Positions 1-56,700 are shown, counted from the stretch's first letter. The stretch: DNA of 56,700 nt from an uncultured Archangium sp. (GCA_903905455.1 CAIVGN010000065.1:1-56700); one strand, 5' to 3'. Numbers and translations: made by a program. The notes: generated by a model from the sequence alone, not told the origin.

Positions 1-265
1 CGAGCTGGCGCAGGTCGAGCTCGAGGTGTTCGCCGAGCGCACCCCGCTGGATCTCGCGGCCCGCGGCGCCCCCGGGGGGTCCATCTACGGCTTCCTCCCG
101 CACGGGAAGTTCGGGCCCTTCCGCCGCCCGCACCTCACGGGCCGAGATCGCGGCGTGTTCTTCGCAGGTGGGGGCACGCACCCCGGCGGCGGCGTTCCGC
201 TGGTGATGCTCTCGGGGCACTTCGCGGCGGGCCTCGCGCACGCGCACCTCGGAGGTGCCTCGTGA
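1..265 (+). CDS. Carotenoid desaturase (CrtD/CrtI family), C-terminal fragment
   Basis: This is the end of a gene that begins before the window; it reads in frame 2 and stops with TGA at 263-265. The visible ~87 residues end with GGGTHPGGGVPLVMLSG. That is the C-terminal FAD-contacting signature of phytoene-desaturase-type flavoproteins, where it marks the last part of the dinucleotide-binding fold. The following gene is a CrtC-type hydratase, started by a GTGA overlap. In myxobacterial carotenoid operons the desaturase next to crtC is usually CrtD, acting on hydroxylated neurosporene or lycopene. The choice of CrtD over CrtI is inference from position, because the substrate-determining N-terminal part is outside the window. 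Confidence 0.85.
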   Translation, partial: ELAQVELEVFAERTPLDLAARGAPGGSIYGFLPHGKFGPFRRPHLTGRDRGVFFAGGGTHPGGGVPLVMLSGHFAAGLAHAHLGGAS

Positions 266-1173
266 ACCGCATCCAGCTCCCGGAGAAGAGCGGGGCCTAC
301 CGCTGGTACTACGTCGACGTGGCGGCGGGCGACTACACGGCCGTCTTCATCTTCATGATCGGCAGCATCTTCTCGGCGAAGTACTCGACCTCGCTGAAGA
401 AGGGCGGGCTCCCGCGGGAGCACGCCGCGGTGAACTTCGCGCTCTACGAGAAGGGCGTGCGGTGCCAGTGGGTGCTCACGGAGTACGCGAAGGTCGCCGT
501 GTCCGACGACGCGCGCACGCTGTCCATCGGCGACTCGTGGCTGCACTACGAAGACGGCCGCCTGGTGGTGGAGATCAAGGACAAGACGACGCCCTTCATG
601 ATGACTGGCTGGGGCTCGCCCACGAAGGTGCGCCTCGAGTTCACCCCCGAGGGCCCCACCCACGACGAGATCGAGCTGGTGCCCGGCCTCTCGCACCGCT
701 GGCGCCCCATCGCCGCGCGCGGCCGGGCCACGGTGCGCCTCGAGAACCAGGACCTCACGCTCGAGGGCCGCGGGTACCACGACGGCAACCACGGCGACGT
801 GCCGCTGGGTTCGGATCTCAAGGGCTGGGAGTGGATCCGCGTGCACCGCCCGGACTTCACCGAGATCACCTACCGCCCGTGGGCGGACGTTCCCGCGAGG
901 CAGGTGCACATCACCGCCGACACCGCGCAGAGCCGCGGGCTGATCCTTCCGGCCGCCGAGACCACCCGCACCACCTGGGGCCTGCGCGTGCCCCGCGCGC
1001 TCGGGTTGCCGGGCGAGCCCATGCTGCTCGAGTCGTCACCGTTCTACGCCCGCGCCGAGACCGTCGAGGGCCCGAGCCACGCGCTGGGCGAGGTGGCTGA
1101 CTTTCATCGCTTTCACAGCCCTGGCGTGCGGTGGATGGCGAACTTCAAGACTCGCAACGGGAGCGCGGCATGA
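262..1173 (+). CDS. crtC: Carotenoid 1,2-hydratase (CrtC, hydroxyneurosporene synthase family)
   Basis: This 303-residue protein matches the CrtC family in length and in its opening region (YRWYYVDV...GDYTAVFIFMIG, roughly residues 13-36). CrtC adds water across the terminal 1,2 double bond of an acyclic carotene and leaves a tertiary hydroxyl group. The GTG start at 262 overlaps the stop of the desaturase, and the ATGA at the far end overlaps the next gene, so it lies inside a translationally coupled operon. The hydroxyl it makes is the natural attachment point for the sugar that the downstream glycosyltransferase would add. Family assignment is by motif recognition; the exact substrate (neurosporene, lycopene or torulene-like end) cannot be read from sequence. 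Confidence 0.88.
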   Translation: MNRIQLPEKSGAYRWYYVDVAAGDYTAVFIFMIGSIFSAKYSTSLKKGGLPREHAAVNFALYEKGVRCQWVLTEYAKVAVSDDARTLSIGDSWLHYEDGRLVVEIKDKTTPFMMTGWGSPTKVRLEFTPEGPTHDEIELVPGLSHRWRPIAARGRATVRLENQDLTLEGRGYHDGNHGDVPLGSDLKGWEWIRVHRPDFTEITYRPWADVPARQVHITADTAQSRGLILPAAETTRTTWGLRVPRALGLPGEPMLLESSPFYARAETVEGPSHALGEVADFHRFHSPGVRWMANFKTRNGSAA

Positions 1174-2261
1174 GCTGGCTCATCACCCTCTGGGCAGTGT
1201 TCGCCGGCGGCTTCACCTGGGTCGCCGTGTTCCGGCTCCTCAAGCAGGACCGCGCCGAGTCGAAGCGCGCGCGGCTCAAGCGCCGCCCCCACGTGCTGCT
1301 GCTGCGGCCGGTGGACGCCCCGACGCCGCTCGAGCTCTCGAACCTCGACTCGCCCATCGACTACTCGGGCCAGCTCTCTCACGTGGTGCTCTCTCCGTTC
1401 CGCCCGCGGCTGCAGTCGGCGAACGTGCGCTGGCTCCCCTCGGATCCGCTCACCCGCAACCGCAAGGTCGGCCACCTGGCCTACGCGCTGGCGACCCTCA
1501 CCCGAGCGCGCGACACGGTGGTGCTGTGCGTCGACGCCGACGTGCGGGTGGACGGCGCGCTGGTGGCCTCCCTGGTCGACGCCCTGCAGGACGGCGCCTC
1601 GCTCGCCTCGGCCGCGCCCCGGCCGGAGGTCATCGACACCCTCGCGGGCCGCTGCAACCGTGGGCTGCTGGTGCAGTCGCATCACAGCTTCGAGGCGCTC
1701 GACGTGATGAGCGCCGGCGCCAAGGCCATCTGCGGCAAGGCCATCGCGCTGTCGTCGACCGCGGCCGCCGAGCTGGTGCTGCTCGCCGACTGCATCGGCG
1801 AGGATCTCGAGCTGTCCCAGGTGCTCTTCGAGCGCGGCCTCCCGGTGACGCTCGCCTCGGCCCCGGCCCACATGCCCCAGGCGAGCACCGGCACGCTCAA
1901 GCCCGTGGTCGAGCGCTTCACCCGGTGGATGCAGGTGCTCCGCGCGCACCGGCCGGCGTTGTTCCCCTCGGTGCCGCTGTTCTTCGCCCCCACGCCGCTG
2001 CTCATGGTGCTGGCGTCGATCTCCGCCACGCCGCAGGTCGCCCTCGCGTTGTGCTTCCTGGTCGCCGCGCGCATCACGCTCGCCAACCGCCTCGATCGCC
2101 GCCCGGGCCTGCGCTTCGAGTGGCTGCTGGCCGAGGTGCTGCTCTTCGCGTGCTGGTTCGAGGCGCTGCGCGTGGGTCGCACGGTGACCTGGCGCGGGCG
2201 TCGCTTCTCGTTGGTCGAGGGTGGCCGCATGGTGGCCGCGCCGTCCGAAGGAGGTGCCTGA
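1170..2261 (+). CDS. Membrane glycosyltransferase, GT2/GT21-like, probable carotenoid glycosyltransferase
   Basis: The 363-residue protein has an N-terminal membrane segment (ITLWAVFAGGFTWVAVF), a nucleotide-sugar domain with the metal-binding triplet in VVLCVDADVRVDG near residue 120, and hydrophobic segments near the C-terminus. This is the ceramide-glucosyltransferase/HpnI type of GT2 architecture. The ATG at 1170 was chosen because it overlaps the crtC stop (ATGA); the frame is open further upstream inside crtC but that has no support. Lying between a carotenoid hydratase and an acyltransferase, it probably glycosylates the tertiary hydroxyl made by CrtC, as CruC does in green sulfur bacteria. 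Myxobacterial carotenoids are known as glucoside fatty-acid esters. The enzyme class is fairly sure; the substrate is inferred from context. Confidence 0.72.
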   Translation: MSWLITLWAVFAGGFTWVAVFRLLKQDRAESKRARLKRRPHVLLLRPVDAPTPLELSNLDSPIDYSGQLSHVVLSPFRPRLQSANVRWLPSDPLTRNRKVGHLAYALATLTRARDTVVLCVDADVRVDGALVASLVDALQDGASLASAAPRPEVIDTLAGRCNRGLLVQSHHSFEALDVMSAGAKAICGKAIALSSTAAAELVLLADCIGEDLELSQVLFERGLPVTLASAPAHMPQASTGTLKPVVERFTRWMQVLRAHRPALFPSVPLFFAPTPLLMVLASISATPQVALALCFLVAARITLANRLDRRPGLRFEWLLAEVLLFACWFEALRVGRTVTWRGRRFSLVEGGRMVAAPSEGGA

Positions 2262-2980
2262 TGATCCGCGACCAGAAGGGCGGGCTCTTCACCTGGCTGC
2301 TCGACCGCTACATCCACCGCAAGCTGCAGGGCGCGTTTCGCGGGGTCTGGGTGCGCGGCGCGTTCCCCTCGGCCGAGGGCGGCCTCATCGCCTACTTCAA
2401 CCACTCGAGCTTCTGGGACGGCTTCATCGCCCAGCAGTTGACCGAGCTCGCCGGCTGGAACGGCTTCGCGATGATGGAGGAGGAGAACCTCGCGAAGTAC
2501 CGCTTCCACACCCGCATCGGCGCGTTCGGCGTGCGGCGCGGCGACGCGAAGAGCGCCATGGCTTCGATCCGCTACGCGCGCGAGGTGCTCCAGCGCCCGA
2601 AGGCTGCGCTGGTCATCTTCCCCGAGGGCGAGATCCACGCGGGGCAGGGACCGCTGGGCACGCTGCAGCGAGGCATCGAGGTGTTGGCCCGCGCGTCGAA
2701 GGTGCGCAGCGTGCCCATCGCGGTGCGCTATGCGTTCCTCGAGCATGAGCACCCCGACGTGTTGATCGAGATCGGCACGCCGCACGCGCCGGGCCCGTTG
2801 GCGGACTTCGAGCAGGGCCTGGGCGAGACGTACGCGCGCGTGCTGTCGGCGCGCTCGGTCGAAGGTTTCAGGCGCATCGTGCGAGGTCGCACGAGCGTGC
2901 AGGAGCGCTGGGATTCGGTGCGCAGGTTGCCCGCGGCGTCTGGCAGTTCAGTCGTGACCTCGGGAGCAGTCGACCGCTGA
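2261..2980 (+). CDS. PlsC-type (1-acylglycerol-3-phosphate) acyltransferase, probable carotenoid-glycoside acyltransferase
   Basis: This 239-residue protein shows the acyltransferase block I motif NHxxxxD as NHSSFWD (about residue 47) and a block III-like FPEGEIHAG (about residue 127). Both are diagnostic of the PlsC/LPLAT superfamily that moves acyl groups from acyl-CoA or acyl-ACP onto a hydroxyl. The ATG at 2261 has a strong ribosome site (GAAGGAGGTG) and overlaps the previous stop. By position it would esterify the sugar on the carotenoid, the role of CruD in Chlorobaculum. It could instead be an ordinary phospholipid acyltransferase that happens to sit here. The family is clear from motifs; the substrate is inference. 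Confidence 0.75.
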   Translation: MIRDQKGGLFTWLLDRYIHRKLQGAFRGVWVRGAFPSAEGGLIAYFNHSSFWDGFIAQQLTELAGWNGFAMMEEENLAKYRFHTRIGAFGVRRGDAKSAMASIRYAREVLQRPKAALVIFPEGEIHAGQGPLGTLQRGIEVLARASKVRSVPIAVRYAFLEHEHPDVLIEIGTPHAPGPLADFEQGLGETYARVLSARSVEGFRRIVRGRTSVQERWDSVRRLPAASGSSVVTSGAVDR

Positions 2981-3879
2981 TGGAACGTACCTACCGCATC
3001 CACATTGCCTCGGAGATGACCGGCGTCAGCGAGGGGCTCATCCGCGCCTGGGAGCGTCGCTACGGCGTGCTCAAGCCGCGGCGCACCCCGTCGGGTTACC
3101 GGGCCTACACCCAGGGCGACATCGAGGTGCTCAAGCGCCTGAAGAAGCTCACCGAAGAAGGCGTGTCCATCGCCGAGGCGGTGCGGCTGCTGCCGCAGAT
3201 CAAGAAAGAAGCGAAGGACCACCTCGAGGCGCAGGAGTCACCGCGCATCGCTCCGGCTGCCGAGCAGTACGGGCGCTGGCGCCAGGAGGTGCTGGTGGCC
3301 GCCGAGCGGCTCGATCAGCAGGTCATCGAGCGCGTGCTCGACGAGGCCATGGCCTCGCTGCCCCCGGTGGCCTTCTTCGACGACGTGCTGATGCCGCTGC
3401 AGCGCGAGGTCGGCGAGCGTTGGCACGCGGGGCAGATGACCATCGCCGAGGAGCACCTGGTCACCCAGGCTGCGCGGCAGCGGGTGCTCACCCTGCTGCA
3501 CCAGGCGCCGAAGCGGGCCCGGGCGCACGTGGTCTGTGCCTGCTTCCCCCACGAAGATCACGAGCTGGGCCTGATGGGCGTGGCCCTGCGTTTCCGCCAC
3601 GCGGGTTGGCGGGTGACCTTCCTGGGCGCGCGCACGCCGGCCGAGCACCTCGCCCGGGTCGCGCGCATGTTGTCGCCGGAGCTCATCGCGCTGTCCTCGG
3701 TCGGGGAGCCCGACGAGGCCGCGTTCCGCAAGACGCTGCAGCAGATCATGACGGAGCTGCCCGCGGGCTCGAAGGTCGTCGTGGGCGGCGCCTCCGGCCT
3801 CCAGCACCACGAGGCGGTGGTGGCGCTCGGCGCCCAGTCCGTGGCCTCGGCCGAAGAGTGGGAGAAGCTGCTCGCCTGA
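2980..3879 (+). CDS. carH: CarH/CarA-type cobalamin-dependent MerR repressor (light sensor)
   Basis: The 299 residues divide into a MerR winged helix (1-72, with the RAWERRYGVLKP recognition region), a four-helix cap, and a Rossmann B12-binding domain. Key residues are visible: W148-x9-E158-H159 over the upper face of the cofactor, and E192-x-H194-x-x-G197 carrying the lower axial histidine. H149 directly follows the tryptophan, the position that in Thermus CarH becomes the second ligand after light. In Myxococcus xanthus carA and carH close the carB operon and repress it in the dark; AdoCbl-bound CarH tetramers fall apart in light. Only one paralogue is present here, and the retained ligands favour a CarH-like, B12-using protein. 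The start overlaps the acyltransferase stop. Its operator, expected upstream of the operon, is outside the window. Confidence 0.85.
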   Translation: MERTYRIHIASEMTGVSEGLIRAWERRYGVLKPRRTPSGYRAYTQGDIEVLKRLKKLTEEGVSIAEAVRLLPQIKKEAKDHLEAQESPRIAPAAEQYGRWRQEVLVAAERLDQQVIERVLDEAMASLPPVAFFDDVLMPLQREVGERWHAGQMTIAEEHLVTQAARQRVLTLLHQAPKRARAHVVCACFPHEDHELGLMGVALRFRHAGWRVTFLGARTPAEHLARVARMLSPELIALSSVGEPDEAAFRKTLQQIMTELPAGSKVVVGGASGLQHHEAVVALGAQSVASAEEWEKLLA

Positions 3880-3906
3880 GGGCGACTTTGCATAAGGTGC
3901 CCGCCC

Positions 3907-5001
3907 ATGAACCACCGTGTCGTGGCGGTTGCCGTGCTGTCCCTGTTCGTCTCGTGCTTCATCGGCACGCTGGCCTTCGGCGCGCTGACCTTCATCGAGA
4001 AGGTCCGCGAGTCCGTGGCGATGAACGCCGACCCGTCGCCGCCGCCCGAGCCTGACGCCCCGCCGCAGGCGACGCCTGAAGAGCCGGCGCAAGAGGAACC
4101 CGACCAGCCGCCCGCGGAGGCGACGGAGCCGACCGAGGCCTACGCGGCGCCGCTCATCGCCACGGCCCAGTTCGCCGTCTTTCACCTCGAGCGCGCGAAG
4201 GTCGACCCGTGGAAGGCGCTGCAGAAGGCGGTGAAGGGCACGAAGCTCGAGGCCTTCCAGGGCGAGGCGCCGCTCACCGCGAATCCCCCCTACGTGGTGC
4301 TCCGCGAGCTGCCGATCGCCGACTACGCGGTGATCGTCGGCCCGGCGCTCGACGAGGCGCGGGTATCCCCGGCGGTGAAGAAGGCGCTCCCGCGGGCGCG
4401 TGCGGCGACGGTGATTGACGTGGTCCTTCCGCTCCACGACGCGTCACTGCGGGAGGTCTCGAAGGCGATGGCGGCCCTGGTCGCGGCGACGGGCGGCGTG
4501 GTGTGGGACGAGGAGTGCCAGGAGTATTACGACCTCGCCACGTGGAACGAGCGCCGCGTCGCGAGCTGGGAGAACGCGGTGCCCGAGGCGACGATGCACT
4601 ACGTCGTCCACGAAGACTCGAATGACCGGGGCGTCGACTTCAAGACCGCCGGCCTCTCGCACCTCGGCCTGCCCGAGCTGGCGCTCAACCACGTGCCCGT
4701 CGCGCTCAAGGACCAGGGCCTGTGGTTGCTGCACCTCGTGGCTCAGTTGCTGTTCGAGGGCGGCACTTCGGCCGACCCGGGCCCGATGCTGGTGCGGCTG
4801 GAGGACGTGAAGCACGGAGGCCAGCGCGGCCTGGTGGAAGCGGAGCTGCTGGCGGGCGCCACCCGCGAAGCCGACGTGGTGCTGGCGGGCGCGCACGACG
4901 GCAAGCGCCCGGTGCTGGAGATCACCTTCCCGGGGAACACCGCCGTGGCCGGGCGCGCGCAGAAGGTGCTCGGCTCCTTCTTCGGCACCGCCGAAGAGTG
5001 A
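3907..5001 (+). CDS. Hypothetical membrane-anchored protein with Pro/Glu-rich linker
   Basis: I do not recognise a family. The 364 residues begin with a hydrophobic segment (about 5-31) that looks like a signal anchor, followed by an acidic proline-rich linker (about 42-80, repeated PPPEPD/EEPDQPP). A globular domain of ~280 residues then predicts outside the cytoplasm. That domain has a VVWDEECQEYYDLATWN stretch (about residue 200) but no catalytic motif I can name. It lies 27 bp after the carH-like gene, so it could be co-transcribed with the carotenoid operon, although the gap is larger than the overlaps inside that operon. No function is assigned. Confidence 0.7.
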   Translation: MNHRVVAVAVLSLFVSCFIGTLAFGALTFIEKVRESVAMNADPSPPPEPDAPPQATPEEPAQEEPDQPPAEATEPTEAYAAPLIATAQFAVFHLERAKVDPWKALQKAVKGTKLEAFQGEAPLTANPPYVVLRELPIADYAVIVGPALDEARVSPAVKKALPRARAATVIDVVLPLHDASLREVSKAMAALVAATGGVVWDEECQEYYDLATWNERRVASWENAVPEATMHYVVHEDSNDRGVDFKTAGLSHLGLPELALNHVPVALKDQGLWLLHLVAQLLFEGGTSADPGPMLVRLEDVKHGGQRGLVEAELLAGATREADVVLAGAHDGKRPVLEITFPGNTAVAGRAQKVLGSFFGTAEE

Positions 5002-5005
5002 ACGC

Positions 5006-5392
5006 TCAGCGGCAGGCGAGCCCGGCGTCGGCGAGCGCGCAGCTGGTGGGCGCGGTGCACGAGACGACTGCGTGCAGCCCGCCGTCGCTGCACAACAAGA
5101 TGTTGGCCCCGCCGTCGGGGTCGCAGCGCACCTTGCCCTCGGAGGTCGGCGCGCAGTGATCGCCCACGGAGTTGCCCGAGGTGTCGCAGTCGGCGGTGTC
5201 GTTGACGATCGAGCACCCGCGGGTGCCGTGGCAGTCGGCGTAGAGCTGGTAGCCGCCGTCGAGGCACTGCAGCAGCCGCGGCGCCTCGCTGTCGCAGCGC
5301 CCGGCCAGCTCCGTGGTGCAGGGGCCGCCGAGCGTCGGGTCCACGGGGGCAGGGCAACCGAGCAACATGAGGGCGAAGAGAGTCCAGCGCAT
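5006..5392 (-). CDS. Small cysteine-containing lipoprotein, unknown function
   Basis: About 128 residues starting from ATG at 5392; a GTG three codons upstream (5401) is possible. The N-terminus is a short lipoprotein signal peptide ending in LMLLGC, so the cysteine would be lipidated and the protein anchored in the envelope. The mature part has about ten cysteines in Cx(n)C spacing and two short DGG turns (LLQCLDGGYQ and LLCSDGGLH) in what look like two related halves, each reading xxLLxCxDGGxxxxxxC. This pattern is common in small myxobacterial lipoproteins of unknown role. It converges on the preceding gene with a 4-bp gap and is divergent from the aro operon with about 41 bp between. Confidence 0.6.
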   Translation of the reverse strand: MRWTLFALMLLGCPAPVDPTLGGPCTTELAGRCDSEAPRLLQCLDGGYQLYADCHGTRGCSIVNDTADCDTSGNSVGDHCAPTSEGKVRCDPDGGANILLCSDGGLHAVVSCTAPTSCALADAGLACR

Positions 5393-5433
5393 GGCGCGCA
5401 CGCTAGGCCATTGGGCCGCTATACAGAGGCCCC

Positions 5434-7215
5434 GTGACGTTGCTCGATGAGGTCGATCCCCGGCTCCAGCCTGTCCTCCGTGCCGAGTGGGAGCGTCGGC
5501 GGGGCGAGCGCGTCGAGGGGCTCCCGTGCGACGTGACGGTGGTGCTCGCCGGCCACCGCGCCGCCGGCAAGACCTCGCTGCTGCCTCACGTGGCGAAGGC
5601 CCTGTCCCGCGTGGGCGTCGACCTCGACCAGGAGCTGGTGCGACGCCACGGCCGCGACATCAAGGAATGGGTCGAGGCCGATCTGCGCGACTTCCGCTCG
5701 GCCGAGCGCGCGGTGTTCAACTCGTTGCCCACGGGCCTGGTGGTCTCGGTCGGCGGGGGCTTCCTCTCGAACCACGCCGAGCTGCTGCGCGGCTGCCTCA
5801 CGGTCGAGGTGCCCATCAGCTTCGAGACCTACGTCGAGCGCCTCGAGAACGACCCCACCCGCGGGCGGCTCCGGCCCGAGCTCAGCCTGGAAGAGGAGCT
5901 GCGGGAGATCTACTCGGAGCGCGAGTTCCGTCACGCGGCGGCGCGGCCCCTGTCGCTCATCGACTTCATGCTCAAGCTGGTGCGGGGGCGCCGCGCGCGG
6001 CGGGTGGTGACCTTGCCGCCCCACCAGCCGGTCGACGTCTTCGCCTGGCGGGCGCGCCACGCCGGGGCCGAGTTGCTCGAGATCCGCAGCGATCTCCACC
6101 CCCCCGAGATGGACCTGCTGGCCGCCTCACGGGCGCTGCCGCTGCTGGTCGCGCGGCGTACCCCCACGCTGCCCGATGCCTGGCGCGTGCTGGCGACGCT
6201 CATCGACGAACCCCTCGAGGGCCAGGCCACGCCGGCCATGGTCCGCTCGTTCCACAGCGAGCGCCCGCTGCGCACCCACGACGCGCTCGCGCTGTGGGAC
6301 CACGTAGCGCCGGGGTCTCGCGTGAAGCACGTGGAGCCGCTGGGCTCGCCTTCCGACTTCCCCCGCCTGCTCGAGACGCAGCGCGCGCTCATCGAGCGCT
6401 TCGGCGCGGAGTCAGTCACCGTGCTCGCCACCGGGCCCCTGGCGCTCCCGTTTCGCGCCGTGCTCGCGCAGCGCAACGCCCTCGACTACCTCGCGCTCGA
6501 CCGGGCCTGGGTCGCGGCGCCGGGGCAACGGCTGCTCGCCGACGCGGTGCGGGAAGCACGCTTTGCCCAGGTCGATGGGCGCACGCGGCGCCTGGGCATT
6601 CTCGGCGGCTCGCTGGGGCACTCGCGCAGCCCGCGCCTTCACCAGCAGCCGTTCGATCGCATCGAGCTGCCGGTCGACGCCCCACTCGGCGAGCTCCTCG
6701 CCGCGTTGCTGCCGCACTACCGCGGCTTCGCGGTCACCAACCCCTTCAAGAAGCCCGTGGCGCAGTGGCTCTCGAGCGAGCTGGCCGCGGTGAACACGCT
6801 GACGCGCGGCCAGCAGACGTGGTCCGCCGACAACTCCGACGTCGCCGGGGCCGAGGCGGTGCTCGAGGTGCTCGCGCCGAACGGGGCGGTGACCGTGCTC
6901 GGCGACGGCGGCGTGACGGAGGCCGTGCGGCTCGCCGCCTCGAAGCGCCACCTGCAGCTCACCGTGCTCACCCGCGCCACGCTCACCCCGGAGCCGGTGC
7001 GCGGACCCGTGGTGTGGACCTGGCCTCCCGAGGTCGAGGTGCCCGAGGCGCTGCGCTTCGAGGGCGCACGCGTGGCGGTGGTCTCGTATGGGGCAGGCGC
7101 GCGGCGCATCGCGCGGGAGATTGAACGTCGGGGCGGCGAGGCGGTGCGCCTGGGGCCCCGCTGGTTCATCGCGCAGGCGCGGCGACAACGTGTGCTCTGG
7201 GAGTCGGCTTCATGA
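5434..7215 (+). CDS. Trifunctional shikimate-pathway enzyme: shikimate kinase - type I dehydroquinate dehydratase - shikimate dehydrogenase
   Basis: The 593-residue protein carries three enzymes in a row. Residues ~30-185 are shikimate kinase: P-loop GHRAAGKT (40-47), D63/D65, R88 in DFRSAER, GGG 107-109. Residues ~195-375 resemble type I 3-dehydroquinate dehydratase: EIRSD 216-220, H274 in SFHSE, and a candidate Schiff-base lysine K298. Residues ~386-593 are a compact shikimate dehydrogenase: GGSLGHSRSP (391-400), K439 in VTNPFK, N454, D469, and a dinucleotide loop GDGGVTEA (490-497). The dehydrogenase part (~205 aa) is shorter than the usual ~270, so its activity deserves doubt. The GTG start at 5434 follows AGAGG. 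The gene leads an ATGA-coupled operon holding the other shikimate enzymes except DAHP synthase. Kinase and dehydrogenase are firm; the dehydratase rests on short motifs. Confidence 0.82.
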   Translation: MTLLDEVDPRLQPVLRAEWERRRGERVEGLPCDVTVVLAGHRAAGKTSLLPHVAKALSRVGVDLDQELVRRHGRDIKEWVEADLRDFRSAERAVFNSLPTGLVVSVGGGFLSNHAELLRGCLTVEVPISFETYVERLENDPTRGRLRPELSLEEELREIYSEREFRHAAARPLSLIDFMLKLVRGRRARRVVTLPPHQPVDVFAWRARHAGAELLEIRSDLHPPEMDLLAASRALPLLVARRTPTLPDAWRVLATLIDEPLEGQATPAMVRSFHSERPLRTHDALALWDHVAPGSRVKHVEPLGSPSDFPRLLETQRALIERFGAESVTVLATGPLALPFRAVLAQRNALDYLALDRAWVAAPGQRLLADAVREARFAQVDGRTRRLGILGGSLGHSRSPRLHQQPFDRIELPVDAPLGELLAALLPHYRGFAVTNPFKKPVAQWLSSELAAVNTLTRGQQTWSADNSDVAGAEAVLEVLAPNGAVTVLGDGGVTEAVRLAASKRHLQLTVLTRATLTPEPVRGPVVWTWPPEVEVPEALRFEGARVAVVSYGAGARRIAREIERRGGEAVRLGPRWFIAQARRQRVLWESAS

Positions 7216-8249
7216 ACACCTTCGGCGAGCTCTTTCGCGTCACCACCTTCGGCGAGAGCCATGGCCCTGCGCTCGGCGCCCTCATCGACGGGTGCCCCGC
7301 GGGCGTCCCCCTGACGCGCGAGCAAGTGCAGCGCTCGCTCGACCGCCGCCGCCCGGGCCAGTCGGCCGTCACCACCGCGCGCGCCGAGGGTGACGTGGTC
7401 GAGCTGCTCTCCGGGGTCTACGAGGGCAAGACCCTGGGCACGCCCATCGCCGCCATGGTGCGCAACGTCGATCAACGCAGCCAGGACTACGCGCAGCTCG
7501 CGAAGGAAGACCGGCCCGGTCACGCCGACCGCGTGTGGCGCGAGCGCTTCGTGCACCGCGACCCGCGCGGCGGAGGTCGCACCAGTGGCCGAGAGACCCT
7601 GAGCCGCGTGATCGGTGGCGCGGTGGCCGAGGCGCTCCTCGCGCGTGAGGCGCCGGCCCTCGCCACCGTGGGGTGGGTGTCGCAGGTGGGCCCGTTGGTG
7701 CTGCCGCTCCCCTCGGCCGCGGTGACGCGCGCGCAGGTCGACGCGCACCCGACGCGCTGCCCCGACGCCGCGCTCGCCGCGCAGATGGAGGCGCTCATCC
7801 TCGACGCGAAGGGGAAGGGCGACAGCCTGGGCGGCGCGGTGACCATTCGGGTCGAAGGACTCCCGGTGGGGCTCGGCGAGCCGGTGTTCGGCAAGTTGAA
7901 GTCGCTGCTGGCGCACGCGGTGACCAGCATCGGCGCGGTGACCGGCGTGGTGTGGGGCCCCGATGATCTCGAGGCGCGGCTCAAGCTGCCCGGCACGCAG
8001 TTCCACGCGGTGCGCGCCGACGGCCGGCCCAGCGACGCCTACGGCGGCATCCAGGGCGGGCTCTCCAACGGTGAACCGCTGGTGCTGCGCGTGCTGTTCA
8101 AGCCCCCCGCGACGTTGACCGAGCACGCGAAGGCCGGCCGCCACGACCCCTGCATTCTCCCGCGCGCGGTCCCGGTGGTGGAGTCGATGGTCTCGATGGT
8201 GCTGGCGGATCTCTGGCTGCTCCAGCTCGCGAGGCCCCACCGCGCATGA
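7212..8249 (+). CDS. aroC: Chorismate synthase
   Basis: The 345-residue protein is a clear AroC, which converts 5-enolpyruvylshikimate-3-phosphate to chorismate with reduced FMN. Diagnostic stretches are TTFGESHGPALG near the N-terminus, RPGHAD (about residue 100), and GGGRTSGRETLSRVIGGA (about 117-134), the FMN and substrate loops of the family. Length is normal. The ATG overlaps the stop of the trifunctional gene and its own stop overlaps aroB, so all are translated from one message. Nothing looks damaged. Confidence 0.97.
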   Translation: MNTFGELFRVTTFGESHGPALGALIDGCPAGVPLTREQVQRSLDRRRPGQSAVTTARAEGDVVELLSGVYEGKTLGTPIAAMVRNVDQRSQDYAQLAKEDRPGHADRVWRERFVHRDPRGGGRTSGRETLSRVIGGAVAEALLAREAPALATVGWVSQVGPLVLPLPSAAVTRAQVDAHPTRCPDAALAAQMEALILDAKGKGDSLGGAVTIRVEGLPVGLGEPVFGKLKSLLAHAVTSIGAVTGVVWGPDDLEARLKLPGTQFHAVRADGRPSDAYGGIQGGLSNGEPLVLRVLFKPPATLTEHAKAGRHDPCILPRAVPVVESMVSMVLADLWLLQLARPHRA

Positions 8250-9223
8250 TGCCCGGAGCCTGGAAGCAGAGTCACGACGTCGAGGGACGCTTCAACACCC
8301 TCGTGCCCCGGCTCGGTGAGGGGCCCCTCTTCGCCATCGCCGACGCGCGCGTGCTCGAGCTGCACCCGCATGTCCGCAAGGCGCTCTCACGTCCGAACGT
8401 CACCCTCGTCGCCTTGCGCGCGGGCGAGGCGGCGAAGTCGCTGCGCACGCTCGAGCTGCTCACCCGGCGCGCCCTGGCCCTGCCGCGGAAGCTCACGGTG
8501 CTGGCCGTCGGTGGCGGCACCATCGGCGACGTCGCCACCGTCTTCGCGCACACCTTCAAGCGGGGCGTGGGGCGCCTGGTGCACGTGCCCACCACCTTGC
8601 TCGCCGCCGTGGACAGCAGCGTGGGCGGCAAGGGCGCGCTCAACGTCGCGGGCGCGAAGAACGTGCTCGGGGTGTTCCACGCGGCCGACGAGGCGTGGTT
8701 GTGCCGCGAGGTGTTCACCACCCTGTCCGAGGCGCAGCTCCGGGAAGGGCGGCTCGAGGCGTGGAAGATGGTGGTGACCCTCGACGCCCGGCGCTGGGTG
8801 CAGTGGCGCGTGAAGTTGCCCAACGACGCCGAGGTGATCCGCGTCTCGCGGGCGCTCAAGAACGCGCTCGTCGACTCGGACCCCTACGAGACGAAGGGCC
8901 TGCGGGCGGCGCTGAACTTCGGCCACACCTTCGGTCACGTCATCGAGTCGCTCAGTGGCTACCGCGTGCGCCACGGTGAGGCCGTCGGCCTGGGCATGCT
9001 CTACGCGCTCGACCTCGGCGTGCGCCAGGGCGTCACCCCGCAGGCGCTCGCCGCGGATCTCGAGCGGGTGTTGCCGGTGAAGCGCGCGCGGCTGACCCAG
9101 TGGCTGGCGCCGAAGTACCGGGCCCGCGCCCAGGCGCTGCTCGCCGCGGACAAGAAGTCGGGCTGGGTGTTGCTCAAGTCCCCCGGTCACGTGTCGATGC
9201 TCCCCTTCGGAACCGCGGCGTGA
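8246..9223 (+). CDS. aroB: 3-dehydroquinate synthase
   Basis: AroB cyclises DAHP to 3-dehydroquinate, the second step of the shikimate pathway, using NAD and a divalent metal. The 325 residues contain the NAD-binding VGGGTIGD (about 89-96), SSVGGKGALN, and the metal-site histidine stretches NFGHTFGHVIE (about 226) and RHGEAVGLGM (about 242). It is shorter than many AroB proteins (~350-370). The usual GFxAxxYxRG segment is replaced by TVFAHTFKRGV, a mild variation. Two ATG codons are adjacent at 8246 and 8249; the first overlaps the aroC stop and is preferred. Confidence 0.95.
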   Translation: MMPGAWKQSHDVEGRFNTLVPRLGEGPLFAIADARVLELHPHVRKALSRPNVTLVALRAGEAAKSLRTLELLTRRALALPRKLTVLAVGGGTIGDVATVFAHTFKRGVGRLVHVPTTLLAAVDSSVGGKGALNVAGAKNVLGVFHAADEAWLCREVFTTLSEAQLREGRLEAWKMVVTLDARRWVQWRVKLPNDAEVIRVSRALKNALVDSDPYETKGLRAALNFGHTFGHVIESLSGYRVRHGEAVGLGMLYALDLGVRQGVTPQALAADLERVLPVKRARLTQWLAPKYRARAQALLAADKKSGWVLLKSPGHVSMLPFGTAA

Positions 9224-10419
9224 ACGAGCTCGTTCCGCCGCTCTCGAAGTCTGACGCGCAGCGCGCGTTGGTGCTGGCCGACGTCCTCGGGGTCCCCTTC
9301 GCGGCGCTGCTCCCTCCCACCGAGGCGCTGCCCCGCGACGTGGAGGTGCTGCGGGATGGGCTCCTCGCCTTGCGCGGCGCGACGGCGTTCATCGACTGCC
9401 GCGACGGCGGGGCTCCCTTTCGTTTCCTGCTGACCCAGGCCGCGGTGCTCCCGGGCCGGCGCGTCGAGTTCACCGGCACGCCGCGCCTGGGTGAACGCCC
9501 GCACCTCCCGCTGCTCGAGGCGCTGCGGGCTGCGCTGGGGCCCCGGGGTCTTGCGCTCACCGAGGGCACGCCCTGGCCGGTGCGCGTCGCGGCGCCGCTG
9601 ACCCTTCGCGGACCGTTCGCCTTCACCGTGGGTGGAGCCCAGAGCAGCCAGTACGCCTCGAGCCTGTTGCTGGGCGCCGCGCGGCTCTCCCGGAGCACCG
9701 GCGAACCCGTCACCCTCACGCTCGAGGGCGGGCTCACCAGCGAGGGCTACTTCGCGTTGACGAAGTCGTGGCTCCAGCGCACCGGCTTCTCGCTCGTCAC
9801 CCACGACGCGACGCTCACCGTGGGCGCCCCGCGCGAGGCGGTGGCCTTCCCTCCCATTCCCGGTGACTGGTCGTCGCTGGGGTACCTGCTCGCGCTCTCG
9901 TGGGTGTGTGGCCTTCGCGTCGCGCGCCTGCAGTTCGACACCGGGCACCCCGACGAGCACCTCGCGACGCTGCTGCGCGAGGTGGGCTTGCGCGTCACCG
10001 ACAGGCTGGAAGGTGAGGCCACGCGCGGCTTCGAGGTGGACTCCGAGGTGTGCCCCGACGCCATCCCCACGCTGGCGGTGCTGGCGACGAAGCTCCCGGG
10101 GCCGTCGGTGTTCCGCAAGACCGGCGTGCTGCGCGTCAAGGAGAGCGATCGCCTCGAGGGGACGCGCGCGCTGCTCGCGGCTGCTCAAGTCCCCACTTCG
10201 CTCGAGGGTGACGCGCTCACCGTGCACCCGCACGCGGTGCTCTCCGATTTCCGGTTCGATGCCCACGACGATCACCGCATGGCGATGTCGGCGGCGGTGC
10301 TGGCGCGGCTGCACGGGCGCAAGGTGACGCTGCGGGGCATGGACTCGGTGGGCAAGAGCTTCCCCTCGTTCTGGGTGGAGGCCGCCAAGGCGCAGGTCAA
10401 CGTGGAGTCGTGGACATGA
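9220..10419 (+). CDS. aroA: 5-enolpyruvylshikimate-3-phosphate synthase (EPSP synthase)
   Basis: AroA transfers enolpyruvyl from PEP to shikimate-3-phosphate. The protein is ~399 residues from the GTG at 9220, chosen because it overlaps the aroB stop and because the first conserved motif (SKSDAQRAL) begins only nine residues later. Further marks are GTPRLGERPH, SSQYASSLLLGA, RVKESDRLEG and DAHDDHRMAMS, all substrate-binding blocks of the family. The PEP-site block that is normally NAGTAxR reads DGGAPFRF here, a divergent form that could alter PEP or glyphosate affinity. It is slightly short for the family (usually ~430). Its ATGA end is coupled to the next flavoprotein gene. Confidence 0.95.
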   Translation: MNELVPPLSKSDAQRALVLADVLGVPFAALLPPTEALPRDVEVLRDGLLALRGATAFIDCRDGGAPFRFLLTQAAVLPGRRVEFTGTPRLGERPHLPLLEALRAALGPRGLALTEGTPWPVRVAAPLTLRGPFAFTVGGAQSSQYASSLLLGAARLSRSTGEPVTLTLEGGLTSEGYFALTKSWLQRTGFSLVTHDATLTVGAPREAVAFPPIPGDWSSLGYLLALSWVCGLRVARLQFDTGHPDEHLATLLREVGLRVTDRLEGEATRGFEVDSEVCPDAIPTLAVLATKLPGPSVFRKTGVLRVKESDRLEGTRALLAAAQVPTSLEGDALTVHPHAVLSDFRFDAHDDHRMAMSAAVLARLHGRKVTLRGMDSVGKSFPSFWVEAAKAQVNVESWT

Positions 10420-11846
10420 AGCAGTGGGACGCAGTGGTGGTGGGCAGTGGGCCGAATGGGCTCGCCGCGGCCGTGGCGCTGGCGCGCGCGGGGCACTCGG
10501 TGAAGGTCATCGAGGGGCAGGCGACGCTCGGCGGCGGGGCGCGCACCTTGCCGCTCACCTTGCCGGGGTTTCAGCACGACCTGTGCTCGGCGATTCACCC
10601 CATGGCCATGGCGTCGCCGTTCTTCCAGGAGCTCGGGCTGCACAAGCTCGGCGTGGAGTTCGTGCACTCGCCGTACGCCTTCGCGCACCCGCTCGAGGGC
10701 AACCGCGCGGCGATCCTCGAGCGCGGCGTGGAGGCCACCGCGGCGCGCCTCGGCGTCGACGAGAAGGCGTGGCTGCGCGTGATGCGCCCGCTGGTGCGCG
10801 ACTTCGAGGTCCTCAAGCGCTTCATGTACTACCCGGTCACCCAGCCGCCGCTGAACGCCCCGCTGGCCTCCATGAACTTCGGGCTGCAGGCCCTGCAGAG
10901 CGCGTACTGGTTCGCCGAGGAGAACTTCGAGACCCCGGAGGCGAAGGCGCTGCTCGCGGGGTGTGCCGCGCACAGCTTCTCGTCGCTGAAGACGCCGCTG
11001 ACCAACGCCTTCGCGCTGCTCCTCGCGGTGGCCGGGCAGGCGGTGGGCTGGCCCCTGGTGCGCGGTGGCTCGCAGAAGATCATCGACGCGCTGGTGGCGC
11101 TGCTGCTGCGCAACGGTGGGGAGATCGAACGCGATCGCCCCATCACCTCGCTCGACCAGCTGCCCGACGCCAAGGTGGTGCTCTTCGACACCCACGCCGA
11201 GGTGGTGGAGCGGATCTGCGGTGACGCGCTGCCGTCCTGGTACCGCGCGCTGCTGCGCCACTTCAAGCGCGCGCCCGGGGTCTTCAAGCTCGACTACGCG
11301 CTCTCCGGGCCCATGCCGTGGAAGGCCGAGGCCTGTCGCCAGGCGGCCACGCTGCACCTCGGGGGGACGTTGCCGGAGCTCGCCGAGTCGGAGGCGCGGT
11401 TGTCCCGGGGCGAGGCGCCCGACCGGCCCTACGTGCTCGTCGCGCAGCAGAGCCTCTTCGACGACGCGCGCGCGCCCGCTGGCCAGCACACGCTCTGGGC
11501 CTACTGCCACGTGCCCAACGGCAGCGACCTCGACGCCACCGAGCAGATTGAAGCCCAGCTCGAGCGCTACGCCCCCGGCTTCCAGCGCCTGGTGCTGGCG
11601 AAGACCGCCAAGCGCACCTCGCACATGGAGGCGATGAACGCGGCCTACGTGGGCGGCGACATCTCAGGCGGCGCGGTGGAAGGACTGCAGGTGGTGTTGC
11701 GCCCCGCGCCGGGCTTCGCGCACGCCACTCCGAACCCGAAGCTGTTGATCTGTTCCAGCTCCACGCCCCCGGGCCCCGCGGTGCACGGCATGTGCGGGTA
11801 CTGGGCGGCGCAGGCGGCGATGACCACGTTGCGAAAGGTGACCTGA
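10416..11846 (+). CDS. FAD-dependent oxidoreductase of the phytoene-desaturase-like (COG1233) family
   Basis: This 476-residue flavoprotein opens with a Rossmann fingerprint VVVGSGPNGLAAAVALARAGHSVKVIE (about 6-32) and a GGGARTLPL dinucleotide segment, as in phytoene-desaturase and PYROXD2-type proteins. The C-terminal part (about 455-462) has STPPGPAVHGM, a clear variant of the THPGGGVxGxxG block. The ATG at 10416 overlaps the aroA stop; a GTG two codons upstream is also possible. It belongs to the same coupled operon as the shikimate enzymes, yet no aromatic-pathway step is missing that it would fill. A role in carotenoid or quinone chemistry is possible but not shown; the substrate is unknown. 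Confidence 0.8.
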   Translation: MKQWDAVVVGSGPNGLAAAVALARAGHSVKVIEGQATLGGGARTLPLTLPGFQHDLCSAIHPMAMASPFFQELGLHKLGVEFVHSPYAFAHPLEGNRAAILERGVEATAARLGVDEKAWLRVMRPLVRDFEVLKRFMYYPVTQPPLNAPLASMNFGLQALQSAYWFAEENFETPEAKALLAGCAAHSFSSLKTPLTNAFALLLAVAGQAVGWPLVRGGSQKIIDALVALLLRNGGEIERDRPITSLDQLPDAKVVLFDTHAEVVERICGDALPSWYRALLRHFKRAPGVFKLDYALSGPMPWKAEACRQAATLHLGGTLPELAESEARLSRGEAPDRPYVLVAQQSLFDDARAPAGQHTLWAYCHVPNGSDLDATEQIEAQLERYAPGFQRLVLAKTAKRTSHMEAMNAAYVGGDISGGAVEGLQVVLRPAPGFAHATPNPKLLICSSSTPPGPAVHGMCGYWAAQAAMTTLRKVT

Positions 11847-13009
11847 TGCGAAGCGCGCTGCTGTGGGGGGCCCTGATCTCGGTTCGGGCGTGGGCCGGCG
11901 ACGACTGCAGGGTCGGCGACAAGTCGGTCAGCATGGACAACGGCAACACCACCCGCGAGCTGACCGGCACCATCCGCTGCGTCGATCGCGACACGAAGGA
12001 GGTCACCCGCACCATCCCCTTCGTCAACGGCCAGCAGCACGGCCGCGAGACGCGCACCTTCCGCTCCGGCGACTCGATGGAGCAGGACTACAAGGCCGGC
12101 AAGCGCCACGGCGAGTACCGCAAGTTCGAGGGCGGCAAGCTCATCGAGGTCTCGCACTACGTCGACGACCACGAGCAGGGCGAGTTCGCGCGCTACTCAC
12201 CGAAGACCGGCAAGGTGACGCGCAAGGGCGACCGCCGCGAGCCCGACAGCGCGAGCACCTGGCAGGACTTCACCGAGGCGGGCCAGCTGGCCGAGGCGGG
12301 CTGTGGGCTCCAGTCCTCGTACGAGGCGGGCCTGCGCGACTGCCAGTGGAAGGGCCCCTCGCCGCTCGTCTTCTTCCACGAGAGCGGCCAGAAGCGCGCG
12401 GTCATCGAGCTGTCGGGCGGCCTGCGCCAGGGCGTCACCACCACCTTCGATCGGGAGGGCTCGAAGTCGACCGAGACGCGCTACGGCAAGGGCCTGCGTG
12501 ACGGGCTCTTCGTGGACTTCGAGGAGGGCAAGCCCCGCCGCAGCACCCAGTACGTGGCGGGCAAGAAGTCCGGCGACGACACCGAGTTCTTCCGCGACGG
12601 CGAGAAGAAGAAGGTCACCACGTGGAAGGACGAGCGCGCCGTGCGCGAGCAGGAGTTCTTCCAGAACGGCGCGAAGAAGTTCGAGCGCGTGCGTGACGGC
12701 GAGCTGGCCACCGAGACCCGCTACGACGACGACGGGCGCCTGGTGGATCGCGCCCACCTCCGCGGCTACGACCAGGAGGGCCTCCACGAGCAGTTCCTCC
12801 CCGATGGAGGGCTCTCGCTCACGGAGACGTACGCGAAGGACCGCCTCCAGGGTCGTCGCCAGGTCTTCTTCGATGACGGAAAGCCGGCCGAAGACTCCAC
12901 GTGGGACCACGGCCGGGTCAGCGCCCGCAAGTCCTGGGACGCCGACGGTGGGCTCGTCGAGGACGAGGCCTTCTACGAGGACGGGTCGCGGAAGAAGAAG
13001 AAGCCGTGA
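11846..13009 (+). CDS. Secreted YwqK/MORN_2-type repeat protein
   Basis: The 387-residue protein starts with a signal peptide (LLWGALISVRAWAG, cleavage near residue 18). It then consists of about a dozen degenerate ~23-residue units of the form GxxxGxxxxFxxGxxxxxxxYxxG, for example KSGDDTEFFRDGEKKKVTTW and LQGRRQVFFDDGKPAEDS. These are MORN_2/toxin-antitoxin YwqK-like beta-hairpin repeats, frequent in secreted or lipid-associated bacterial proteins of unclear role. The C-terminus is lysine-rich (RKKKKP). It is the last gene of the aro operon, joined by an ATGA overlap to the flavoprotein. Repeat type is well supported; function is unknown. Confidence 0.75.
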   Translation: MRSALLWGALISVRAWAGDDCRVGDKSVSMDNGNTTRELTGTIRCVDRDTKEVTRTIPFVNGQQHGRETRTFRSGDSMEQDYKAGKRHGEYRKFEGGKLIEVSHYVDDHEQGEFARYSPKTGKVTRKGDRREPDSASTWQDFTEAGQLAEAGCGLQSSYEAGLRDCQWKGPSPLVFFHESGQKRAVIELSGGLRQGVTTTFDREGSKSTETRYGKGLRDGLFVDFEEGKPRRSTQYVAGKKSGDDTEFFRDGEKKKVTTWKDERAVREQEFFQNGAKKFERVRDGELATETRYDDDGRLVDRAHLRGYDQEGLHEQFLPDGGLSLTETYAKDRLQGRRQVFFDDGKPAEDSTWDHGRVSARKSWDADGGLVEDEAFYEDGSRKKKKP

Positions 13010-13158
13010 GGCGCCCGCAGTAACCGGGCTTTCCAGTGAGAGCCCGACGCTCCACTGCACCTGTGGGGCGGCGCACCCAGTTGAGGCGGCGTCTCCACCC
13101 AACCTGCCGGATCACGGTCCCGCGAGGTCCGGCCCGGCGCTTGCTCAGTGGCCCGCGC

Positions 13159-13440
13159 ATGAACGCACTTTCCATGACCCTCGAGCGCCTCATGAACGAT
13201 TCCCGCGTGCGCATCGGCGCCGTCGTGGTCGGGGCGCTGGTCATCGCGGTCTCGCTGGGCGTGGTGAACGTGTCGCACACCGCGTCGCGGCTCTCGAAGG
13301 TGGTCGCGGTGCTGCCCGCCTCTCCCCTCAACATCCCCATGCTGCGCCAGCTGCCGCCTCCCGAGCCGAAGAAGGGTGACGTGGTCTCCGTGCGCACTGC
13401 CAAGGCCCCGAAGGCCCGGGTGCTGACCGCCCGTCGCTGA
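13159..13440 (+). CDS. Small single-pass membrane protein, unknown function
   Basis: A 93-residue product starting with ATG at 13159; the frame is open ~40 codons further up but that stretch looks like non-coding sequence. It has a short N-terminal segment, one strong transmembrane helix (RIGAVVVGALVIAVSLGVVNV, about 20-40), and a basic proline-containing tail (PPPEPKKG, then KAPKARVLTARR). No family is recognised. A 149-bp gap separates it from the aro operon, so it may have its own promoter. It converges with the lipoprotein gene that follows, with a 9-bp gap. Confidence 0.55.
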   Translation: MNALSMTLERLMNDSRVRIGAVVVGALVIAVSLGVVNVSHTASRLSKVVAVLPASPLNIPMLRQLPPPEPKKGDVVSVRTAKAPKARVLTARR

Positions 13441-13449
13441 GCCGACGCC

Positions 13450-15585
13450 TTACTGCGGCACGAAGCGCAGGCCCGCGCCGGTCAAGATGCTGTTGGGCGT
13501 GCGGTTCGAGTGCTGCGCCGCTTCCGTCCCGGTGGCGTTCTCCACCCCGATGGTGACGGTGCCCCCGGTGAGCCGGTCCACGACGCCCCCGTTGAGCACC
13601 ATCGCGCAGTAGTGAAACTCCAGCACGCCGGTCGTCTCGAGGAGCTTGAGCTGGAAGGTGAGCCGCTCCGGCCCCGGCCGGCCCACGAGGAAGGCGAACT
13701 CGGCCCACTCCACGGTGAAGGTGCGGCTCGGTGCGGTCCCCTGCGTGAGCGTCCGCACGTGGCTCGCCGGGCCGCCGGTGGTCAGGTCGCCCCACCACAA
13801 CGCGACGAGCGAGTTGGGCACGTTGACGTTGGGCATCGCCACGTTCTGAAAAGCGTTGCTCGCGACGGCCATCGCCGAGGCGTGGAGTTGCGCGAAGCCG
13901 TTGCTGCTCACCGAGTAATGGGTCACCGGCGCGCGGAAGTAGTCGAAGGCGAAGCCCGCCGGTAGCGCGAGCACCGGGGTGGTGCTGTCGTCGCTGAGCA
14001 CGGGCACGGTCATCGGGCCCAGCACGTCGGCGGCCGTCGAGAGATCGTCACAGCTCGCCGCGATGAGGTTCACCGCGTACTTCGCCTGGGGCAGCGGGGT
14101 GAACGCCGCGCTGATGTCGAAGGTGCTGTTGCGGCCGTTGGTGGTCGCCGCCACGGAGACGATGATGGTCTGCGGGCCCATGGTGCCGTTGTCGAAGGTG
14201 AAGGTCTGCGAGCCGTTGACCTGGCCTGCGGAGAGGCACGTCGTCGCGGTACACGAGCCGAGCAGGCGCACGGACAGCGGGGCGCTCATTCCCGTGGCGC
14301 TGACGGTGACGCTGGCCCGTTGGCCGGCCGGGACGTCCACCTGGTAGAAGAGCTGTCCACCCGTGGCCTGCAGGCACTGGCCGCTGGCGGTGAAGCCGTC
14401 CGCCGAGCTTCCCGGGAGGACCACCCCCGCAGGCAGCGGCGACGCCGAGGTGCACACCGTGTTCGCGGCCACCGCGCCGACCGTGGCGCTGATCGTATAG
14501 ACGCCGCCCACGGGGTTGGCTCCCCACTCCTTGACCCCCACGAAGTAGGTGCCGGGCTGCAGCGCGAGCGTGACGCGGCTCAGGTAGTTGATGGCCGGCG
14601 TGTCGTCGTTGCAGGCGAGGTCGGTGGTGGCGTCGCAGGCCGCGCGCACGAAGAGCACCGTGTCCAGGGGCCCGCCCGTCTCGAGGGTGACGATGGTGGG
14701 CGACGCGAGGGTCAACGTCCACAGCGCTTCGTAGCCCAGCGAGTTGAGCTCGCAGGTCGGCGGCGGGAGCCGGGCCATGCCCACGGGCAGCGTGTTCATC
14801 TCGGTGGTGTTGAGGGCCAGTGTGCGCGTGGCCGGGCAGCCGCCGCACAGGCCGTTGAGGCAGCTCATGCCCGTGCCGCACACCGTGCCGCAGGCGCCGC
14901 AGTTCGGGCTCGCCGAGAGGCTCGTCTCACAGCCGTTGCGCGGGCCGGTGTCGCAGTCGCCGAAGCCCGGCACGCACTGCGCCCCGCACTGGGCGCCGGT
15001 GCACGTCGCCACCTGGTTGGGCCCCGCGAAGCACGTGTTGCCGCAGGCGCCGCAGCTCGAGCTCGAGCCGAGATCCGCCTCGCAACCGTTGAACGGTGAG
15101 CGGTCGCAGTCTTCGAAGCCGGGGTCGCACGAGAGGCCGCACTGGCCCTGCCGACAGCTGGCGCGGCCGTTGGGGCCGGCGGGGCAGAAGTTGAACCACG
15201 TGCCGCAGGTCGCCGGGTCGCCGAGGTTCGACTCGCAGCCGTTGAACCGGTCGCCGTCGCAGTCCGCGAAGCCCGCGGGGCAGGTCTCTCCACCACCGCC
15301 GCCGGAGCCCCCTCCCAGGGGCGCGCCTCCGCCCGTACCGCCACCGAGGGGAGTTCCACCACCGCCACCGCCGACAGGCGTGCCGCCGCCCGAGCCACCA
15401 CCGCTCGCGCCGCCGCCACCGCCGGAAGCACCGCCCGCGTCGACGAACGCGCACCCATCGACGGTGCACACCTGGCCGCGCTCACAGTCGGTCGCGGCCA
15501 CGCAAGTGACCTGCGACCTCCCGCACCCAGCGAAGCCGAGGACCGCGATGACGAGGGGCAGCGTGGAGGTCAGGGTCCGCATCAC
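13450..15585 (-). CDS. Large lipoprotein with Gly/Ser-rich linker, NGCE cysteine repeats and PPC-like domains
   Basis: The 711-residue protein begins with a signal peptide ending FAGC, a probable lipidation site. A second cysteine cluster (~27-46) is followed by a ~55-residue linker of GGG/S and TPxGGG runs (~52-105). Next come three tandem units of the form CxxGFxDCDxxxxNGCExxLxxxxxCGxC (~109-240), a repeat common in myxobacterial surface proteins. The rest is beta-rich, with segments such as LQPGTYFVGVKEWG typical of PPC-like domains, and an aromatic-rich C-terminal domain. It probably sits on the outer surface on a flexible stalk. The gene stands alone between convergent and tandem neighbours. 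Function is unknown; architecture is directly visible. Confidence 0.75.
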   Translation of the reverse strand: MMRTLTSTLPLVIAVLGFAGCGRSQVTCVAATDCERGQVCTVDGCAFVDAGGASGGGGGASGGGSGGGTPVGGGGGGTPLGGGTGGGAPLGGGSGGGGGETCPAGFADCDGDRFNGCESNLGDPATCGTWFNFCPAGPNGRASCRQGQCGLSCDPGFEDCDRSPFNGCEADLGSSSSCGACGNTCFAGPNQVATCTGAQCGAQCVPGFGDCDTGPRNGCETSLSASPNCGACGTVCGTGMSCLNGLCGGCPATRTLALNTTEMNTLPVGMARLPPPTCELNSLGYEALWTLTLASPTIVTLETGGPLDTVLFVRAACDATTDLACNDDTPAINYLSRVTLALQPGTYFVGVKEWGANPVGGVYTISATVGAVAANTVCTSASPLPAGVVLPGSSADGFTASGQCLQATGGQLFYQVDVPAGQRASVTVSATGMSAPLSVRLLGSCTATTCLSAGQVNGSQTFTFDNGTMGPQTIIVSVAATTNGRNSTFDISAAFTPLPQAKYAVNLIAASCDDLSTAADVLGPMTVPVLSDDSTTPVLALPAGFAFDYFRAPVTHYSVSSNGFAQLHASAMAVASNAFQNVAMPNVNVPNSLVALWWGDLTTGGPASHVRTLTQGTAPSRTFTVEWAEFAFLVGRPGPERLTFQLKLLETTGVLEFHYCAMVLNGGVVDRLTGGTVTIGVENATGTEAAQHSNRTPNSILTGAGLRFVPQ

Positions 15586-15599
15586 CTCCGGGGTTTAGC

Positions 15600-17213
15600 T
15601 CAGAGCCGCACGTCGGTCTGGAAGATGGGCGGAATGTGCACGAACGAGATGCTCGCCGAGCGGCCCATGAACCCCCGGGCCTCTTCGATGGCCTCGGACA
15701 AGGTGTCGGTGCGATCCCAGCCCATGATCGCCGGGACGTGGTTGTTCTCGGCGCCCGCGGCGATGACCTTGCCGACGTGCTGACGCCCGTTCTCGCCCCA
15801 GTACCACATGTAGAAGGGGTGGGCGCCGTGGTAGCTGTTGCCCTTGCGGTACAGGTGCACGTAGCTGGGGTTCTTCGCGAACTCGCGCTCGTACTTGTGC
15901 GACAGCACGTGGGCGTCACGCGTCTCGGTCAGGCACCGGTTGAAGAACTCGATGTAGGGCGCGTGGTGGTCGGGGTCGAACTCGTCGTAGCAGGGGTGCG
16001 TGAGGATGATGACGCCCCCCTTCTTCACCAGCGGCACGCCGCGGTTCAGGTTGAAGAGGTAGCCCAGCGCCATCACCTGCACGAGCAGCGGGTTCAGGAT
16101 GCTGTTGACGTTGTAGGGCGAGACGTACGGCATGCCGAAGATGACGATGTCGCTCTGGCCCTGCACCGGCACCGAGTACTGCTTCCAGCTCATCTCCAGC
16201 GTCTTCTCGTGGGTCGGCTCGGTGGCGCCGGCGAACACGCCCGTCACGTCGTAGGGCGCGAAGATGTTGTGGAACACCTTGCGCTTGGCCGCCCGCGGCA
16301 TCTTCGAGAGGCCGTACTTGAAGGCCTGCAGCTTCAGGCGATCGAACTCCGTGAAGTCTTCCTCCTTCTTCATCAGGAAGCCGACCGGCTCTTCGAACAT
16401 GCGGTTGTTGATCGTGGTCTCGATGTGGAAGACCTTGAGGTTCTTGTCGATGACCTTGCCGATGCGCTCCGTCGACTTGTGGAGCTGGCTGGTGCGCGGC
16501 TCCATGTACGAGGGCGTGTCGCGGATGGTCTGCGGGTTGTGGTGCGCGCGCAGCGACTCGTAGTTGGTCAGGCCCGTGCCCACCGACTTGTGCCCGCCGT
16601 CCATGGGCACGAGGTTGATGTTCACGTAGATGATCAGGTCCGACTCGGCCGCGCGGCGGTTCACCGCGACGACCTCGTTCTGCGAAGTGCGCTCGAGCTC
16701 CACGATGCCGTCGGGGTCCTCGGCGTCGTGGTTGTAGTAGCGGTCCGGGTAGAACGAGTCGTGGATCTTCTCGCCCACCATGCGCTTCATCTCCGCCTCG
16801 GTCAGGCGGCGGTGCAGCGCGTTGGCGATGACCAGGTGCACGTCGTCCACGCCCGAGTCGGCCAGCAGCTCGAGGACGATCTCGCAGATGGTCTGGCGCA
16901 CGTCCGGGGTCTTCATCGGCGGCAGCGGCAACGAGATGTCGTCCAGCGCAATGGTGACCTTCATGCCCGGCTTGAGCAGCGCGTGCAGGGGGTCCATGCC
17001 GTCGGGGTGGTTGAGCGCGTAGCGGATGGCCGCCTTCACGTTGGGCACGCCCTCGAGCGGGGGCCGGGGGAAGATGATGCGCGTGCCGACCGGGAGATCT
17101 TCGACCCAGAAGTCCTCGCCGTAGAACATCACGCGGGGCGGCGAGCCCTTCTCCTGGATGACGATGTGGGACTCTTCGTCGTACAGCTTCTTCAGGGTCT
17201 TCAGGGGGCGCAT
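15600..17213 (-). CDS. LarA-like (DUF2088) nickel-pincer enzyme family protein
   Basis: The ~537-residue protein resembles the lactate racemase LarA/DUF2088 family. An aspartate pair in [16 protein letters not shown] matches the family DDxTRPxP block, [15 protein letters not shown] matches its GTHRxxT block, and [11 protein letters not shown] matches the NHD block. LarA racemises 2-hydroxyacids with a lysine-tethered nickel pincer cofactor made by LarB, LarC and LarE; none of these is encoded in the window. The chosen ATG (17213) gives [14 protein letters not shown]; the frame stays open about 47 codons upstream, into the start of the divergent kinase gene, so this start is moderately certain. 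It is longer than typical LarA (~425), with an extended C-terminal half. Substrate is not predictable. Confidence 0.72.
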
Positions 17214-17323
17214 CGAGCCGGACGTTCTCGCCGCCCGGGGCCTCGGAATCAAGCCAAACTCCCCCACGCCCAGCTCCTCGTGGGTGCTTCGGAGGCGATT
17301 GCCCGCTAGCATCGCGACACCCC

Positions 17324-19011
<1,688 letters not shown>

Positions 19012-19015
<4 letters not shown>

Positions 19016-19722
19016 CGAACGTCGAGGATCGGCCAGTTGTAGCTGCGCGCCAGCGACCGGAGCCGGAAGTCGGGGTTCACCGCCGTCGGCCGGCCCACGA
19101 TGGTCAACATCGCGTAGTCGGACGCCGAGTCGGTGTAGGCGAAGCTCTTCATCAGCGAGATGCCCTGCGTCTCGCAGTACTCGCGAATGACGTTGGCCTT
19201 GTTCGCGCCTTCGATGATCGGGGGGATGACCTTGCCGGTGGCCTTGCCCCCGACGAACTGCATGCGGTTGGCGATGAGCTCGTCGGCGCCGAGGTGCCGC
19301 GACAGGGGGCGCATGGTGAAGTCGAGCGCGCCCGTCACCAGCACGATGCGGCAGCCGGCCCGGCGGGCCTCGTCGATGAGATCCTGCGCCTTGGAGAAGA
19401 TGGCGCCCTTGATCACGTCCTCGAAGAGGTCCTCGGCGAGGGTCAACAACCGGTCTTCGGTCAGGCCCTCGTACTGCCGGTAGAAGTACTCGTTGAAGAT
19501 CTTCCGGTCGACGAAGTTGAGCGCTCCGAAGAGGGGGATCTGCGCGATGGTCGACAGCGAGCGGCCGAGGATGCCGGTCACGCTGCCCTCGTTCATCGCG
19601 TAGTAGCCATACGCGTGCACCACGTTGGTGCTGATCAACGTCCCGTCGATGTCGAAGAAGGCGGCCTTGCCGGTCAGTGGCTTCGGCTCTGAGACCCGCA
19701 TTTCATGCCCGTGCGTCTTCAT
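19012..19722 (-). CDS. HAD-superfamily subfamily IB phosphatase (SerB-like)
   Basis: The 236 residues show HAD motif I FFDIDGTLIS (nucleophile and acid/base aspartates, about residue 23), motif II LVTGALD with a threonine, and motifs III/IV in K(A)NVIREY and YTDSASDYAML. An all-helical cap between motifs I and II is typical of subfamily IB1, which includes phosphoserine phosphatase and lysophospholipid or CDP-alcohol phosphatases. The hydrophobic stretch ILGRSLSTIAQIPLFGAL in the cap suggests a lipid-like substrate or a membrane-facing surface. It lies downstream of clpA on the same strand with a 43-bp gap. The class is sure; the substrate is unknown. Confidence 0.85.
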
Positions 19723-19765
19723 CGGCCGCAGCCTGTAGCACCGTCGGCCTGATTCCCGCGAGCCT

Positions 19766-22060
<2,295 letters not shown>

Positions 22061-22064
22061 CGGT

Positions 22065-22403
22065 TCAGAGCTCCTCGGGCTCAATGGACAGCTTGAGCGG
22101 GTATTCGGCTTCTTTGGCCAGGTTGTGAGTCTTCTCGACCTTCGTCTCGGCGACGTCCTTGGTGTAGACGCCGGCGACCCCCGTGCCCGTGCGGTGCACG
22201 TTGAGCATGATCAACATCGCGTCCGTCTCGGTCTTGTTGAAGACGGACTGCAGCACGAAGACCACGAACTCCATGGTGGTGTAGTTGTCGTTGTGGAACA
22301 GCACCTTGAAGAGCGGAGGCTTCTTCAGCTGCTCCTTCTTGCGGGTCTGTGTCGCGACGCCCGTGTCGCTGTCGTCCCTGCCGGGGCGAGGCTTCGTTGC
22401 CAT
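22065..22403 (-). CDS. clpS: ClpS adaptor for the N-end rule pathway
   Basis: ClpS brings proteins with destabilising N-terminal residues to ClpA. The 112-residue product has the diagnostic core LFKVLFHNDNYTTMEFVVFVL (split here as FHNDNYTTMEFV and following), whose NDxxTTMEFV loop lines the substrate pocket. It ends in VEKTHNLAKEAEYPLKLSIE with the family AxxAxxxPL signature. The ATG at 22403 is chosen over the longer open frame because the extension looks like intergenic sequence and because the charged N-terminal extension starting MATKPRPGRDD is normal for ClpS. It forms an operon with clpA. Confidence 0.96.
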   Translation of the reverse strand: MATKPRPGRDDSDTGVATQTRKKEQLKKPPLFKVLFHNDNYTTMEFVVFVLQSVFNKTETDAMLIMLNVHRTGTGVAGVYTKDVAETKVEKTHNLAKEAEYPLKLSIEPEEL

Positions 22404-22527
22404 GGAGTCGCAACGGTACCCTTCAGAACTGTCGCCTGCACCTGCCCGTGTATCGGCGTCCCTCTGATCGGGCGGGTGAAACAGGTCTGTTGACGGGGGC
22501 TTCGGGGGCAGGTCTCCTCGGCGGCGA

Positions 22528-22998
22528 ATGCTCGCGTACGCGCTGGTGCTGGTGATGACGCAGTCGGACGCGCCGCAGGTGGCGGTCATCGACATCTCCT
22601 CGGAAGACGCCATCTACGAGGACGTGTCGCGGCGCTACGCGCAGTCGCTGGTCGAGGCGCTCACGAAAGAAGGCGTCTCGGCCGTGCGCATCGACGAGTC
22701 GGAATTGCCCCCGGAAGGCTGCCGCCTGGGGCCGTGCCTGGGGGTCGCGGCGCGGGCAAAGGGCGCGTTGGCCATCGTCACCCTCGATGCCGAGGAGGTG
22801 TCCTCGACCAACAGCAAGGTGGTGGTGACGGTGATGCGGGCCACCAACGGAGAGCCGCTCGCTGGCGGGCGCTACGAGCTGAAGGCCGGCGCGAAGAAGG
22901 CGCCGAAGGGGCTCACGAAGTTCCTGGGCCAGGCGAAGAAGGCGATGACCAAGGTGATCGCTGCCGCGGCGGCGGCTGCTGCGGCGCGAGGTCCCTGA
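22528..22998 (+). CDS. Hypothetical secreted protein, 156 aa
   Basis: The product begins with a short hydrophobic leader (MLAYALVLVMTQS), followed by a ~110-residue alpha/beta region with two cysteines (PEGCRLGPCLG). It ends in a lysine-rich segment, KAMTKVIAAAAAAAAARGP, an alanine-rich tail. The VAVIDISSEDAIYEDVSRRYAQSLVEAL part resembles the N-terminus of periplasmic nucleoid or TolB-N-like 'FlgO-type' domains in myxobacteria, but I cannot name a family. It is divergent from clpS (124 bp). The last 21 bases of the gene, including its stop, recur almost exactly at 27453-27473; this is described under the island. Confidence 0.6.
   Translation: MLAYALVLVMTQSDAPQVAVIDISSEDAIYEDVSRRYAQSLVEALTKEGVSAVRIDESELPPEGCRLGPCLGVAARAKGALAIVTLDAEEVSSTNSKVVVTVMRATNGEPLAGGRYELKAGAKKAPKGLTKFLGQAKKAMTKVIAAAAAAAAARGP
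22978..22998 (+). repeat. Left copy of 21-bp direct repeat (island 1)
   Basis: Core GCTGCGGCGCGAGGTCC followed by CTGA; it forms the last codons and stop of the 156-aa gene. The copy at 27453-27473 matches in 20 of 21 positions, the single difference being the base before TGA. It marks the left edge of the inserted segment. Confidence 0.75.
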
Positions 22999-23005
22999 TC
23001 GTCCG

Positions 23006-26000
23006 TCAGGGCCGGGTGGCGTAGCGGACGACGACCTGGTCGCCGGGGTTGGGAGTGCGATCGAGCCGGAAACGCACTTCGTTCCTCGCGGGGTTGAGCG
23101 CCCACACCACGCCCTGAGCATCGGTGGACGCCACGGGCAGCGCGTTCACCATCACGCTCAACGGCACTGCTGGGTCGACGGGCGCGCTGAGGTGAAAGTG
23201 AGTTCGCAGCCCGCTCGCCACTTCGGCCATGCGCTCCACGTTCTCCGGGAAGTCGGTGGGTACTGCTGGACAGACTTCTTCAGCCACCGCGCCTGCGGCT
23301 GACTGGAGCACGAGCAGCGGAGTCACGTAGATCTTCGCCGCGTCGCCGAAGTTGTCGAAGTCACAGTTCGCGGTGGGGTGGTGCGCGTACTCCATCCCGC
23401 TCAAGCCGCCCCAGCTCAGCAGCTGGGGCCTCGTGACGCCCTTGACCTCCTGAAACAGTCGCACCACGTCGCCGGTGTCTTCGACCGTCATGGGAAAGTC
23501 AGGAAAGGCGTAGGAGCCCCAGCCATCCATGGCGTCCTCCTCGGCGCGGTCGGACATGCTGATCATCGCGAGGCGCGCGCCCGGGCGGGGAATGCCCCCG
23601 TTGAACCGGGTGGCGTTGGGTTCGGTGACGGCGCGCCAGGTCGAATAGGTCTGCAAGCGCCCTCCACTCCCAAAGGAGCAGAGCGAGAAGTATGCGCCCT
23701 GGTCATCGCGACAGCTCGGGCTAGTGAGGCGATCTCGCAGGCTTTGCACTGCATTGGGGTCTTGAGGCCCAATGGTGGGGCTCGCCGAGGCGGAATCGAG
23801 CGCGAACTTGCCTCGCCACGAAGGGATGCCCTTGCCAGCGTTTAGCAGCAGCACGCCGATCCGGAAGTCAGACGCCGAGCGCACGAGGTGGGCGATGAAA
23901 GCGGTCGCGTTTGCGACGAATTGGGCTACCGACCAGGTGATGAACTGGTTGTCGACCGAGAGGACGACATCCACGGGAGAGCCGCCACCCTGCGTGTAGA
24001 CATCCTCGGTGAGCCGGGTCGGGTTGCCGGAGGCGCGAATGGGAACGACGTGTTTGCGGCTTCTTCCGTTCTGTTCAATTTCGACGATGACTGCGCCTCG
24101 CACCAAGCCGGTCACAGTGGGGCTCGCCTGGACCTCGAAGGGCACGGTGTTGGGCGCCATGCCTCCATTGGCGATGAGCCCGGGGAAGCCGTCGTACAGG
24201 ACATTGAGCCCGCCATCAGGAATCGGAGCGTGGAGGGTCACGCTGAGCGCCGACGTGTCGCCCACCAGCGTCACGCGCCTGATGGTGAGGGGACTCATGA
24301 CCGTCGGGTTGACCCAGTCGCCTCGGCAGTGATTGAGCCACCGCACGCCGGCTCCCGTTGAAGTCTGGCCTGGCACGACCGCTCCGAGGTTCACCTCGGT
24401 GGGGAGGGGACCGAAGCACGCGGGGCCTGCCGCGCCCGTGAGTGGAACGCCCACGCTCGGAGCCAGGGGCGCCGAGGCTTCGAGTTCCAGGGTGCCGAGG
24501 ATGGGCCGCACCGTGTTCCCCTCGGCCTGTCGTGGCCAGAGTTGGATTGGAAGTTCGAGCTCGGTTCCTGCGGCGACCTCGAGTGGGCCCACCACGGACA
24601 TCTGGTAGTCATCGGGTGTCCGTGGGCTCAACTGGGCTCGCAACAGGCACGGCTCGGTGCCTCGGTTCCGGAACACGAGGCTGCGCGACATCGGGTTGGT
24701 CGCGTGAACCACTCCGAACTCGAGCGCGGTCTCGTTGACGTCGTACTGGCACGCTGCATACGTGGCGACGTTGGCGGTGACCCGTACGAGCGTCGAGGGA
24801 TGAACAGGGTCGTTCGAGTCAATGCGCAGCAACGCGGCCTTGGCTCCGACTGACCTCGGCGTGAACTGAACCTTGAGGTCGAGCGTACCGCCCGCATCGA
24901 CTTGACCCAGCGTGGGCACCGCGAACTCCGCTGCGGAGGTGTTCGCGTTGTCGGCGGAAATCTCGACGTGGCTCACCACCAGACGAGTGCTGGTGGGAGG
25001 CGCCTCGGCCGGCCCGCCAACATTCTCCAGTCGCAGCCATCGCGAAGCCTGGACTCCCGCGTCTTCAGTACGTGCGGTGAGGCCGAAGTCGAGCGTGCCC
25101 GGCGCCAGCAGCGAGGGCGCGGCACCACCGACCTGCAGGGCGATGACACCCTGGGCCTGCCCTGCGACTCCCGAAATTCCGAAATCGAGTTGGCCCACGA
25201 AGAGCCCGAGGCCCGCGGGGCGACACTCGATGTCCCTGGTGGCTGAGCCATGCGGGGCGAGGTCGAGGCCCCCATCGAGTCCCCAGGAGTCGGCGGGCAA
25301 GAGGAAGGTCGCTGACGTGAGGGCGCTGGGGGTGAGCCGCGCGGAAGCGTCGCCCAGGTTTGAGAAGGTCACGGACCGCCGCGCCACGCCCCCCGGAGCA
25401 ATCCACCCGCAGTCGATGGCCTCGGGTTGCCACCAGAGCGTGCTGGAGACCGCCTTGCCGCGCACTTCGAGCCGAGCGGCGTCGCAGGCCGGGGGCAGGG
25501 CGAGCTGAAACTCGCCACGAAACTCACCTGTCGTCTGGGGCTTGAATTGAACGACGACGTCCGCAGCATGGCTGGGGTGCACGACGAGAGAGGAAGGTGT
25601 CACGACGAAGGCTGGATCGAGACCCTGCGAGACGACCGACAACACGGAGTCGCGCGCGGAGGGGTTCTCGAGGTGAATCGTTCTGGCTCGTGTGGCCCCA
25701 GCAGGCACCAGTCCAAAGTCGACCACCGTGGTGCTCGGACAGGCGCTGGGACGAAGTCGCGCGCCGACGATGATGGTTGCCGAGTCGCTCCCAGAGGCGA
25801 TGCCGACCTGGGCGCTGAAATCCTCAGGGGTCGAAATCAGCGGTCTCACCAGCAGGACGCCGACTTCGCGAATCTCCCCCGGCAGCAGCTCAGCGCTCGA
25901 CAGTCCAACGGTGAGCTCCGCTGGCTGCGCGCCAACCGTCAGGTCGATGGCATCGCGGCCGGCATTCTTGATGAAGGCGCGACCAGCAAGGCGTGCCTGC

Positions 26001-26158
26001 CCCCAAGCGTCGTCCAACGTCAGCGTGGCCGCCGAACTCCACGGCCCTTGCTCATCGAGGGAGACCTGAATCGAGCCGCCCAGCGGTTGAACCACGGGCT
26101 CACAGCGGCAGCCGCTCAGCGCGACGAGGACCGCAAGTGCCGGCCCCGTGGCTCTCAC
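23006..26158 (-). CDS. Large lipoprotein with ASH/choice-of-anchor-D repeats and degenerate VWA-like domain
   Basis: From the GTG at 26158, which overlaps the previous stop (GTGA), the protein has 1050 residues. A signal peptide ends in LVALSGC, so it should be a lipoprotein. The body holds several ~110-residue immunoglobulin-like units of the ASPM-SPD2-Hydin type, recognised by recurring FGxVxxGxxxxxxxxxxNxG strands, e.g. DFGLVPAGATRARTIHLEN and LNLGAVVPGQTS-like segments. From ~690 on lies a von-Willebrand-A-like region, VDVVLSVDNQ...; the usual metal site DNSGSM is replaced by DNQFIT, so metal binding is probably lost. The C-terminal ~100 residues predict another beta sandwich. Such proteins are cell-surface proteins of unknown role in myxobacteria. 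The start choice removes ten residues from the longest frame. Confidence 0.72.
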   Translation of the reverse strand: MRATGPALAVLVALSGCRCEPVVQPLGGSIQVSLDEQGPWSSAATLTLDDAWGQARLAGRAFIKNAGRDAIDLTVGAQPAELTVGLSSAELLPGEIREVGVLLVRPLISTPEDFSAQVGIASGSDSATIIVGARLRPSACPSTTVVDFGLVPAGATRARTIHLENPSARDSVLSVVSQGLDPAFVVTPSSLVVHPSHAADVVVQFKPQTTGEFRGEFQLALPPACDAARLEVRGKAVSSTLWWQPEAIDCGWIAPGGVARRSVTFSNLGDASARLTPSALTSATFLLPADSWGLDGGLDLAPHGSATRDIECRPAGLGLFVGQLDFGISGVAGQAQGVIALQVGGAAPSLLAPGTLDFGLTARTEDAGVQASRWLRLENVGGPAEAPPTSTRLVVSHVEISADNANTSAAEFAVPTLGQVDAGGTLDLKVQFTPRSVGAKAALLRIDSNDPVHPSTLVRVTANVATYAACQYDVNETALEFGVVHATNPMSRSLVFRNRGTEPCLLRAQLSPRTPDDYQMSVVGPLEVAAGTELELPIQLWPRQAEGNTVRPILGTLELEASAPLAPSVGVPLTGAAGPACFGPLPTEVNLGAVVPGQTSTGAGVRWLNHCRGDWVNPTVMSPLTIRRVTLVGDTSALSVTLHAPIPDGGLNVLYDGFPGLIANGGMAPNTVPFEVQASPTVTGLVRGAVIVEIEQNGRSRKHVVPIRASGNPTRLTEDVYTQGGGSPVDVVLSVDNQFITWSVAQFVANATAFIAHLVRSASDFRIGVLLLNAGKGIPSWRGKFALDSASASPTIGPQDPNAVQSLRDRLTSPSCRDDQGAYFSLCSFGSGGRLQTYSTWRAVTEPNATRFNGGIPRPGARLAMISMSDRAEEDAMDGWGSYAFPDFPMTVEDTGDVVRLFQEVKGVTRPQLLSWGGLSGMEYAHHPTANCDFDNFGDAAKIYVTPLLVLQSAAGAVAEEVCPAVPTDFPENVERMAEVASGLRTHFHLSAPVDPAVPLSVMVNALPVASTDAQGVVWALNPARNEVRFRLDRTPNPGDQVVVRYATRP

Positions 26159-27336
26159 GGTCCAACCTGAGCCCAGTTTCCAAAGCACTCCACCCGGCCC
26201 TTGAAGTCATTCTTGGGATAGCCGCTGGATGGCTGCCTGATTAGTCCATAGACAGTGCTCGAGCCGGTATTTGGTTGGTTGAATGTGTTTAGGTTGGTGT
26301 TGGCGCAGGCGGCCGCTATCATGCCCGTTGCCGGAGGGGCCCCCGTATAGTTGAGCGTGAACATCTTAAGGGCAGTGAAGAGACCCTTGAATTCGACCCC
26401 AAACGTCAAGATTGGGACTACTTGTGCTGGTGTTAGTATGTACGTATTGGTTGGGGCGGAGGAAAAGTACTCAAACGCGGAACCGGTGAGCGGATTCTGA
26501 AATACGGTGGTCGCATACCCGCCGTGACCGCCCTCGGATGCGAATCCGATCGCGTACGTCTTGCAGGTGACGTCTTCCTCGGTGGATTCTCCGGCCGCCT
26601 GAATGTTGAATCTGCAGTTCATGCCCTGCTTTTGATTCTGTTGCGCGGGAGTGGTGCAACCGACGGCGGTTCCAGTGGCGTTGGCTCCAACGTCTACCAA
26701 GACCTGCTTTAGGGTCCCGAGTCTTCCGCTGTTCGTCGAAAGGTCAAAGCCTGCCGTCATGAATCCCTTGAAGGACATGTTTCCTGCAGGCTGCACATTG
26801 CATACATTGATGTCCGGTGCGACGGTGCAGCCGCCATTGCCCGTACATATCTTGTCCAGGCCTTTGGTGATTGTCTGCTTGGTTGAGTTGTCGCCTCGAT
26901 AGAGGGCGTATTGGTAGCTTGCTCCAAAGGTTGTTGATGGTGACGCGTCCAGGCGCAGCGTCGCCCTCTAGATGTAGTCTCCAGTGAGTGGGTTGTATGA
27001 CTTCTGCGTTATTCGAACCTTGATTCTTCCGATCTCATCTCCGGCTTGACTGGTTGTTGAGAAATTCCAGCCGCTCAGAAATATTGCGGATTTTGCTGCG
27101 GAATATGAGGCGGATGTCGGAAACGTTATATGGACGTCGATTGTGCAGTCTGTGTTCGTGTTGCAGACTATGGAGTGGTGGTATCCATTCGTCACTGTGC
27201 TGAAGTCGTGGTTGATGGTGCTGTATGTTCCGGTGATTCCGGCGTTCACTGCGCCCGTGACCACAACAGGTTGCGCTCGAACTGCGGTGCCTGTCACGAA
27301 GCATGCTGCCAAGAGGATTCGAAGAAGAAGATGCAC
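26155..27336 (-). pseudogene. Secreted-protein gene interrupted by an in-frame TAG
   Basis: From GTG at 27336 the frame gives a signal peptide (HLLLRILLAACFVTGTAVRA, cleavage before QP) and ~100 beta-rich residues, then meets TAG at 26968-26970. The same frame continues open for 270 more codons to the TGA at 26155. The residues right after the TAG (RATLRLDASPSTTFGASYQYALYRG) look like ordinary beta strands and include no good start codon for ~57 codons. The simplest reading is one ~393-residue protein broken by a nonsense mutation or read through. The alternative is two genes, the second from GTG at 26796. No family is recognised; several cysteines fit an exported fold. The gene is much lower in G+C than its surroundings, and its end overlaps the GTG of the lipoprotein gene. 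Confidence 0.5.
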
Positions 27337-27452
27337 TGGCGCCCCGATGTGTGTGGTCTGTTTGCAACTCGCTAGCGTCTCAGTATTTCGAATTCGGGGC
27401 AAGGGATCGGGGACGCTGTAGTCAGCTGACGAATGGAAGGACGACCGTGACA

Positions 27453-27473
27453 GCTGCGGCGCGAGGTCCGTGA
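27453..27473 (+). repeat. Right copy of 21-bp direct repeat (island 1)
   Basis: Matches 22978-22998 in 20 of 21 bases (GTGA here instead of CTGA at the end). It lies 8 bases from the stop codon of the minus-strand oxidoreductase gene and marks the right edge of island 1. Confidence 0.75.
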
Positions 27474-27480
27474 CTTCGGC

Positions 27481-28599
27481 TCACGCGAGCAGCGCGTGTA
27501 CTTCGTCGGCGATCTCCAGCGTGGCCGTGAGCCCGGGAGACTCCATGCCCGCGAGGGTGATCAACCCCGGCAGTCCCCGAGCGCTCTCTTCAGCGATCAC
27601 GAAGTCCCGCGCGGGCTGACCCGGCTGGCTCAACTTCGGGCGGATGCCTGCTTGATCCGGAGCGAGCAGCTCGCGCGTCAGCCACGGCAGGTACCGCACC
27701 GCGCCTGCATAGAACGACTCCGCCGCGGCCTCGGGTACCCCGTAGTCCTCGACCCGCTGCCCGAGCACCTCCACGTCGGGTCCGAGCTTCACCTCGCCCG
27801 TGAGGCCCACCGTGACGTGCACGCCCAAGCCCGCGAGGCCGGGCAGGGGCACCGGGTACACCAGGTGCTTCACGCGCCCCGGAGCGTTCACCCGGAAGTA
27901 GCGCCCCTTCACCCAGTGCTGCCGGTACCCGAGCGCGTCCACGTCGAGCTCGAACGTCTCGGCCACTGTGTCTGCATGGAGCCCCGCGGCGTTCACCACC
28001 TCGCGGCACTCGAGCTCGATCACTTCAGCCTGGGGATCGATCAGTCGTAGCCGGTAGCCGTGGTCCACGCGCGCCCCGCCGACGAAGCGGTGCCGCAACG
28101 CCAGCGTCGCGCCTTGATCCACCGCCACCTCGCTCAACGACTGCGCCAGTGCGTGCACGTCGATGATCCCGGTCGACGGACTCCACAGCGCCGCGCTCGC
28201 CCGCACCTCGGGTTCCAGCCGCTTCACGAACGCCCCGTCGACGGCCTCGAAGCCGGGCACTCCGTTCGCGCGCCCCTGCGTGAGCAGCCGCTCGAGCGCT
28301 CCTTCTTCCTCCGGCGCGGTGGCGACGATCAGCTTTCCGACCCGGCGCATCCCGACGTCATGGTCCGCGCACCACTGGCCCAGCGACACGTTGCCTCTCA
28401 GGCACAGCCGCGCCTTGAGACTTCCCTGTGGGTAGTAGATCGCCGCGTGCAGCACCCCTGAGTTGCGCGACGACGTGACCTGCGCCGGTCGCTCCCGCGC
28501 CTCGACGACGAGGACCCGGCGGCCCTCCCGCGAGAGCCGCTGCGCGACCCCCAACCCGAGGAGCCCTGCGCCGATGATGACGGTGTCGAAGTGCAGCAC
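27481..28599 (-). CDS. L-2-hydroxyglutarate oxidase-like FAD-dependent oxidoreductase (LhgO/DAO family)
   Basis: The 372 residues begin with the FAD fingerprint VIIGAGLLGLGVAQRLSREG (GxGxxG, ~7-26). The block SSRNSGVLHAAIYYPQGSLKA (~43-63) is almost identical to the SSRNSGVIHAGIYY motif of L-2-hydroxyglutarate dehydrogenases. The C-terminus has the FAD-contacting segment LAGMESPGLT. The enzyme would oxidise L-2-hydroxyglutarate to 2-oxoglutarate, reducing quinone or oxygen, as a metabolite-repair step. The start is GTG at 28599. Family placement is confident; other 2-hydroxyacids or glycerol-3-phosphate-like substrates cannot be excluded. Its left neighbour before the insertion of island 1 was probably the 156-aa gene. 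Confidence 0.82.
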   Translation of the reverse strand: MLHFDTVIIGAGLLGLGVAQRLSREGRRVLVVEARERPAQVTSSRNSGVLHAAIYYPQGSLKARLCLRGNVSLGQWCADHDVGMRRVGKLIVATAPEEEGALERLLTQGRANGVPGFEAVDGAFVKRLEPEVRASAALWSPSTGIIDVHALAQSLSEVAVDQGATLALRHRFVGGARVDHGYRLRLIDPQAEVIELECREVVNAAGLHADTVAETFELDVDALGYRQHWVKGRYFRVNAPGRVKHLVYPVPLPGLAGLGVHVTVGLTGEVKLGPDVEVLGQRVEDYGVPEAAAESFYAGAVRYLPWLTRELLAPDQAGIRPKLSQPGQPARDFVIAEESARGLPGLITLAGMESPGLTATLEIADEVHALLA

Positions 28600-28815
28600 G
28601 GGCAGCCCTGGCGGTTTGGTCGCTCGCGGCTCGAGCGCTCCATGGGCGCCGAAGCTAGCCGACCGCGCCGCCCTGTCGACCCTCGCGCTTCGAGGTCAGG
28701 AACCCCACAATCCTCCGCGGCGTCGGTCAAACGCCCGACGGGCGAGCGGCCGATAGACCCTGCACCTCCCCCCGCCGATGCTGCGTCACCTCCTGCCTTT
28801 GAAAGCGAGCTGCAC

Positions 28816-29361
28816 TTGACCCGAACTGGCCTCCTCGTCGCCTGCGCAGCGCTCCTCTCCCTCGCGAGCCTGGCCCTCGCCGGGCCGCGCCCCAAGGCGT
28901 CCGCGCCGGTCCCTGAACGTGCGAAGCCCGGCACCTGCCTCGGCTACACGTGGAGCTTCAAGGCCCAGCAAGGCAAGGTCGGGCGCGTCGGCTCCGACGT
29001 GAAGTTGAGCAACGCCTACCGCGGAGACACCGACTGCGAGGTCTCCCTGCCGCTGCTCTGCGTCCACCGCACCGAACGCCCAGTGCCCGCGGGCATCGAG
29101 ATCTCCCAGTACAGCGGTTGGCTGGGCGGCGAGTTTGCGCTGGTGGGGCCGCTGCCGGGCCGCGAGCTGACGTCCCGAAAGGTGGCCGACGCCCGCTGCG
29201 CCGAACGGCTCGGGGCGGGGTGGCGCATGGGCGAGCACCACGACGGCGCAGGCTCGGTGGGCTGGGGCTTCGCGGGCTACGGCGAGGTGCCGTCCGATGT
29301 CCGCTTCTGGGTGGCGATCAATGATCAGCCGGCGAACCCGTGGGACTCTCTGTCCCCCTGA
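28816..29361 (+). CDS. Hypothetical secreted protein
   Basis: A 181-residue product from a TTG at 28816, chosen because it gives a well-formed signal peptide (LLVACAALLSLASLALA, cleavage near residue 23). The longer open frame upstream has no signal and runs toward the divergent gene. The mature protein (~158 aa) has four cysteines (e.g. TCLGYTW, DTDCEV, PLLCVHR, DARCAER) and ends in an aromatic/glycine stretch, DGAGSVGWGFAGYGEVP. Unknown family. A strong terminator follows at 29416-29446, so it is a single-gene unit. The 216-bp gap before it (28600-28815) should carry its promoter, but I cannot point to one. Confidence 0.6.
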   Translation: MTRTGLLVACAALLSLASLALAGPRPKASAPVPERAKPGTCLGYTWSFKAQQGKVGRVGSDVKLSNAYRGDTDCEVSLPLLCVHRTERPVPAGIEISQYSGWLGGEFALVGPLPGRELTSRKVADARCAERLGAGWRMGEHHDGAGSVGWGFAGYGEVPSDVRFWVAINDQPANPWDSLSP

Positions 29362-29415
29362 TTCCGACTCGAAGCGGTCTCGTTGACGACGACCCCTGCG
29401 CTGCCCTGGGTAGGG

Positions 29416-29446
29416 CTCGCTCCCACTTTTCGGGCGAGATTTTTTC
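29416..29446 (+). terminator. Rho-independent terminator
   Basis: CTCGCTC (29416-29422) pairs with GGGCGAG (29432-29438), seven pairs including one T-G wobble, around a 9-base loop. ATTTTTTCTCT follows at once. It ends transcription of the preceding secreted-protein gene and isolates the secretion-like locus that starts at 29536. Confidence 0.75.
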
Positions 29447-29535
29447 TCTAAGCGCGGAACCTCATTTCTGGATCGCTGCCCCTACGGGCGGGTAACTTGC
29501 GGGGGCTGCCCCACGCCCCACCGGAAGGTATCCCC

Positions 29536-30093
29536 ATGAATCCCATGCGTCGTCGTTCCCGCAGCAGCCGTCGCGGTTTCAGCCTCATCGAACTCGGCAT
29601 CGTCATCGCCGTCATCGCCGTGTTGGCCGCCGTCGTCATCTTTGGCCGCGGCTTCATCCTGGCGGCCCGGGTCACCAAGGCCGTCGACGCTTCGAACACG
29701 CTGCGCAAGGCCGCTTCCACCTTCGCCGGCCTCAATGGCGGGTCGCTGCAGAACTTCAGCACCACCAGTCAACTCTCCGCGCTCTCCCAGCGAGCCCTGA
29801 TTCCGCCGCTGCCGGCGGGCCAGACGACCTGGACCGTCTCCGGCGCCCTGGGTTCGAATGACGCCATCTCCGTCACCGACGTGCGCTTCGGCCAGACGGC
29901 CGGCGCCACCGGCCAGGGCAATGCCATCGCCATTCGCGTCACCGCCCCGACTGCAGCCATGGCCCAGGACGTCTTGAGCGCCGTTCGCGACGACCGGAAC
30001 CTGGTCACCACCGCGCCCACCATCGGGCTGGCCTGCCAGAACCCTGCGGTGCCCGTCACGGCCCCCAACGTCGTCATCTGTTTCTTCCTGTAA
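29536..30093 (+). CDS. Type IV prepilin-like protein (pseudopilin 1)
   Basis: A 185-residue protein with a basic leader (MRRRSRSSRRG) and a class III signal G|FSLIELGIVIAVIAVLAAVV. Prepilin peptidase should cut after the glycine, leaving N-methyl-Phe, and glutamate lies at +5 as required for subunit assembly. The head domain (~140 aa) contains a Thr/Ala-rich region and ends in CQNPAVPVTAPNVVICFF, where two cysteines may form the D-region disulfide loop typical of type IV pilins. ATG at 29536 has GGAAGG upstream. It is the first gene of the secretion-like locus, 12 bp ahead of the first giant Cys-rich gene, and is probably its major or most expressed pilin. Confidence 0.85.
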   Translation: MNPMRRRSRSSRRGFSLIELGIVIAVIAVLAAVVIFGRGFILAARVTKAVDASNTLRKAASTFAGLNGGSLQNFSTTSQLSALSQRALIPPLPAGQTTWTVSGALGSNDAISVTDVRFGQTAGATGQGNAIAIRVTAPTAAMAQDVLSAVRDDRNLVTTAPTIGLACQNPAVPVTAPNVVICFFL

Positions 30094-30105
30094 CCGGTCT
30101 GGCTC

Positions 30106-33100
30106 ATGCTCAAGCTCGCGACCTTCGGCCTGGTGTGTCTGCTGTCCATGACCTTGGGTTGCGCGCGAACGCCTGAGTCCGCGGCCCCAGTCTCGGCCGC
30201 GGTGCCCTGCGTGGCTGGCGCGGGCGAAGACGGTGGGGTGTGCTCCCCGGGCCAGGTCTGCGGCTCCACCGGGTGCCGCGCCTGCCTCAGCAACGACGAA
30301 TGCGAGGGGGGCGCGAAGTGCTGCGCCGGCCAGTGCTCGCCGGTCGCCGCCTGCGCGGCCTGTTCCGCCGACCGCCAGTGCAGCACCGGCGAGGTGTGTT
30401 GTGGCGGCGCCTGCGTCGGTGGTGAGTGCTGTGCCGCCAGCGACTGCAACGGTCGGCGGTGCGAAGACCACCAGTGTGCCCCGGTGGCCTCGACCCGACC
30501 GTCTGCGGTGTCGTGCAGATCCAACGCCCAGTGTCCCGAGGGAAAGGCCTGCGTCGGAGGCGCCTGCGCTCCGTGCGCCGCTGACGCCCAGTGTGGCGCG
30601 GACGCGCGCTGCTGCGCCGGGGCCTGCGTGGCCGGCTCCTGCTGTGGCGATGCGGAGTGTGCGCGGGGCAAGTCCTGCGTGGGGAACTCCTGTGAGCGCT
30701 GCTCGGCGGACGTCGATTGCGGCTCCTCGGAGAAGTGTTGTGGTGGCTCGTGCGTTCCCGGCAACTGCTGCGGCAGCGGTGATTGCGAAGGGCGGGCCTG
30801 CCGACAGCATTCCTGCCAACCTTGCGCTGACTCGGCCCAGTGTGGTGACGGGCAGGTGTGCTGTGGTGGCCTGTGCAAGGCCGGGGCGTGCTGCTCGACC
30901 AACGACTGCCAGGCCGGCCAGGTGTGTCGCTCCGGTTCCTGCGAGGCGTGCCAGCGCGACGCCGAGTGCTCCACGGGATCACGGTGCATCCAGGGCGCCT
31001 GTATTCCTGACAGCGAATGTGGGGCGAACCTCGATTGTTCCGATGGCATGTGCACGGTGCGCGTCTTGCGACCCGTCGCCGTCGCCGCGCTCGGGGCCTC
31101 ATGCCAGCAGACGTCTGACTGCGGCTTCGCCGAGGTGTGCTGCGGCAATGTCTGCCTCAGCGGAGAGTGCTGCGGCGACGCGGAGTGCGCCGCGTTCGGC
31201 CTCCCATGTATTCAGAATGCCTGTCAGCCCTGTGCGGTCGATGCACAGTGTGGGGCAGGCCAGGTGTGCTGCAGTGGCAGTTGTCACGCGGGTGGTTGTT
31301 GTCCCGGCCAACTGTGCCCCTCGGGTCAGATCTGCAACGCCTACCAGTGTGCCGCCTGCGCCAACACGGCTGACTGTGGCCCCGGGCGGGTGTGCTGCAG
31401 CGGCGCGTGCCAGGACGGCAACTGCTGCACCAACGCCAACTGTGGGCAGTATGTCTGCCAGGGCAACTCGTGCGGCGCGTGCAACGCCGACGGCGACTGT
31501 GGCGCCAACGCCCGGTGCTGTAACGGCGCCTGCACGCCCAATGCTGCCTGCTGTGACAGTAACGATTGCCCCGCGGGCAAGGTCTGTCAGAACAATGCCT
31601 GCTCCAGTTGCGTGAACAACACCGACTGTGCCTCGGGCGACCGGTGCTGCAATGGTTCGTGTCGCCCCGGGAATTGCTGCACCACGGCCGATTGCCCAGG
31701 TGGCGCCACCTGCAACCCCAGTGGTTTTTGCGGTCTGTGCGCCTCCGACGCCCAGTGCGGTGCGGGCCAGAAGTGCTGTGCGGGCGCCTGCGTCAACGGT
31801 TCGTGTTGCAGCTCCACCGACTGTGCCTCGGGCCAGGTGTGTACCGGCAATTCGTGTGCTTCCTGCCAGTCGACACAAGATTGCGGGCGGGGCCAGATCT
31901 GCTGCAACGGTGGTTGTCAGACGGGGAACTGCTGTGTGCCCCCCGGCGCGGGACCCGCTACCGCCGATTGCAATGGGCTGATCTGCACGGGCAATGTCTG
32001 TACGCAATGCACCTCTGATACCGAGTGTGGCTCGGGTTCGAAATGCTGTCGCGGGGCCTGTTACGCCGGGGCTGTCTGTTGCAGCTCGACCGATTGCCCC
32101 GGGAGCCTGGCCTGCGTGCAGGGGGCCTGCTCGAGCTGCACTGCCGATTCGCAGTGCGGCGCGCTCAGTTGCTGTGATGACGATGGCGCCGGTCCCCTGC
32201 CGGGGCGCTGCAAGGCGTTCTGCTCCATCACCCAGACCTACAGCAACCTCGCCACCTTCAACCAGGGTACCTACAACGGCACCGTCGCCGCCGGCAGCAC
32301 CTTGAACCCTGCCTGTGCCGGCGCGCTGTGCTGGGCCGGTGAGAACGTGGTCATCAGCGTGCCCTACCTGTGGGTTCCCAACACCGGCGACGGCAAACTG
32401 TATCGCTACAACGTCAACACCGGAGCGATGGTCGGCGGCTTCAACGCCGGCGTGGTGTCCGGCTGGCCCGTGGACACTGGCACGGCCCCCGGGGCCAATA
32501 TCTCTCGCACCTCGGTCAACCCCTTCGACGCCACGGTCTGGGTCGCCGACCGCGATGGGCCGGGCGGCGGCGGGCTGGCGCACCTCGACTACGAGGGCCG
32601 CATGCTTTGTTATGTCCGGGTCAGCGGCGGCCCGCGGGCCGTGGCCACCGATGCCCAGGGCAATGCGTGGGTGGGCTCCTATTCCCCGGGGGTGCTTTAC
32701 AAGTACTCGGGGTCCGAGTTCGAACCCGGCAACGCCAACCCCAAGCAATGCAAGCTGATGGGCGCTCCCATTTCCCTCCCGGGAAACCCCTACGGGGCGG
32801 CCGCCGACAACAACAACTGGATCTGGGTCCAGGCGGGCGCGAGCAACATCATCGCCATCAACGCCAACACCGGGGCGTTGGAGAAACACTACAACGCCGG
32901 TTGCGCGCCCTACGGCATCACCGTGGACCAGGATTACGTCTGGATGGGGTGCTACGGCAGCAGCAACGTCAGCCGGTTGAGGAAGTCGGACGGCCACGTC
33001 GACCTCGCCGCGACCGGCGCCAACCCCCGCGGCATCGCGACCTCGGCCGACGGCTTCGTCTACGCCGGCGGCAACAACAACCAGGTGTTCAAGATCAATC

Positions 33101-33642
33101 GAAACACCATGGCGTTCTCGACGATCACCGTCCCGCTCTCGGCCGCCATCACCGTCGCCGTGGACAGCTCCAACCGGGTGTGGGCCGTCGACTACTATGG
33201 TCCGGTCGTCCGCATCGACACCAACGGCAGCCAGACCACCTTCGGCAGCGGGGGAAAAGCCCAGTACGTGTACACCGACCTGACCGGCCAGCAGACCGTC
33301 AACGCCGGGCTCACCCCGGGCCTGTGGAACGTCGTCAATGACGCCAACTACGCGACCCCGCACTGGACGCGGTTGAACCTGACCACCATCAAGCCGGCGG
33401 GCACCACCGTCTCGGCCCGCGTCCGCGTGGCCTCTTCCCAGCCCGCCCTCGCCACCACCCCGTGGTGGAACGGGCTGCTCCCGGCCGGCCAGTACCGGCT
33501 CGAGACGACCGGCCAGATCAGGCTCGACGACATCGCCGGGCTGCCCGCGGCGCGCTTCATCGAGGTCGAGGTGAAGCTGACGACCACCTCCGACACCGTG
33601 ACGCCCGTGGTCCAGTCCGTCTCTGCTTCCTGGGCCCCTTGA
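30106..33642 (+). CDS. Giant cysteine-repeat lipoprotein with C-terminal beta-propeller (Cys-rich protein 1)
   Basis: The 1178-residue protein starts with an N-terminal signal (MLKLATFGLVCLLSMTLGC), a lipobox-like end. Residues ~35-706 are about 16 tandem ~42-residue units of the form CxxDxQCxxGxxCCxGxCxxGxCCxxxDCxxGxxCxxNxCxxC; two units are degenerate, near 470-540 in nucleotide register 30510 and 30960. With about ten cysteines each they must form dense disulfides. Residues ~730-1060 show repeated strands such as WVPNTGDGKLYRYNVNTG, ATDAQGNAWVGSYSPGVLY and VDSSNRVWAVDYYG, a streptogramin-lyase/NHL-like propeller. The last ~110 residues form a beta-rich tail. The unit recalls Dickkopf/EB-type Cys domains, but I claim no homology. 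It sits between a prepilin and the secretion core, so it is probably exported or displayed by that system. Confidence 0.8.
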   Translation: MLKLATFGLVCLLSMTLGCARTPESAAPVSAAVPCVAGAGEDGGVCSPGQVCGSTGCRACLSNDECEGGAKCCAGQCSPVAACAACSADRQCSTGEVCCGGACVGGECCAASDCNGRRCEDHQCAPVASTRPSAVSCRSNAQCPEGKACVGGACAPCAADAQCGADARCCAGACVAGSCCGDAECARGKSCVGNSCERCSADVDCGSSEKCCGGSCVPGNCCGSGDCEGRACRQHSCQPCADSAQCGDGQVCCGGLCKAGACCSTNDCQAGQVCRSGSCEACQRDAECSTGSRCIQGACIPDSECGANLDCSDGMCTVRVLRPVAVAALGASCQQTSDCGFAEVCCGNVCLSGECCGDAECAAFGLPCIQNACQPCAVDAQCGAGQVCCSGSCHAGGCCPGQLCPSGQICNAYQCAACANTADCGPGRVCCSGACQDGNCCTNANCGQYVCQGNSCGACNADGDCGANARCCNGACTPNAACCDSNDCPAGKVCQNNACSSCVNNTDCASGDRCCNGSCRPGNCCTTADCPGGATCNPSGFCGLCASDAQCGAGQKCCAGACVNGSCCSSTDCASGQVCTGNSCASCQSTQDCGRGQICCNGGCQTGNCCVPPGAGPATADCNGLICTGNVCTQCTSDTECGSGSKCCRGACYAGAVCCSSTDCPGSLACVQGACSSCTADSQCGALSCCDDDGAGPLPGRCKAFCSITQTYSNLATFNQGTYNGTVAAGSTLNPACAGALCWAGENVVISVPYLWVPNTGDGKLYRYNVNTGAMVGGFNAGVVSGWPVDTGTAPGANISRTSVNPFDATVWVADRDGPGGGGLAHLDYEGRMLCYVRVSGGPRAVATDAQGNAWVGSYSPGVLYKYSGSEFEPGNANPKQCKLMGAPISLPGNPYGAAADNNNWIWVQAGASNIIAINANTGALEKHYNAGCAPYGITVDQDYVWMGCYGSSNVSRLRKSDGHVDLAATGANPRGIATSADGFVYAGGNNNQVFKINRNTMAFSTITVPLSAAITVAVDSSNRVWAVDYYGPVVRIDTNGSQTTFGSGGKAQYVYTDLTGQQTVNAGLTPGLWNVVNDANYATPHWTRLNLTTIKPAGTTVSARVRVASSQPALATTPWWNGLLPAGQYRLETTGQIRLDDIAGLPAARFIEVEVKLTTTSDTVTPVVQSVSASWAP
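30241..32223 (+). repeat. Tandem ~126-bp coding repeats (ten-cysteine units) in Cys-rich protein 1
   Basis: About 16 units, each roughly 42 codons, with conserved CC-x-G-x-C and CC spacing at the protein level. Neighbouring units differ a lot in DNA sequence, so they are old duplications and not a recent satellite. Units at about 30525 and 30960 have lost the double cysteine. Confidence 0.8.
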
Positions 33643-33671
33643 ACACCACCGCCCCCCGTCACGACCCAGCC

Positions 33672-36600
33672 ATGCCGCGCTCTGCCCACTCCCCCCAGTT
33701 CTCCGTTCTCCTGTGCGCGCTGTGTTGGTCGCTCCTTGGCCTGACGGGCTGCAAGACCGAAGCTGGTCCCGACGCCGGCTCCGGCTCGAAGTGTGACGTC
33801 GCCTCGTGTGCCACGGGCCAGGTGTGCAGCCTGCTGGGGTGCCGCGACTGCCGCCAGGACAAGGAATGCGGTGCCGACTCGAGGTGCTGTGCCGGCCGCT
33901 GCGTGCAGGGCGATTGCTGCGCCGGGGCTGACTGTGGTGGCGGCACGGTTTGCGCCGACTACCAGTGCTCGGCCTGCACCTCCGACCTGCAGTGCGCTGC
34001 CGGCGACCGCTGCTGTGGCGGGGCGTGCGTGACGGCCGAGTGCTGCACCAGCCCGGTCAGCGCCACCTGTGGCGGTGGGCCCTGCATCGGCGTCGATGGG
34101 GGTGGTGGTGCCTGCCTGCCTTGCTCCGACGACGGCCAGTGCGGCATCGGCAAGTGCTGTCCCCGCCTCGACGGCGGCACGGCCGCCTGCGTCACCGGGG
34201 ACTGCTGCGGTTCGTCTGACTGTGGCTCCGGTGGGTCCTGCATCGACAACTCCTGCAAGTCGTGCGTGGGGGACACCGATTGTGCCGGCGGCAAGTGCTG
34301 CAACAACCGCTGCCGGCCGGGCGCCACCTGCTGCTCCGGGTCCGACTGCGCGCCCAACACCGCGTGCCTGCTGGGGGCGTGCCGCGCGTGCACCTCCAAC
34401 GACGAGTGCGGCGCCGATGCCGTGTGCTGCGGCGGATCCTGCAAGCAGGGCAACTGCTGCGCGACGCCGGAGTGCGGCGTCGACCTGCAATGCGTGGGGA
34501 ACACCTGCGTCGCCTGCGGCGCGGACTCGGACTGTGGCCAGGGCAAGAAGTGCTGTGCCGGCCGCTGCGAAACGGGAGACTGCTGCGGTTCGGCAGACTG
34601 CGCCGGCGCGGTGTGTGTGAACAACGCTTGCCGCAACTGCGCCACTGACGCCCAGTGCGCCAACGGCCGTTGCTGCAACGGCGTGTGCCAGTCGGGCGCG
34701 GCCTGCTGCGCGTCTTCGGAGTGCCCAGACGCGAAGGCCTGCATCGGGGGGGCCTGCGCGGTCTGCACGTCCGATGTGCAATGTGGGGGGGGGGCCAGGT
34801 GCTGCAACGGGGCGTGCCGGGTGGGTGATTGCTGCGGCGACTCGCAGTGCGGCGTGGCCCAGTTCTGCGTCGACAACCGGTGCTCGGCTTGTTCCACCAA
34901 CGCCCAGTGCGGCGCCGGCAACGTGTGCTGCGCGGGGCAGTGCAAGGCCGGGCAGTGCTGTGGGGCTGGAGACTGTTCCCAGGGCGCGCTCTGCACCAAC
35001 AACGCCTGCGTCCCGTGCGCTTCCGACGCGCAGTGCGGTGGTGCCGCGGTCTGCTGCAATGGGAGTTGCGTCGTGGGCACCTGCTGCACCGCGGCGCAGT
35101 GCGGCGGTGCCGCGTGTCTGAACAACAGTTGTGATGCCTGCGTGGTTGATGCCCAGTGCGTGGGCGCCGACGGTGGTTCGGGTGGCAAGTGCTGCAACGG
35201 CGGGTGTCGGCCCGACGCGAACTGTTGCTCGAACAGCGACTGCCCGGGTGGAGCCTGCCTCAATGGCGTCTGCGGTGGCTGCTCCACCGATTCTGACTGC
35301 TCGACGGGTCAACAGTGCTGCGCCGGCACTTGTGCCGCAGGCGTGTGTTGCCAATCGGCAGACTGCGCGGCCGGTCAGGTCTGCGCCAACGGCCAGTGTG
35401 GCACTTGCTCCGATGACGCGCAGTGCTCGCCGGGGAGCCGGTGCTGTGGTGGGGCCTGCACCACCGCCCAATGCTGTTCTGGCGCCGATTGCCCGGGGGG
35501 CCTGTGCATGGCTGGCCAGTGCGCCGCCTGCACCCAGGACAGCCAGTGCGGGGCGGGCCAGAAGTGCTGCGGCGGTTCGTGTTCGACGGGCACCTGCTGC
35601 ACCGCGGCCGACTGTGGCGGTGGGGCCTGCGTGGGCCACAGTTGCGCCAGTTGTTCGGGCACCAATTCCTCGTGCAGCACCCAGGACGGTGGCGCGGGCC
35701 GCTGCTGCGGTGGCGGGTGCTTGCCGGGCAGTTGCTGTTCGGCCGACGACTGCGCCACGGGCCAGGTGTGTGCAGGTGGTGCCTGCCGGAGCTGCCAGTC
35801 CGATCTCGAGTGCGGCGCGGGCCTGAGCTGCTGCAACGGCGCCTGCTCGGCCGCGGCGTGCTGCGGCGCGAAGGACTGCCCGGCGGGCGAAGTGTGCAAG
35901 GCGGGTGACTGCCAGTCGTGCAACAACGCGCTCCAGTGCCCCGCAGGTTGGAAGTGCTGCGGCGGCACGTGCAGCCCCGCGGCCTGTTGTGTGGGCACCG
36001 ACTGCCCCAGCGGCGTCTGTTCCAACGGGGCCTGCGAGTCCTGCACTTCCGACTCGCAGTGCTCGGCGGGGAACAAGTGCTGCAACGGAACCTGCAAGCA
36101 GGGCACCTGTTGCAACAGCGCCGACTGCGGCGGCGCGGCGTGCTTCAACAACAGCTGCCAGACGTGCAGCGCGACCGCCCCGTGCGCCGCAGACCAGGTG
36201 TGCTGCAACGGGTCGTGCCTGCCTGGAGACTGTTGCAACAGCGCCGGCTGCCTCCCGGTGCGGCCGGTCTGCCTGGCCGGACGGTGCGAGCAGTGCACCA
36301 GCAACGCCCAGTGCGGCACGGGCAAGGTGTGTTGCGGAGGCCAGTGCCTGGCTGGCAGTTGCTGCGAAGGCGCTGACTGTGGCCCCGGGCAGGCCTGCAG
36401 GAACCACGTGTGCGGGGTGTGCTTCAGCGACAGCCAGTGCGCGACCGGGGAGGTCTGCTGCAACAACCAATGCAAGGCCGGCAGTTGCTGCACCGTGGGC
36501 GAATGCGCGGGGCTGACCTGCTCGGGCTTCGAGTGCGCGGCCTGCACCGCGTCGACGCAGTGTGGCGCCGGCAACCAGTGCTGCGGTGGTGATTGCCAGT

Positions 36601-37385
36601 CGGGCGCCTGCTGCGCGGCCAGCGACTGCAGTGGCGGCGCGGTGTGCGCGGGTGGGGCCTGCCAGCCCTGCCAGACCTCCGAGTCCTGTGGCGCGGGCAA
36701 GGTGTGCTGCTCCGGCGCGTGCGTGGCCGGTCAGTGCTGCTCGAACGCCGAATGTGGGGGGGGCCAGGCGTGCCTCAACAAGCAGTGCTCCGACTGCACC
36801 ACCGACCAGCAGTGCGGGGGCGGCAGCCGCTGCTGCTCGGGCCGTTGCGTGACGGGCGACTGCTGCCAGAACCCTGACTGCCCGGCCGGTGCGACCTGCA
36901 CCAACAACAGCTGCAGCAGCTGCCAACTCGACGCGGAGTGCCCGGCGGGGTTCCTGTGCTGCAACGGGGGCTGCAAGCGCGGCGACTGCTGCACCACGGC
37001 CACCTGCGCGGGCCGCGTCTGCACGGGGAACGAGTGCCAGGCCTGCACCAACTCCGCCCAGTGCGGCAGCGGCTCCGTCTGCTGCAACGGGCTGTGTGCT
37101 GCGGGGAGCTGCTGCAACGCGGCGGACTGCCCCGGGGGCCAGCAGTGCCGGGGGAACCAGTGCGTGGCCTGTTCGGGCGACGCCGACTGCGGCTCGGGCT
37201 CGGTCTGCTGCGGTGGGAGCTGCGTGGCAGGCTCCTGCTGTACCTCGCAGGACTGCCTGGGGGCCCAGGCCGGCGGGGCGTGCCTCGGCCATCGCTGCGA
37301 GCCGTGCGCAACGAACAGTCAATGTGGTTCACGAATGTCGTGCTGTGACGGTGGCTCGTGCGCGGTGCAGGGCGCGTGTCGCTGA
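33672..37385 (+). CDS. Giant cysteine-repeat lipoprotein (Cys-rich protein 2)
   Basis: From ATG at 33672 the product has 1237 residues. A signal peptide ends in LLGLTGC, a good lipobox, so it should be anchored by lipid. Almost all the rest, ~40-1237, is 27 full units plus a shortened last one of the same ~42-residue, ten-cysteine repeat as the preceding gene (example core: CGAGNVCCAGQCKAGQCC). There is no propeller domain. The longer open frame begins inside the previous gene and is not used. The two genes are 29 bp apart and must be co-expressed. A protein this rich in cysteine needs periplasmic oxidation, and could form an extended rigid rod or mesh. The tract of ten G at 34785-34794 lies in frame and may be prone to slippage. 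Confidence 0.82.
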   Translation: MPRSAHSPQFSVLLCALCWSLLGLTGCKTEAGPDAGSGSKCDVASCATGQVCSLLGCRDCRQDKECGADSRCCAGRCVQGDCCAGADCGGGTVCADYQCSACTSDLQCAAGDRCCGGACVTAECCTSPVSATCGGGPCIGVDGGGGACLPCSDDGQCGIGKCCPRLDGGTAACVTGDCCGSSDCGSGGSCIDNSCKSCVGDTDCAGGKCCNNRCRPGATCCSGSDCAPNTACLLGACRACTSNDECGADAVCCGGSCKQGNCCATPECGVDLQCVGNTCVACGADSDCGQGKKCCAGRCETGDCCGSADCAGAVCVNNACRNCATDAQCANGRCCNGVCQSGAACCASSECPDAKACIGGACAVCTSDVQCGGGARCCNGACRVGDCCGDSQCGVAQFCVDNRCSACSTNAQCGAGNVCCAGQCKAGQCCGAGDCSQGALCTNNACVPCASDAQCGGAAVCCNGSCVVGTCCTAAQCGGAACLNNSCDACVVDAQCVGADGGSGGKCCNGGCRPDANCCSNSDCPGGACLNGVCGGCSTDSDCSTGQQCCAGTCAAGVCCQSADCAAGQVCANGQCGTCSDDAQCSPGSRCCGGACTTAQCCSGADCPGGLCMAGQCAACTQDSQCGAGQKCCGGSCSTGTCCTAADCGGGACVGHSCASCSGTNSSCSTQDGGAGRCCGGGCLPGSCCSADDCATGQVCAGGACRSCQSDLECGAGLSCCNGACSAAACCGAKDCPAGEVCKAGDCQSCNNALQCPAGWKCCGGTCSPAACCVGTDCPSGVCSNGACESCTSDSQCSAGNKCCNGTCKQGTCCNSADCGGAACFNNSCQTCSATAPCAADQVCCNGSCLPGDCCNSAGCLPVRPVCLAGRCEQCTSNAQCGTGKVCCGGQCLAGSCCEGADCGPGQACRNHVCGVCFSDSQCATGEVCCNNQCKAGSCCTVGECAGLTCSGFECAACTASTQCGAGNQCCGGDCQSGACCAASDCSGGAVCAGGACQPCQTSESCGAGKVCCSGACVAGQCCSNAECGGGQACLNKQCSDCTTDQQCGGGSRCCSGRCVTGDCCQNPDCPAGATCTNNSCSSCQLDAECPAGFLCCNGGCKRGDCCTTATCAGRVCTGNECQACTNSAQCGSGSVCCNGLCAAGSCCNAADCPGGQQCRGNQCVACSGDADCGSGSVCCGGSCVAGSCCTSQDCLGAQAGGACLGHRCEPCATNSQCGSRMSCCDGGSCAVQGACR
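33790..37384 (+). repeat. Tandem ~126-bp coding repeats (ten-cysteine units) in Cys-rich protein 2
   Basis: Twenty-seven full units and one partial, about 42 codons each; unit length varies a little (a Gly-rich insert near 34090, an insert near 35670). Codon use differs freely between units, so selection has kept the amino-acid spacing and not the DNA. Confidence 0.82.
34785..34794 (+). repeat. Homopolymer tract of ten G inside Cys-rich protein 2
   Basis: The sequence TGTGGGGGGGGGGCC reads Cys-Gly-Gly-Gly-Ala. Ten G is the longest G run I saw in the window; an eight-G run lies in the same gene at 36756-36763. Gain or loss of one base would shift the frame and end the protein early. It is also a place where the assembly could be wrong. 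Confidence 0.7.
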
Positions 37386-37413
37386 CTACGGCCGGAAGAG
37401 GAGCTCAAAGAAC

Positions 37414-38952
37414 ATGAACAGCGTGAGATGGGGCCTTCGAATGGCCGGGCTGGGGCTGGTGGTGTTGTCGGCAGCGCACGCCGAGGCGCCGTCCTTTCAG
37501 GCGGAGCGTCTGGCCACCGGTGCCGTCCCCGCGGAGGAGGAGGGCGCCGCCGCGCGCCTGGCCCGGGCGAAGATCACCATCCGGGGCAACGACCTGCCCC
37601 TGGGCACGGTGCTCAACCAGATCGCCCGCTCGGCGCGGTTGTCACTGGTGGTCGACAAGGACGTTCGCAGCGAGACCCGGGTCGCGGCGGTCGACCTCGA
37701 CGGCGCCGCGCTCGACGCGGCCCTCTCGGTGGTGCTCACCCCCCTGGGCTACAGCTTCGCGGTCGATCCCGAGCGCAACTTCCTGCGGGTCTTCGTCTAC
37801 GCGGTGAACACCTTCAAGGTGTCCATGCCGGTGGTGGTGCAGAACTGGTCCACGGGCATCTCCAACGGTGACCCGGCCAGCGGTGGGGCGGCCGGCGGCA
37901 GCGGCGGGCTCGGCGCCCGCATCGCGTTGTCCACCCGCTCGGACACCAACGGGCTCTGGGAAGAGGTAGAGAAGTCCATGGGTCGCCTGCTGCAGACCGA
38001 CGCCGCCGCGGCCGCCCCCAAGGAGGGCCAGTCCCAGCGCCCGGAGCTGGGCTCGTTCTCGGTCAACCGGGTCGCCGGGTTCGTCACCGTGCGGGCGCTG
38101 CCCACCGTGATGCCCACCGTGGAGTCCTACTTCCAGGCGCTGGAGCAGGAGATGGGGCGCAGCGTGACCATCGAGGTCAAGGTGATGCAGGTCGATCTGC
38201 TCAACGACAAGGCGGGCGGGGTGGACTGGAGCCTCGCCTCGGTGGCGCTGGGGCCGGTGATGCTCTCGGCCGGGACCAGCCTCGGGTCGACGGCCAGCAA
38301 CCAGATCTTCAACGGGCAGACGGCCGGCGCCGCGGCGCCCTTCGTGCGCATCTCCGGTCGCGCCGGAGACGCCTTCATCAAGGCCCTCGAGCAGCAGGGC
38401 AAGGTGAAGGTGCTGGCGCAACCCACCATGGCCCTGGGGAACAACCTCCCCTCGATCCTCGAGCTGGCCGAGGTGCGCAGCTACGTCGACCAGGTCACCA
38501 CCACCGTGGTGATGGGCAGCGGGGCGCAGACCGCGGTGCGCACCGCCACCGTTTCCAACGGGCTGATCATCTCGATGATGCCCCGCGTGCTCGACCACGG
38601 GGAGGTGTCCATCGCCCTGGGGTTGATCCTGCAAGAGGTGCTCGGCATCGAGACCTTCGCCTTCGCCGGAGGCGCGGTGCAATTGCCCAACACCTCGCGG
38701 CGCAGCTACAGCGGCGTGGTGCGTGCCAAGCTGAACGAGACCCTGGTCATGGGCGGGCTCATCACCACCCGCAAGGAAGAGCGGTCGAAGGGCGTTCCGT
38801 TCCTCGCCAAGATCCCCATCCTCGGCATCTTGTTCGGGACCAAGGAAGGCGTCGACCGGAAGTCGGAGCTGATCCTCACCGTGACCCCGCGTGAGATCCA
38901 GACGTCGGCAGCGGCGGCGGTCCCGCTGCGGCTCGAACCTCAAGCAGAGTGA
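37414..38952 (+). CDS. Secretin of the MshL/PilN (type IVb pilus) subfamily
   Basis: The 512-residue protein has a signal peptide ending VLSAAHA (~23). A short STN-type N domain follows (~45-120, ITIRGNDLPLGTVLNQIARSARLSLVVDKDV). A Gly/Ala-rich middle (~145-200) has the type IVb pattern of a serine-free linker followed by NGLWEEVEKSMGRLL. The C-terminal secretin domain (~230-500) begins with RSVTIEVKVMQVDL...GGVDW and ends with VPFLAKIPILGILFGTKE and LILTVTPREI, the hallmark beta-lip sequences. It should form the outer-membrane channel. It lacks the N1/N2 repeats of full GspD, so it is closer to MSHA-pilus MshL. The ATG has AGGAGCT upstream; the gap to Cys-rich protein 2 is 28 bp. Confidence 0.87.
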   Translation: MNSVRWGLRMAGLGLVVLSAAHAEAPSFQAERLATGAVPAEEEGAAARLARAKITIRGNDLPLGTVLNQIARSARLSLVVDKDVRSETRVAAVDLDGAALDAALSVVLTPLGYSFAVDPERNFLRVFVYAVNTFKVSMPVVVQNWSTGISNGDPASGGAAGGSGGLGARIALSTRSDTNGLWEEVEKSMGRLLQTDAAAAAPKEGQSQRPELGSFSVNRVAGFVTVRALPTVMPTVESYFQALEQEMGRSVTIEVKVMQVDLLNDKAGGVDWSLASVALGPVMLSAGTSLGSTASNQIFNGQTAGAAAPFVRISGRAGDAFIKALEQQGKVKVLAQPTMALGNNLPSILELAEVRSYVDQVTTTVVMGSGAQTAVRTATVSNGLIISMMPRVLDHGEVSIALGLILQEVLGIETFAFAGGAVQLPNTSRRSYSGVVRAKLNETLVMGGLITTRKEERSKGVPFLAKIPILGILFGTKEGVDRKSELILTVTPREIQTSAAAAVPLRLEPQAE

Positions 38953-38962
38953 GGAGACGCGG

Positions 38963-40183
38963 ATGAAGAAGTTGATCATCATCAGCGCCTCGCACGTGTG
39001 GGTCGAGGGCGCGCCCCGGCTCATGACGGTCGACGAGGTGCTGGCCCAGTCCTGGGCCAAGGCCGGCACCCTGCTCATCGCGGTGACGCCGTCGGAGGTC
39101 GGCCGGGTGTTGGCCACGGTGCGGACGCTCGACTCGGCGGTCACGCAGCAGTACCCGGGCGAGAACAGCTATTCCACGCTGCTGCTCGAGCCCAACGTGT
39201 ACCAGGTCTACGTGGCGCCCGACGAGCTGCTCAACCGGCTGCGCAAGCTGGGCCGGGACGTGCGCATCGTCCCCTTCCCGGCGGCCGTCTTGACCGAGGT
39301 GCTGGGCGAGACCCGCGAGAAGTCCTTCATCGAGAAGACGCAGATCTTCCTCAGCGCGCCGTCGCTGCGCGCCCCGGCGGACGCGGTGGCCAAGGAACTG
39401 GTGGTCATCGACACCGTCGGCGACCAGTTCTTGATCACCGCCATCCGCCACCGCGAGGTGGTGGCGGTGCGCGTGGCCCAGGGCGACGTGGTCACCGAGT
39501 TGCAGCGCACGCTGGCCGGCACCCGCATGGAGTCGCCCACCGTCATCTGCCGGGACGAGGAGTTGTCGCTGGACCTGCGCGCGGTGGGTTTCGTGGTGGA
39601 GCTCGCCACCGGGCCCGGCGACCTCATCGGCGCCTCGGCGCTCAAGCTGGTCGAGGGGCAGCGCTTTCTCAACCAATTCGAGGTGGCCCAGCGGCGCGCG
39701 GTGCAGTCCCGGCGCAAGGCCCTCAGCTTCCTGATGGTGAGCGTGGTGCTGTGCGTGGTCATGGCCTCCGGGTGGCTCTTCTTCCGCGCCCGCGAAGCCG
39801 TGGCCAGGACCGAGAGCGCCCGGCTGACCGCGCTCAAGGACGAGCAGATCGCGACGCTCATCGGGCTCAACCAGGAGCGCTACGGCTCGCTGGCGCGCGC
39901 GCAGTCGCTGCAGATCCGCGAGGAGTTGTTCGACCTGAGCATCAGCCTGCCGCCCCAGGTGGTCCTGTTGAGCGTGCGCAAGGACGAGCAGGGGCTGTCC
40001 GCGGTGGTGGAGCGCCGGCCCCAGGCGGCCCCTTTCTCGCGGGACGACCTGCGCATCGCGTTGTCCACGTCGCCGGCCTTCGCCCGGGCAGAGATCAGCG
40101 AAGAATACGAAGGCCACATCATCCGCTACCTGCTCAAGGTTCCCCCCGCGGCACTGCCGGTGCCGCCCACCCCCTCGAAGTGA
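38963..40183 (+). CDS. GspL-like / fused PilM-PilN-like inner-membrane assembly protein
   Basis: The 406 residues divide into a cytoplasmic domain (~1-250) with alternating strands like an actin-type fold but without a clear ATP-binding signature. One transmembrane helix follows (~255-275, FLMVSVVLCVVMASGWLFF), then a coiled coil with many Glu/Arg/Leu residues (~278-320) and a small periplasmic ferredoxin-like domain. This is the layout of GspL in type II secretion, and of PilM plus PilN joined in one chain. It would connect the ATPase inside to the periplasmic partners. The ATG at 38963 follows GAGGAG, just behind the secretin stop. Assignment is by architecture and place in the operon, not by sequence motif. 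Confidence 0.65.
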   Translation: MKKLIIISASHVWVEGAPRLMTVDEVLAQSWAKAGTLLIAVTPSEVGRVLATVRTLDSAVTQQYPGENSYSTLLLEPNVYQVYVAPDELLNRLRKLGRDVRIVPFPAAVLTEVLGETREKSFIEKTQIFLSAPSLRAPADAVAKELVVIDTVGDQFLITAIRHREVVAVRVAQGDVVTELQRTLAGTRMESPTVICRDEELSLDLRAVGFVVELATGPGDLIGASALKLVEGQRFLNQFEVAQRRAVQSRRKALSFLMVSVVLCVVMASGWLFFRAREAVARTESARLTALKDEQIATLIGLNQERYGSLARAQSLQIREELFDLSISLPPQVVLLSVRKDEQGLSAVVERRPQAAPFSRDDLRIALSTSPAFARAEISEEYEGHIIRYLLKVPPAALPVPPTPSK

Positions 40184-40186
40184 CGC

Positions 40187-40693
40187 ATGCCACTCATCTA
40201 CGCAGTGACCCTGATCCTGATGGCGCTCTCGGCCTGGCTGGGCGTCGAAGCCAGCGACGCCTATGACGCCGCGGAGGCGGCCCAGGGGGTCAACCTCACG
40301 CTCGAGGGAGAACTCCAACAATTGGCGCTCGACCGGGCCCGGTTCGATCACCTGGTGCCCGGGCCCCTGCGCTTCAATGCCGACGCCCTTTCCGACTTCT
40401 ATTCGCGGGTGATGGAGGCGGGCGAGGTGCTGGGGGCCGGGGTGCGCGTGCAGTCGCGCGACGCCGACACCGGCATGACGGCGCTGGTCTTCCAGGACCA
40501 GGGCCAGGGGGTCGGGGTGTGCCGGGTGACGCTGCACGCGGCCATCGAGGGCGATGACGCCACCCCGGTGTTGGCGATGTTCGAGGAAGAGCTGGCAGAG
40601 CTGCCGGTGACGGTTCGAACGGTGGCCGCCCGGCGCGTCTCCGCGGACATCGGGCTGACCATGGACGTCGACATTTTCGGGAGGATGCAATGA
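40187..40693 (+). CDS. GspM/PilO-like inner-membrane protein
   Basis: A 168-residue protein with one N-terminal transmembrane helix (PLIYAVTLILMALSAWLGV), a helical segment (~22-60) and a small alpha/beta domain (~75-165). Family members pair with GspL/PilN through such periplasmic ferredoxin-like domains. It begins 3 bp after the GspL-like gene and overlaps the next gene by 4 bp, the same position GspM or PilO would take. No sequence signature proves it; the assignment rests on size, topology and gene order. Confidence 0.55.
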   Translation: MPLIYAVTLILMALSAWLGVEASDAYDAAEAAQGVNLTLEGELQQLALDRARFDHLVPGPLRFNADALSDFYSRVMEAGEVLGAGVRVQSRDADTGMTALVFQDQGQGVGVCRVTLHAAIEGDDATPVLAMFEEELAELPVTVRTVAARRVSADIGLTMDVDIFGRMQ

Positions 40694-41205
40694 GCACGAG
40701 GCTGTGGGCCGTAGTGGCGTTGATCACCGTTCCGGTGGGCACGCAGGCAGAGGAGCCCCGGAAGGACAAGGGCGAGACCGTCGAGACGCGGGTCGCCGCG
40801 CCGCAGTCTCGAGAGGTGATCGAGCGCCTCAAGACCATGCGCGCGCAGCTGCTGCTCGACCAGGAATACAACCGCCTGCTCGAAGCGCGGGTCAAGCGCA
40901 TGGAGTTGGAAGAGAAGCTGGGGGTCGAGGGCGCGGAACTCAAGGGAGGGAAGCGGAGGGCCGACGACCTTCCCCGGCCTCCCCCGCGCAGCATCTCGGC
41001 GCCCCCCGCGGCACTCGATGTCTCGGGCCCCAGGGACCTGGTCGTCAAGTCGGTCACGGTGGCGCCCTTCAAGGAGGCGTTCGTCGTCTACAAGGGCCGG
41101 GTGTACACGGTGCGGCCCGGCGACCAGATGGGTGACCTCACGATCAAGGACATCACCGAGAACGGCGTCGTCACCAACCGCTCTGCCGTCATGATGGAGC
41201 CGTGA
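40690..41205 (+). CDS. PilP/GspC-like periplasmic protein
   Basis: This 171-residue product has a signal peptide (LWAVVALITVPVGTQA), a long charged helix likely to be a coiled coil (~40-85) and a proline-rich linker. A small beta domain (~118-170) contains AFVVYKGRVYTVRPGDQMGD and LTIKDITENGVVT. That last part is the 'xxYKGxxYxVxxGDxxG...ItxItxxgV' pattern of PilP/GspC homology-region domains, which dock onto the secretin's N-terminal ring. It therefore probably links the inner-membrane platform to the secretin. The overlap with both neighbours keeps it in the coupled operon. Confidence 0.62.
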   Translation: MSTRLWAVVALITVPVGTQAEEPRKDKGETVETRVAAPQSREVIERLKTMRAQLLLDQEYNRLLEARVKRMELEEKLGVEGAELKGGKRRADDLPRPPPRSISAPPAALDVSGPRDLVVKSVTVAPFKEAFVVYKGRVYTVRPGDQMGDLTIKDITENGVVTNRSAVMMEP

Positions 41206-41207
41206 CC

Positions 41208-43052
41208 ATGGCGGTTCCCCCCAAGCCGGCGTCTCCCCAGCGTCCATCGTCACCTCCCAAGCCGGCCGCCGAGTCTGCCCCCCCGCCCGTCGCGCAGCCC
41301 AGGGCCCCGGCCCCCCGGCTGCCTCCGGCGGCGCCGGGCCGCGGAGGGCGGCTCCACCTGGGCGAGATGCTGCTGCACGCCGGGGTGATCAACCAGGCGA
41401 AGCTCGACCAGGCGCTGAGCATGGCGCGCCGCAACAACGAGCGCCTGGGCTCGGTGTTGATTGCCAACGGCTTCGCGCGCCCCGAGGAGATCGCCAAGAC
41501 GCTGGCGCAGCAGTTTCGCGTGGCCTACCTCGAGCCGAACCGGGTGAAGGTGGAGATGGTCGATCGCGAGGCGGTCACCCTCGTGGGCATCAAGGTGCTC
41601 AAAGAGCGCAAGATGCTGCCGCTGTTGTCCCGGGGGCGCCCGCAGCTGCTCCTGGGGGACCCCCTCGATACCCAGGGCACCGACCAGGTCGAGGCGGTGC
41701 TCGGCAAGCGCGAGTACGTGATCAGCACCACGAGCGCGATCGAGATGGTGCTGCAGATCATCTCGTTCGAGACGGTCGACGCCGACCAGATCGTCGAGAG
41801 CGCGCGCGACAGCATCGAGGCCGGCGAGGTCAACGCGCTCTTCCAGTACATCCTCGCCAAGGCGGTGCTGGAAAAAGCCAGCGACGTCCACATCGAGCCC
41901 AGCGCGAGCACCTCGGTGGTGCGGTACCGCATCGACGGCGAGATGAAGGTGGCGCTTTCCATTCCCCGCACGCGCCACGACAACCTCGCCAACGTGATCT
42001 ACGGCATGGCCGGGGTCGACCTGTCCGACTTCGGGCGGCTCCACGACGGGCGCTTCTCCTTCGCCTTCGCCGGTCGCAAGCTCGACATCCGCTTCGCCTC
42101 CAGCCCCACGGTCGAGGGGCCGATGATGGTGATGCGTATCCTCGACGATACGCGCTCGTTGGCGACGCTGGAGGAGCTGGGCTACGCGCCGTGGAACCTC
42201 ACGGCCATCGACCAGCTGTTGCGGTACCCTTTCGGTCTGGTGCTGGTCGTCGGGCCCACGGGCTCGGGCAAGACCACCACGCTCTATTCGTGCCTGAGCC
42301 GCATCAACGACGGCGCCACCAAGATCCTCACGGTGGAAGACCCGGTCGAGATCCGGGTGCCGTCGGTGCAGCAGGTGCAGGTCAACGAGAAGGCCGAGGT
42401 GACCTTCGCCCGCTCGATTCGCGCCTTCCTCCGCCAGGACCCCGACGTGATCCTGGTGGGCGAGATCCGCGACGAGGAGACCGCCCGGGAGGCCTTCCGC
42501 GCGGCGAACACCGGCCACCTCGTCTTCTCGACGCTGCACGCCAACTCGTCGGTGGAGGCCATCGGTCGCCTGATGGACCTGGGCATGGACCCCTACCAGG
42601 TGTCGACCACGCTGCTGGGGTCGCTCTCCCAGCGCCTGATGCGCAAGGTGTGCAAGTACTGCGCGAAGCGCGTGTCGCTCAACCCCGCCACCCTCATTCC
42701 CGAGCACGCCGAGAACCTCTTCGGCGCCGGGCGGGTGCCCACCGCGCCCTTCGAGGTCTTCGAGCAGGGGACGGGCTGCGAGAAGTGCAGCGGGGGCAAC
42801 GCCGGTCGGACGGTGGTGGCCGAGGTGATGCTGCTTGAAAAGTCGGTGCGGGAGCTCATCTACCAGCGGGCGTCGAACCAGCAGGTCGTCCAGGCCGCGC
42901 GCGAGCACGGGTTCCGGACCATGACCGACAACGCCCTGTGGATGTTGGTGAAGGGGGAAGCCTCGCTCAAGGAGATCGAGGCGACCATTGGCCCGGTGAC
43001 CCTGGCTCGGGGCAAGCGCGGCGATCGAACTCAGAACGGAGGGACACCATGA
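41208..43052 (+). CDS. GspE/MshE-type assembly ATPase with MshEN domain
   Basis: A 614-residue hexameric motor of the PilB/GspE family. A Pro/Ala-rich head (~1-47) precedes an MshEN domain (~48-150) with two copies of the LGxxLxxxGxIxxxxLxxAL motif; the second begins RLGSVLIANGF. The motor domain shows Walker A GPTGSGKT (349-356), Asp-box, Walker B ILVGEIRDEETA and His-box TGHLVFSTLHANSS. Two CxxC pairs (CKYC and CEKC) make the zinc-binding C-terminal element. MshEN domains in MshE bind cyclic di-GMP, so the machine may be switched by that messenger. ATG 41208 is preferred for its spacing to GGAG; a GTG at 41202 overlapping the previous stop is possible. Confidence 0.93.
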   Translation: MAVPPKPASPQRPSSPPKPAAESAPPPVAQPRAPAPRLPPAAPGRGGRLHLGEMLLHAGVINQAKLDQALSMARRNNERLGSVLIANGFARPEEIAKTLAQQFRVAYLEPNRVKVEMVDREAVTLVGIKVLKERKMLPLLSRGRPQLLLGDPLDTQGTDQVEAVLGKREYVISTTSAIEMVLQIISFETVDADQIVESARDSIEAGEVNALFQYILAKAVLEKASDVHIEPSASTSVVRYRIDGEMKVALSIPRTRHDNLANVIYGMAGVDLSDFGRLHDGRFSFAFAGRKLDIRFASSPTVEGPMMVMRILDDTRSLATLEELGYAPWNLTAIDQLLRYPFGLVLVVGPTGSGKTTTLYSCLSRINDGATKILTVEDPVEIRVPSVQQVQVNEKAEVTFARSIRAFLRQDPDVILVGEIRDEETAREAFRAANTGHLVFSTLHANSSVEAIGRLMDLGMDPYQVSTTLLGSLSQRLMRKVCKYCAKRVSLNPATLIPEHAENLFGAGRVPTAPFEVFEQGTGCEKCSGGNAGRTVVAEVMLLEKSVRELIYQRASNQQVVQAAREHGFRTMTDNALWMLVKGEASLKEIEATIGPVTLARGKRGDRTQNGGTP

Positions 43053-43594
43053 AGAATCGTCTTGTCGTCGCCGGTGGTCTGCTGGTCGCGGGAGCTGGCT
43101 GCAGCCTGTTCGCCAACCCGCCCGTGGAATGTGATCCCAACCGCGAGGCGGTGGTGCAGTTGGAGCAGACGGTGTCGCCGGCTCGCGCCGGGCTCCCCTG
43201 CGCCTTCGTCGACCCGTACCCCTTCACGGTCGCCTACGCGCCCCGCGTCGACCGGCTCGCCCTTGCGGAGTCGGCCCCGGGGACCCCCGCGTCGGCTGAT
43301 TCGGTGCTGATCGGCGGCGCGGTGAAGGTGACGCAGAGCAGCGCCGCCACCCGCCTGTGCGCGAGCGTCGAGGACGCCTGCGCCAACGGAGGGGCGCCGG
43401 AGATCGCCACCACCATTCGCGGCGACGGGAGCCTGGCCTACCAGGGCCTGTTCTCGGTGGACGCGCTCGGGGTGGTGCTCAACCCCGGCGACAGCTACAG
43501 CTGGACCGGGGTGGTGGCCACGGAGATCTTCGGCCCCGGCAACAGCTGCCCGGTGAAGGGCTCCGTCACCTTGACCTGCCAGAAGCCCCAGTAG
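43049..43594 (+). CDS. Operon-associated lipoprotein, possible pilotin or pilus accessory
   Basis: The 181-residue product has a signal peptide ending in LLVAGAGC; the residue at -3 is not the usual Leu, but the small residues and Cys suggest lipidation. The mature part is predicted as a beta sandwich (VRLTQ-like alternate strands from ~80 on) with three cysteine pairs (ECDPN, PCAFV, RLCAS...DACAN, NSCPV...LTCQK). It lies between the ATPase and GspF genes, coupled by ATGA to the former. In other systems a lipoprotein in this place helps the secretin reach the outer membrane (pilotin), but nothing here resembles a known pilotin in sequence. Confidence 0.6.
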   Translation: MKNRLVVAGGLLVAGAGCSLFANPPVECDPNREAVVQLEQTVSPARAGLPCAFVDPYPFTVAYAPRVDRLALAESAPGTPASADSVLIGGAVKVTQSSAATRLCASVEDACANGGAPEIATTIRGDGSLAYQGLFSVDALGVVLNPGDSYSWTGVVATEIFGPGNSCPVKGSVTLTCQKPQ

Positions 43595-44779
43595 ATGCAC
43601 TACCGCTACCAGGCCATCGGCAAGTCGGGGCGCTTCATCGAGGGCAAGGCCTCGGCCGAGGACATCGCCGTGCTCCGGGGGGACCTCGCGCGCTCGGGGC
43701 TCTCGCTGGTGGACGCGCGGCCCGACGTGGTCGCGGTGCTGGCTGCGTCGCTCAAGCCCTCCAGCCTCTCTCCGGCGGTGATGATCGACGTCTTTGGTTT
43801 CTTGCGGGGCCTGCTGGCCATGGGCATCGACATGGTCACCGCCTGGGAATCGGTGGGTGACGCGCTCACCAGCCAGGTGGCCAAGGAGGCCTGCTCCTCG
43901 ATCCAGGCGTCGATTCGGGCCGGGTACTCGCTGGCCGACGCGATGGAACGGGTGCGGGTCTTCCCCCAGCTGGTGATCGGCAACGTGAAGGCCGGCGAGA
44001 TGTCCGGCAAGCTCGAGAAGGTCTTCGGTTCGCTGGAGGACACCTACCGGCAGCAGCAGGCCCTGACGCAGCAGGTGCTCAAGGCGACGATGTACCCGCT
44101 GATCTCGGTGGTGGTGCTGTTCTTCATCGCCGTGGGCCTGCTCGCCGGCGTGGTGCCGCAACTCAAGGAGATCTTCCCCCCTCACCCTCCGTGGCCCACC
44201 CGCATTCTCGTGTTCTTGTCGGAGTCGGTGGTCGGCTACTGGTGGACGGTGCCCTTCGTGGCCTGTTCCCTGGGGTTCGGCTGGTGGCGCATGCCGGACC
44301 GCTACAAGACCCGCGTCTGGGAACTGTTCTACCGGGCGCCGGTCTTTGGGGAGCCGCTGAAGAACGTGGTGCTCTCGAACTGCTTCGACAACCTGGCGCT
44401 GATGCTCGACGCCGGCGTGCCGCTCACCCAGTCGTTGCGCATCGTGGCCGACGCCGTGTCCTCCCGCGCCCTCAAGGTGCGGCTCGAGTACATCCTCTCG
44501 AACATCGAGAAGGGGGGGCGCCTGTCCGATGGGTTTCGCGACCCTTTCTTTCCGGCGGTGACCGCGGGGGTGATGGCCCAGGGTGAAATGATCGGGGCCA
44601 TCGACGCCTACTTCAAGCGCCTCTCGGGCTTCCTGCGCGACCGCGCCCAGGCGCGGTTGCTGACGCTCTCCACCCTCATCGAACCGCTGCTGCTCCTGGT
44701 GGGCGGCGGCATGTTGATGCTGCTGGCGGTCGGCATCTTCCTGCCGATCTACGGGCAGATGAAGAACATCGGGCACTGA
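43595..44779 (+). CDS. GspF/PilC-type polytopic inner-membrane platform protein
   Basis: The 394 residues show two copies of the T2SSF cytoplasmic helical domain (~65-175 and ~270-380), each followed by a membrane helix, with a further helix in the middle (LISVVVLFFIAVGLLAGVVP, VVGYWWTVPFVACSLGFGW, LLLLVGGGMLMLLAVGIFLPIY). The repeat signature MYPLI and LMLDAGVPLTQSL / ALMLGAG-type segments match GspF. The protein is the base on which pilins are assembled by the ATPase. ATG directly follows the previous stop (TAGATG). It is the last plus-strand gene of the locus and converges with the three-prepilin operon across 34 bp. Confidence 0.92.
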   Translation: MHYRYQAIGKSGRFIEGKASAEDIAVLRGDLARSGLSLVDARPDVVAVLAASLKPSSLSPAVMIDVFGFLRGLLAMGIDMVTAWESVGDALTSQVAKEACSSIQASIRAGYSLADAMERVRVFPQLVIGNVKAGEMSGKLEKVFGSLEDTYRQQQALTQQVLKATMYPLISVVVLFFIAVGLLAGVVPQLKEIFPPHPPWPTRILVFLSESVVGYWWTVPFVACSLGFGWWRMPDRYKTRVWELFYRAPVFGEPLKNVVLSNCFDNLALMLDAGVPLTQSLRIVADAVSSRALKVRLEYILSNIEKGGRLSDGFRDPFFPAVTAGVMAQGEMIGAIDAYFKRLSGFLRDRAQARLLTLSTLIEPLLLLVGGGMLMLLAVGIFLPIYGQMKNIGH

Positions 44780-44813
44780 GCGACGACGCCCCGCAGGGGG
44801 CCATGCCCTCCCC

Positions 44814-45470
44814 TCACGGGGGGCACTTGAGCGTCCCGCCCGGGCCGCTGGGCACGGGCACCTTCCCGTTGCAGGCCTGGAGCAGGTTGGCGCCCGGCTT
44901 GGGGACGAAGCTGCAGCAGCGCACGTAGCCAGCGGGCAACGCCGTGGCCGAGGGCGGACACCCGGCCCCGCAGCTCGACTGGGGCAGGTACGAGATGAAG
45001 GCCTCGGAGATGGTCAGCGGCACGCTGGTGGAGACGCCGAAGAGGCACGCCGGGGCGACCGCCCCCGCGGGGGCGTACACGCTGACCTCGTAGGCCTGTG
45101 CCCAGGGGTTCTGCATGAAGGTGGGGGAGCCCTGGGCCATGGGGTTGGCCGGGCCGGCGCCGCTGGTGAGGTAGCCGCCGCTGAGCACGTCGAGGAGGAA
45201 CTTCCCCTTGGTGTACCCGGTGCTGCAGTAGCCGGAGGCGTTCTCACCGGGCCAGCGGTTGGGGTTGTTGGCGTTCTGGACGTAGAAGAGTCGGGCCGCG
45301 TCGTGAATCAAGGCCACGTCTCCGGCGGCTTTCTCGGCCATGCGGTTGCGCATGGTCTCGATGATGTCCGGCACGATGGCCCCCGCCAGGATGGCGGCCA
45401 CCCCGATGACGATGCCCAGCTCGAGGAGAGTGAAGCCGCGGCGCGCTCTGGTTCGACGGGTCAATTTCAT
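44814..45470 (-). CDS. Type IV prepilin-like protein (pseudopilin 4)
   Basis: A 218-residue protein with basic leader RRTRARRG and signal G|FTLLELGIVIGVAAILAGAIVP; Glu is at +5. The head domain contains several cysteines (NASGYCST, PACLFG, QSSCGAGC, RCCSF, LQACNGK, GTLKCPP), more than usual for a pilin, echoing the disulfide-rich character of the locus. It is the last of a three-gene minus-strand operon, 6 bp behind its neighbour. Which pseudopilin role (major, tip or bridging) it plays cannot be told; the long head makes a minor, tip-located subunit likely. Confidence 0.82.
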   Translation of the reverse strand: MKLTRRTRARRGFTLLELGIVIGVAAILAGAIVPDIIETMRNRMAEKAAGDVALIHDAARLFYVQNANNPNRWPGENASGYCSTGYTKGKFLLDVLSGGYLTSGAGPANPMAQGSPTFMQNPWAQAYEVSVYAPAGAVAPACLFGVSTSVPLTISEAFISYLPQSSCGAGCPPSATALPAGYVRCCSFVPKPGANLLQACNGKVPVPSGPGGTLKCPP

Positions 45471-45476
45471 GCGGCG

Positions 45477-46202
45477 TCAGGGCCTCATCGGGGTGTCGGT
45501 GAACAGCGGGGGGAGCGACTGTACGGTGCTCGGGTCGTCGGCGGCGTAGCTGTACTTGAACTGCGCCGACTCCCGGTGGAACACGGGGGTGGAGACCAGC
45601 AAGCACCTCGTCGGCTCCCCGGTGAGCGGGGTCGGGGCGGTGCACGCACCGCAGTCGAGGGCTCCGGCAAACCCAGCAGAGCCCAGCTCGTCCTGGGGGA
45701 CGCAGGTCAGCACCTCGGCCCGCGTCGGATAGAGGCAGACCACGAAGGGTTCACACCAGGCGTTGAAGCCGTTGCCGTAGACCGTGCTGCCTCCGCCGAA
45801 CATCGCCAGCAGGGGCGACCCGGCCGGCACCGCGCTGACGGTCGGGAAATAGGTGAAGTTGCTCCACGGGGCCCCGGCATTCCCGGTGGCTGGGCAGAGG
45901 GCGGCGGCGTTGGGTGCCCGCGACAGATCGTAACAAAGGGGCGCGGTGCCGGAGAGGGGCACCGAGGCGGCCGCGCCGGTCGGGCGAAAGCGGAAGAGGC
46001 CGGGGTTCTGCCGGTCGATGACCAGGTTGCGCTTGAGCGCCGCCGCTGCCGAGCGCGAAATCGAGAACAGCTCCTTGCCGGTGCGCTCGGAGCGGGCGCC
46101 CTGGTTGGCGCCCTTCATGGTGGCGGCGATGGCCGTCAGCATGATGATCGCCACCCCGAGCACGATGCCCAGTTCGAGCAGTGTGAAGCCCCTCCTGCGC
46201 AC
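45477..46202 (-). CDS. Type IV prepilin-like protein (pseudopilin 3)
   Basis: The 241-residue product has a very short leader, MRRRG, followed by FTLLELGIVLGVAIIMLTAIAATM, so cleavage leaves a mature protein with Glu+5. The head contains six or more cysteines, including CYDL, LCPAT, WCEPFVVC and DCGAC. It is the middle gene of the minus-strand prepilin operon, 3 bp after pseudopilin 2. Its large head resembles those of minor pilins that start or cap filaments. Confidence 0.82.
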   Translation of the reverse strand: MRRRGFTLLELGIVLGVAIIMLTAIAATMKGANQGARSERTGKELFSISRSAAAALKRNLVIDRQNPGLFRFRPTGAAASVPLSGTAPLCYDLSRAPNAAALCPATGNAGAPWSNFTYFPTVSAVPAGSPLLAMFGGGSTVYGNGFNAWCEPFVVCLYPTRAEVLTCVPQDELGSAGFAGALDCGACTAPTPLTGEPTRCLLVSTPVFHRESAQFKYSYAADDPSTVQSLPPLFTDTPMRP

Positions 46203-46205
46203 GGC

Positions 46206-46700
46206 TCACCTCATGACGACGGAAAAAGTGGTGCCGTTGCAGGTGGCGCTCACGGCCTTGTCTTGCAGGCTGGCCACCAGGTACGGCGGGCTGCCGGCGC
46301 ACTCTTCAGCGGGCACCGGCATGTCGATCTTGATGCAGGCAAACTCGGCGCAGGTGGTCCCCGCGGTGTGAGGCGTGACGATGATGTTGGGGTCGGCCCA
46401 GGGCGTGGTCACGTTGGTGGGCAGGAAGCCTTCGGCTCGCAGCCCCTTGAGGGTCACGTTGGCCGGGTCGTTCTGGCTGACCGAGATGCCGTAGGACAAC
46501 CCCTTGCGATGCCGTAGCGAGAACTGCTGAGAGGCCTTGCGGATGGTCAGCACCAGCTCCACGGCCGTGCGTTCCCGCGCGGCCCGGAAGTAGCCAGCGC
46601 TGCTGATCACCACGACCGCCAGGATGGCGATCACCGCCAACACGATGCCCAGTTCGACCAGCGAAAAGCCGCGCGGCACCTTCTTGCTCGAAACAGCCAT
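46206..46700 (-). CDS. Type IV prepilin-like protein (pseudopilin 2)
   Basis: A 164-residue prepilin: leader KKVPRG, then FSLVELGIVLAVIAILAVVVISSAG with Glu at +5. Three cysteines in the head (TCAEFACIK, EECAG, SATCNG) could form a C-terminal loop. It heads the minus-strand operon of three prepilins, facing the plus-strand core genes. No clear promoter was found in the 81 bp between it and the preceding nuclease-like gene, so transcription may read through from there. Confidence 0.84.
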   Translation of the reverse strand: MAVSSKKVPRGFSLVELGIVLAVIAILAVVVISSAGYFRAARERTAVELVLTIRKASQQFSLRHRKGLSYGISVSQNDPANVTLKGLRAEGFLPTNVTTPWADPNIIVTPHTAGTTCAEFACIKIDMPVPAEECAGSPPYLVASLQDKAVSATCNGTTFSVVMR

Positions 46701-46781
46701 GGCGGGACCCTAGCGCACCCCTCCCGGGGCTCGCAGCCCGGTCAGGCGCGACTTTTTCTACGTGGCGGGGGCAGGCCCCGC

Positions 46782-47291
46782 TCAACGCGCGCTGACGGGG
46801 GCCTCGCGCTTGTGGATCTGGACCGCCGCGGGCACGCCCTCGTGCAGTTCGCGGAAGGGCACGATGGCCCCGACCGTGGTGTAGAAATGTGCGCCGGTGC
46901 GGGTCTTCGTGGTCTTGAGCGGGTACTGCTTGGCGCGCGGCACGAACCAGTCACGCACCGCCTTGAGCTCCAGCACGTGCACCTGCTGCACGTCGACGAA
47001 CACGTACACCAGCAGGTCCGCGATGGAATAGAGGAAGCAGCCCGGCGAGTCCTTCTCGGCGTTGCTGATCAGCTCGAAGAAGTACGACTTGCGCCGGAAC
47101 CCCTGGCGGTCGCCCTTCACCTCGACGCCGAGCACCTTCTGCCCCGGCCGTTCCCACAACAGGTCGACCCCGCGGTGCTGAAACCGGGGATCCGACGACA
47201 CGTCGTGAATGAGGCTGTCGGGTGCCTGCCGGAGCATCACCTCGCGCGCCAAGGACACGGCGCGGTCCGCGGCGCCCATCACGCCGCGCAT
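46782..47291 (-). CDS. PD-(D/E)XK nuclease-fold protein, standalone
   Basis: About 169 residues from ATG 47291; a TTG directly after the upstream stop (47306) is an alternative. It has a nuclease-fold core: GVDLLWERPG then LGVEVKGDRQG, i.e. D...(E)xK spaced as in PD-(D/E)XK enzymes (Asp followed by Glu-x-Lys about 14 residues later). Around it are a helix-rich N-terminus and a beta-rich C-terminus with several aromatic residues. There is no partner methylase or helicase nearby, so it is not part of a restriction system visible here. It could bind or cleave DNA, or have lost activity. It is downstream of, and probably co-transcribed with, the DUF4920 gene. Confidence 0.6.
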   Translation of the reverse strand: MRGVMGAADRAVSLAREVMLRQAPDSLIHDVSSDPRFQHRGVDLLWERPGQKVLGVEVKGDRQGFRRKSYFFELISNAEKDSPGCFLYSIADLLVYVFVDVQQVHVLELKAVRDWFVPRAKQYPLKTTKTRTGAHFYTTVGAIVPFRELHEGVPAAVQIHKREAPVSAR

Positions 47292-47306
47292 CGAATACGC
47301 GCGCAA

Positions 47307-47759
47307 CTACTTGCGCAGCTCGACGCCCGTCGCGACCAACTGCACCTCGCGGTACTTGCCGTCCTTGCCCTTGGGCACCGACGCGCCCTCGGCCTCGAAG
47401 TGCTTCACCTTGGCCTCGGACAGCTCGGCCACCTTCACCACGCCCTCGACCTTCGCCGTGCTGCCCGCCGAGTCCAGGGGCACGAAGAAGCCGTAGTCCT
47501 TGAAGGTCACGCGCACGCCCGGGCCCTTGGCCTCGGTGCCGGCGAGCTCCATCCAGCAGCCCTTCTTGGTGCACGCCTGGCGGATCTTCGCCTCGACGGT
47601 GACCGTCTTGCCTTCGAAGTCGGTCGGGGCGGTGAGCAGCTTCTCCATCTGGACCACTTCCGCACCCTTGAGCTTCTCGCCGCGCAGCATCACGCCGGCC
47701 TCGGTGGTCTTGGTCTCGGGAGCAGCGGTCAGCACCAGCGCGACGAGCAGAGCGTTCAT
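47307..47759 (-). CDS. DUF4920 family periplasmic protein
   Basis: The 150 residues begin with a cleavable leader (MNALLVALVLTAAP), then an OB-like beta domain. Family signs are GKTVTVEAKIRQACTKKGCWMELAG and VTFKDYGFFVPLDSAG, the conserved CxxxGCWM and KDYxFFVP blocks of DUF4920. The pair of cysteines may bind a metal or form a disulfide. The function of the family is not established. ATG at 47759; it ends against the nuclease-fold gene. Confidence 0.75.
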   Translation of the reverse strand: MNALLVALVLTAAPETKTTEAGVMLRGEKLKGAEVVQMEKLLTAPTDFEGKTVTVEAKIRQACTKKGCWMELAGTEAKGPGVRVTFKDYGFFVPLDSAGSTAKVEGVVKVAELSEAKVKHFEAEGASVPKGKDGKYREVQLVATGVELRK

Positions 47760-47845
47760 GGACGCAGGACGTACCGAATCGCCCGGGCCCCGGCAAGCAG
47801 GGCCAGCCGCGAACGGCCGGGTGTTTGTTATAGGGTCAGCCAGCC

Positions 47846-48274
47846 GTGCAACTCGTCATCCCCCAGCGCAACCGGAGCTTCGGCTCCCTCGACGCCATCG
47901 CCCTCATCGGCGTGGTCGGCTTCGCCGTGGCCCGCTGGGTGCCCATCGCCATGCTCGTGCCCTTCTGGGGCTGTGGCTTTCGCAAGATGACCGGCGTGCC
48001 GTGCCCCGGGTGCGGGCTGACGCGCGTGGCGGATCGTTTCGCCCACTTGAACGTCCTCGGGGCCTTCAAGGCGAACCCCCTGGGCACCTTCGCCGCGGCC
48101 CTCTTCGCCACGGCCATCGTCGGCAGCGTGCTGCACCTGGCCTTCCGCGTGCCGGTGCCGGAGCTGGTGCTCGAAGAGAAGGAATGGGTGCGCGTGCGCT
48201 GGGCCGCGCTGTTCCTGTTCGGCGCCAACTACGCCTGGGTGGTGTTCGCCTACACCACGCTCCACTGGCGATGA
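47846..48274 (+). CDS. DUF2752 membrane protein
   Basis: The 142 residues from GTG 47846 contain three hydrophobic helices and the family signature PCPGCGLTR (about residue 54) just after GCGFRKMTG; this CPxCGxTR motif defines DUF2752. The family is widespread in bacteria and has no assigned biochemical role. The gene is coupled by ATGA to plsY, so it may act at the membrane together with phospholipid synthesis, but that is context only. Confidence 0.75.
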   Translation: MQLVIPQRNRSFGSLDAIALIGVVGFAVARWVPIAMLVPFWGCGFRKMTGVPCPGCGLTRVADRFAHLNVLGAFKANPLGTFAAALFATAIVGSVLHLAFRVPVPELVLEEKEWVRVRWAALFLFGANYAWVVFAYTTLHWR

Positions 48275-48849
48275 CGGCCTTCCTCGTCGGCCTGGGGTAC
48301 CTGTGCGGTTCGGTGCCGTTCGGGGTGATCGTCACCTCGCTCTTCGCCAAGAAGGACGTGCGCGCCGAGGGCAGCGGGAACATCGGGGCCACCAACGTGG
48401 CGCGGGTGGCGGGCAAGAAGCTGGGCGCGCTGGTGCTGCTGCTCGACGCCGCCAAGGGCTCGTTGCCGGTGCTCATCGGGCTGCAGGTCTCGCCCACCGA
48501 TCAGTGGCTGCACGTGGCCATCGCCGCCGCGGCGTTCCTGGGGCACGTCTTCCCGGTGTGGCTCAAGTTCAAGGGCGGCAAGGGCGTGGCGACGGCGCTG
48601 GGCGTGGTGCTGGTGCTGCTGCCGCTCTCCGCTGCCGTGGGCTTCGTGACCTGGGTGCTGGTGCTCGCCGTGACGCGCACCAGCTCCGCGGGCTCGCTGC
48701 TCGGGGCGCTGCTGGCCATCACCAGCAGCTTCTTCCTCGGCAGCCCGTGGCCCTACTCGCTGCTGGGCGTCGGGTTGTTCCTCGCGATGCTCTACACGCA
48801 CCGCGGGAACCTCGAGCGCCTCTGGAAGCACACCGAGAACCGCGTCTGA
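48271..48849 (+). CDS. plsY: Acyl-phosphate:glycerol-3-phosphate acyltransferase PlsY
   Basis: PlsY makes lysophosphatidic acid from acyl phosphate and glycerol-3-phosphate, the first step of membrane lipid synthesis. The 192-residue protein has five or more transmembrane helices and the three loop motifs: GSVPFGVIV, EGSGNIGATNVARVAGKK and KFKGGKGVATALG. All fit the family. It overlaps DUF2752 by four bases and ends one base before the end of the convergent kinase gene. Confidence 0.96.
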   Translation: MTAFLVGLGYLCGSVPFGVIVTSLFAKKDVRAEGSGNIGATNVARVAGKKLGALVLLLDAAKGSLPVLIGLQVSPTDQWLHVAIAAAAFLGHVFPVWLKFKGGKGVATALGVVLVLLPLSAAVGFVTWVLVLAVTRTSSAGSLLGALLAITSSFFLGSPWPYSLLGVGLFLAMLYTHRGNLERLWKHTENRV

Positions 48850-50553
<1,704 letters not shown>

Positions 50554-50568
50554 GCGGGCCCCGACACG

Positions 50569-51723
50569 TTACCCCCGACGGTAGATCGCCGGGTACTGCA
50601 GCAGCTCGCACTCGATGGGGCCGTTCCACAAGTCCGTGCGCTTGTTGGGGCGCAGGCCAAACGCGCTCTCGAAGGCCGTGTTGCCCGCGAGGATGGACAG
50701 CCGCCAGCCTTCCCACTTCTGCAGCGAGCGACCCAGGGCGTGGAAGAAGCTCTTCATGCCCTTCTGGCCACCGTCACCGATGCGCTCGCCGTAGGGCGGG
50801 TTGGTGATCAGCAGGCCCTTGGGCATGTCGGGCGGCTCGGCGTGCAGCACGTCGGCCTCTTCGATGCGCACCGCCGTGGAGAGCCCCGCGGCCACCACGT
50901 TGCGCTTCACCGCCGCCAGCGCGTCGGCGTCGTAGTCACGGGCCAGCATCTGGAAGGGCAGGGTGCGCTGCTGCGAGACGGCCTCGCGGCGCAAGTCGTC
51001 GAGCAGGGGCTTGGCCTTCGCCGCGAACTCCGGCCAGTCCTCGAGCGCGAAGTGCCGCTTGAGCCCCGGGGCGCGGCGCATGGCCATCCACGCGCCTTCG
51101 ATGATCAACGTGCCCGAGCCGCACATGGGGTCGGCCAGCGGCTCCTCGCCGGTGTAGCCCGAGGCCATCAGCAACGAGGCGGCGAGCGTCTCCTTGAGCG
51201 GCGCGATGGTGGTCTCGATGCGGTAGCCGCGCTTGAAGAGCGGCTCGCCACACAGGTCGAGCGAGAGCGTGAGGTGGGTCTTGGCGAGGTGGGCCACCAC
51301 GCGCACCGTGGGGTCGTGGCTGTCGACGTCGGGTCGCGCGCCCAGCTTCTGGCGCAGGCGGTCCACGATGGCGTCCTTGATCTTCAGCGCCACGAAGCCG
51401 GTGTGGGTGTGCTCGGAGTCCTTGAGCGTCGCCTCGACGGCGAAGGTGGTCTTGGTGGTGAGCCAGTCTTCCCACGGCACCTGCAGCGCGGCCTCGTACA
51501 GGCCCTCGGCGCCCACCGACTCGAACTCCCCCAGGGGGTAGAGCACCCGCATCGCGATGCGCGAGTGCAGGCAGACGCGGAGGATCTCGTCGAGCGCGGC
51601 CATGAAGCGCACGCCGCCGCGGTCCTGTCGGATGCGCTTGCAGCCGAAGGTCTCGAGCTCCTGCGCGAGGAAGGGCTCGGTGCCCCGGGTGGCGGTGGCG
51701 AAGATGGGGAGTCGAACGGCCAT
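50569..51723 (-). CDS. THUMP-domain class I RNA methyltransferase (RlmL N-terminal/YpsC-like)
   Basis: The 384-residue protein has an N-terminal THUMP RNA-binding region (~5-160) and a Rossmann methyltransferase half with motif I DPMCGSGTLIIEGA (~200) and motif IV NPPYGERIGD (~300). This is the pattern of 23S rRNA G2445 N2-methyltransferase RlmL and YpsC-type enzymes. The C-terminal second catalytic part of E. coli RlmL (the RlmK half) is missing, as usual outside gammaproteobacteria. The exact rRNA target is inferred. ATG at 51723. Confidence 0.88.
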   Translation of the reverse strand: MAVRLPIFATATRGTEPFLAQELETFGCKRIRQDRGGVRFMAALDEILRVCLHSRIAMRVLYPLGEFESVGAEGLYEAALQVPWEDWLTTKTTFAVEATLKDSEHTHTGFVALKIKDAIVDRLRQKLGARPDVDSHDPTVRVVAHLAKTHLTLSLDLCGEPLFKRGYRIETTIAPLKETLAASLLMASGYTGEEPLADPMCGSGTLIIEGAWMAMRRAPGLKRHFALEDWPEFAAKAKPLLDDLRREAVSQQRTLPFQMLARDYDADALAAVKRNVVAAGLSTAVRIEEADVLHAEPPDMPKGLLITNPPYGERIGDGGQKGMKSFFHALGRSLQKWEGWRLSILAGNTAFESAFGLRPNKRTDLWNGPIECELLQYPAIYRRG

Positions 51724-51814
51724 GGCTCGGCGCTACTCCACCGCACCCCGCGCTGGAAGGTATTTGGACCATTTCCCCTTGCAGCCCGGCGACAGGGAGG
51801 CGAGGAGGGCGCCC

Positions 51815-52879
51815 ATGTTGGGCTTCCTCTACGTCCTGGTCATCTACGCCGTGGTCTTCGCGCTGCACCTCGCCGTCCCCGGCCGCTGGGTCGACGGCTA
51901 CGTCATCGATCCGAAGACCAACAAGCCGCTGCGCTACCACTTGAACGGCCTGCGGGTGTTCGTCGTGAGCATCGCCCTGTGGGCCGGGCTGTGCGCCTCG
52001 GGCACGCTCCCGTGGGACGCGTTCTACGTGCACCGCTGGGAGATGCTCGCCAGCGCCTGCGGCCTGGGGCTCACGTTCGCCGCGGCCATCGTCTTCTCCG
52101 CGCCGAAGAAGCCGGGCAGCAACGTGTTCGCCGACTTCTACCTGGGGCGCCTCGACAACCCGCAGGCCCTGGGCGGGCGCCTCGACGCGAAGATGTGGCT
52201 GTACCTCATCGGCGCGATCATGCTCGCGCTCAACCTCTACTCGTTCGCCGCCGCCCACTGGCTCGCGCACCGCGACGACCCCTCGATGGGCGTCTTCGTG
52301 TCCATCGGGCTCTTCACCTTCTTCCTCGTCGAGTACCTGAACTTCGAGGAGGTGCACCTCTACACGTACGACTTCATGGCGGAGAAGGTGGGCTTCAAGC
52401 TCGGCTGGGGCTGCCTCACGTTCTACCCGTTCTTCTACGCGGTCGGCCTCTGGACCCAGGCCGAGAAGCCCAACCCGCACACGCACCCCGCGTTGCTGGT
52501 GGGCTGCGCGGTCATCTTCTTCACCGGCTGGGCCTTCGCGCGCGGGGCCAACCTGCAGAAGTTCCACTTCAAGCGTGACCCGAAGCGCACCTTCCTCGGC
52601 ATGACCCCCGAGGCCATCGAGGGCCGGGTGCTGGTCAACGGCTTCTGGGGCCTCTCGCGGCACATCAACTACCTGGGCGAGTTGCTCATGGCCACGGGCA
52701 TCACCCTCTCGCTGGGCTACGGCCTGTCGTGGGAGCCGTGGCTCTACCCGCTGTACTACGTGGCCCTGCTCTTCCCCCGGCAGTACGCGGACGACCAGCG
52801 CTGCGCGCAGAGGTACGGCCCCCTGTGGGAGGCCTACGTGAAGAAGGTGCCGTACCGCATCATCCCCTTCGTCTACTGA
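51815..52879 (+). CDS. ERG4/ERG24-family sterol C=C reductase homologue
   Basis: The 354-residue polytopic protein (about eight helices) shows the sterol-reductase signature LVNGFWGLSRHINYLGELLMA (about 282) and the C-terminal RQYADDQRCAQRYGPLWEAYVKKVPYRIIPFVY pattern. These match the LLxSGxWGxxRHxNYxGDL and DExRCxxKYGxxWxxYCxxVxYxIxPxIY blocks of Delta14- and Delta24(28)-sterol reductases. The family uses NADPH to reduce a ring or side-chain double bond of sterols; some myxobacteria make sterols. No squalene-oxidation or cyclase gene is in the window. ATG at 51815 has GAGGAGG upstream. Its last 20 bases recur at 54392-54411. Confidence 0.82.
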   Translation: MLGFLYVLVIYAVVFALHLAVPGRWVDGYVIDPKTNKPLRYHLNGLRVFVVSIALWAGLCASGTLPWDAFYVHRWEMLASACGLGLTFAAAIVFSAPKKPGSNVFADFYLGRLDNPQALGGRLDAKMWLYLIGAIMLALNLYSFAAAHWLAHRDDPSMGVFVSIGLFTFFLVEYLNFEEVHLYTYDFMAEKVGFKLGWGCLTFYPFFYAVGLWTQAEKPNPHTHPALLVGCAVIFFTGWAFARGANLQKFHFKRDPKRTFLGMTPEAIEGRVLVNGFWGLSRHINYLGELLMATGITLSLGYGLSWEPWLYPLYYVALLFPRQYADDQRCAQRYGPLWEAYVKKVPYRIIPFVY

Positions 52880-52881
52880 GC
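52862..52881 (+). repeat. Left copy of 20-bp direct repeat (island 2)
   Basis: Contains the last codons and stop of the sterol-reductase gene, core CCTTCGTCTACTGAGC (52866-52881). It matches 54392-54411 in 19 of 20 positions (C/T at the fourth base). It marks the left edge of island 2. Confidence 0.75.
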
Positions 52882-53011
52882 AGGAGCTCGGGCCTTCGGC
52901 GAGTCACATCGAAGCGGTGCCGGGCATCTGCCCGACCGGGCGAATGAGGACTTCGCTGGGCTTGGCGTCGTCGCTGCCCAGGCCCTCGTGCCCGGGGGGA
53001 TCGAATCCGCT

Positions 53012-53782
53012 TCAGAACCGAAACGGGTACACGCCCGCATCCCAGCCTCGAAATATCTCGCTGCATTGGCGGAAAACCTGAAGGGCGGCTGCGTCGAAGC
53101 TTTGGGATGGCCCCGCGGCTGAGCCGAGGATCCAGGTGATCGGTGCCTCGTCGTCGAACTGCGCGACGGCTTCAGCGACGCTCGTCACGCAATACAGACC
53201 ATCCAACTCTGCCGTCGACCGGCAACGCAGCTCCGCAATTCCGGAACTCAGGTCGGGAGAAAGCGCGCCTCCGTGGGCCGTCTGGCGGAACCCGCCATCC
53301 GAAGCATCCTCCGCGATACACGTCATCACGCCGGCATCGAAGTCGAGCACATGCCTGAATCGACAACCGGTGATCCGACAGTCCGGTGCGACGAGTGTCA
53401 GTTCCACGCGCTGCGAAATCGTTCCGCTACAGGGCGGGATGCGCCGGCGACATCTGCCTTCGCAATAGGGCGGAAGGATTACCTCACATTCCCAACCCGT
53501 CGGACACGGAGAGAGCGTCGAGCACACCGCGCAATCCCAAGTACAGCCCAGAATGGTGCAACTCTGACGGGAACTAACACAATCACAAGGGTTGCCTGAC
53601 ACGGGAACACCGACCACAACGCCTTCGCAGGAGGCGAATACTGGGCGAGCAGGTCCCGCATCGAACTCCCGTCCCCCATCGAATCCGGCATCGAGGACGG
53701 ATTCTTGCGATGCGTCGGGCTGACTGGGCGTCACGCAAGCGCTCAGCGCCATCCCGAGTAGAAACCGGAAGCACCTATTCAA
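53012..53782 (-). CDS. Cysteine-containing lipoprotein, unknown function
   Basis: The 256-residue product starts from TTG at 53782, which gives a signal peptide ending in GMALSAC, a good lipobox; no ATG or GTG would. After an acidic DAGFDGGREFDAGP linker (~28-44), residues ~50-120 hold ten or more cysteines (GNPCDCV, SRQSC, LGCTWDCAVC, LSPCPTGWEC, YCEGRCRR). A beta-rich rest follows. The DAGxDGGxxFDAG linker is common in myxobacterial lipoproteins. Lower G+C than the flanks and position inside the repeat-bounded island suggest acquisition. Function is unknown. Confidence 0.6.
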   Translation of the reverse strand: MNRCFRFLLGMALSACVTPSQPDASQESVLDAGFDGGREFDAGPARPVFASCEGVVVGVPVSGNPCDCVSSRQSCTILGCTWDCAVCSTLSPCPTGWECEVILPPYCEGRCRRRIPPCSGTISQRVELTLVAPDCRITGCRFRHVLDFDAGVMTCIAEDASDGGFRQTAHGGALSPDLSSGIAELRCRSTAELDGLYCVTSVAEAVAQFDDEAPITWILGSAAGPSQSFDAAALQVFRQCSEIFRGWDAGVYPFRF

Positions 53783-53913
53783 GGGCAGTTGCTTCCGCCG
53801 ACCTGCAGTTCATCCACGCCCAGCACGTCGGCGAGCAACCGCTGGGTGTTGCGCTTCGACAGGCGGTACTGCCCCATCAACCCGCACACCAGCGACGCGA
53901 GTCGCTCACCGAA
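53779..53913 (-). mobile_element. IS66-family transposase (TnpC) fragment
   Basis: About 44 codons reading FGERLASLVCGLMGQYRLSK and on to RLLADVLGV, similar to a segment of IS66 TnpC. There are no inverted ends, no TnpA/TnpB genes and no catalytic DDE region, so this is a remnant of an element that broke the nucleotidyltransferase gene. Confidence 0.5.
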
Positions 53914-54015
53914 GACGGACGCAGACCCGTGGGCGATGGCCGCCACGCCTCCGACGAGAACGAACTCGACCTTCTCAGTCACCAGCCGACGCAACAGCGC
54001 GAGGGTCGAAGCCAT
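53779..54015 (-). pseudogene. Truncated nucleotidyltransferase fused to an IS66 transposase fragment
   Basis: Two unrelated pieces share one 78-codon frame. The first ~34 residues (ASTLALLRRLVTEKVEFVLV then GGVAAIAHGS) look like the beginning of a minimal nucleotidyltransferase of the MNT/AbiEii-like fold, with the GGxAxxxHG active-site loop. It breaks off before the catalytic aspartates. The remaining ~44 residues (FGERLASLVCGLMGQYRLSKR then NTQRLLADVLGV) match the FGPRLxALVxxLxGRYRLSKRxxxxLLxDLLGV part of IS66-family TnpC. The result cannot be a working transferase or transposase. It follows an overlapping small ORF that normally precedes such transferases. Confidence 0.6.
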
Positions 54016-54169
54016 AGTGTTCCGTTCCTGCCTTGCGGAGCGCACGGACGAGTTCGAGGGCCGCCTCGTGTCGCTCGATGCGTTGCGCTGGGGTGAGCGT
54101 CAGCAAGTACTCGAGCAGATCGACGTCGATGTCGTCATCGTCGCTCGTCGTGTGAGATGGCTGCTGCAC
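53975..54169 (-). CDS. Small protein of nucleotidyltransferase-associated type
   Basis: A 64-residue product from GTG 54169, acidic at the start (SDDDDIDVD) and then helical: LLTLTPAQRIERHEAALELV, RALRKAGTEHYGFDPR. The 'xxTPxQRIERHxxALxLVxxLRxAGxxxYGFDPR' pattern is what I know as the short gene that overlaps nucleotidyltransferases in many Gram-negative genomes; I cannot attach a function. It overlaps the truncated partner gene by ~40 bp. It looks intact, but its partner is broken, so the pair is probably non-functional. Confidence 0.45.
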   Translation of the reverse strand: MQQPSHTTSDDDDIDVDLLEYLLTLTPAQRIERHEAALELVRALRKAGTEHYGFDPRAVASAGD

Positions 54170-54391
54170 GGACCCATCTTCTCACCTTCGACGCCCGCGT
54201 GCGCCGGTCGACTCGCGATCCGCGCGAGACGTCAGGAGGAGCCCGTCAAGAACCCGAGCACGGCGTCGAAGGTGCTGCGCGGGCCGGCGACCCCGGTGGC
54301 TACCTTTGGCCTCGGGCTGCAGATGCTGGCGCGATGCGGTCATCGACTGGCAGGACATCAACCTCGACTTGGCGCTGCCCGGCACATTGGG
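54170..54391. other. Gene debris between small ORF and right repeat
   Basis: No intact gene is seen. On the minus strand at about 54234-54310 a frame ends KVATGVAGPRSTFDAVLGFL then TGSS and a stop, which looks like the C-terminus of a lost protein. On the plus strand at about 54333-54386 the stretch AVIDWQDINLDLALPG resembles a fragment of another gene. Both readings are uncertain. Confidence 0.3.
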
Positions 54392-54411
54392 ATCTCCTTC
54401 GTCTACTGAGC
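54392..54411 (+). repeat. Right copy of 20-bp direct repeat (island 2)
   Basis: Matches 52862-52881 in 19 of 20 bases. It contains the end of the minus-strand DUF3857 gene: its stop (TAG on the minus strand) is at 54403-54405. Confidence 0.75.
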
Positions 54412-56349
54412 GGTGGCCACGCCCCGGGGCGCGAACACCAGCACCTGCCGTCGCCCGCGCCGGAAGGTCTCGATGGCCGCGCGCACCGCGTCGTAGTCGC
54501 GCCGGGAGACCACCCCCACCAGCCGCGTGGCCGTGCGCTCCAGCCGCGCGCCGCGGGGCGTCTTCTCGACCTTCACCTCGATGCTCAGGTTCTCGAGCTT
54601 GAGGGTCACCGGCCGGGGCACGTCCACCAACTCCAGCGAATCGGGCACGCTCAACTCGACCACCTCGGTCACCCGGTCGCTCTCGTCGAAGTGGAGATCG
54701 AGCTCGCGGTCCGGGGCCTCGAACACCCCTTCCCACAGCGGCCGCAGGAAGGTGGTGGGCACCAGCCAGCGCGTGCCGTCGCGCTTCGCCTCGAGGGGGT
54801 ACTCGGCCTTCGAGGACCACTCGCAGGCGGCCGGGCCACAGGCACCCCAGCTCGCGCTGTTGACGCTCGCCGCGGGGCTGACCTCGAAGACGCGCCCGCG
54901 CTCGGCCTGCAGCAGCGCGTGGGCCTTCTTGTTTCGCTGGAGCTCGACCTGGTCTTCGGCCCGCGCCCCGGTGGCCTTCAACGTCGAGTCGTCGCGCACC
55001 GTGCCGTCGGCCTCGAGCCGCGCGTCGTGGCGCACCGAGAGCTGCTGCGGCGGCGCATCGTCCTGGTTCAAGAACACCCAGCGCCCTTCGGTGTCGACCT
55101 GGCTCACCTCGGGCTTCGACTTGAAGGCGTAGATCGGCGTGCCCTGGTACGCGGAAGAGATCTGCCCCACCGCGCACGCGTCGCAGGCGGCGTCGAGGGT
55201 GAGCGGCCGCGGCACGCCCGGCTGCACCGGGAGATGCACGAAGAGCCGGTCGAACTGCCCGAAGCGGGGGAAGGTGGGGGAGGCCTGCTGCCCGAGCTTC
55301 GCGGTGCCGTAGGCGAGCCACACGTCGAGGCCCTCCTTCTCGAGCCAGTACTTGAGCAGCAACGCGCGCTCCACGACGCTGGCCTTGCCGCTGGCGAGCG
55401 CCGCGCCGAGGCGCTCCTCGCGGTTCCACTTCACCCCGCGGGTGGTGGTGCGCTTGACGAGCGTCGACAGGGCCCGGCTGGCCTTGCAGTTCAGGTCGCG
55501 GCAGCCCGTCACGTCGAGCTTCTCGTCGAGGCCCTGCTCGAACTCGCGGTCCACGAAGAACGACTTGCCGCGGCCTGCCACCACGTCCTTCCAGTCGCGC
55601 AGCCAGTCGATGCTGTAGGCCCGCGTCTTGTAGGCGACGGCCCGCCATGCCCAGCGCGGCTCGGTGAAGGTCCAGTGCGGCGCGTAGTCGGCCTTGCGGC
55701 GCCGCGGGAGATCCTTCAAGTCGAAGAGCAGTTGGTGGCGCCCGTCGGCCAGCGAGCGCCCGGAGATGGGCGAACCGCCGTTGAACTCGATGGTCTCGAG
55801 CACCAGCGGCGCCGCGGCCGTGAGCTCGAACTGGTACTCGCGCACCGGGAACTCGCCCAGGGTGTCCTGCTCGTCCGAGTTCCACAGGCCCGGCGACTCG
55901 ACGACCCAGCCGAACTCGAGGACGCTGCCCAGGCGCACGTCGGGGAAGCGGAAGAACTTCGCGTTGAGGTCCTTCTCGTCCTTGCCGCCGGAGTCCGAGA
56001 GCAGCTGGCTGCCGTCGAAGTGCTGCTGCGTCCCATCGGGCTGCAGCACCCGCGCCTTGAACTCGATGACCTTCCAGCTCTTCATGATCGGCACGCGGAT
56101 CTCGGCGAGATCGAAGGCGCCTTCGCCCTGCACCGCGATGACCTCGTGCCTCAGGTTGTGCGTCACCGAGTCGCTGCCGCTCTGGACCAGCTCGGTCTTG
56201 TCGGCGCGGTAGAGCACCACCGCCGCGTCATCGCGGTACTTCGTGGCGTCGAACTTGAGCTTCTCGTCGGCGACGAACTGCACCCGCAGACCCGAAGTCA
56301 CGCAGCCCGAGGCCGCCAGCAGGCACCCCAGCAGGAAGAAGGGCTTCAT
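54403..56349 (-). CDS. DUF3857 (transglutaminase-like) lipoprotein
   Basis: The 648-residue product has a signal peptide ending LLAASGC. A DUF3857 domain follows (~30-230): VTHNLRHEVIAVQ, VIEFKARVLQPDGT, FRFPDVRLGSVLEFGWVVE. The middle (~290-450) resembles a transglutaminase-like fold (KYWLEKEGLDVWLAYGTA, TLDAACDACAVGQISSAYQG), but the Cys-His-Asp triad is not obvious, so enzyme activity is doubtful. Such proteins are periplasmic or outer-membrane attached, with unknown function. ATG 56349 overlaps the stop of the preceding gene (ATGA), which is similar in kind, so they form an operon. Its 3' end is the right repeat of island 2. Confidence 0.72.
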   Translation of the reverse strand: MKPFFLLGCLLAASGCVTSGLRVQFVADEKLKFDATKYRDDAAVVLYRADKTELVQSGSDSVTHNLRHEVIAVQGEGAFDLAEIRVPIMKSWKVIEFKARVLQPDGTQQHFDGSQLLSDSGGKDEKDLNAKFFRFPDVRLGSVLEFGWVVESPGLWNSDEQDTLGEFPVREYQFELTAAAPLVLETIEFNGGSPISGRSLADGRHQLLFDLKDLPRRRKADYAPHWTFTEPRWAWRAVAYKTRAYSIDWLRDWKDVVAGRGKSFFVDREFEQGLDEKLDVTGCRDLNCKASRALSTLVKRTTTRGVKWNREERLGAALASGKASVVERALLLKYWLEKEGLDVWLAYGTAKLGQQASPTFPRFGQFDRLFVHLPVQPGVPRPLTLDAACDACAVGQISSAYQGTPIYAFKSKPEVSQVDTEGRWVFLNQDDAPPQQLSVRHDARLEADGTVRDDSTLKATGARAEDQVELQRNKKAHALLQAERGRVFEVSPAASVNSASWGACGPAACEWSSKAEYPLEAKRDGTRWLVPTTFLRPLWEGVFEAPDRELDLHFDESDRVTEVVELSVPDSLELVDVPRPVTLKLENLSIEVKVEKTPRGARLERTATRLVGVVSRRDYDAVRAAIETFRRGRRQVLVFAPRGVATAQ

Positions 56350-56700
56350 CGCGAGGCCTCCAGCGTGGTCGGCAACTTGAGCACCGCGGCGGCGTGCTCG
56401 GCCTGCAGCACCTGGCTGGCGAAGGTGTTTGCCTCGGGCAGGCTCGCCACGGGGATCACCCGGCGCGCGCGCACCAGCGTCCGCTGCACGCTCATCCCCG
56501 TCGCGGTCTTCTTCCATTGCAGGGTGTACGAGCCCAGCGACGACTCGACCTTCACGTCTGCGGGCAGCGCGCGCACCTCGGTGCCGGGCGGCAGCACCAG
56601 CTCCACCACGGCCTCGCGGGTGTCGAGGAAGGACGAGACCACGTCGGTGTGCCGCGTCGAGGCCCAGGTGTTGAGCCACGGCTCGAGCAGGTCGGTGGTC
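56346..56700 (-). CDS. C-terminal part of a DUF3857/transglutaminase-like protein (cut by window edge)
   Basis: The visible ~117 residues form the end of a protein whose start is beyond the window; the frame is open to the last base. The segment AVVELVLPPGTEVRALPADV and the following LGSYTLQWKKTATGMSVQRTL, and the ending VIPVASLPEANTFASQVLQA, are the C-terminal beta domain and helix seen at the end of DUF3857/transglutaminase proteins. The same pattern closes the downstream gene (DLHFDESDRV..., DYDAVRAAIETFRRG). The two genes overlap by ATGA and are probably paralogues. Confidence 0.6.
   Translation of the reverse strand, partial: TTDLLEPWLNTWASTRHTDVVSSFLDTREAVVELVLPPGTEVRALPADVKVESSLGSYTLQWKKTATGMSVQRTLVRARRVIPVASLPEANTFASQVLQAEHAAAVLKLPTTLEASR

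Follow-up and report, generated by a model that had tools for sequence, protein, structure and literature searches.

Organization of the locus

The window analyzed here comprises 56,700 nucleotides and is an entire contig (C65) from the genome of an uncultured Archangium species (8.6 Mb, 97.8% complete), whose relatives in public collections are MAGs labelled Myxococcaceae, Archangiaceae or Myxococcales bacterium. Ten genes on the plus strand (29,536–44,779) are packed so tightly that no gap or overlap exceeds 29 bp, a spacing that fits a single operon, and follow one another in the order prepilin 1, CysA, CysB, secretin, L, M, P, ATPase (E), small lipoprotein and GspF. Three more prepilin genes are located on the minus strand (44,814–46,700) and are convergent with the ten-gene run (Table 1). 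Judged by this gene content, the locus encodes a divergent type IV filament machine. All genes named in the preliminary description are present close to where it had placed them, including the four prepilins (one gene proves to be on the plus and three on the minus strand), the ATPase, GspF and the small lipoprotein.

Table 1. Features of the locus, with positions counted from the first nucleotide of the window
Feature	Position	Strand	Evidence and remarks
Probable intrinsic terminator	29416..29445	+	Bulged hairpin (−9.8 kcal/mol) followed by TTTTTT; closes the left side
Prepilin 1, 185 aa	29536..30093	+	First gene of the putative operon; Pfam N_methyl; TIGR02532 above cut-off
CysA lipoprotein, 1178 aa	30106..33642	+	Lipobox SMTLGC; 11 ten-Cys units, predicted beta-propeller, small C-terminal beta domain
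CysA ten-Cys repeat region, residues 86–675	30361..32130	+	11 units by regular expression
CysA predicted beta-propeller, residues about 754–1046	32365..33243	+	AF2, Foldseek; Pfam Vgb_lyase below cut-off
CysB lipoprotein, 1237 aa	33672..37385	+	Lipobox LTGC; ten-Cys units only, 23 by regular expression
MshL-like secretin, 512 aa	37414..38952	+	Pfam Secretin 94 bits; TIGR02519 175 bits (cut-off 250); orthologs
GspL-like protein (L), 406 aa	38963..40183	+	AF2 with Foldseek/VIA: PilM, cyto-EpsL, GspL
GspM-like protein (M), bitopic, 168 aa	40187..40693	+	Between L and P; N-terminal TM; conserved in the clade
PilP/GspC-like periplasmic protein (P)	40690..41205	+	Weak TraP_IncI1 and pilP_fam matches; conserved in the clade
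Assembly ATPase (E) with N-terminal MshE-type c-di-GMP motif	41202..43052	+	Pfam T2SSE 345 bits; NF053729 53.9 bits; own clade in the tree
Small lipoprotein, 181 aa, possible pilotin	43049..43594	+	Lipobox GAGC; kept between E and F
GspF/PilC platform protein	43595..44779	+	Pfam T2SSF 154 bits
Prepilin 2, 218 aa, Cys-rich	44814..45470	-	GFTLLELGIV; GspG model 31 bits, below cut-off
Prepilin 3, 241 aa	45477..46202	-	N-terminal RRGFTLLELGIV; orthologs in G004, G014 and G137
Prepilin 4, 164 aa	46206..46700	-	TIGR02532 above cut-off

A terminator had been proposed to close off the locus on its left side, and the hairpin found there is followed by the sole run of six T residues in the window. It is missing from the output of a generic terminator scan, and shuffled sequences fold at least as well as the wider region; we therefore regard the element as a probable rather than a proven terminator. 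The convergent orientation of prepilins 2 to 4 is not a fixed property of such loci, as the equivalents in genomes G025 and G133 are divergent and situated upstream of prepilin 1. In ortholog searches, the prepilins match one another across types, so that no single prepilin marks the clade.

Two giant lipoproteins with ten-cysteine units

As the preliminary description had recognized, two giant proteins with lipoboxes are encoded between the first prepilin and the secretin. CysA contains 155 and CysB 283 cysteines. The repeat is a unit of 39–43 residues with the pattern C-x5-C-x5-CC-x3-C-x4-CC-x4-C-x4/5-C-x4-C, in which all ten cysteines are kept across 26 aligned units. The counts in Table 1 were obtained with a loose regular expression, which finds a mean of 0.005 (CysA) and 0.87 (CysB) units and a maximum of 1 and 4, respectively, in shuffled sequences. 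CysB consists of nothing but these units, has no match in Pfam or NCBIfam even at an E value of 10 and no relative among PDB sequences. A MYXO-CTERM-like tail is absent from the ends of both giants.

The claim that both giants are ten-cysteine repeat proteins thus holds for CysB throughout, whereas in CysA the repeats occupy only about the N-terminal 58%. The character of CysA changes after about residue 700, and the remainder, overlooked in the first reading of the sequence, is predicted to consist of a beta-propeller (AF2 pLDDT mostly 70–90, from an alignment of 4 rows) and a beta domain. The propeller resembles virginiamycin B lyase and the propellers of surface lipoproteins (Foldseek E about 1e-11; TM by target 0.6–0.7) and reaches 31 bits with the Pfam model Vgb_lyase, which is under its cut-off; as propellers are a common fold, this match says nothing about activity. 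The five modelled repeat units reach a pLDDT of about 70–79 at most, and since the C-terminal beta domain stays under 60, no fold is claimed for it.

Further lipoproteins with the ten-cysteine unit are encoded elsewhere in related genomes. Two of them lie off the machine contig of G137: one (contig C588) combines a stalk with a beta domain and a different C-terminus, the other (contig C141) a stalk with a propeller-like part, an EGF-like region and an Ig domain. In G004, which belongs to the same genus, the start of a ten-cysteine lipoprotein adjoins genes for a glycosyltransferase and polysaccharide-type functions (neighbors identified by eye). The unit therefore defines a family and not only two locus-bound genes, and this family looks like a shared stalk with varied heads.

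Components of the machine

Among the NCBIfam models, the secretin matches MshL best (175 bits, cut-off 250.2), followed by GspD (87 bits, cut-off 351) and PilQ (71 bits). Its earlier designation as MshL-type is thus borne out as far as the closest model is concerned, but not at the level of the cut-off. Among viral contigs, the secretin as query retrieved no relative. The ATPase reaches 410 bits with the PilB model (cut-off 675.65) and 395 bits with the GspE model (cut-off 630) and is consequently a member of neither equivalog, while the canonical GspE (L002, 740 bits) and PilB (786 bits; contig C113) ATPases of the same genome both pass. Its match to the MshE-type c-di-GMP motif NF053729 exceeds the cut-off of 38 bits, and the motif also occurs in the ATPases L027, L068, L073 and L075. 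A maximum likelihood tree unites the window ATPase with four orthologs in a clade (support 96/92), places three sequences from other Myxococcota classes as the sister of this clade and sets the two together apart from the T2SS and T4aP ATPases of the same genome (100/99).

The L protein has no sequence match and no relative among PDB sequences. Its model (AF2 mean pLDDT 80) shows an actin-like domain, a long helix spanning the membrane and a ferredoxin-like C-terminus, and it retrieves cyto-EpsL/GspL and PilM with Foldseek E values of 1.9e-7 to 2.8e-7. Structural Z scores are 14.3 for cyto-EpsL and 13.8 for GspL in complex with GspE, within a range of 12–14 in which PilM and FtsA score alike. 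The predicted fold thus confirms a GspL/PilM-type protein, in agreement with the preliminary description. For its neighbor M, the designation as GspM-like is supported by position, size and conservation, while no HMM matches the protein. The following gene encodes a periplasmic protein that had been described as GspC-like and is, by its profile matches, better called PilP/TraP-like. The small lipoprotein likewise lacks an HMM match; its place between E and F is conserved in G004, G014, G025 and G137, and a role as pilotin is possible.

Only the four prepilins of the locus were scored for GspK; all have Glu5 and none matches the GspK model. Within the locus we recognized no gspN-like gene, GspK-like prepilin or PDZ domain, and genes for a retraction ATPase, for PilY1 and for a prepilin peptidase are also absent from it; MshN, MshM and separate MshI and MshJ were likewise not recognized between 29,536 and 46,700.

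Distribution and conservation of the gene neighborhood

The machine is rare. Of 40 relatives, four have an ATPase of this clade, and among 147 genomes of the class the secretin clade is represented in five. At four loci, which represent four genera and belong to two families, the contig reaches past the secretin (the window, G025, G133 and G137), and in all four a ten-cysteine giant is encoded directly upstream of the secretin gene. G025 has orthologs of CysB (49% identical) and, more divergent, of CysA, with a third Cys-rich lipoprotein (713-residue frame) between them; in G137, a CysB ortholog (60% identity over 1246 columns) is followed by the end of a CysA ortholog; in G133, it is CysA that directly precedes the secretin. 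A prepilin-1 ortholog is found immediately 5′ of a giant in all three relatives. The giant run is opened on second contigs by prepilin 1 and CysA in G137 and by prepilin 1 and CysB in G133, and these contigs likely join the respective machine contigs. The contig of G014 starts inside the secretin gene and that of G004 breaks within the L gene; accordingly, neither is counted as evidence for synteny.

The co-occurrence of repeat proteins and machine proposed in the preliminary description was examined by scanning 59 family genomes, five of them machine carriers, with a profile of the unit (A9). Arrays of at least three units per reading frame were found in four of the five carriers (G000, G004, G133 and G137; G014 yielded one weak match) and in none of the other 54, which do not exceed two units per frame (Fisher p 1.1e-5, uncorrected for relatedness). 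In the genome under study, all unit matches listed fall on the window contig. The proposed partnership is therefore corroborated, with the restriction that it applies to one subclade. Three genomes from other Myxococcota classes possess a sister machine with the gene order secretin-L-M-P-E-F, an ATPase about 51–52% identical to that of the window and a secretin that reaches 205 bits with the MshL model; no ten-cysteine unit was detected in these three genomes at an E value of 1e-6. The giants were either gained by the machine in one branch or lost from it in the other, and the ancestral machine may not have included them.

Placement among type IV filament systems

The bacterial type IV filaments have been divided into six clades, with MSHA known only from a few Proteobacteria (2023 review, PMC10191384). 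With GFxxxE prepilins, a PilB/GspE-type ATPase, a PilC/GspF platform protein and a secretin, the locus has the defining components of this superfamily. Measured against the curated definitions, its gene content fits neither T2SS nor MSHA nor T4aP, so that the machine is, as far as sequence models reach, a variant of a known superfamily outside these three. A paper describing it was not found in a literature search covering open-licence publications.

The T2SS exporting PulA in Klebsiella and InvL in Acinetobacter (PMC12802150) shares with the window a fused GspL-type protein with an actin-like cytoplasmic domain, a GspM-like protein, GspF, an ATPase, several prepilins, linked genes for large lipoproteins and the lack of a retraction ATPase in the locus. 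In contrast, the secretin and ATPase of the window remain far under the equivalog cut-offs for GspD (87 of 351 bits) and GspE (395 of 630 bits), a PilP-like protein takes the place of GspC, neither GspN nor GspK was recognized, and the lipoproteins are unrelated to PulA and InvL. Common features with the MSHA pilus of Vibrio, with MshE, MshL and MshQ (PMC7096442, PMC10191384), are the best-matching secretin model, the MshE-type motif and the presence of a putative adhesin gene (mshQ) as part of the system; the window differs in its secretin below the MshL equivalog cut-off, in its fused L protein instead of separate MshI and MshJ, in the lack of recognizable MshN and MshM and in giants that are ten-cysteine lipoproteins. 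For T4aP, a PilB equivalog with a PilT partner would be expected, whereas the ATPase does not reach the former and the locus contains no second ATPase.

The giants have an analog in TraA of the myxobacterial TraA/TraB system, likewise a Cys-rich repeat stalk with a binding head that reaches the surface through a T2SS (PMC3325183, PMC11980579). TraA is composed of TIGR04201 repeats, a PA14 head and a MYXO-CTERM anchor, whereas CysA has a unit without NCBIfam match, a head predicted to be a propeller and a lipid anchor at its N-terminus. In the PilY1/minor-pilin module of T4aP, too, a gene for a propeller protein resides beside a prepilin gene. PilY1 carries a propeller; CysA, however, has no PilY1-type Pfam match, is a lipoprotein and bears a ten-cysteine stalk. 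In view of PulA, InvL, MshQ and TraA, the initial statement that no described type IV pilus or type II system has such partners was too strong.

A proposed function and its alternatives

We give about an even chance to the reading that the locus encodes a dedicated exporter, a type IV filament machine of T2SS/MSHA type, by which a family of giant lipoproteins with disulfide stalks reaches the cell surface. CysA and CysB would be lipidated in the inner membrane, and each unit, with about five disulfides, would fold into a segment of a rod. A short filament, driven by the ATPase and responsive to c-di-GMP, could then move the folded lipoproteins through the secretin, after which they would stay attached to the outer membrane. 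CysA would present its propeller as a head on the stalk (a receptor, adhesin or binding module), CysB may serve as a headless rod or scaffold, and the additional ten-cysteine paralogs of G137 could be further clients. The apparatus itself would be T2SS-like and probably c-di-GMP-regulated.

Export is supported by the location of the giants upstream of the secretin in four of four loci and by the restriction of the arrays to machine carriers (4/5 against 0/54). The tight gene spacing, the GspL/PilM fold of the L protein, the separate ATPase clade, the MshE-type motif above its cut-off and the satellite lipoproteins of G137 point in the same direction. Precedents exist: T2SSs export the surface lipoproteins PulA and InvL (PMC12802150), and that of Myxococcus exports TraA (PMC11980579), the Cys repeats of which have been proposed to form a rigid stalk (PMC3325183). 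The reading is weakened by the sister machine of other classes, which occurs without ten-cysteine proteins, by the lack of a recognizable gspN-like gene, GspK-like prepilin or PDZ domain in the locus and by the residues that begin with the lipid cysteine, CARTPESA in CysA and CKTEAGPD in CysB. The lipoprotein route of the A. baumannii T2SS depends on GspN and on a motif, rich in Gly/Ser or Asn/Asp, that follows the lipobox (PMC12802150) and from which both sequences deviate. They also depart from the +7 Ala rule for matrix lipoproteins in M. xanthus, and in having Lys at +2 CysB is similar to inner-membrane lipoproteins of that species (PMC3222651). Sorting rules for T2SS lipoproteins differ between species. 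Extraction from the inner membrane in the manner of PulA would tolerate a +2 residue of the inner-membrane type.

The main rival to export is a true surface filament, an MSHA-like adhesive pilus, which we rate as rather unlikely, although the sequence alone does not decide between the two. CysA and CysB would then be accessory adhesins of the pilus or proteins of its tip, its base or its priming, comparable to MshQ or PilY1, and the CysA propeller would be located at the tip as in PilY1. The MshL-like secretin, the MshE-type motif of the ATPase, the predicted propeller and the prepilin-1 gene adjoining the giants in all informative loci agree with such a pilus, as does the finding that loss of the putative MSHA adhesin MshQ reduces surface pili (PMC7096442). 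By sequence, though, both giants are lipidated at the N-terminus, which is unusual for a pilus tip protein, no PilY1 or MshQ domain was found, neither MshN nor MshM was recognized in the locus, and CysB is a stalk only.

It is less probable still that giants and machine are co-inherited for a common role in adhesion, the machine making its own pilus and the giants reaching the outer membrane by Lol and a flippase or by the general T2SS. This would suit the ten-cysteine lipoproteins encoded on other contigs of G137 and next to polysaccharide genes in G004, the canonical T2SS ATPase of the genome with its score above the cut-off, and post-lipobox residues that are unlike the known T2SS lipoprotein motif; the absence of arrays of at least three units from the 54 family genomes without the machine speaks against it. 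We consider it highly improbable that the neighborhood arose by chance and that the giants are ordinary Cys-rich myxobacterial lipoproteins. Weak Cys-rich matches do occur elsewhere in the genome, but the conservation of position across two families at about 50–60% protein identity strongly disfavors chance, and so do the genome-wide co-occurrence and the confinement of the listed unit matches to the window contig.

Returning to export, long ten-cysteine arrays together with the machine in a rare myxobacterial group suggest a dedicated surface-delivery system for stalk proteins. Tentatively, and with some doubt, this may be extended to a distinct Myxococcota filament subtype that in Myxococcia serves as a dedicated assembly line for ten-cysteine stalks, CysB being the stalk and CysA its headed form, with interchangeable heads for one exporter in some genomes. 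If export is correct, a subtype with a probable client encoded in the same operon would be added to the type IV filament superfamily, and the handling of large folded lipoproteins by such machines would become directly testable in a myxobacterium. The unit itself is a disulfide-type repeat without sequence match in Pfam, NCBIfam or PDB, and arrays of more than 20 copies likely form a surface rod, in parallel to the kin receptor TraA with its stalk of Cys repeats.

Further Genes Within and Outside the Window

A Ser/Thr kinase gene lies close to the prepilin genes in the window and in two sister loci from other Myxococcota classes (L073 and L075), and the three kinases share 31–34% similarity, which is at the level of kinases only. 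Near the sister machine in L073 lie two genes, one for a cysteine-rich protein that carries six EGF-type domains and one for a protein with a Lamin Tail Domain; the two proteins are perhaps different disulfide-rich partners.

Coordinates of further genes
Feature	Location	Position	Strand	Remark
1060-aa protein, ASH/HYDIN-type Ig-like domains	window	23006-26188	-	
Ser/Thr kinase	window	48850-50553	-	about 2.2 kb or less from prepilins
Ser/Thr kinase	L073	9733-11349		directly beyond prepilin gene
Ser/Thr kinase	L075	6608-8065		directly beyond prepilin gene
Two genes near sister machine	L073 (G194:C312)	12448-16686	-	
Ten-cysteine lipoprotein	L107 (G137:C588)	7180-10260		C-terminal part: beta domain, another C-terminus
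Ten-cysteine lipoprotein	L108 (G137:C141)	112-4182		C-terminal part: propeller-like part, EGF-like region, He_PIG Ig domain
Ten-cysteine lipoprotein, gene start	L076 (G004:C694)	about 4973-5457		at contig end

The two ten-cysteine lipoproteins of G137, both encoded off its machine contig, differ in their C-terminal parts. The neighbors of the G004:C694 gene are of the polysaccharide/glycosyltransferase type and do not include prepilin 1. Two additional PilB/GspE-like ATPases encoded elsewhere in the Archangium genome (L005, G000:C125; L006, G000:C40) score far below every curated cut-off and may be part of other undescribed filament systems.
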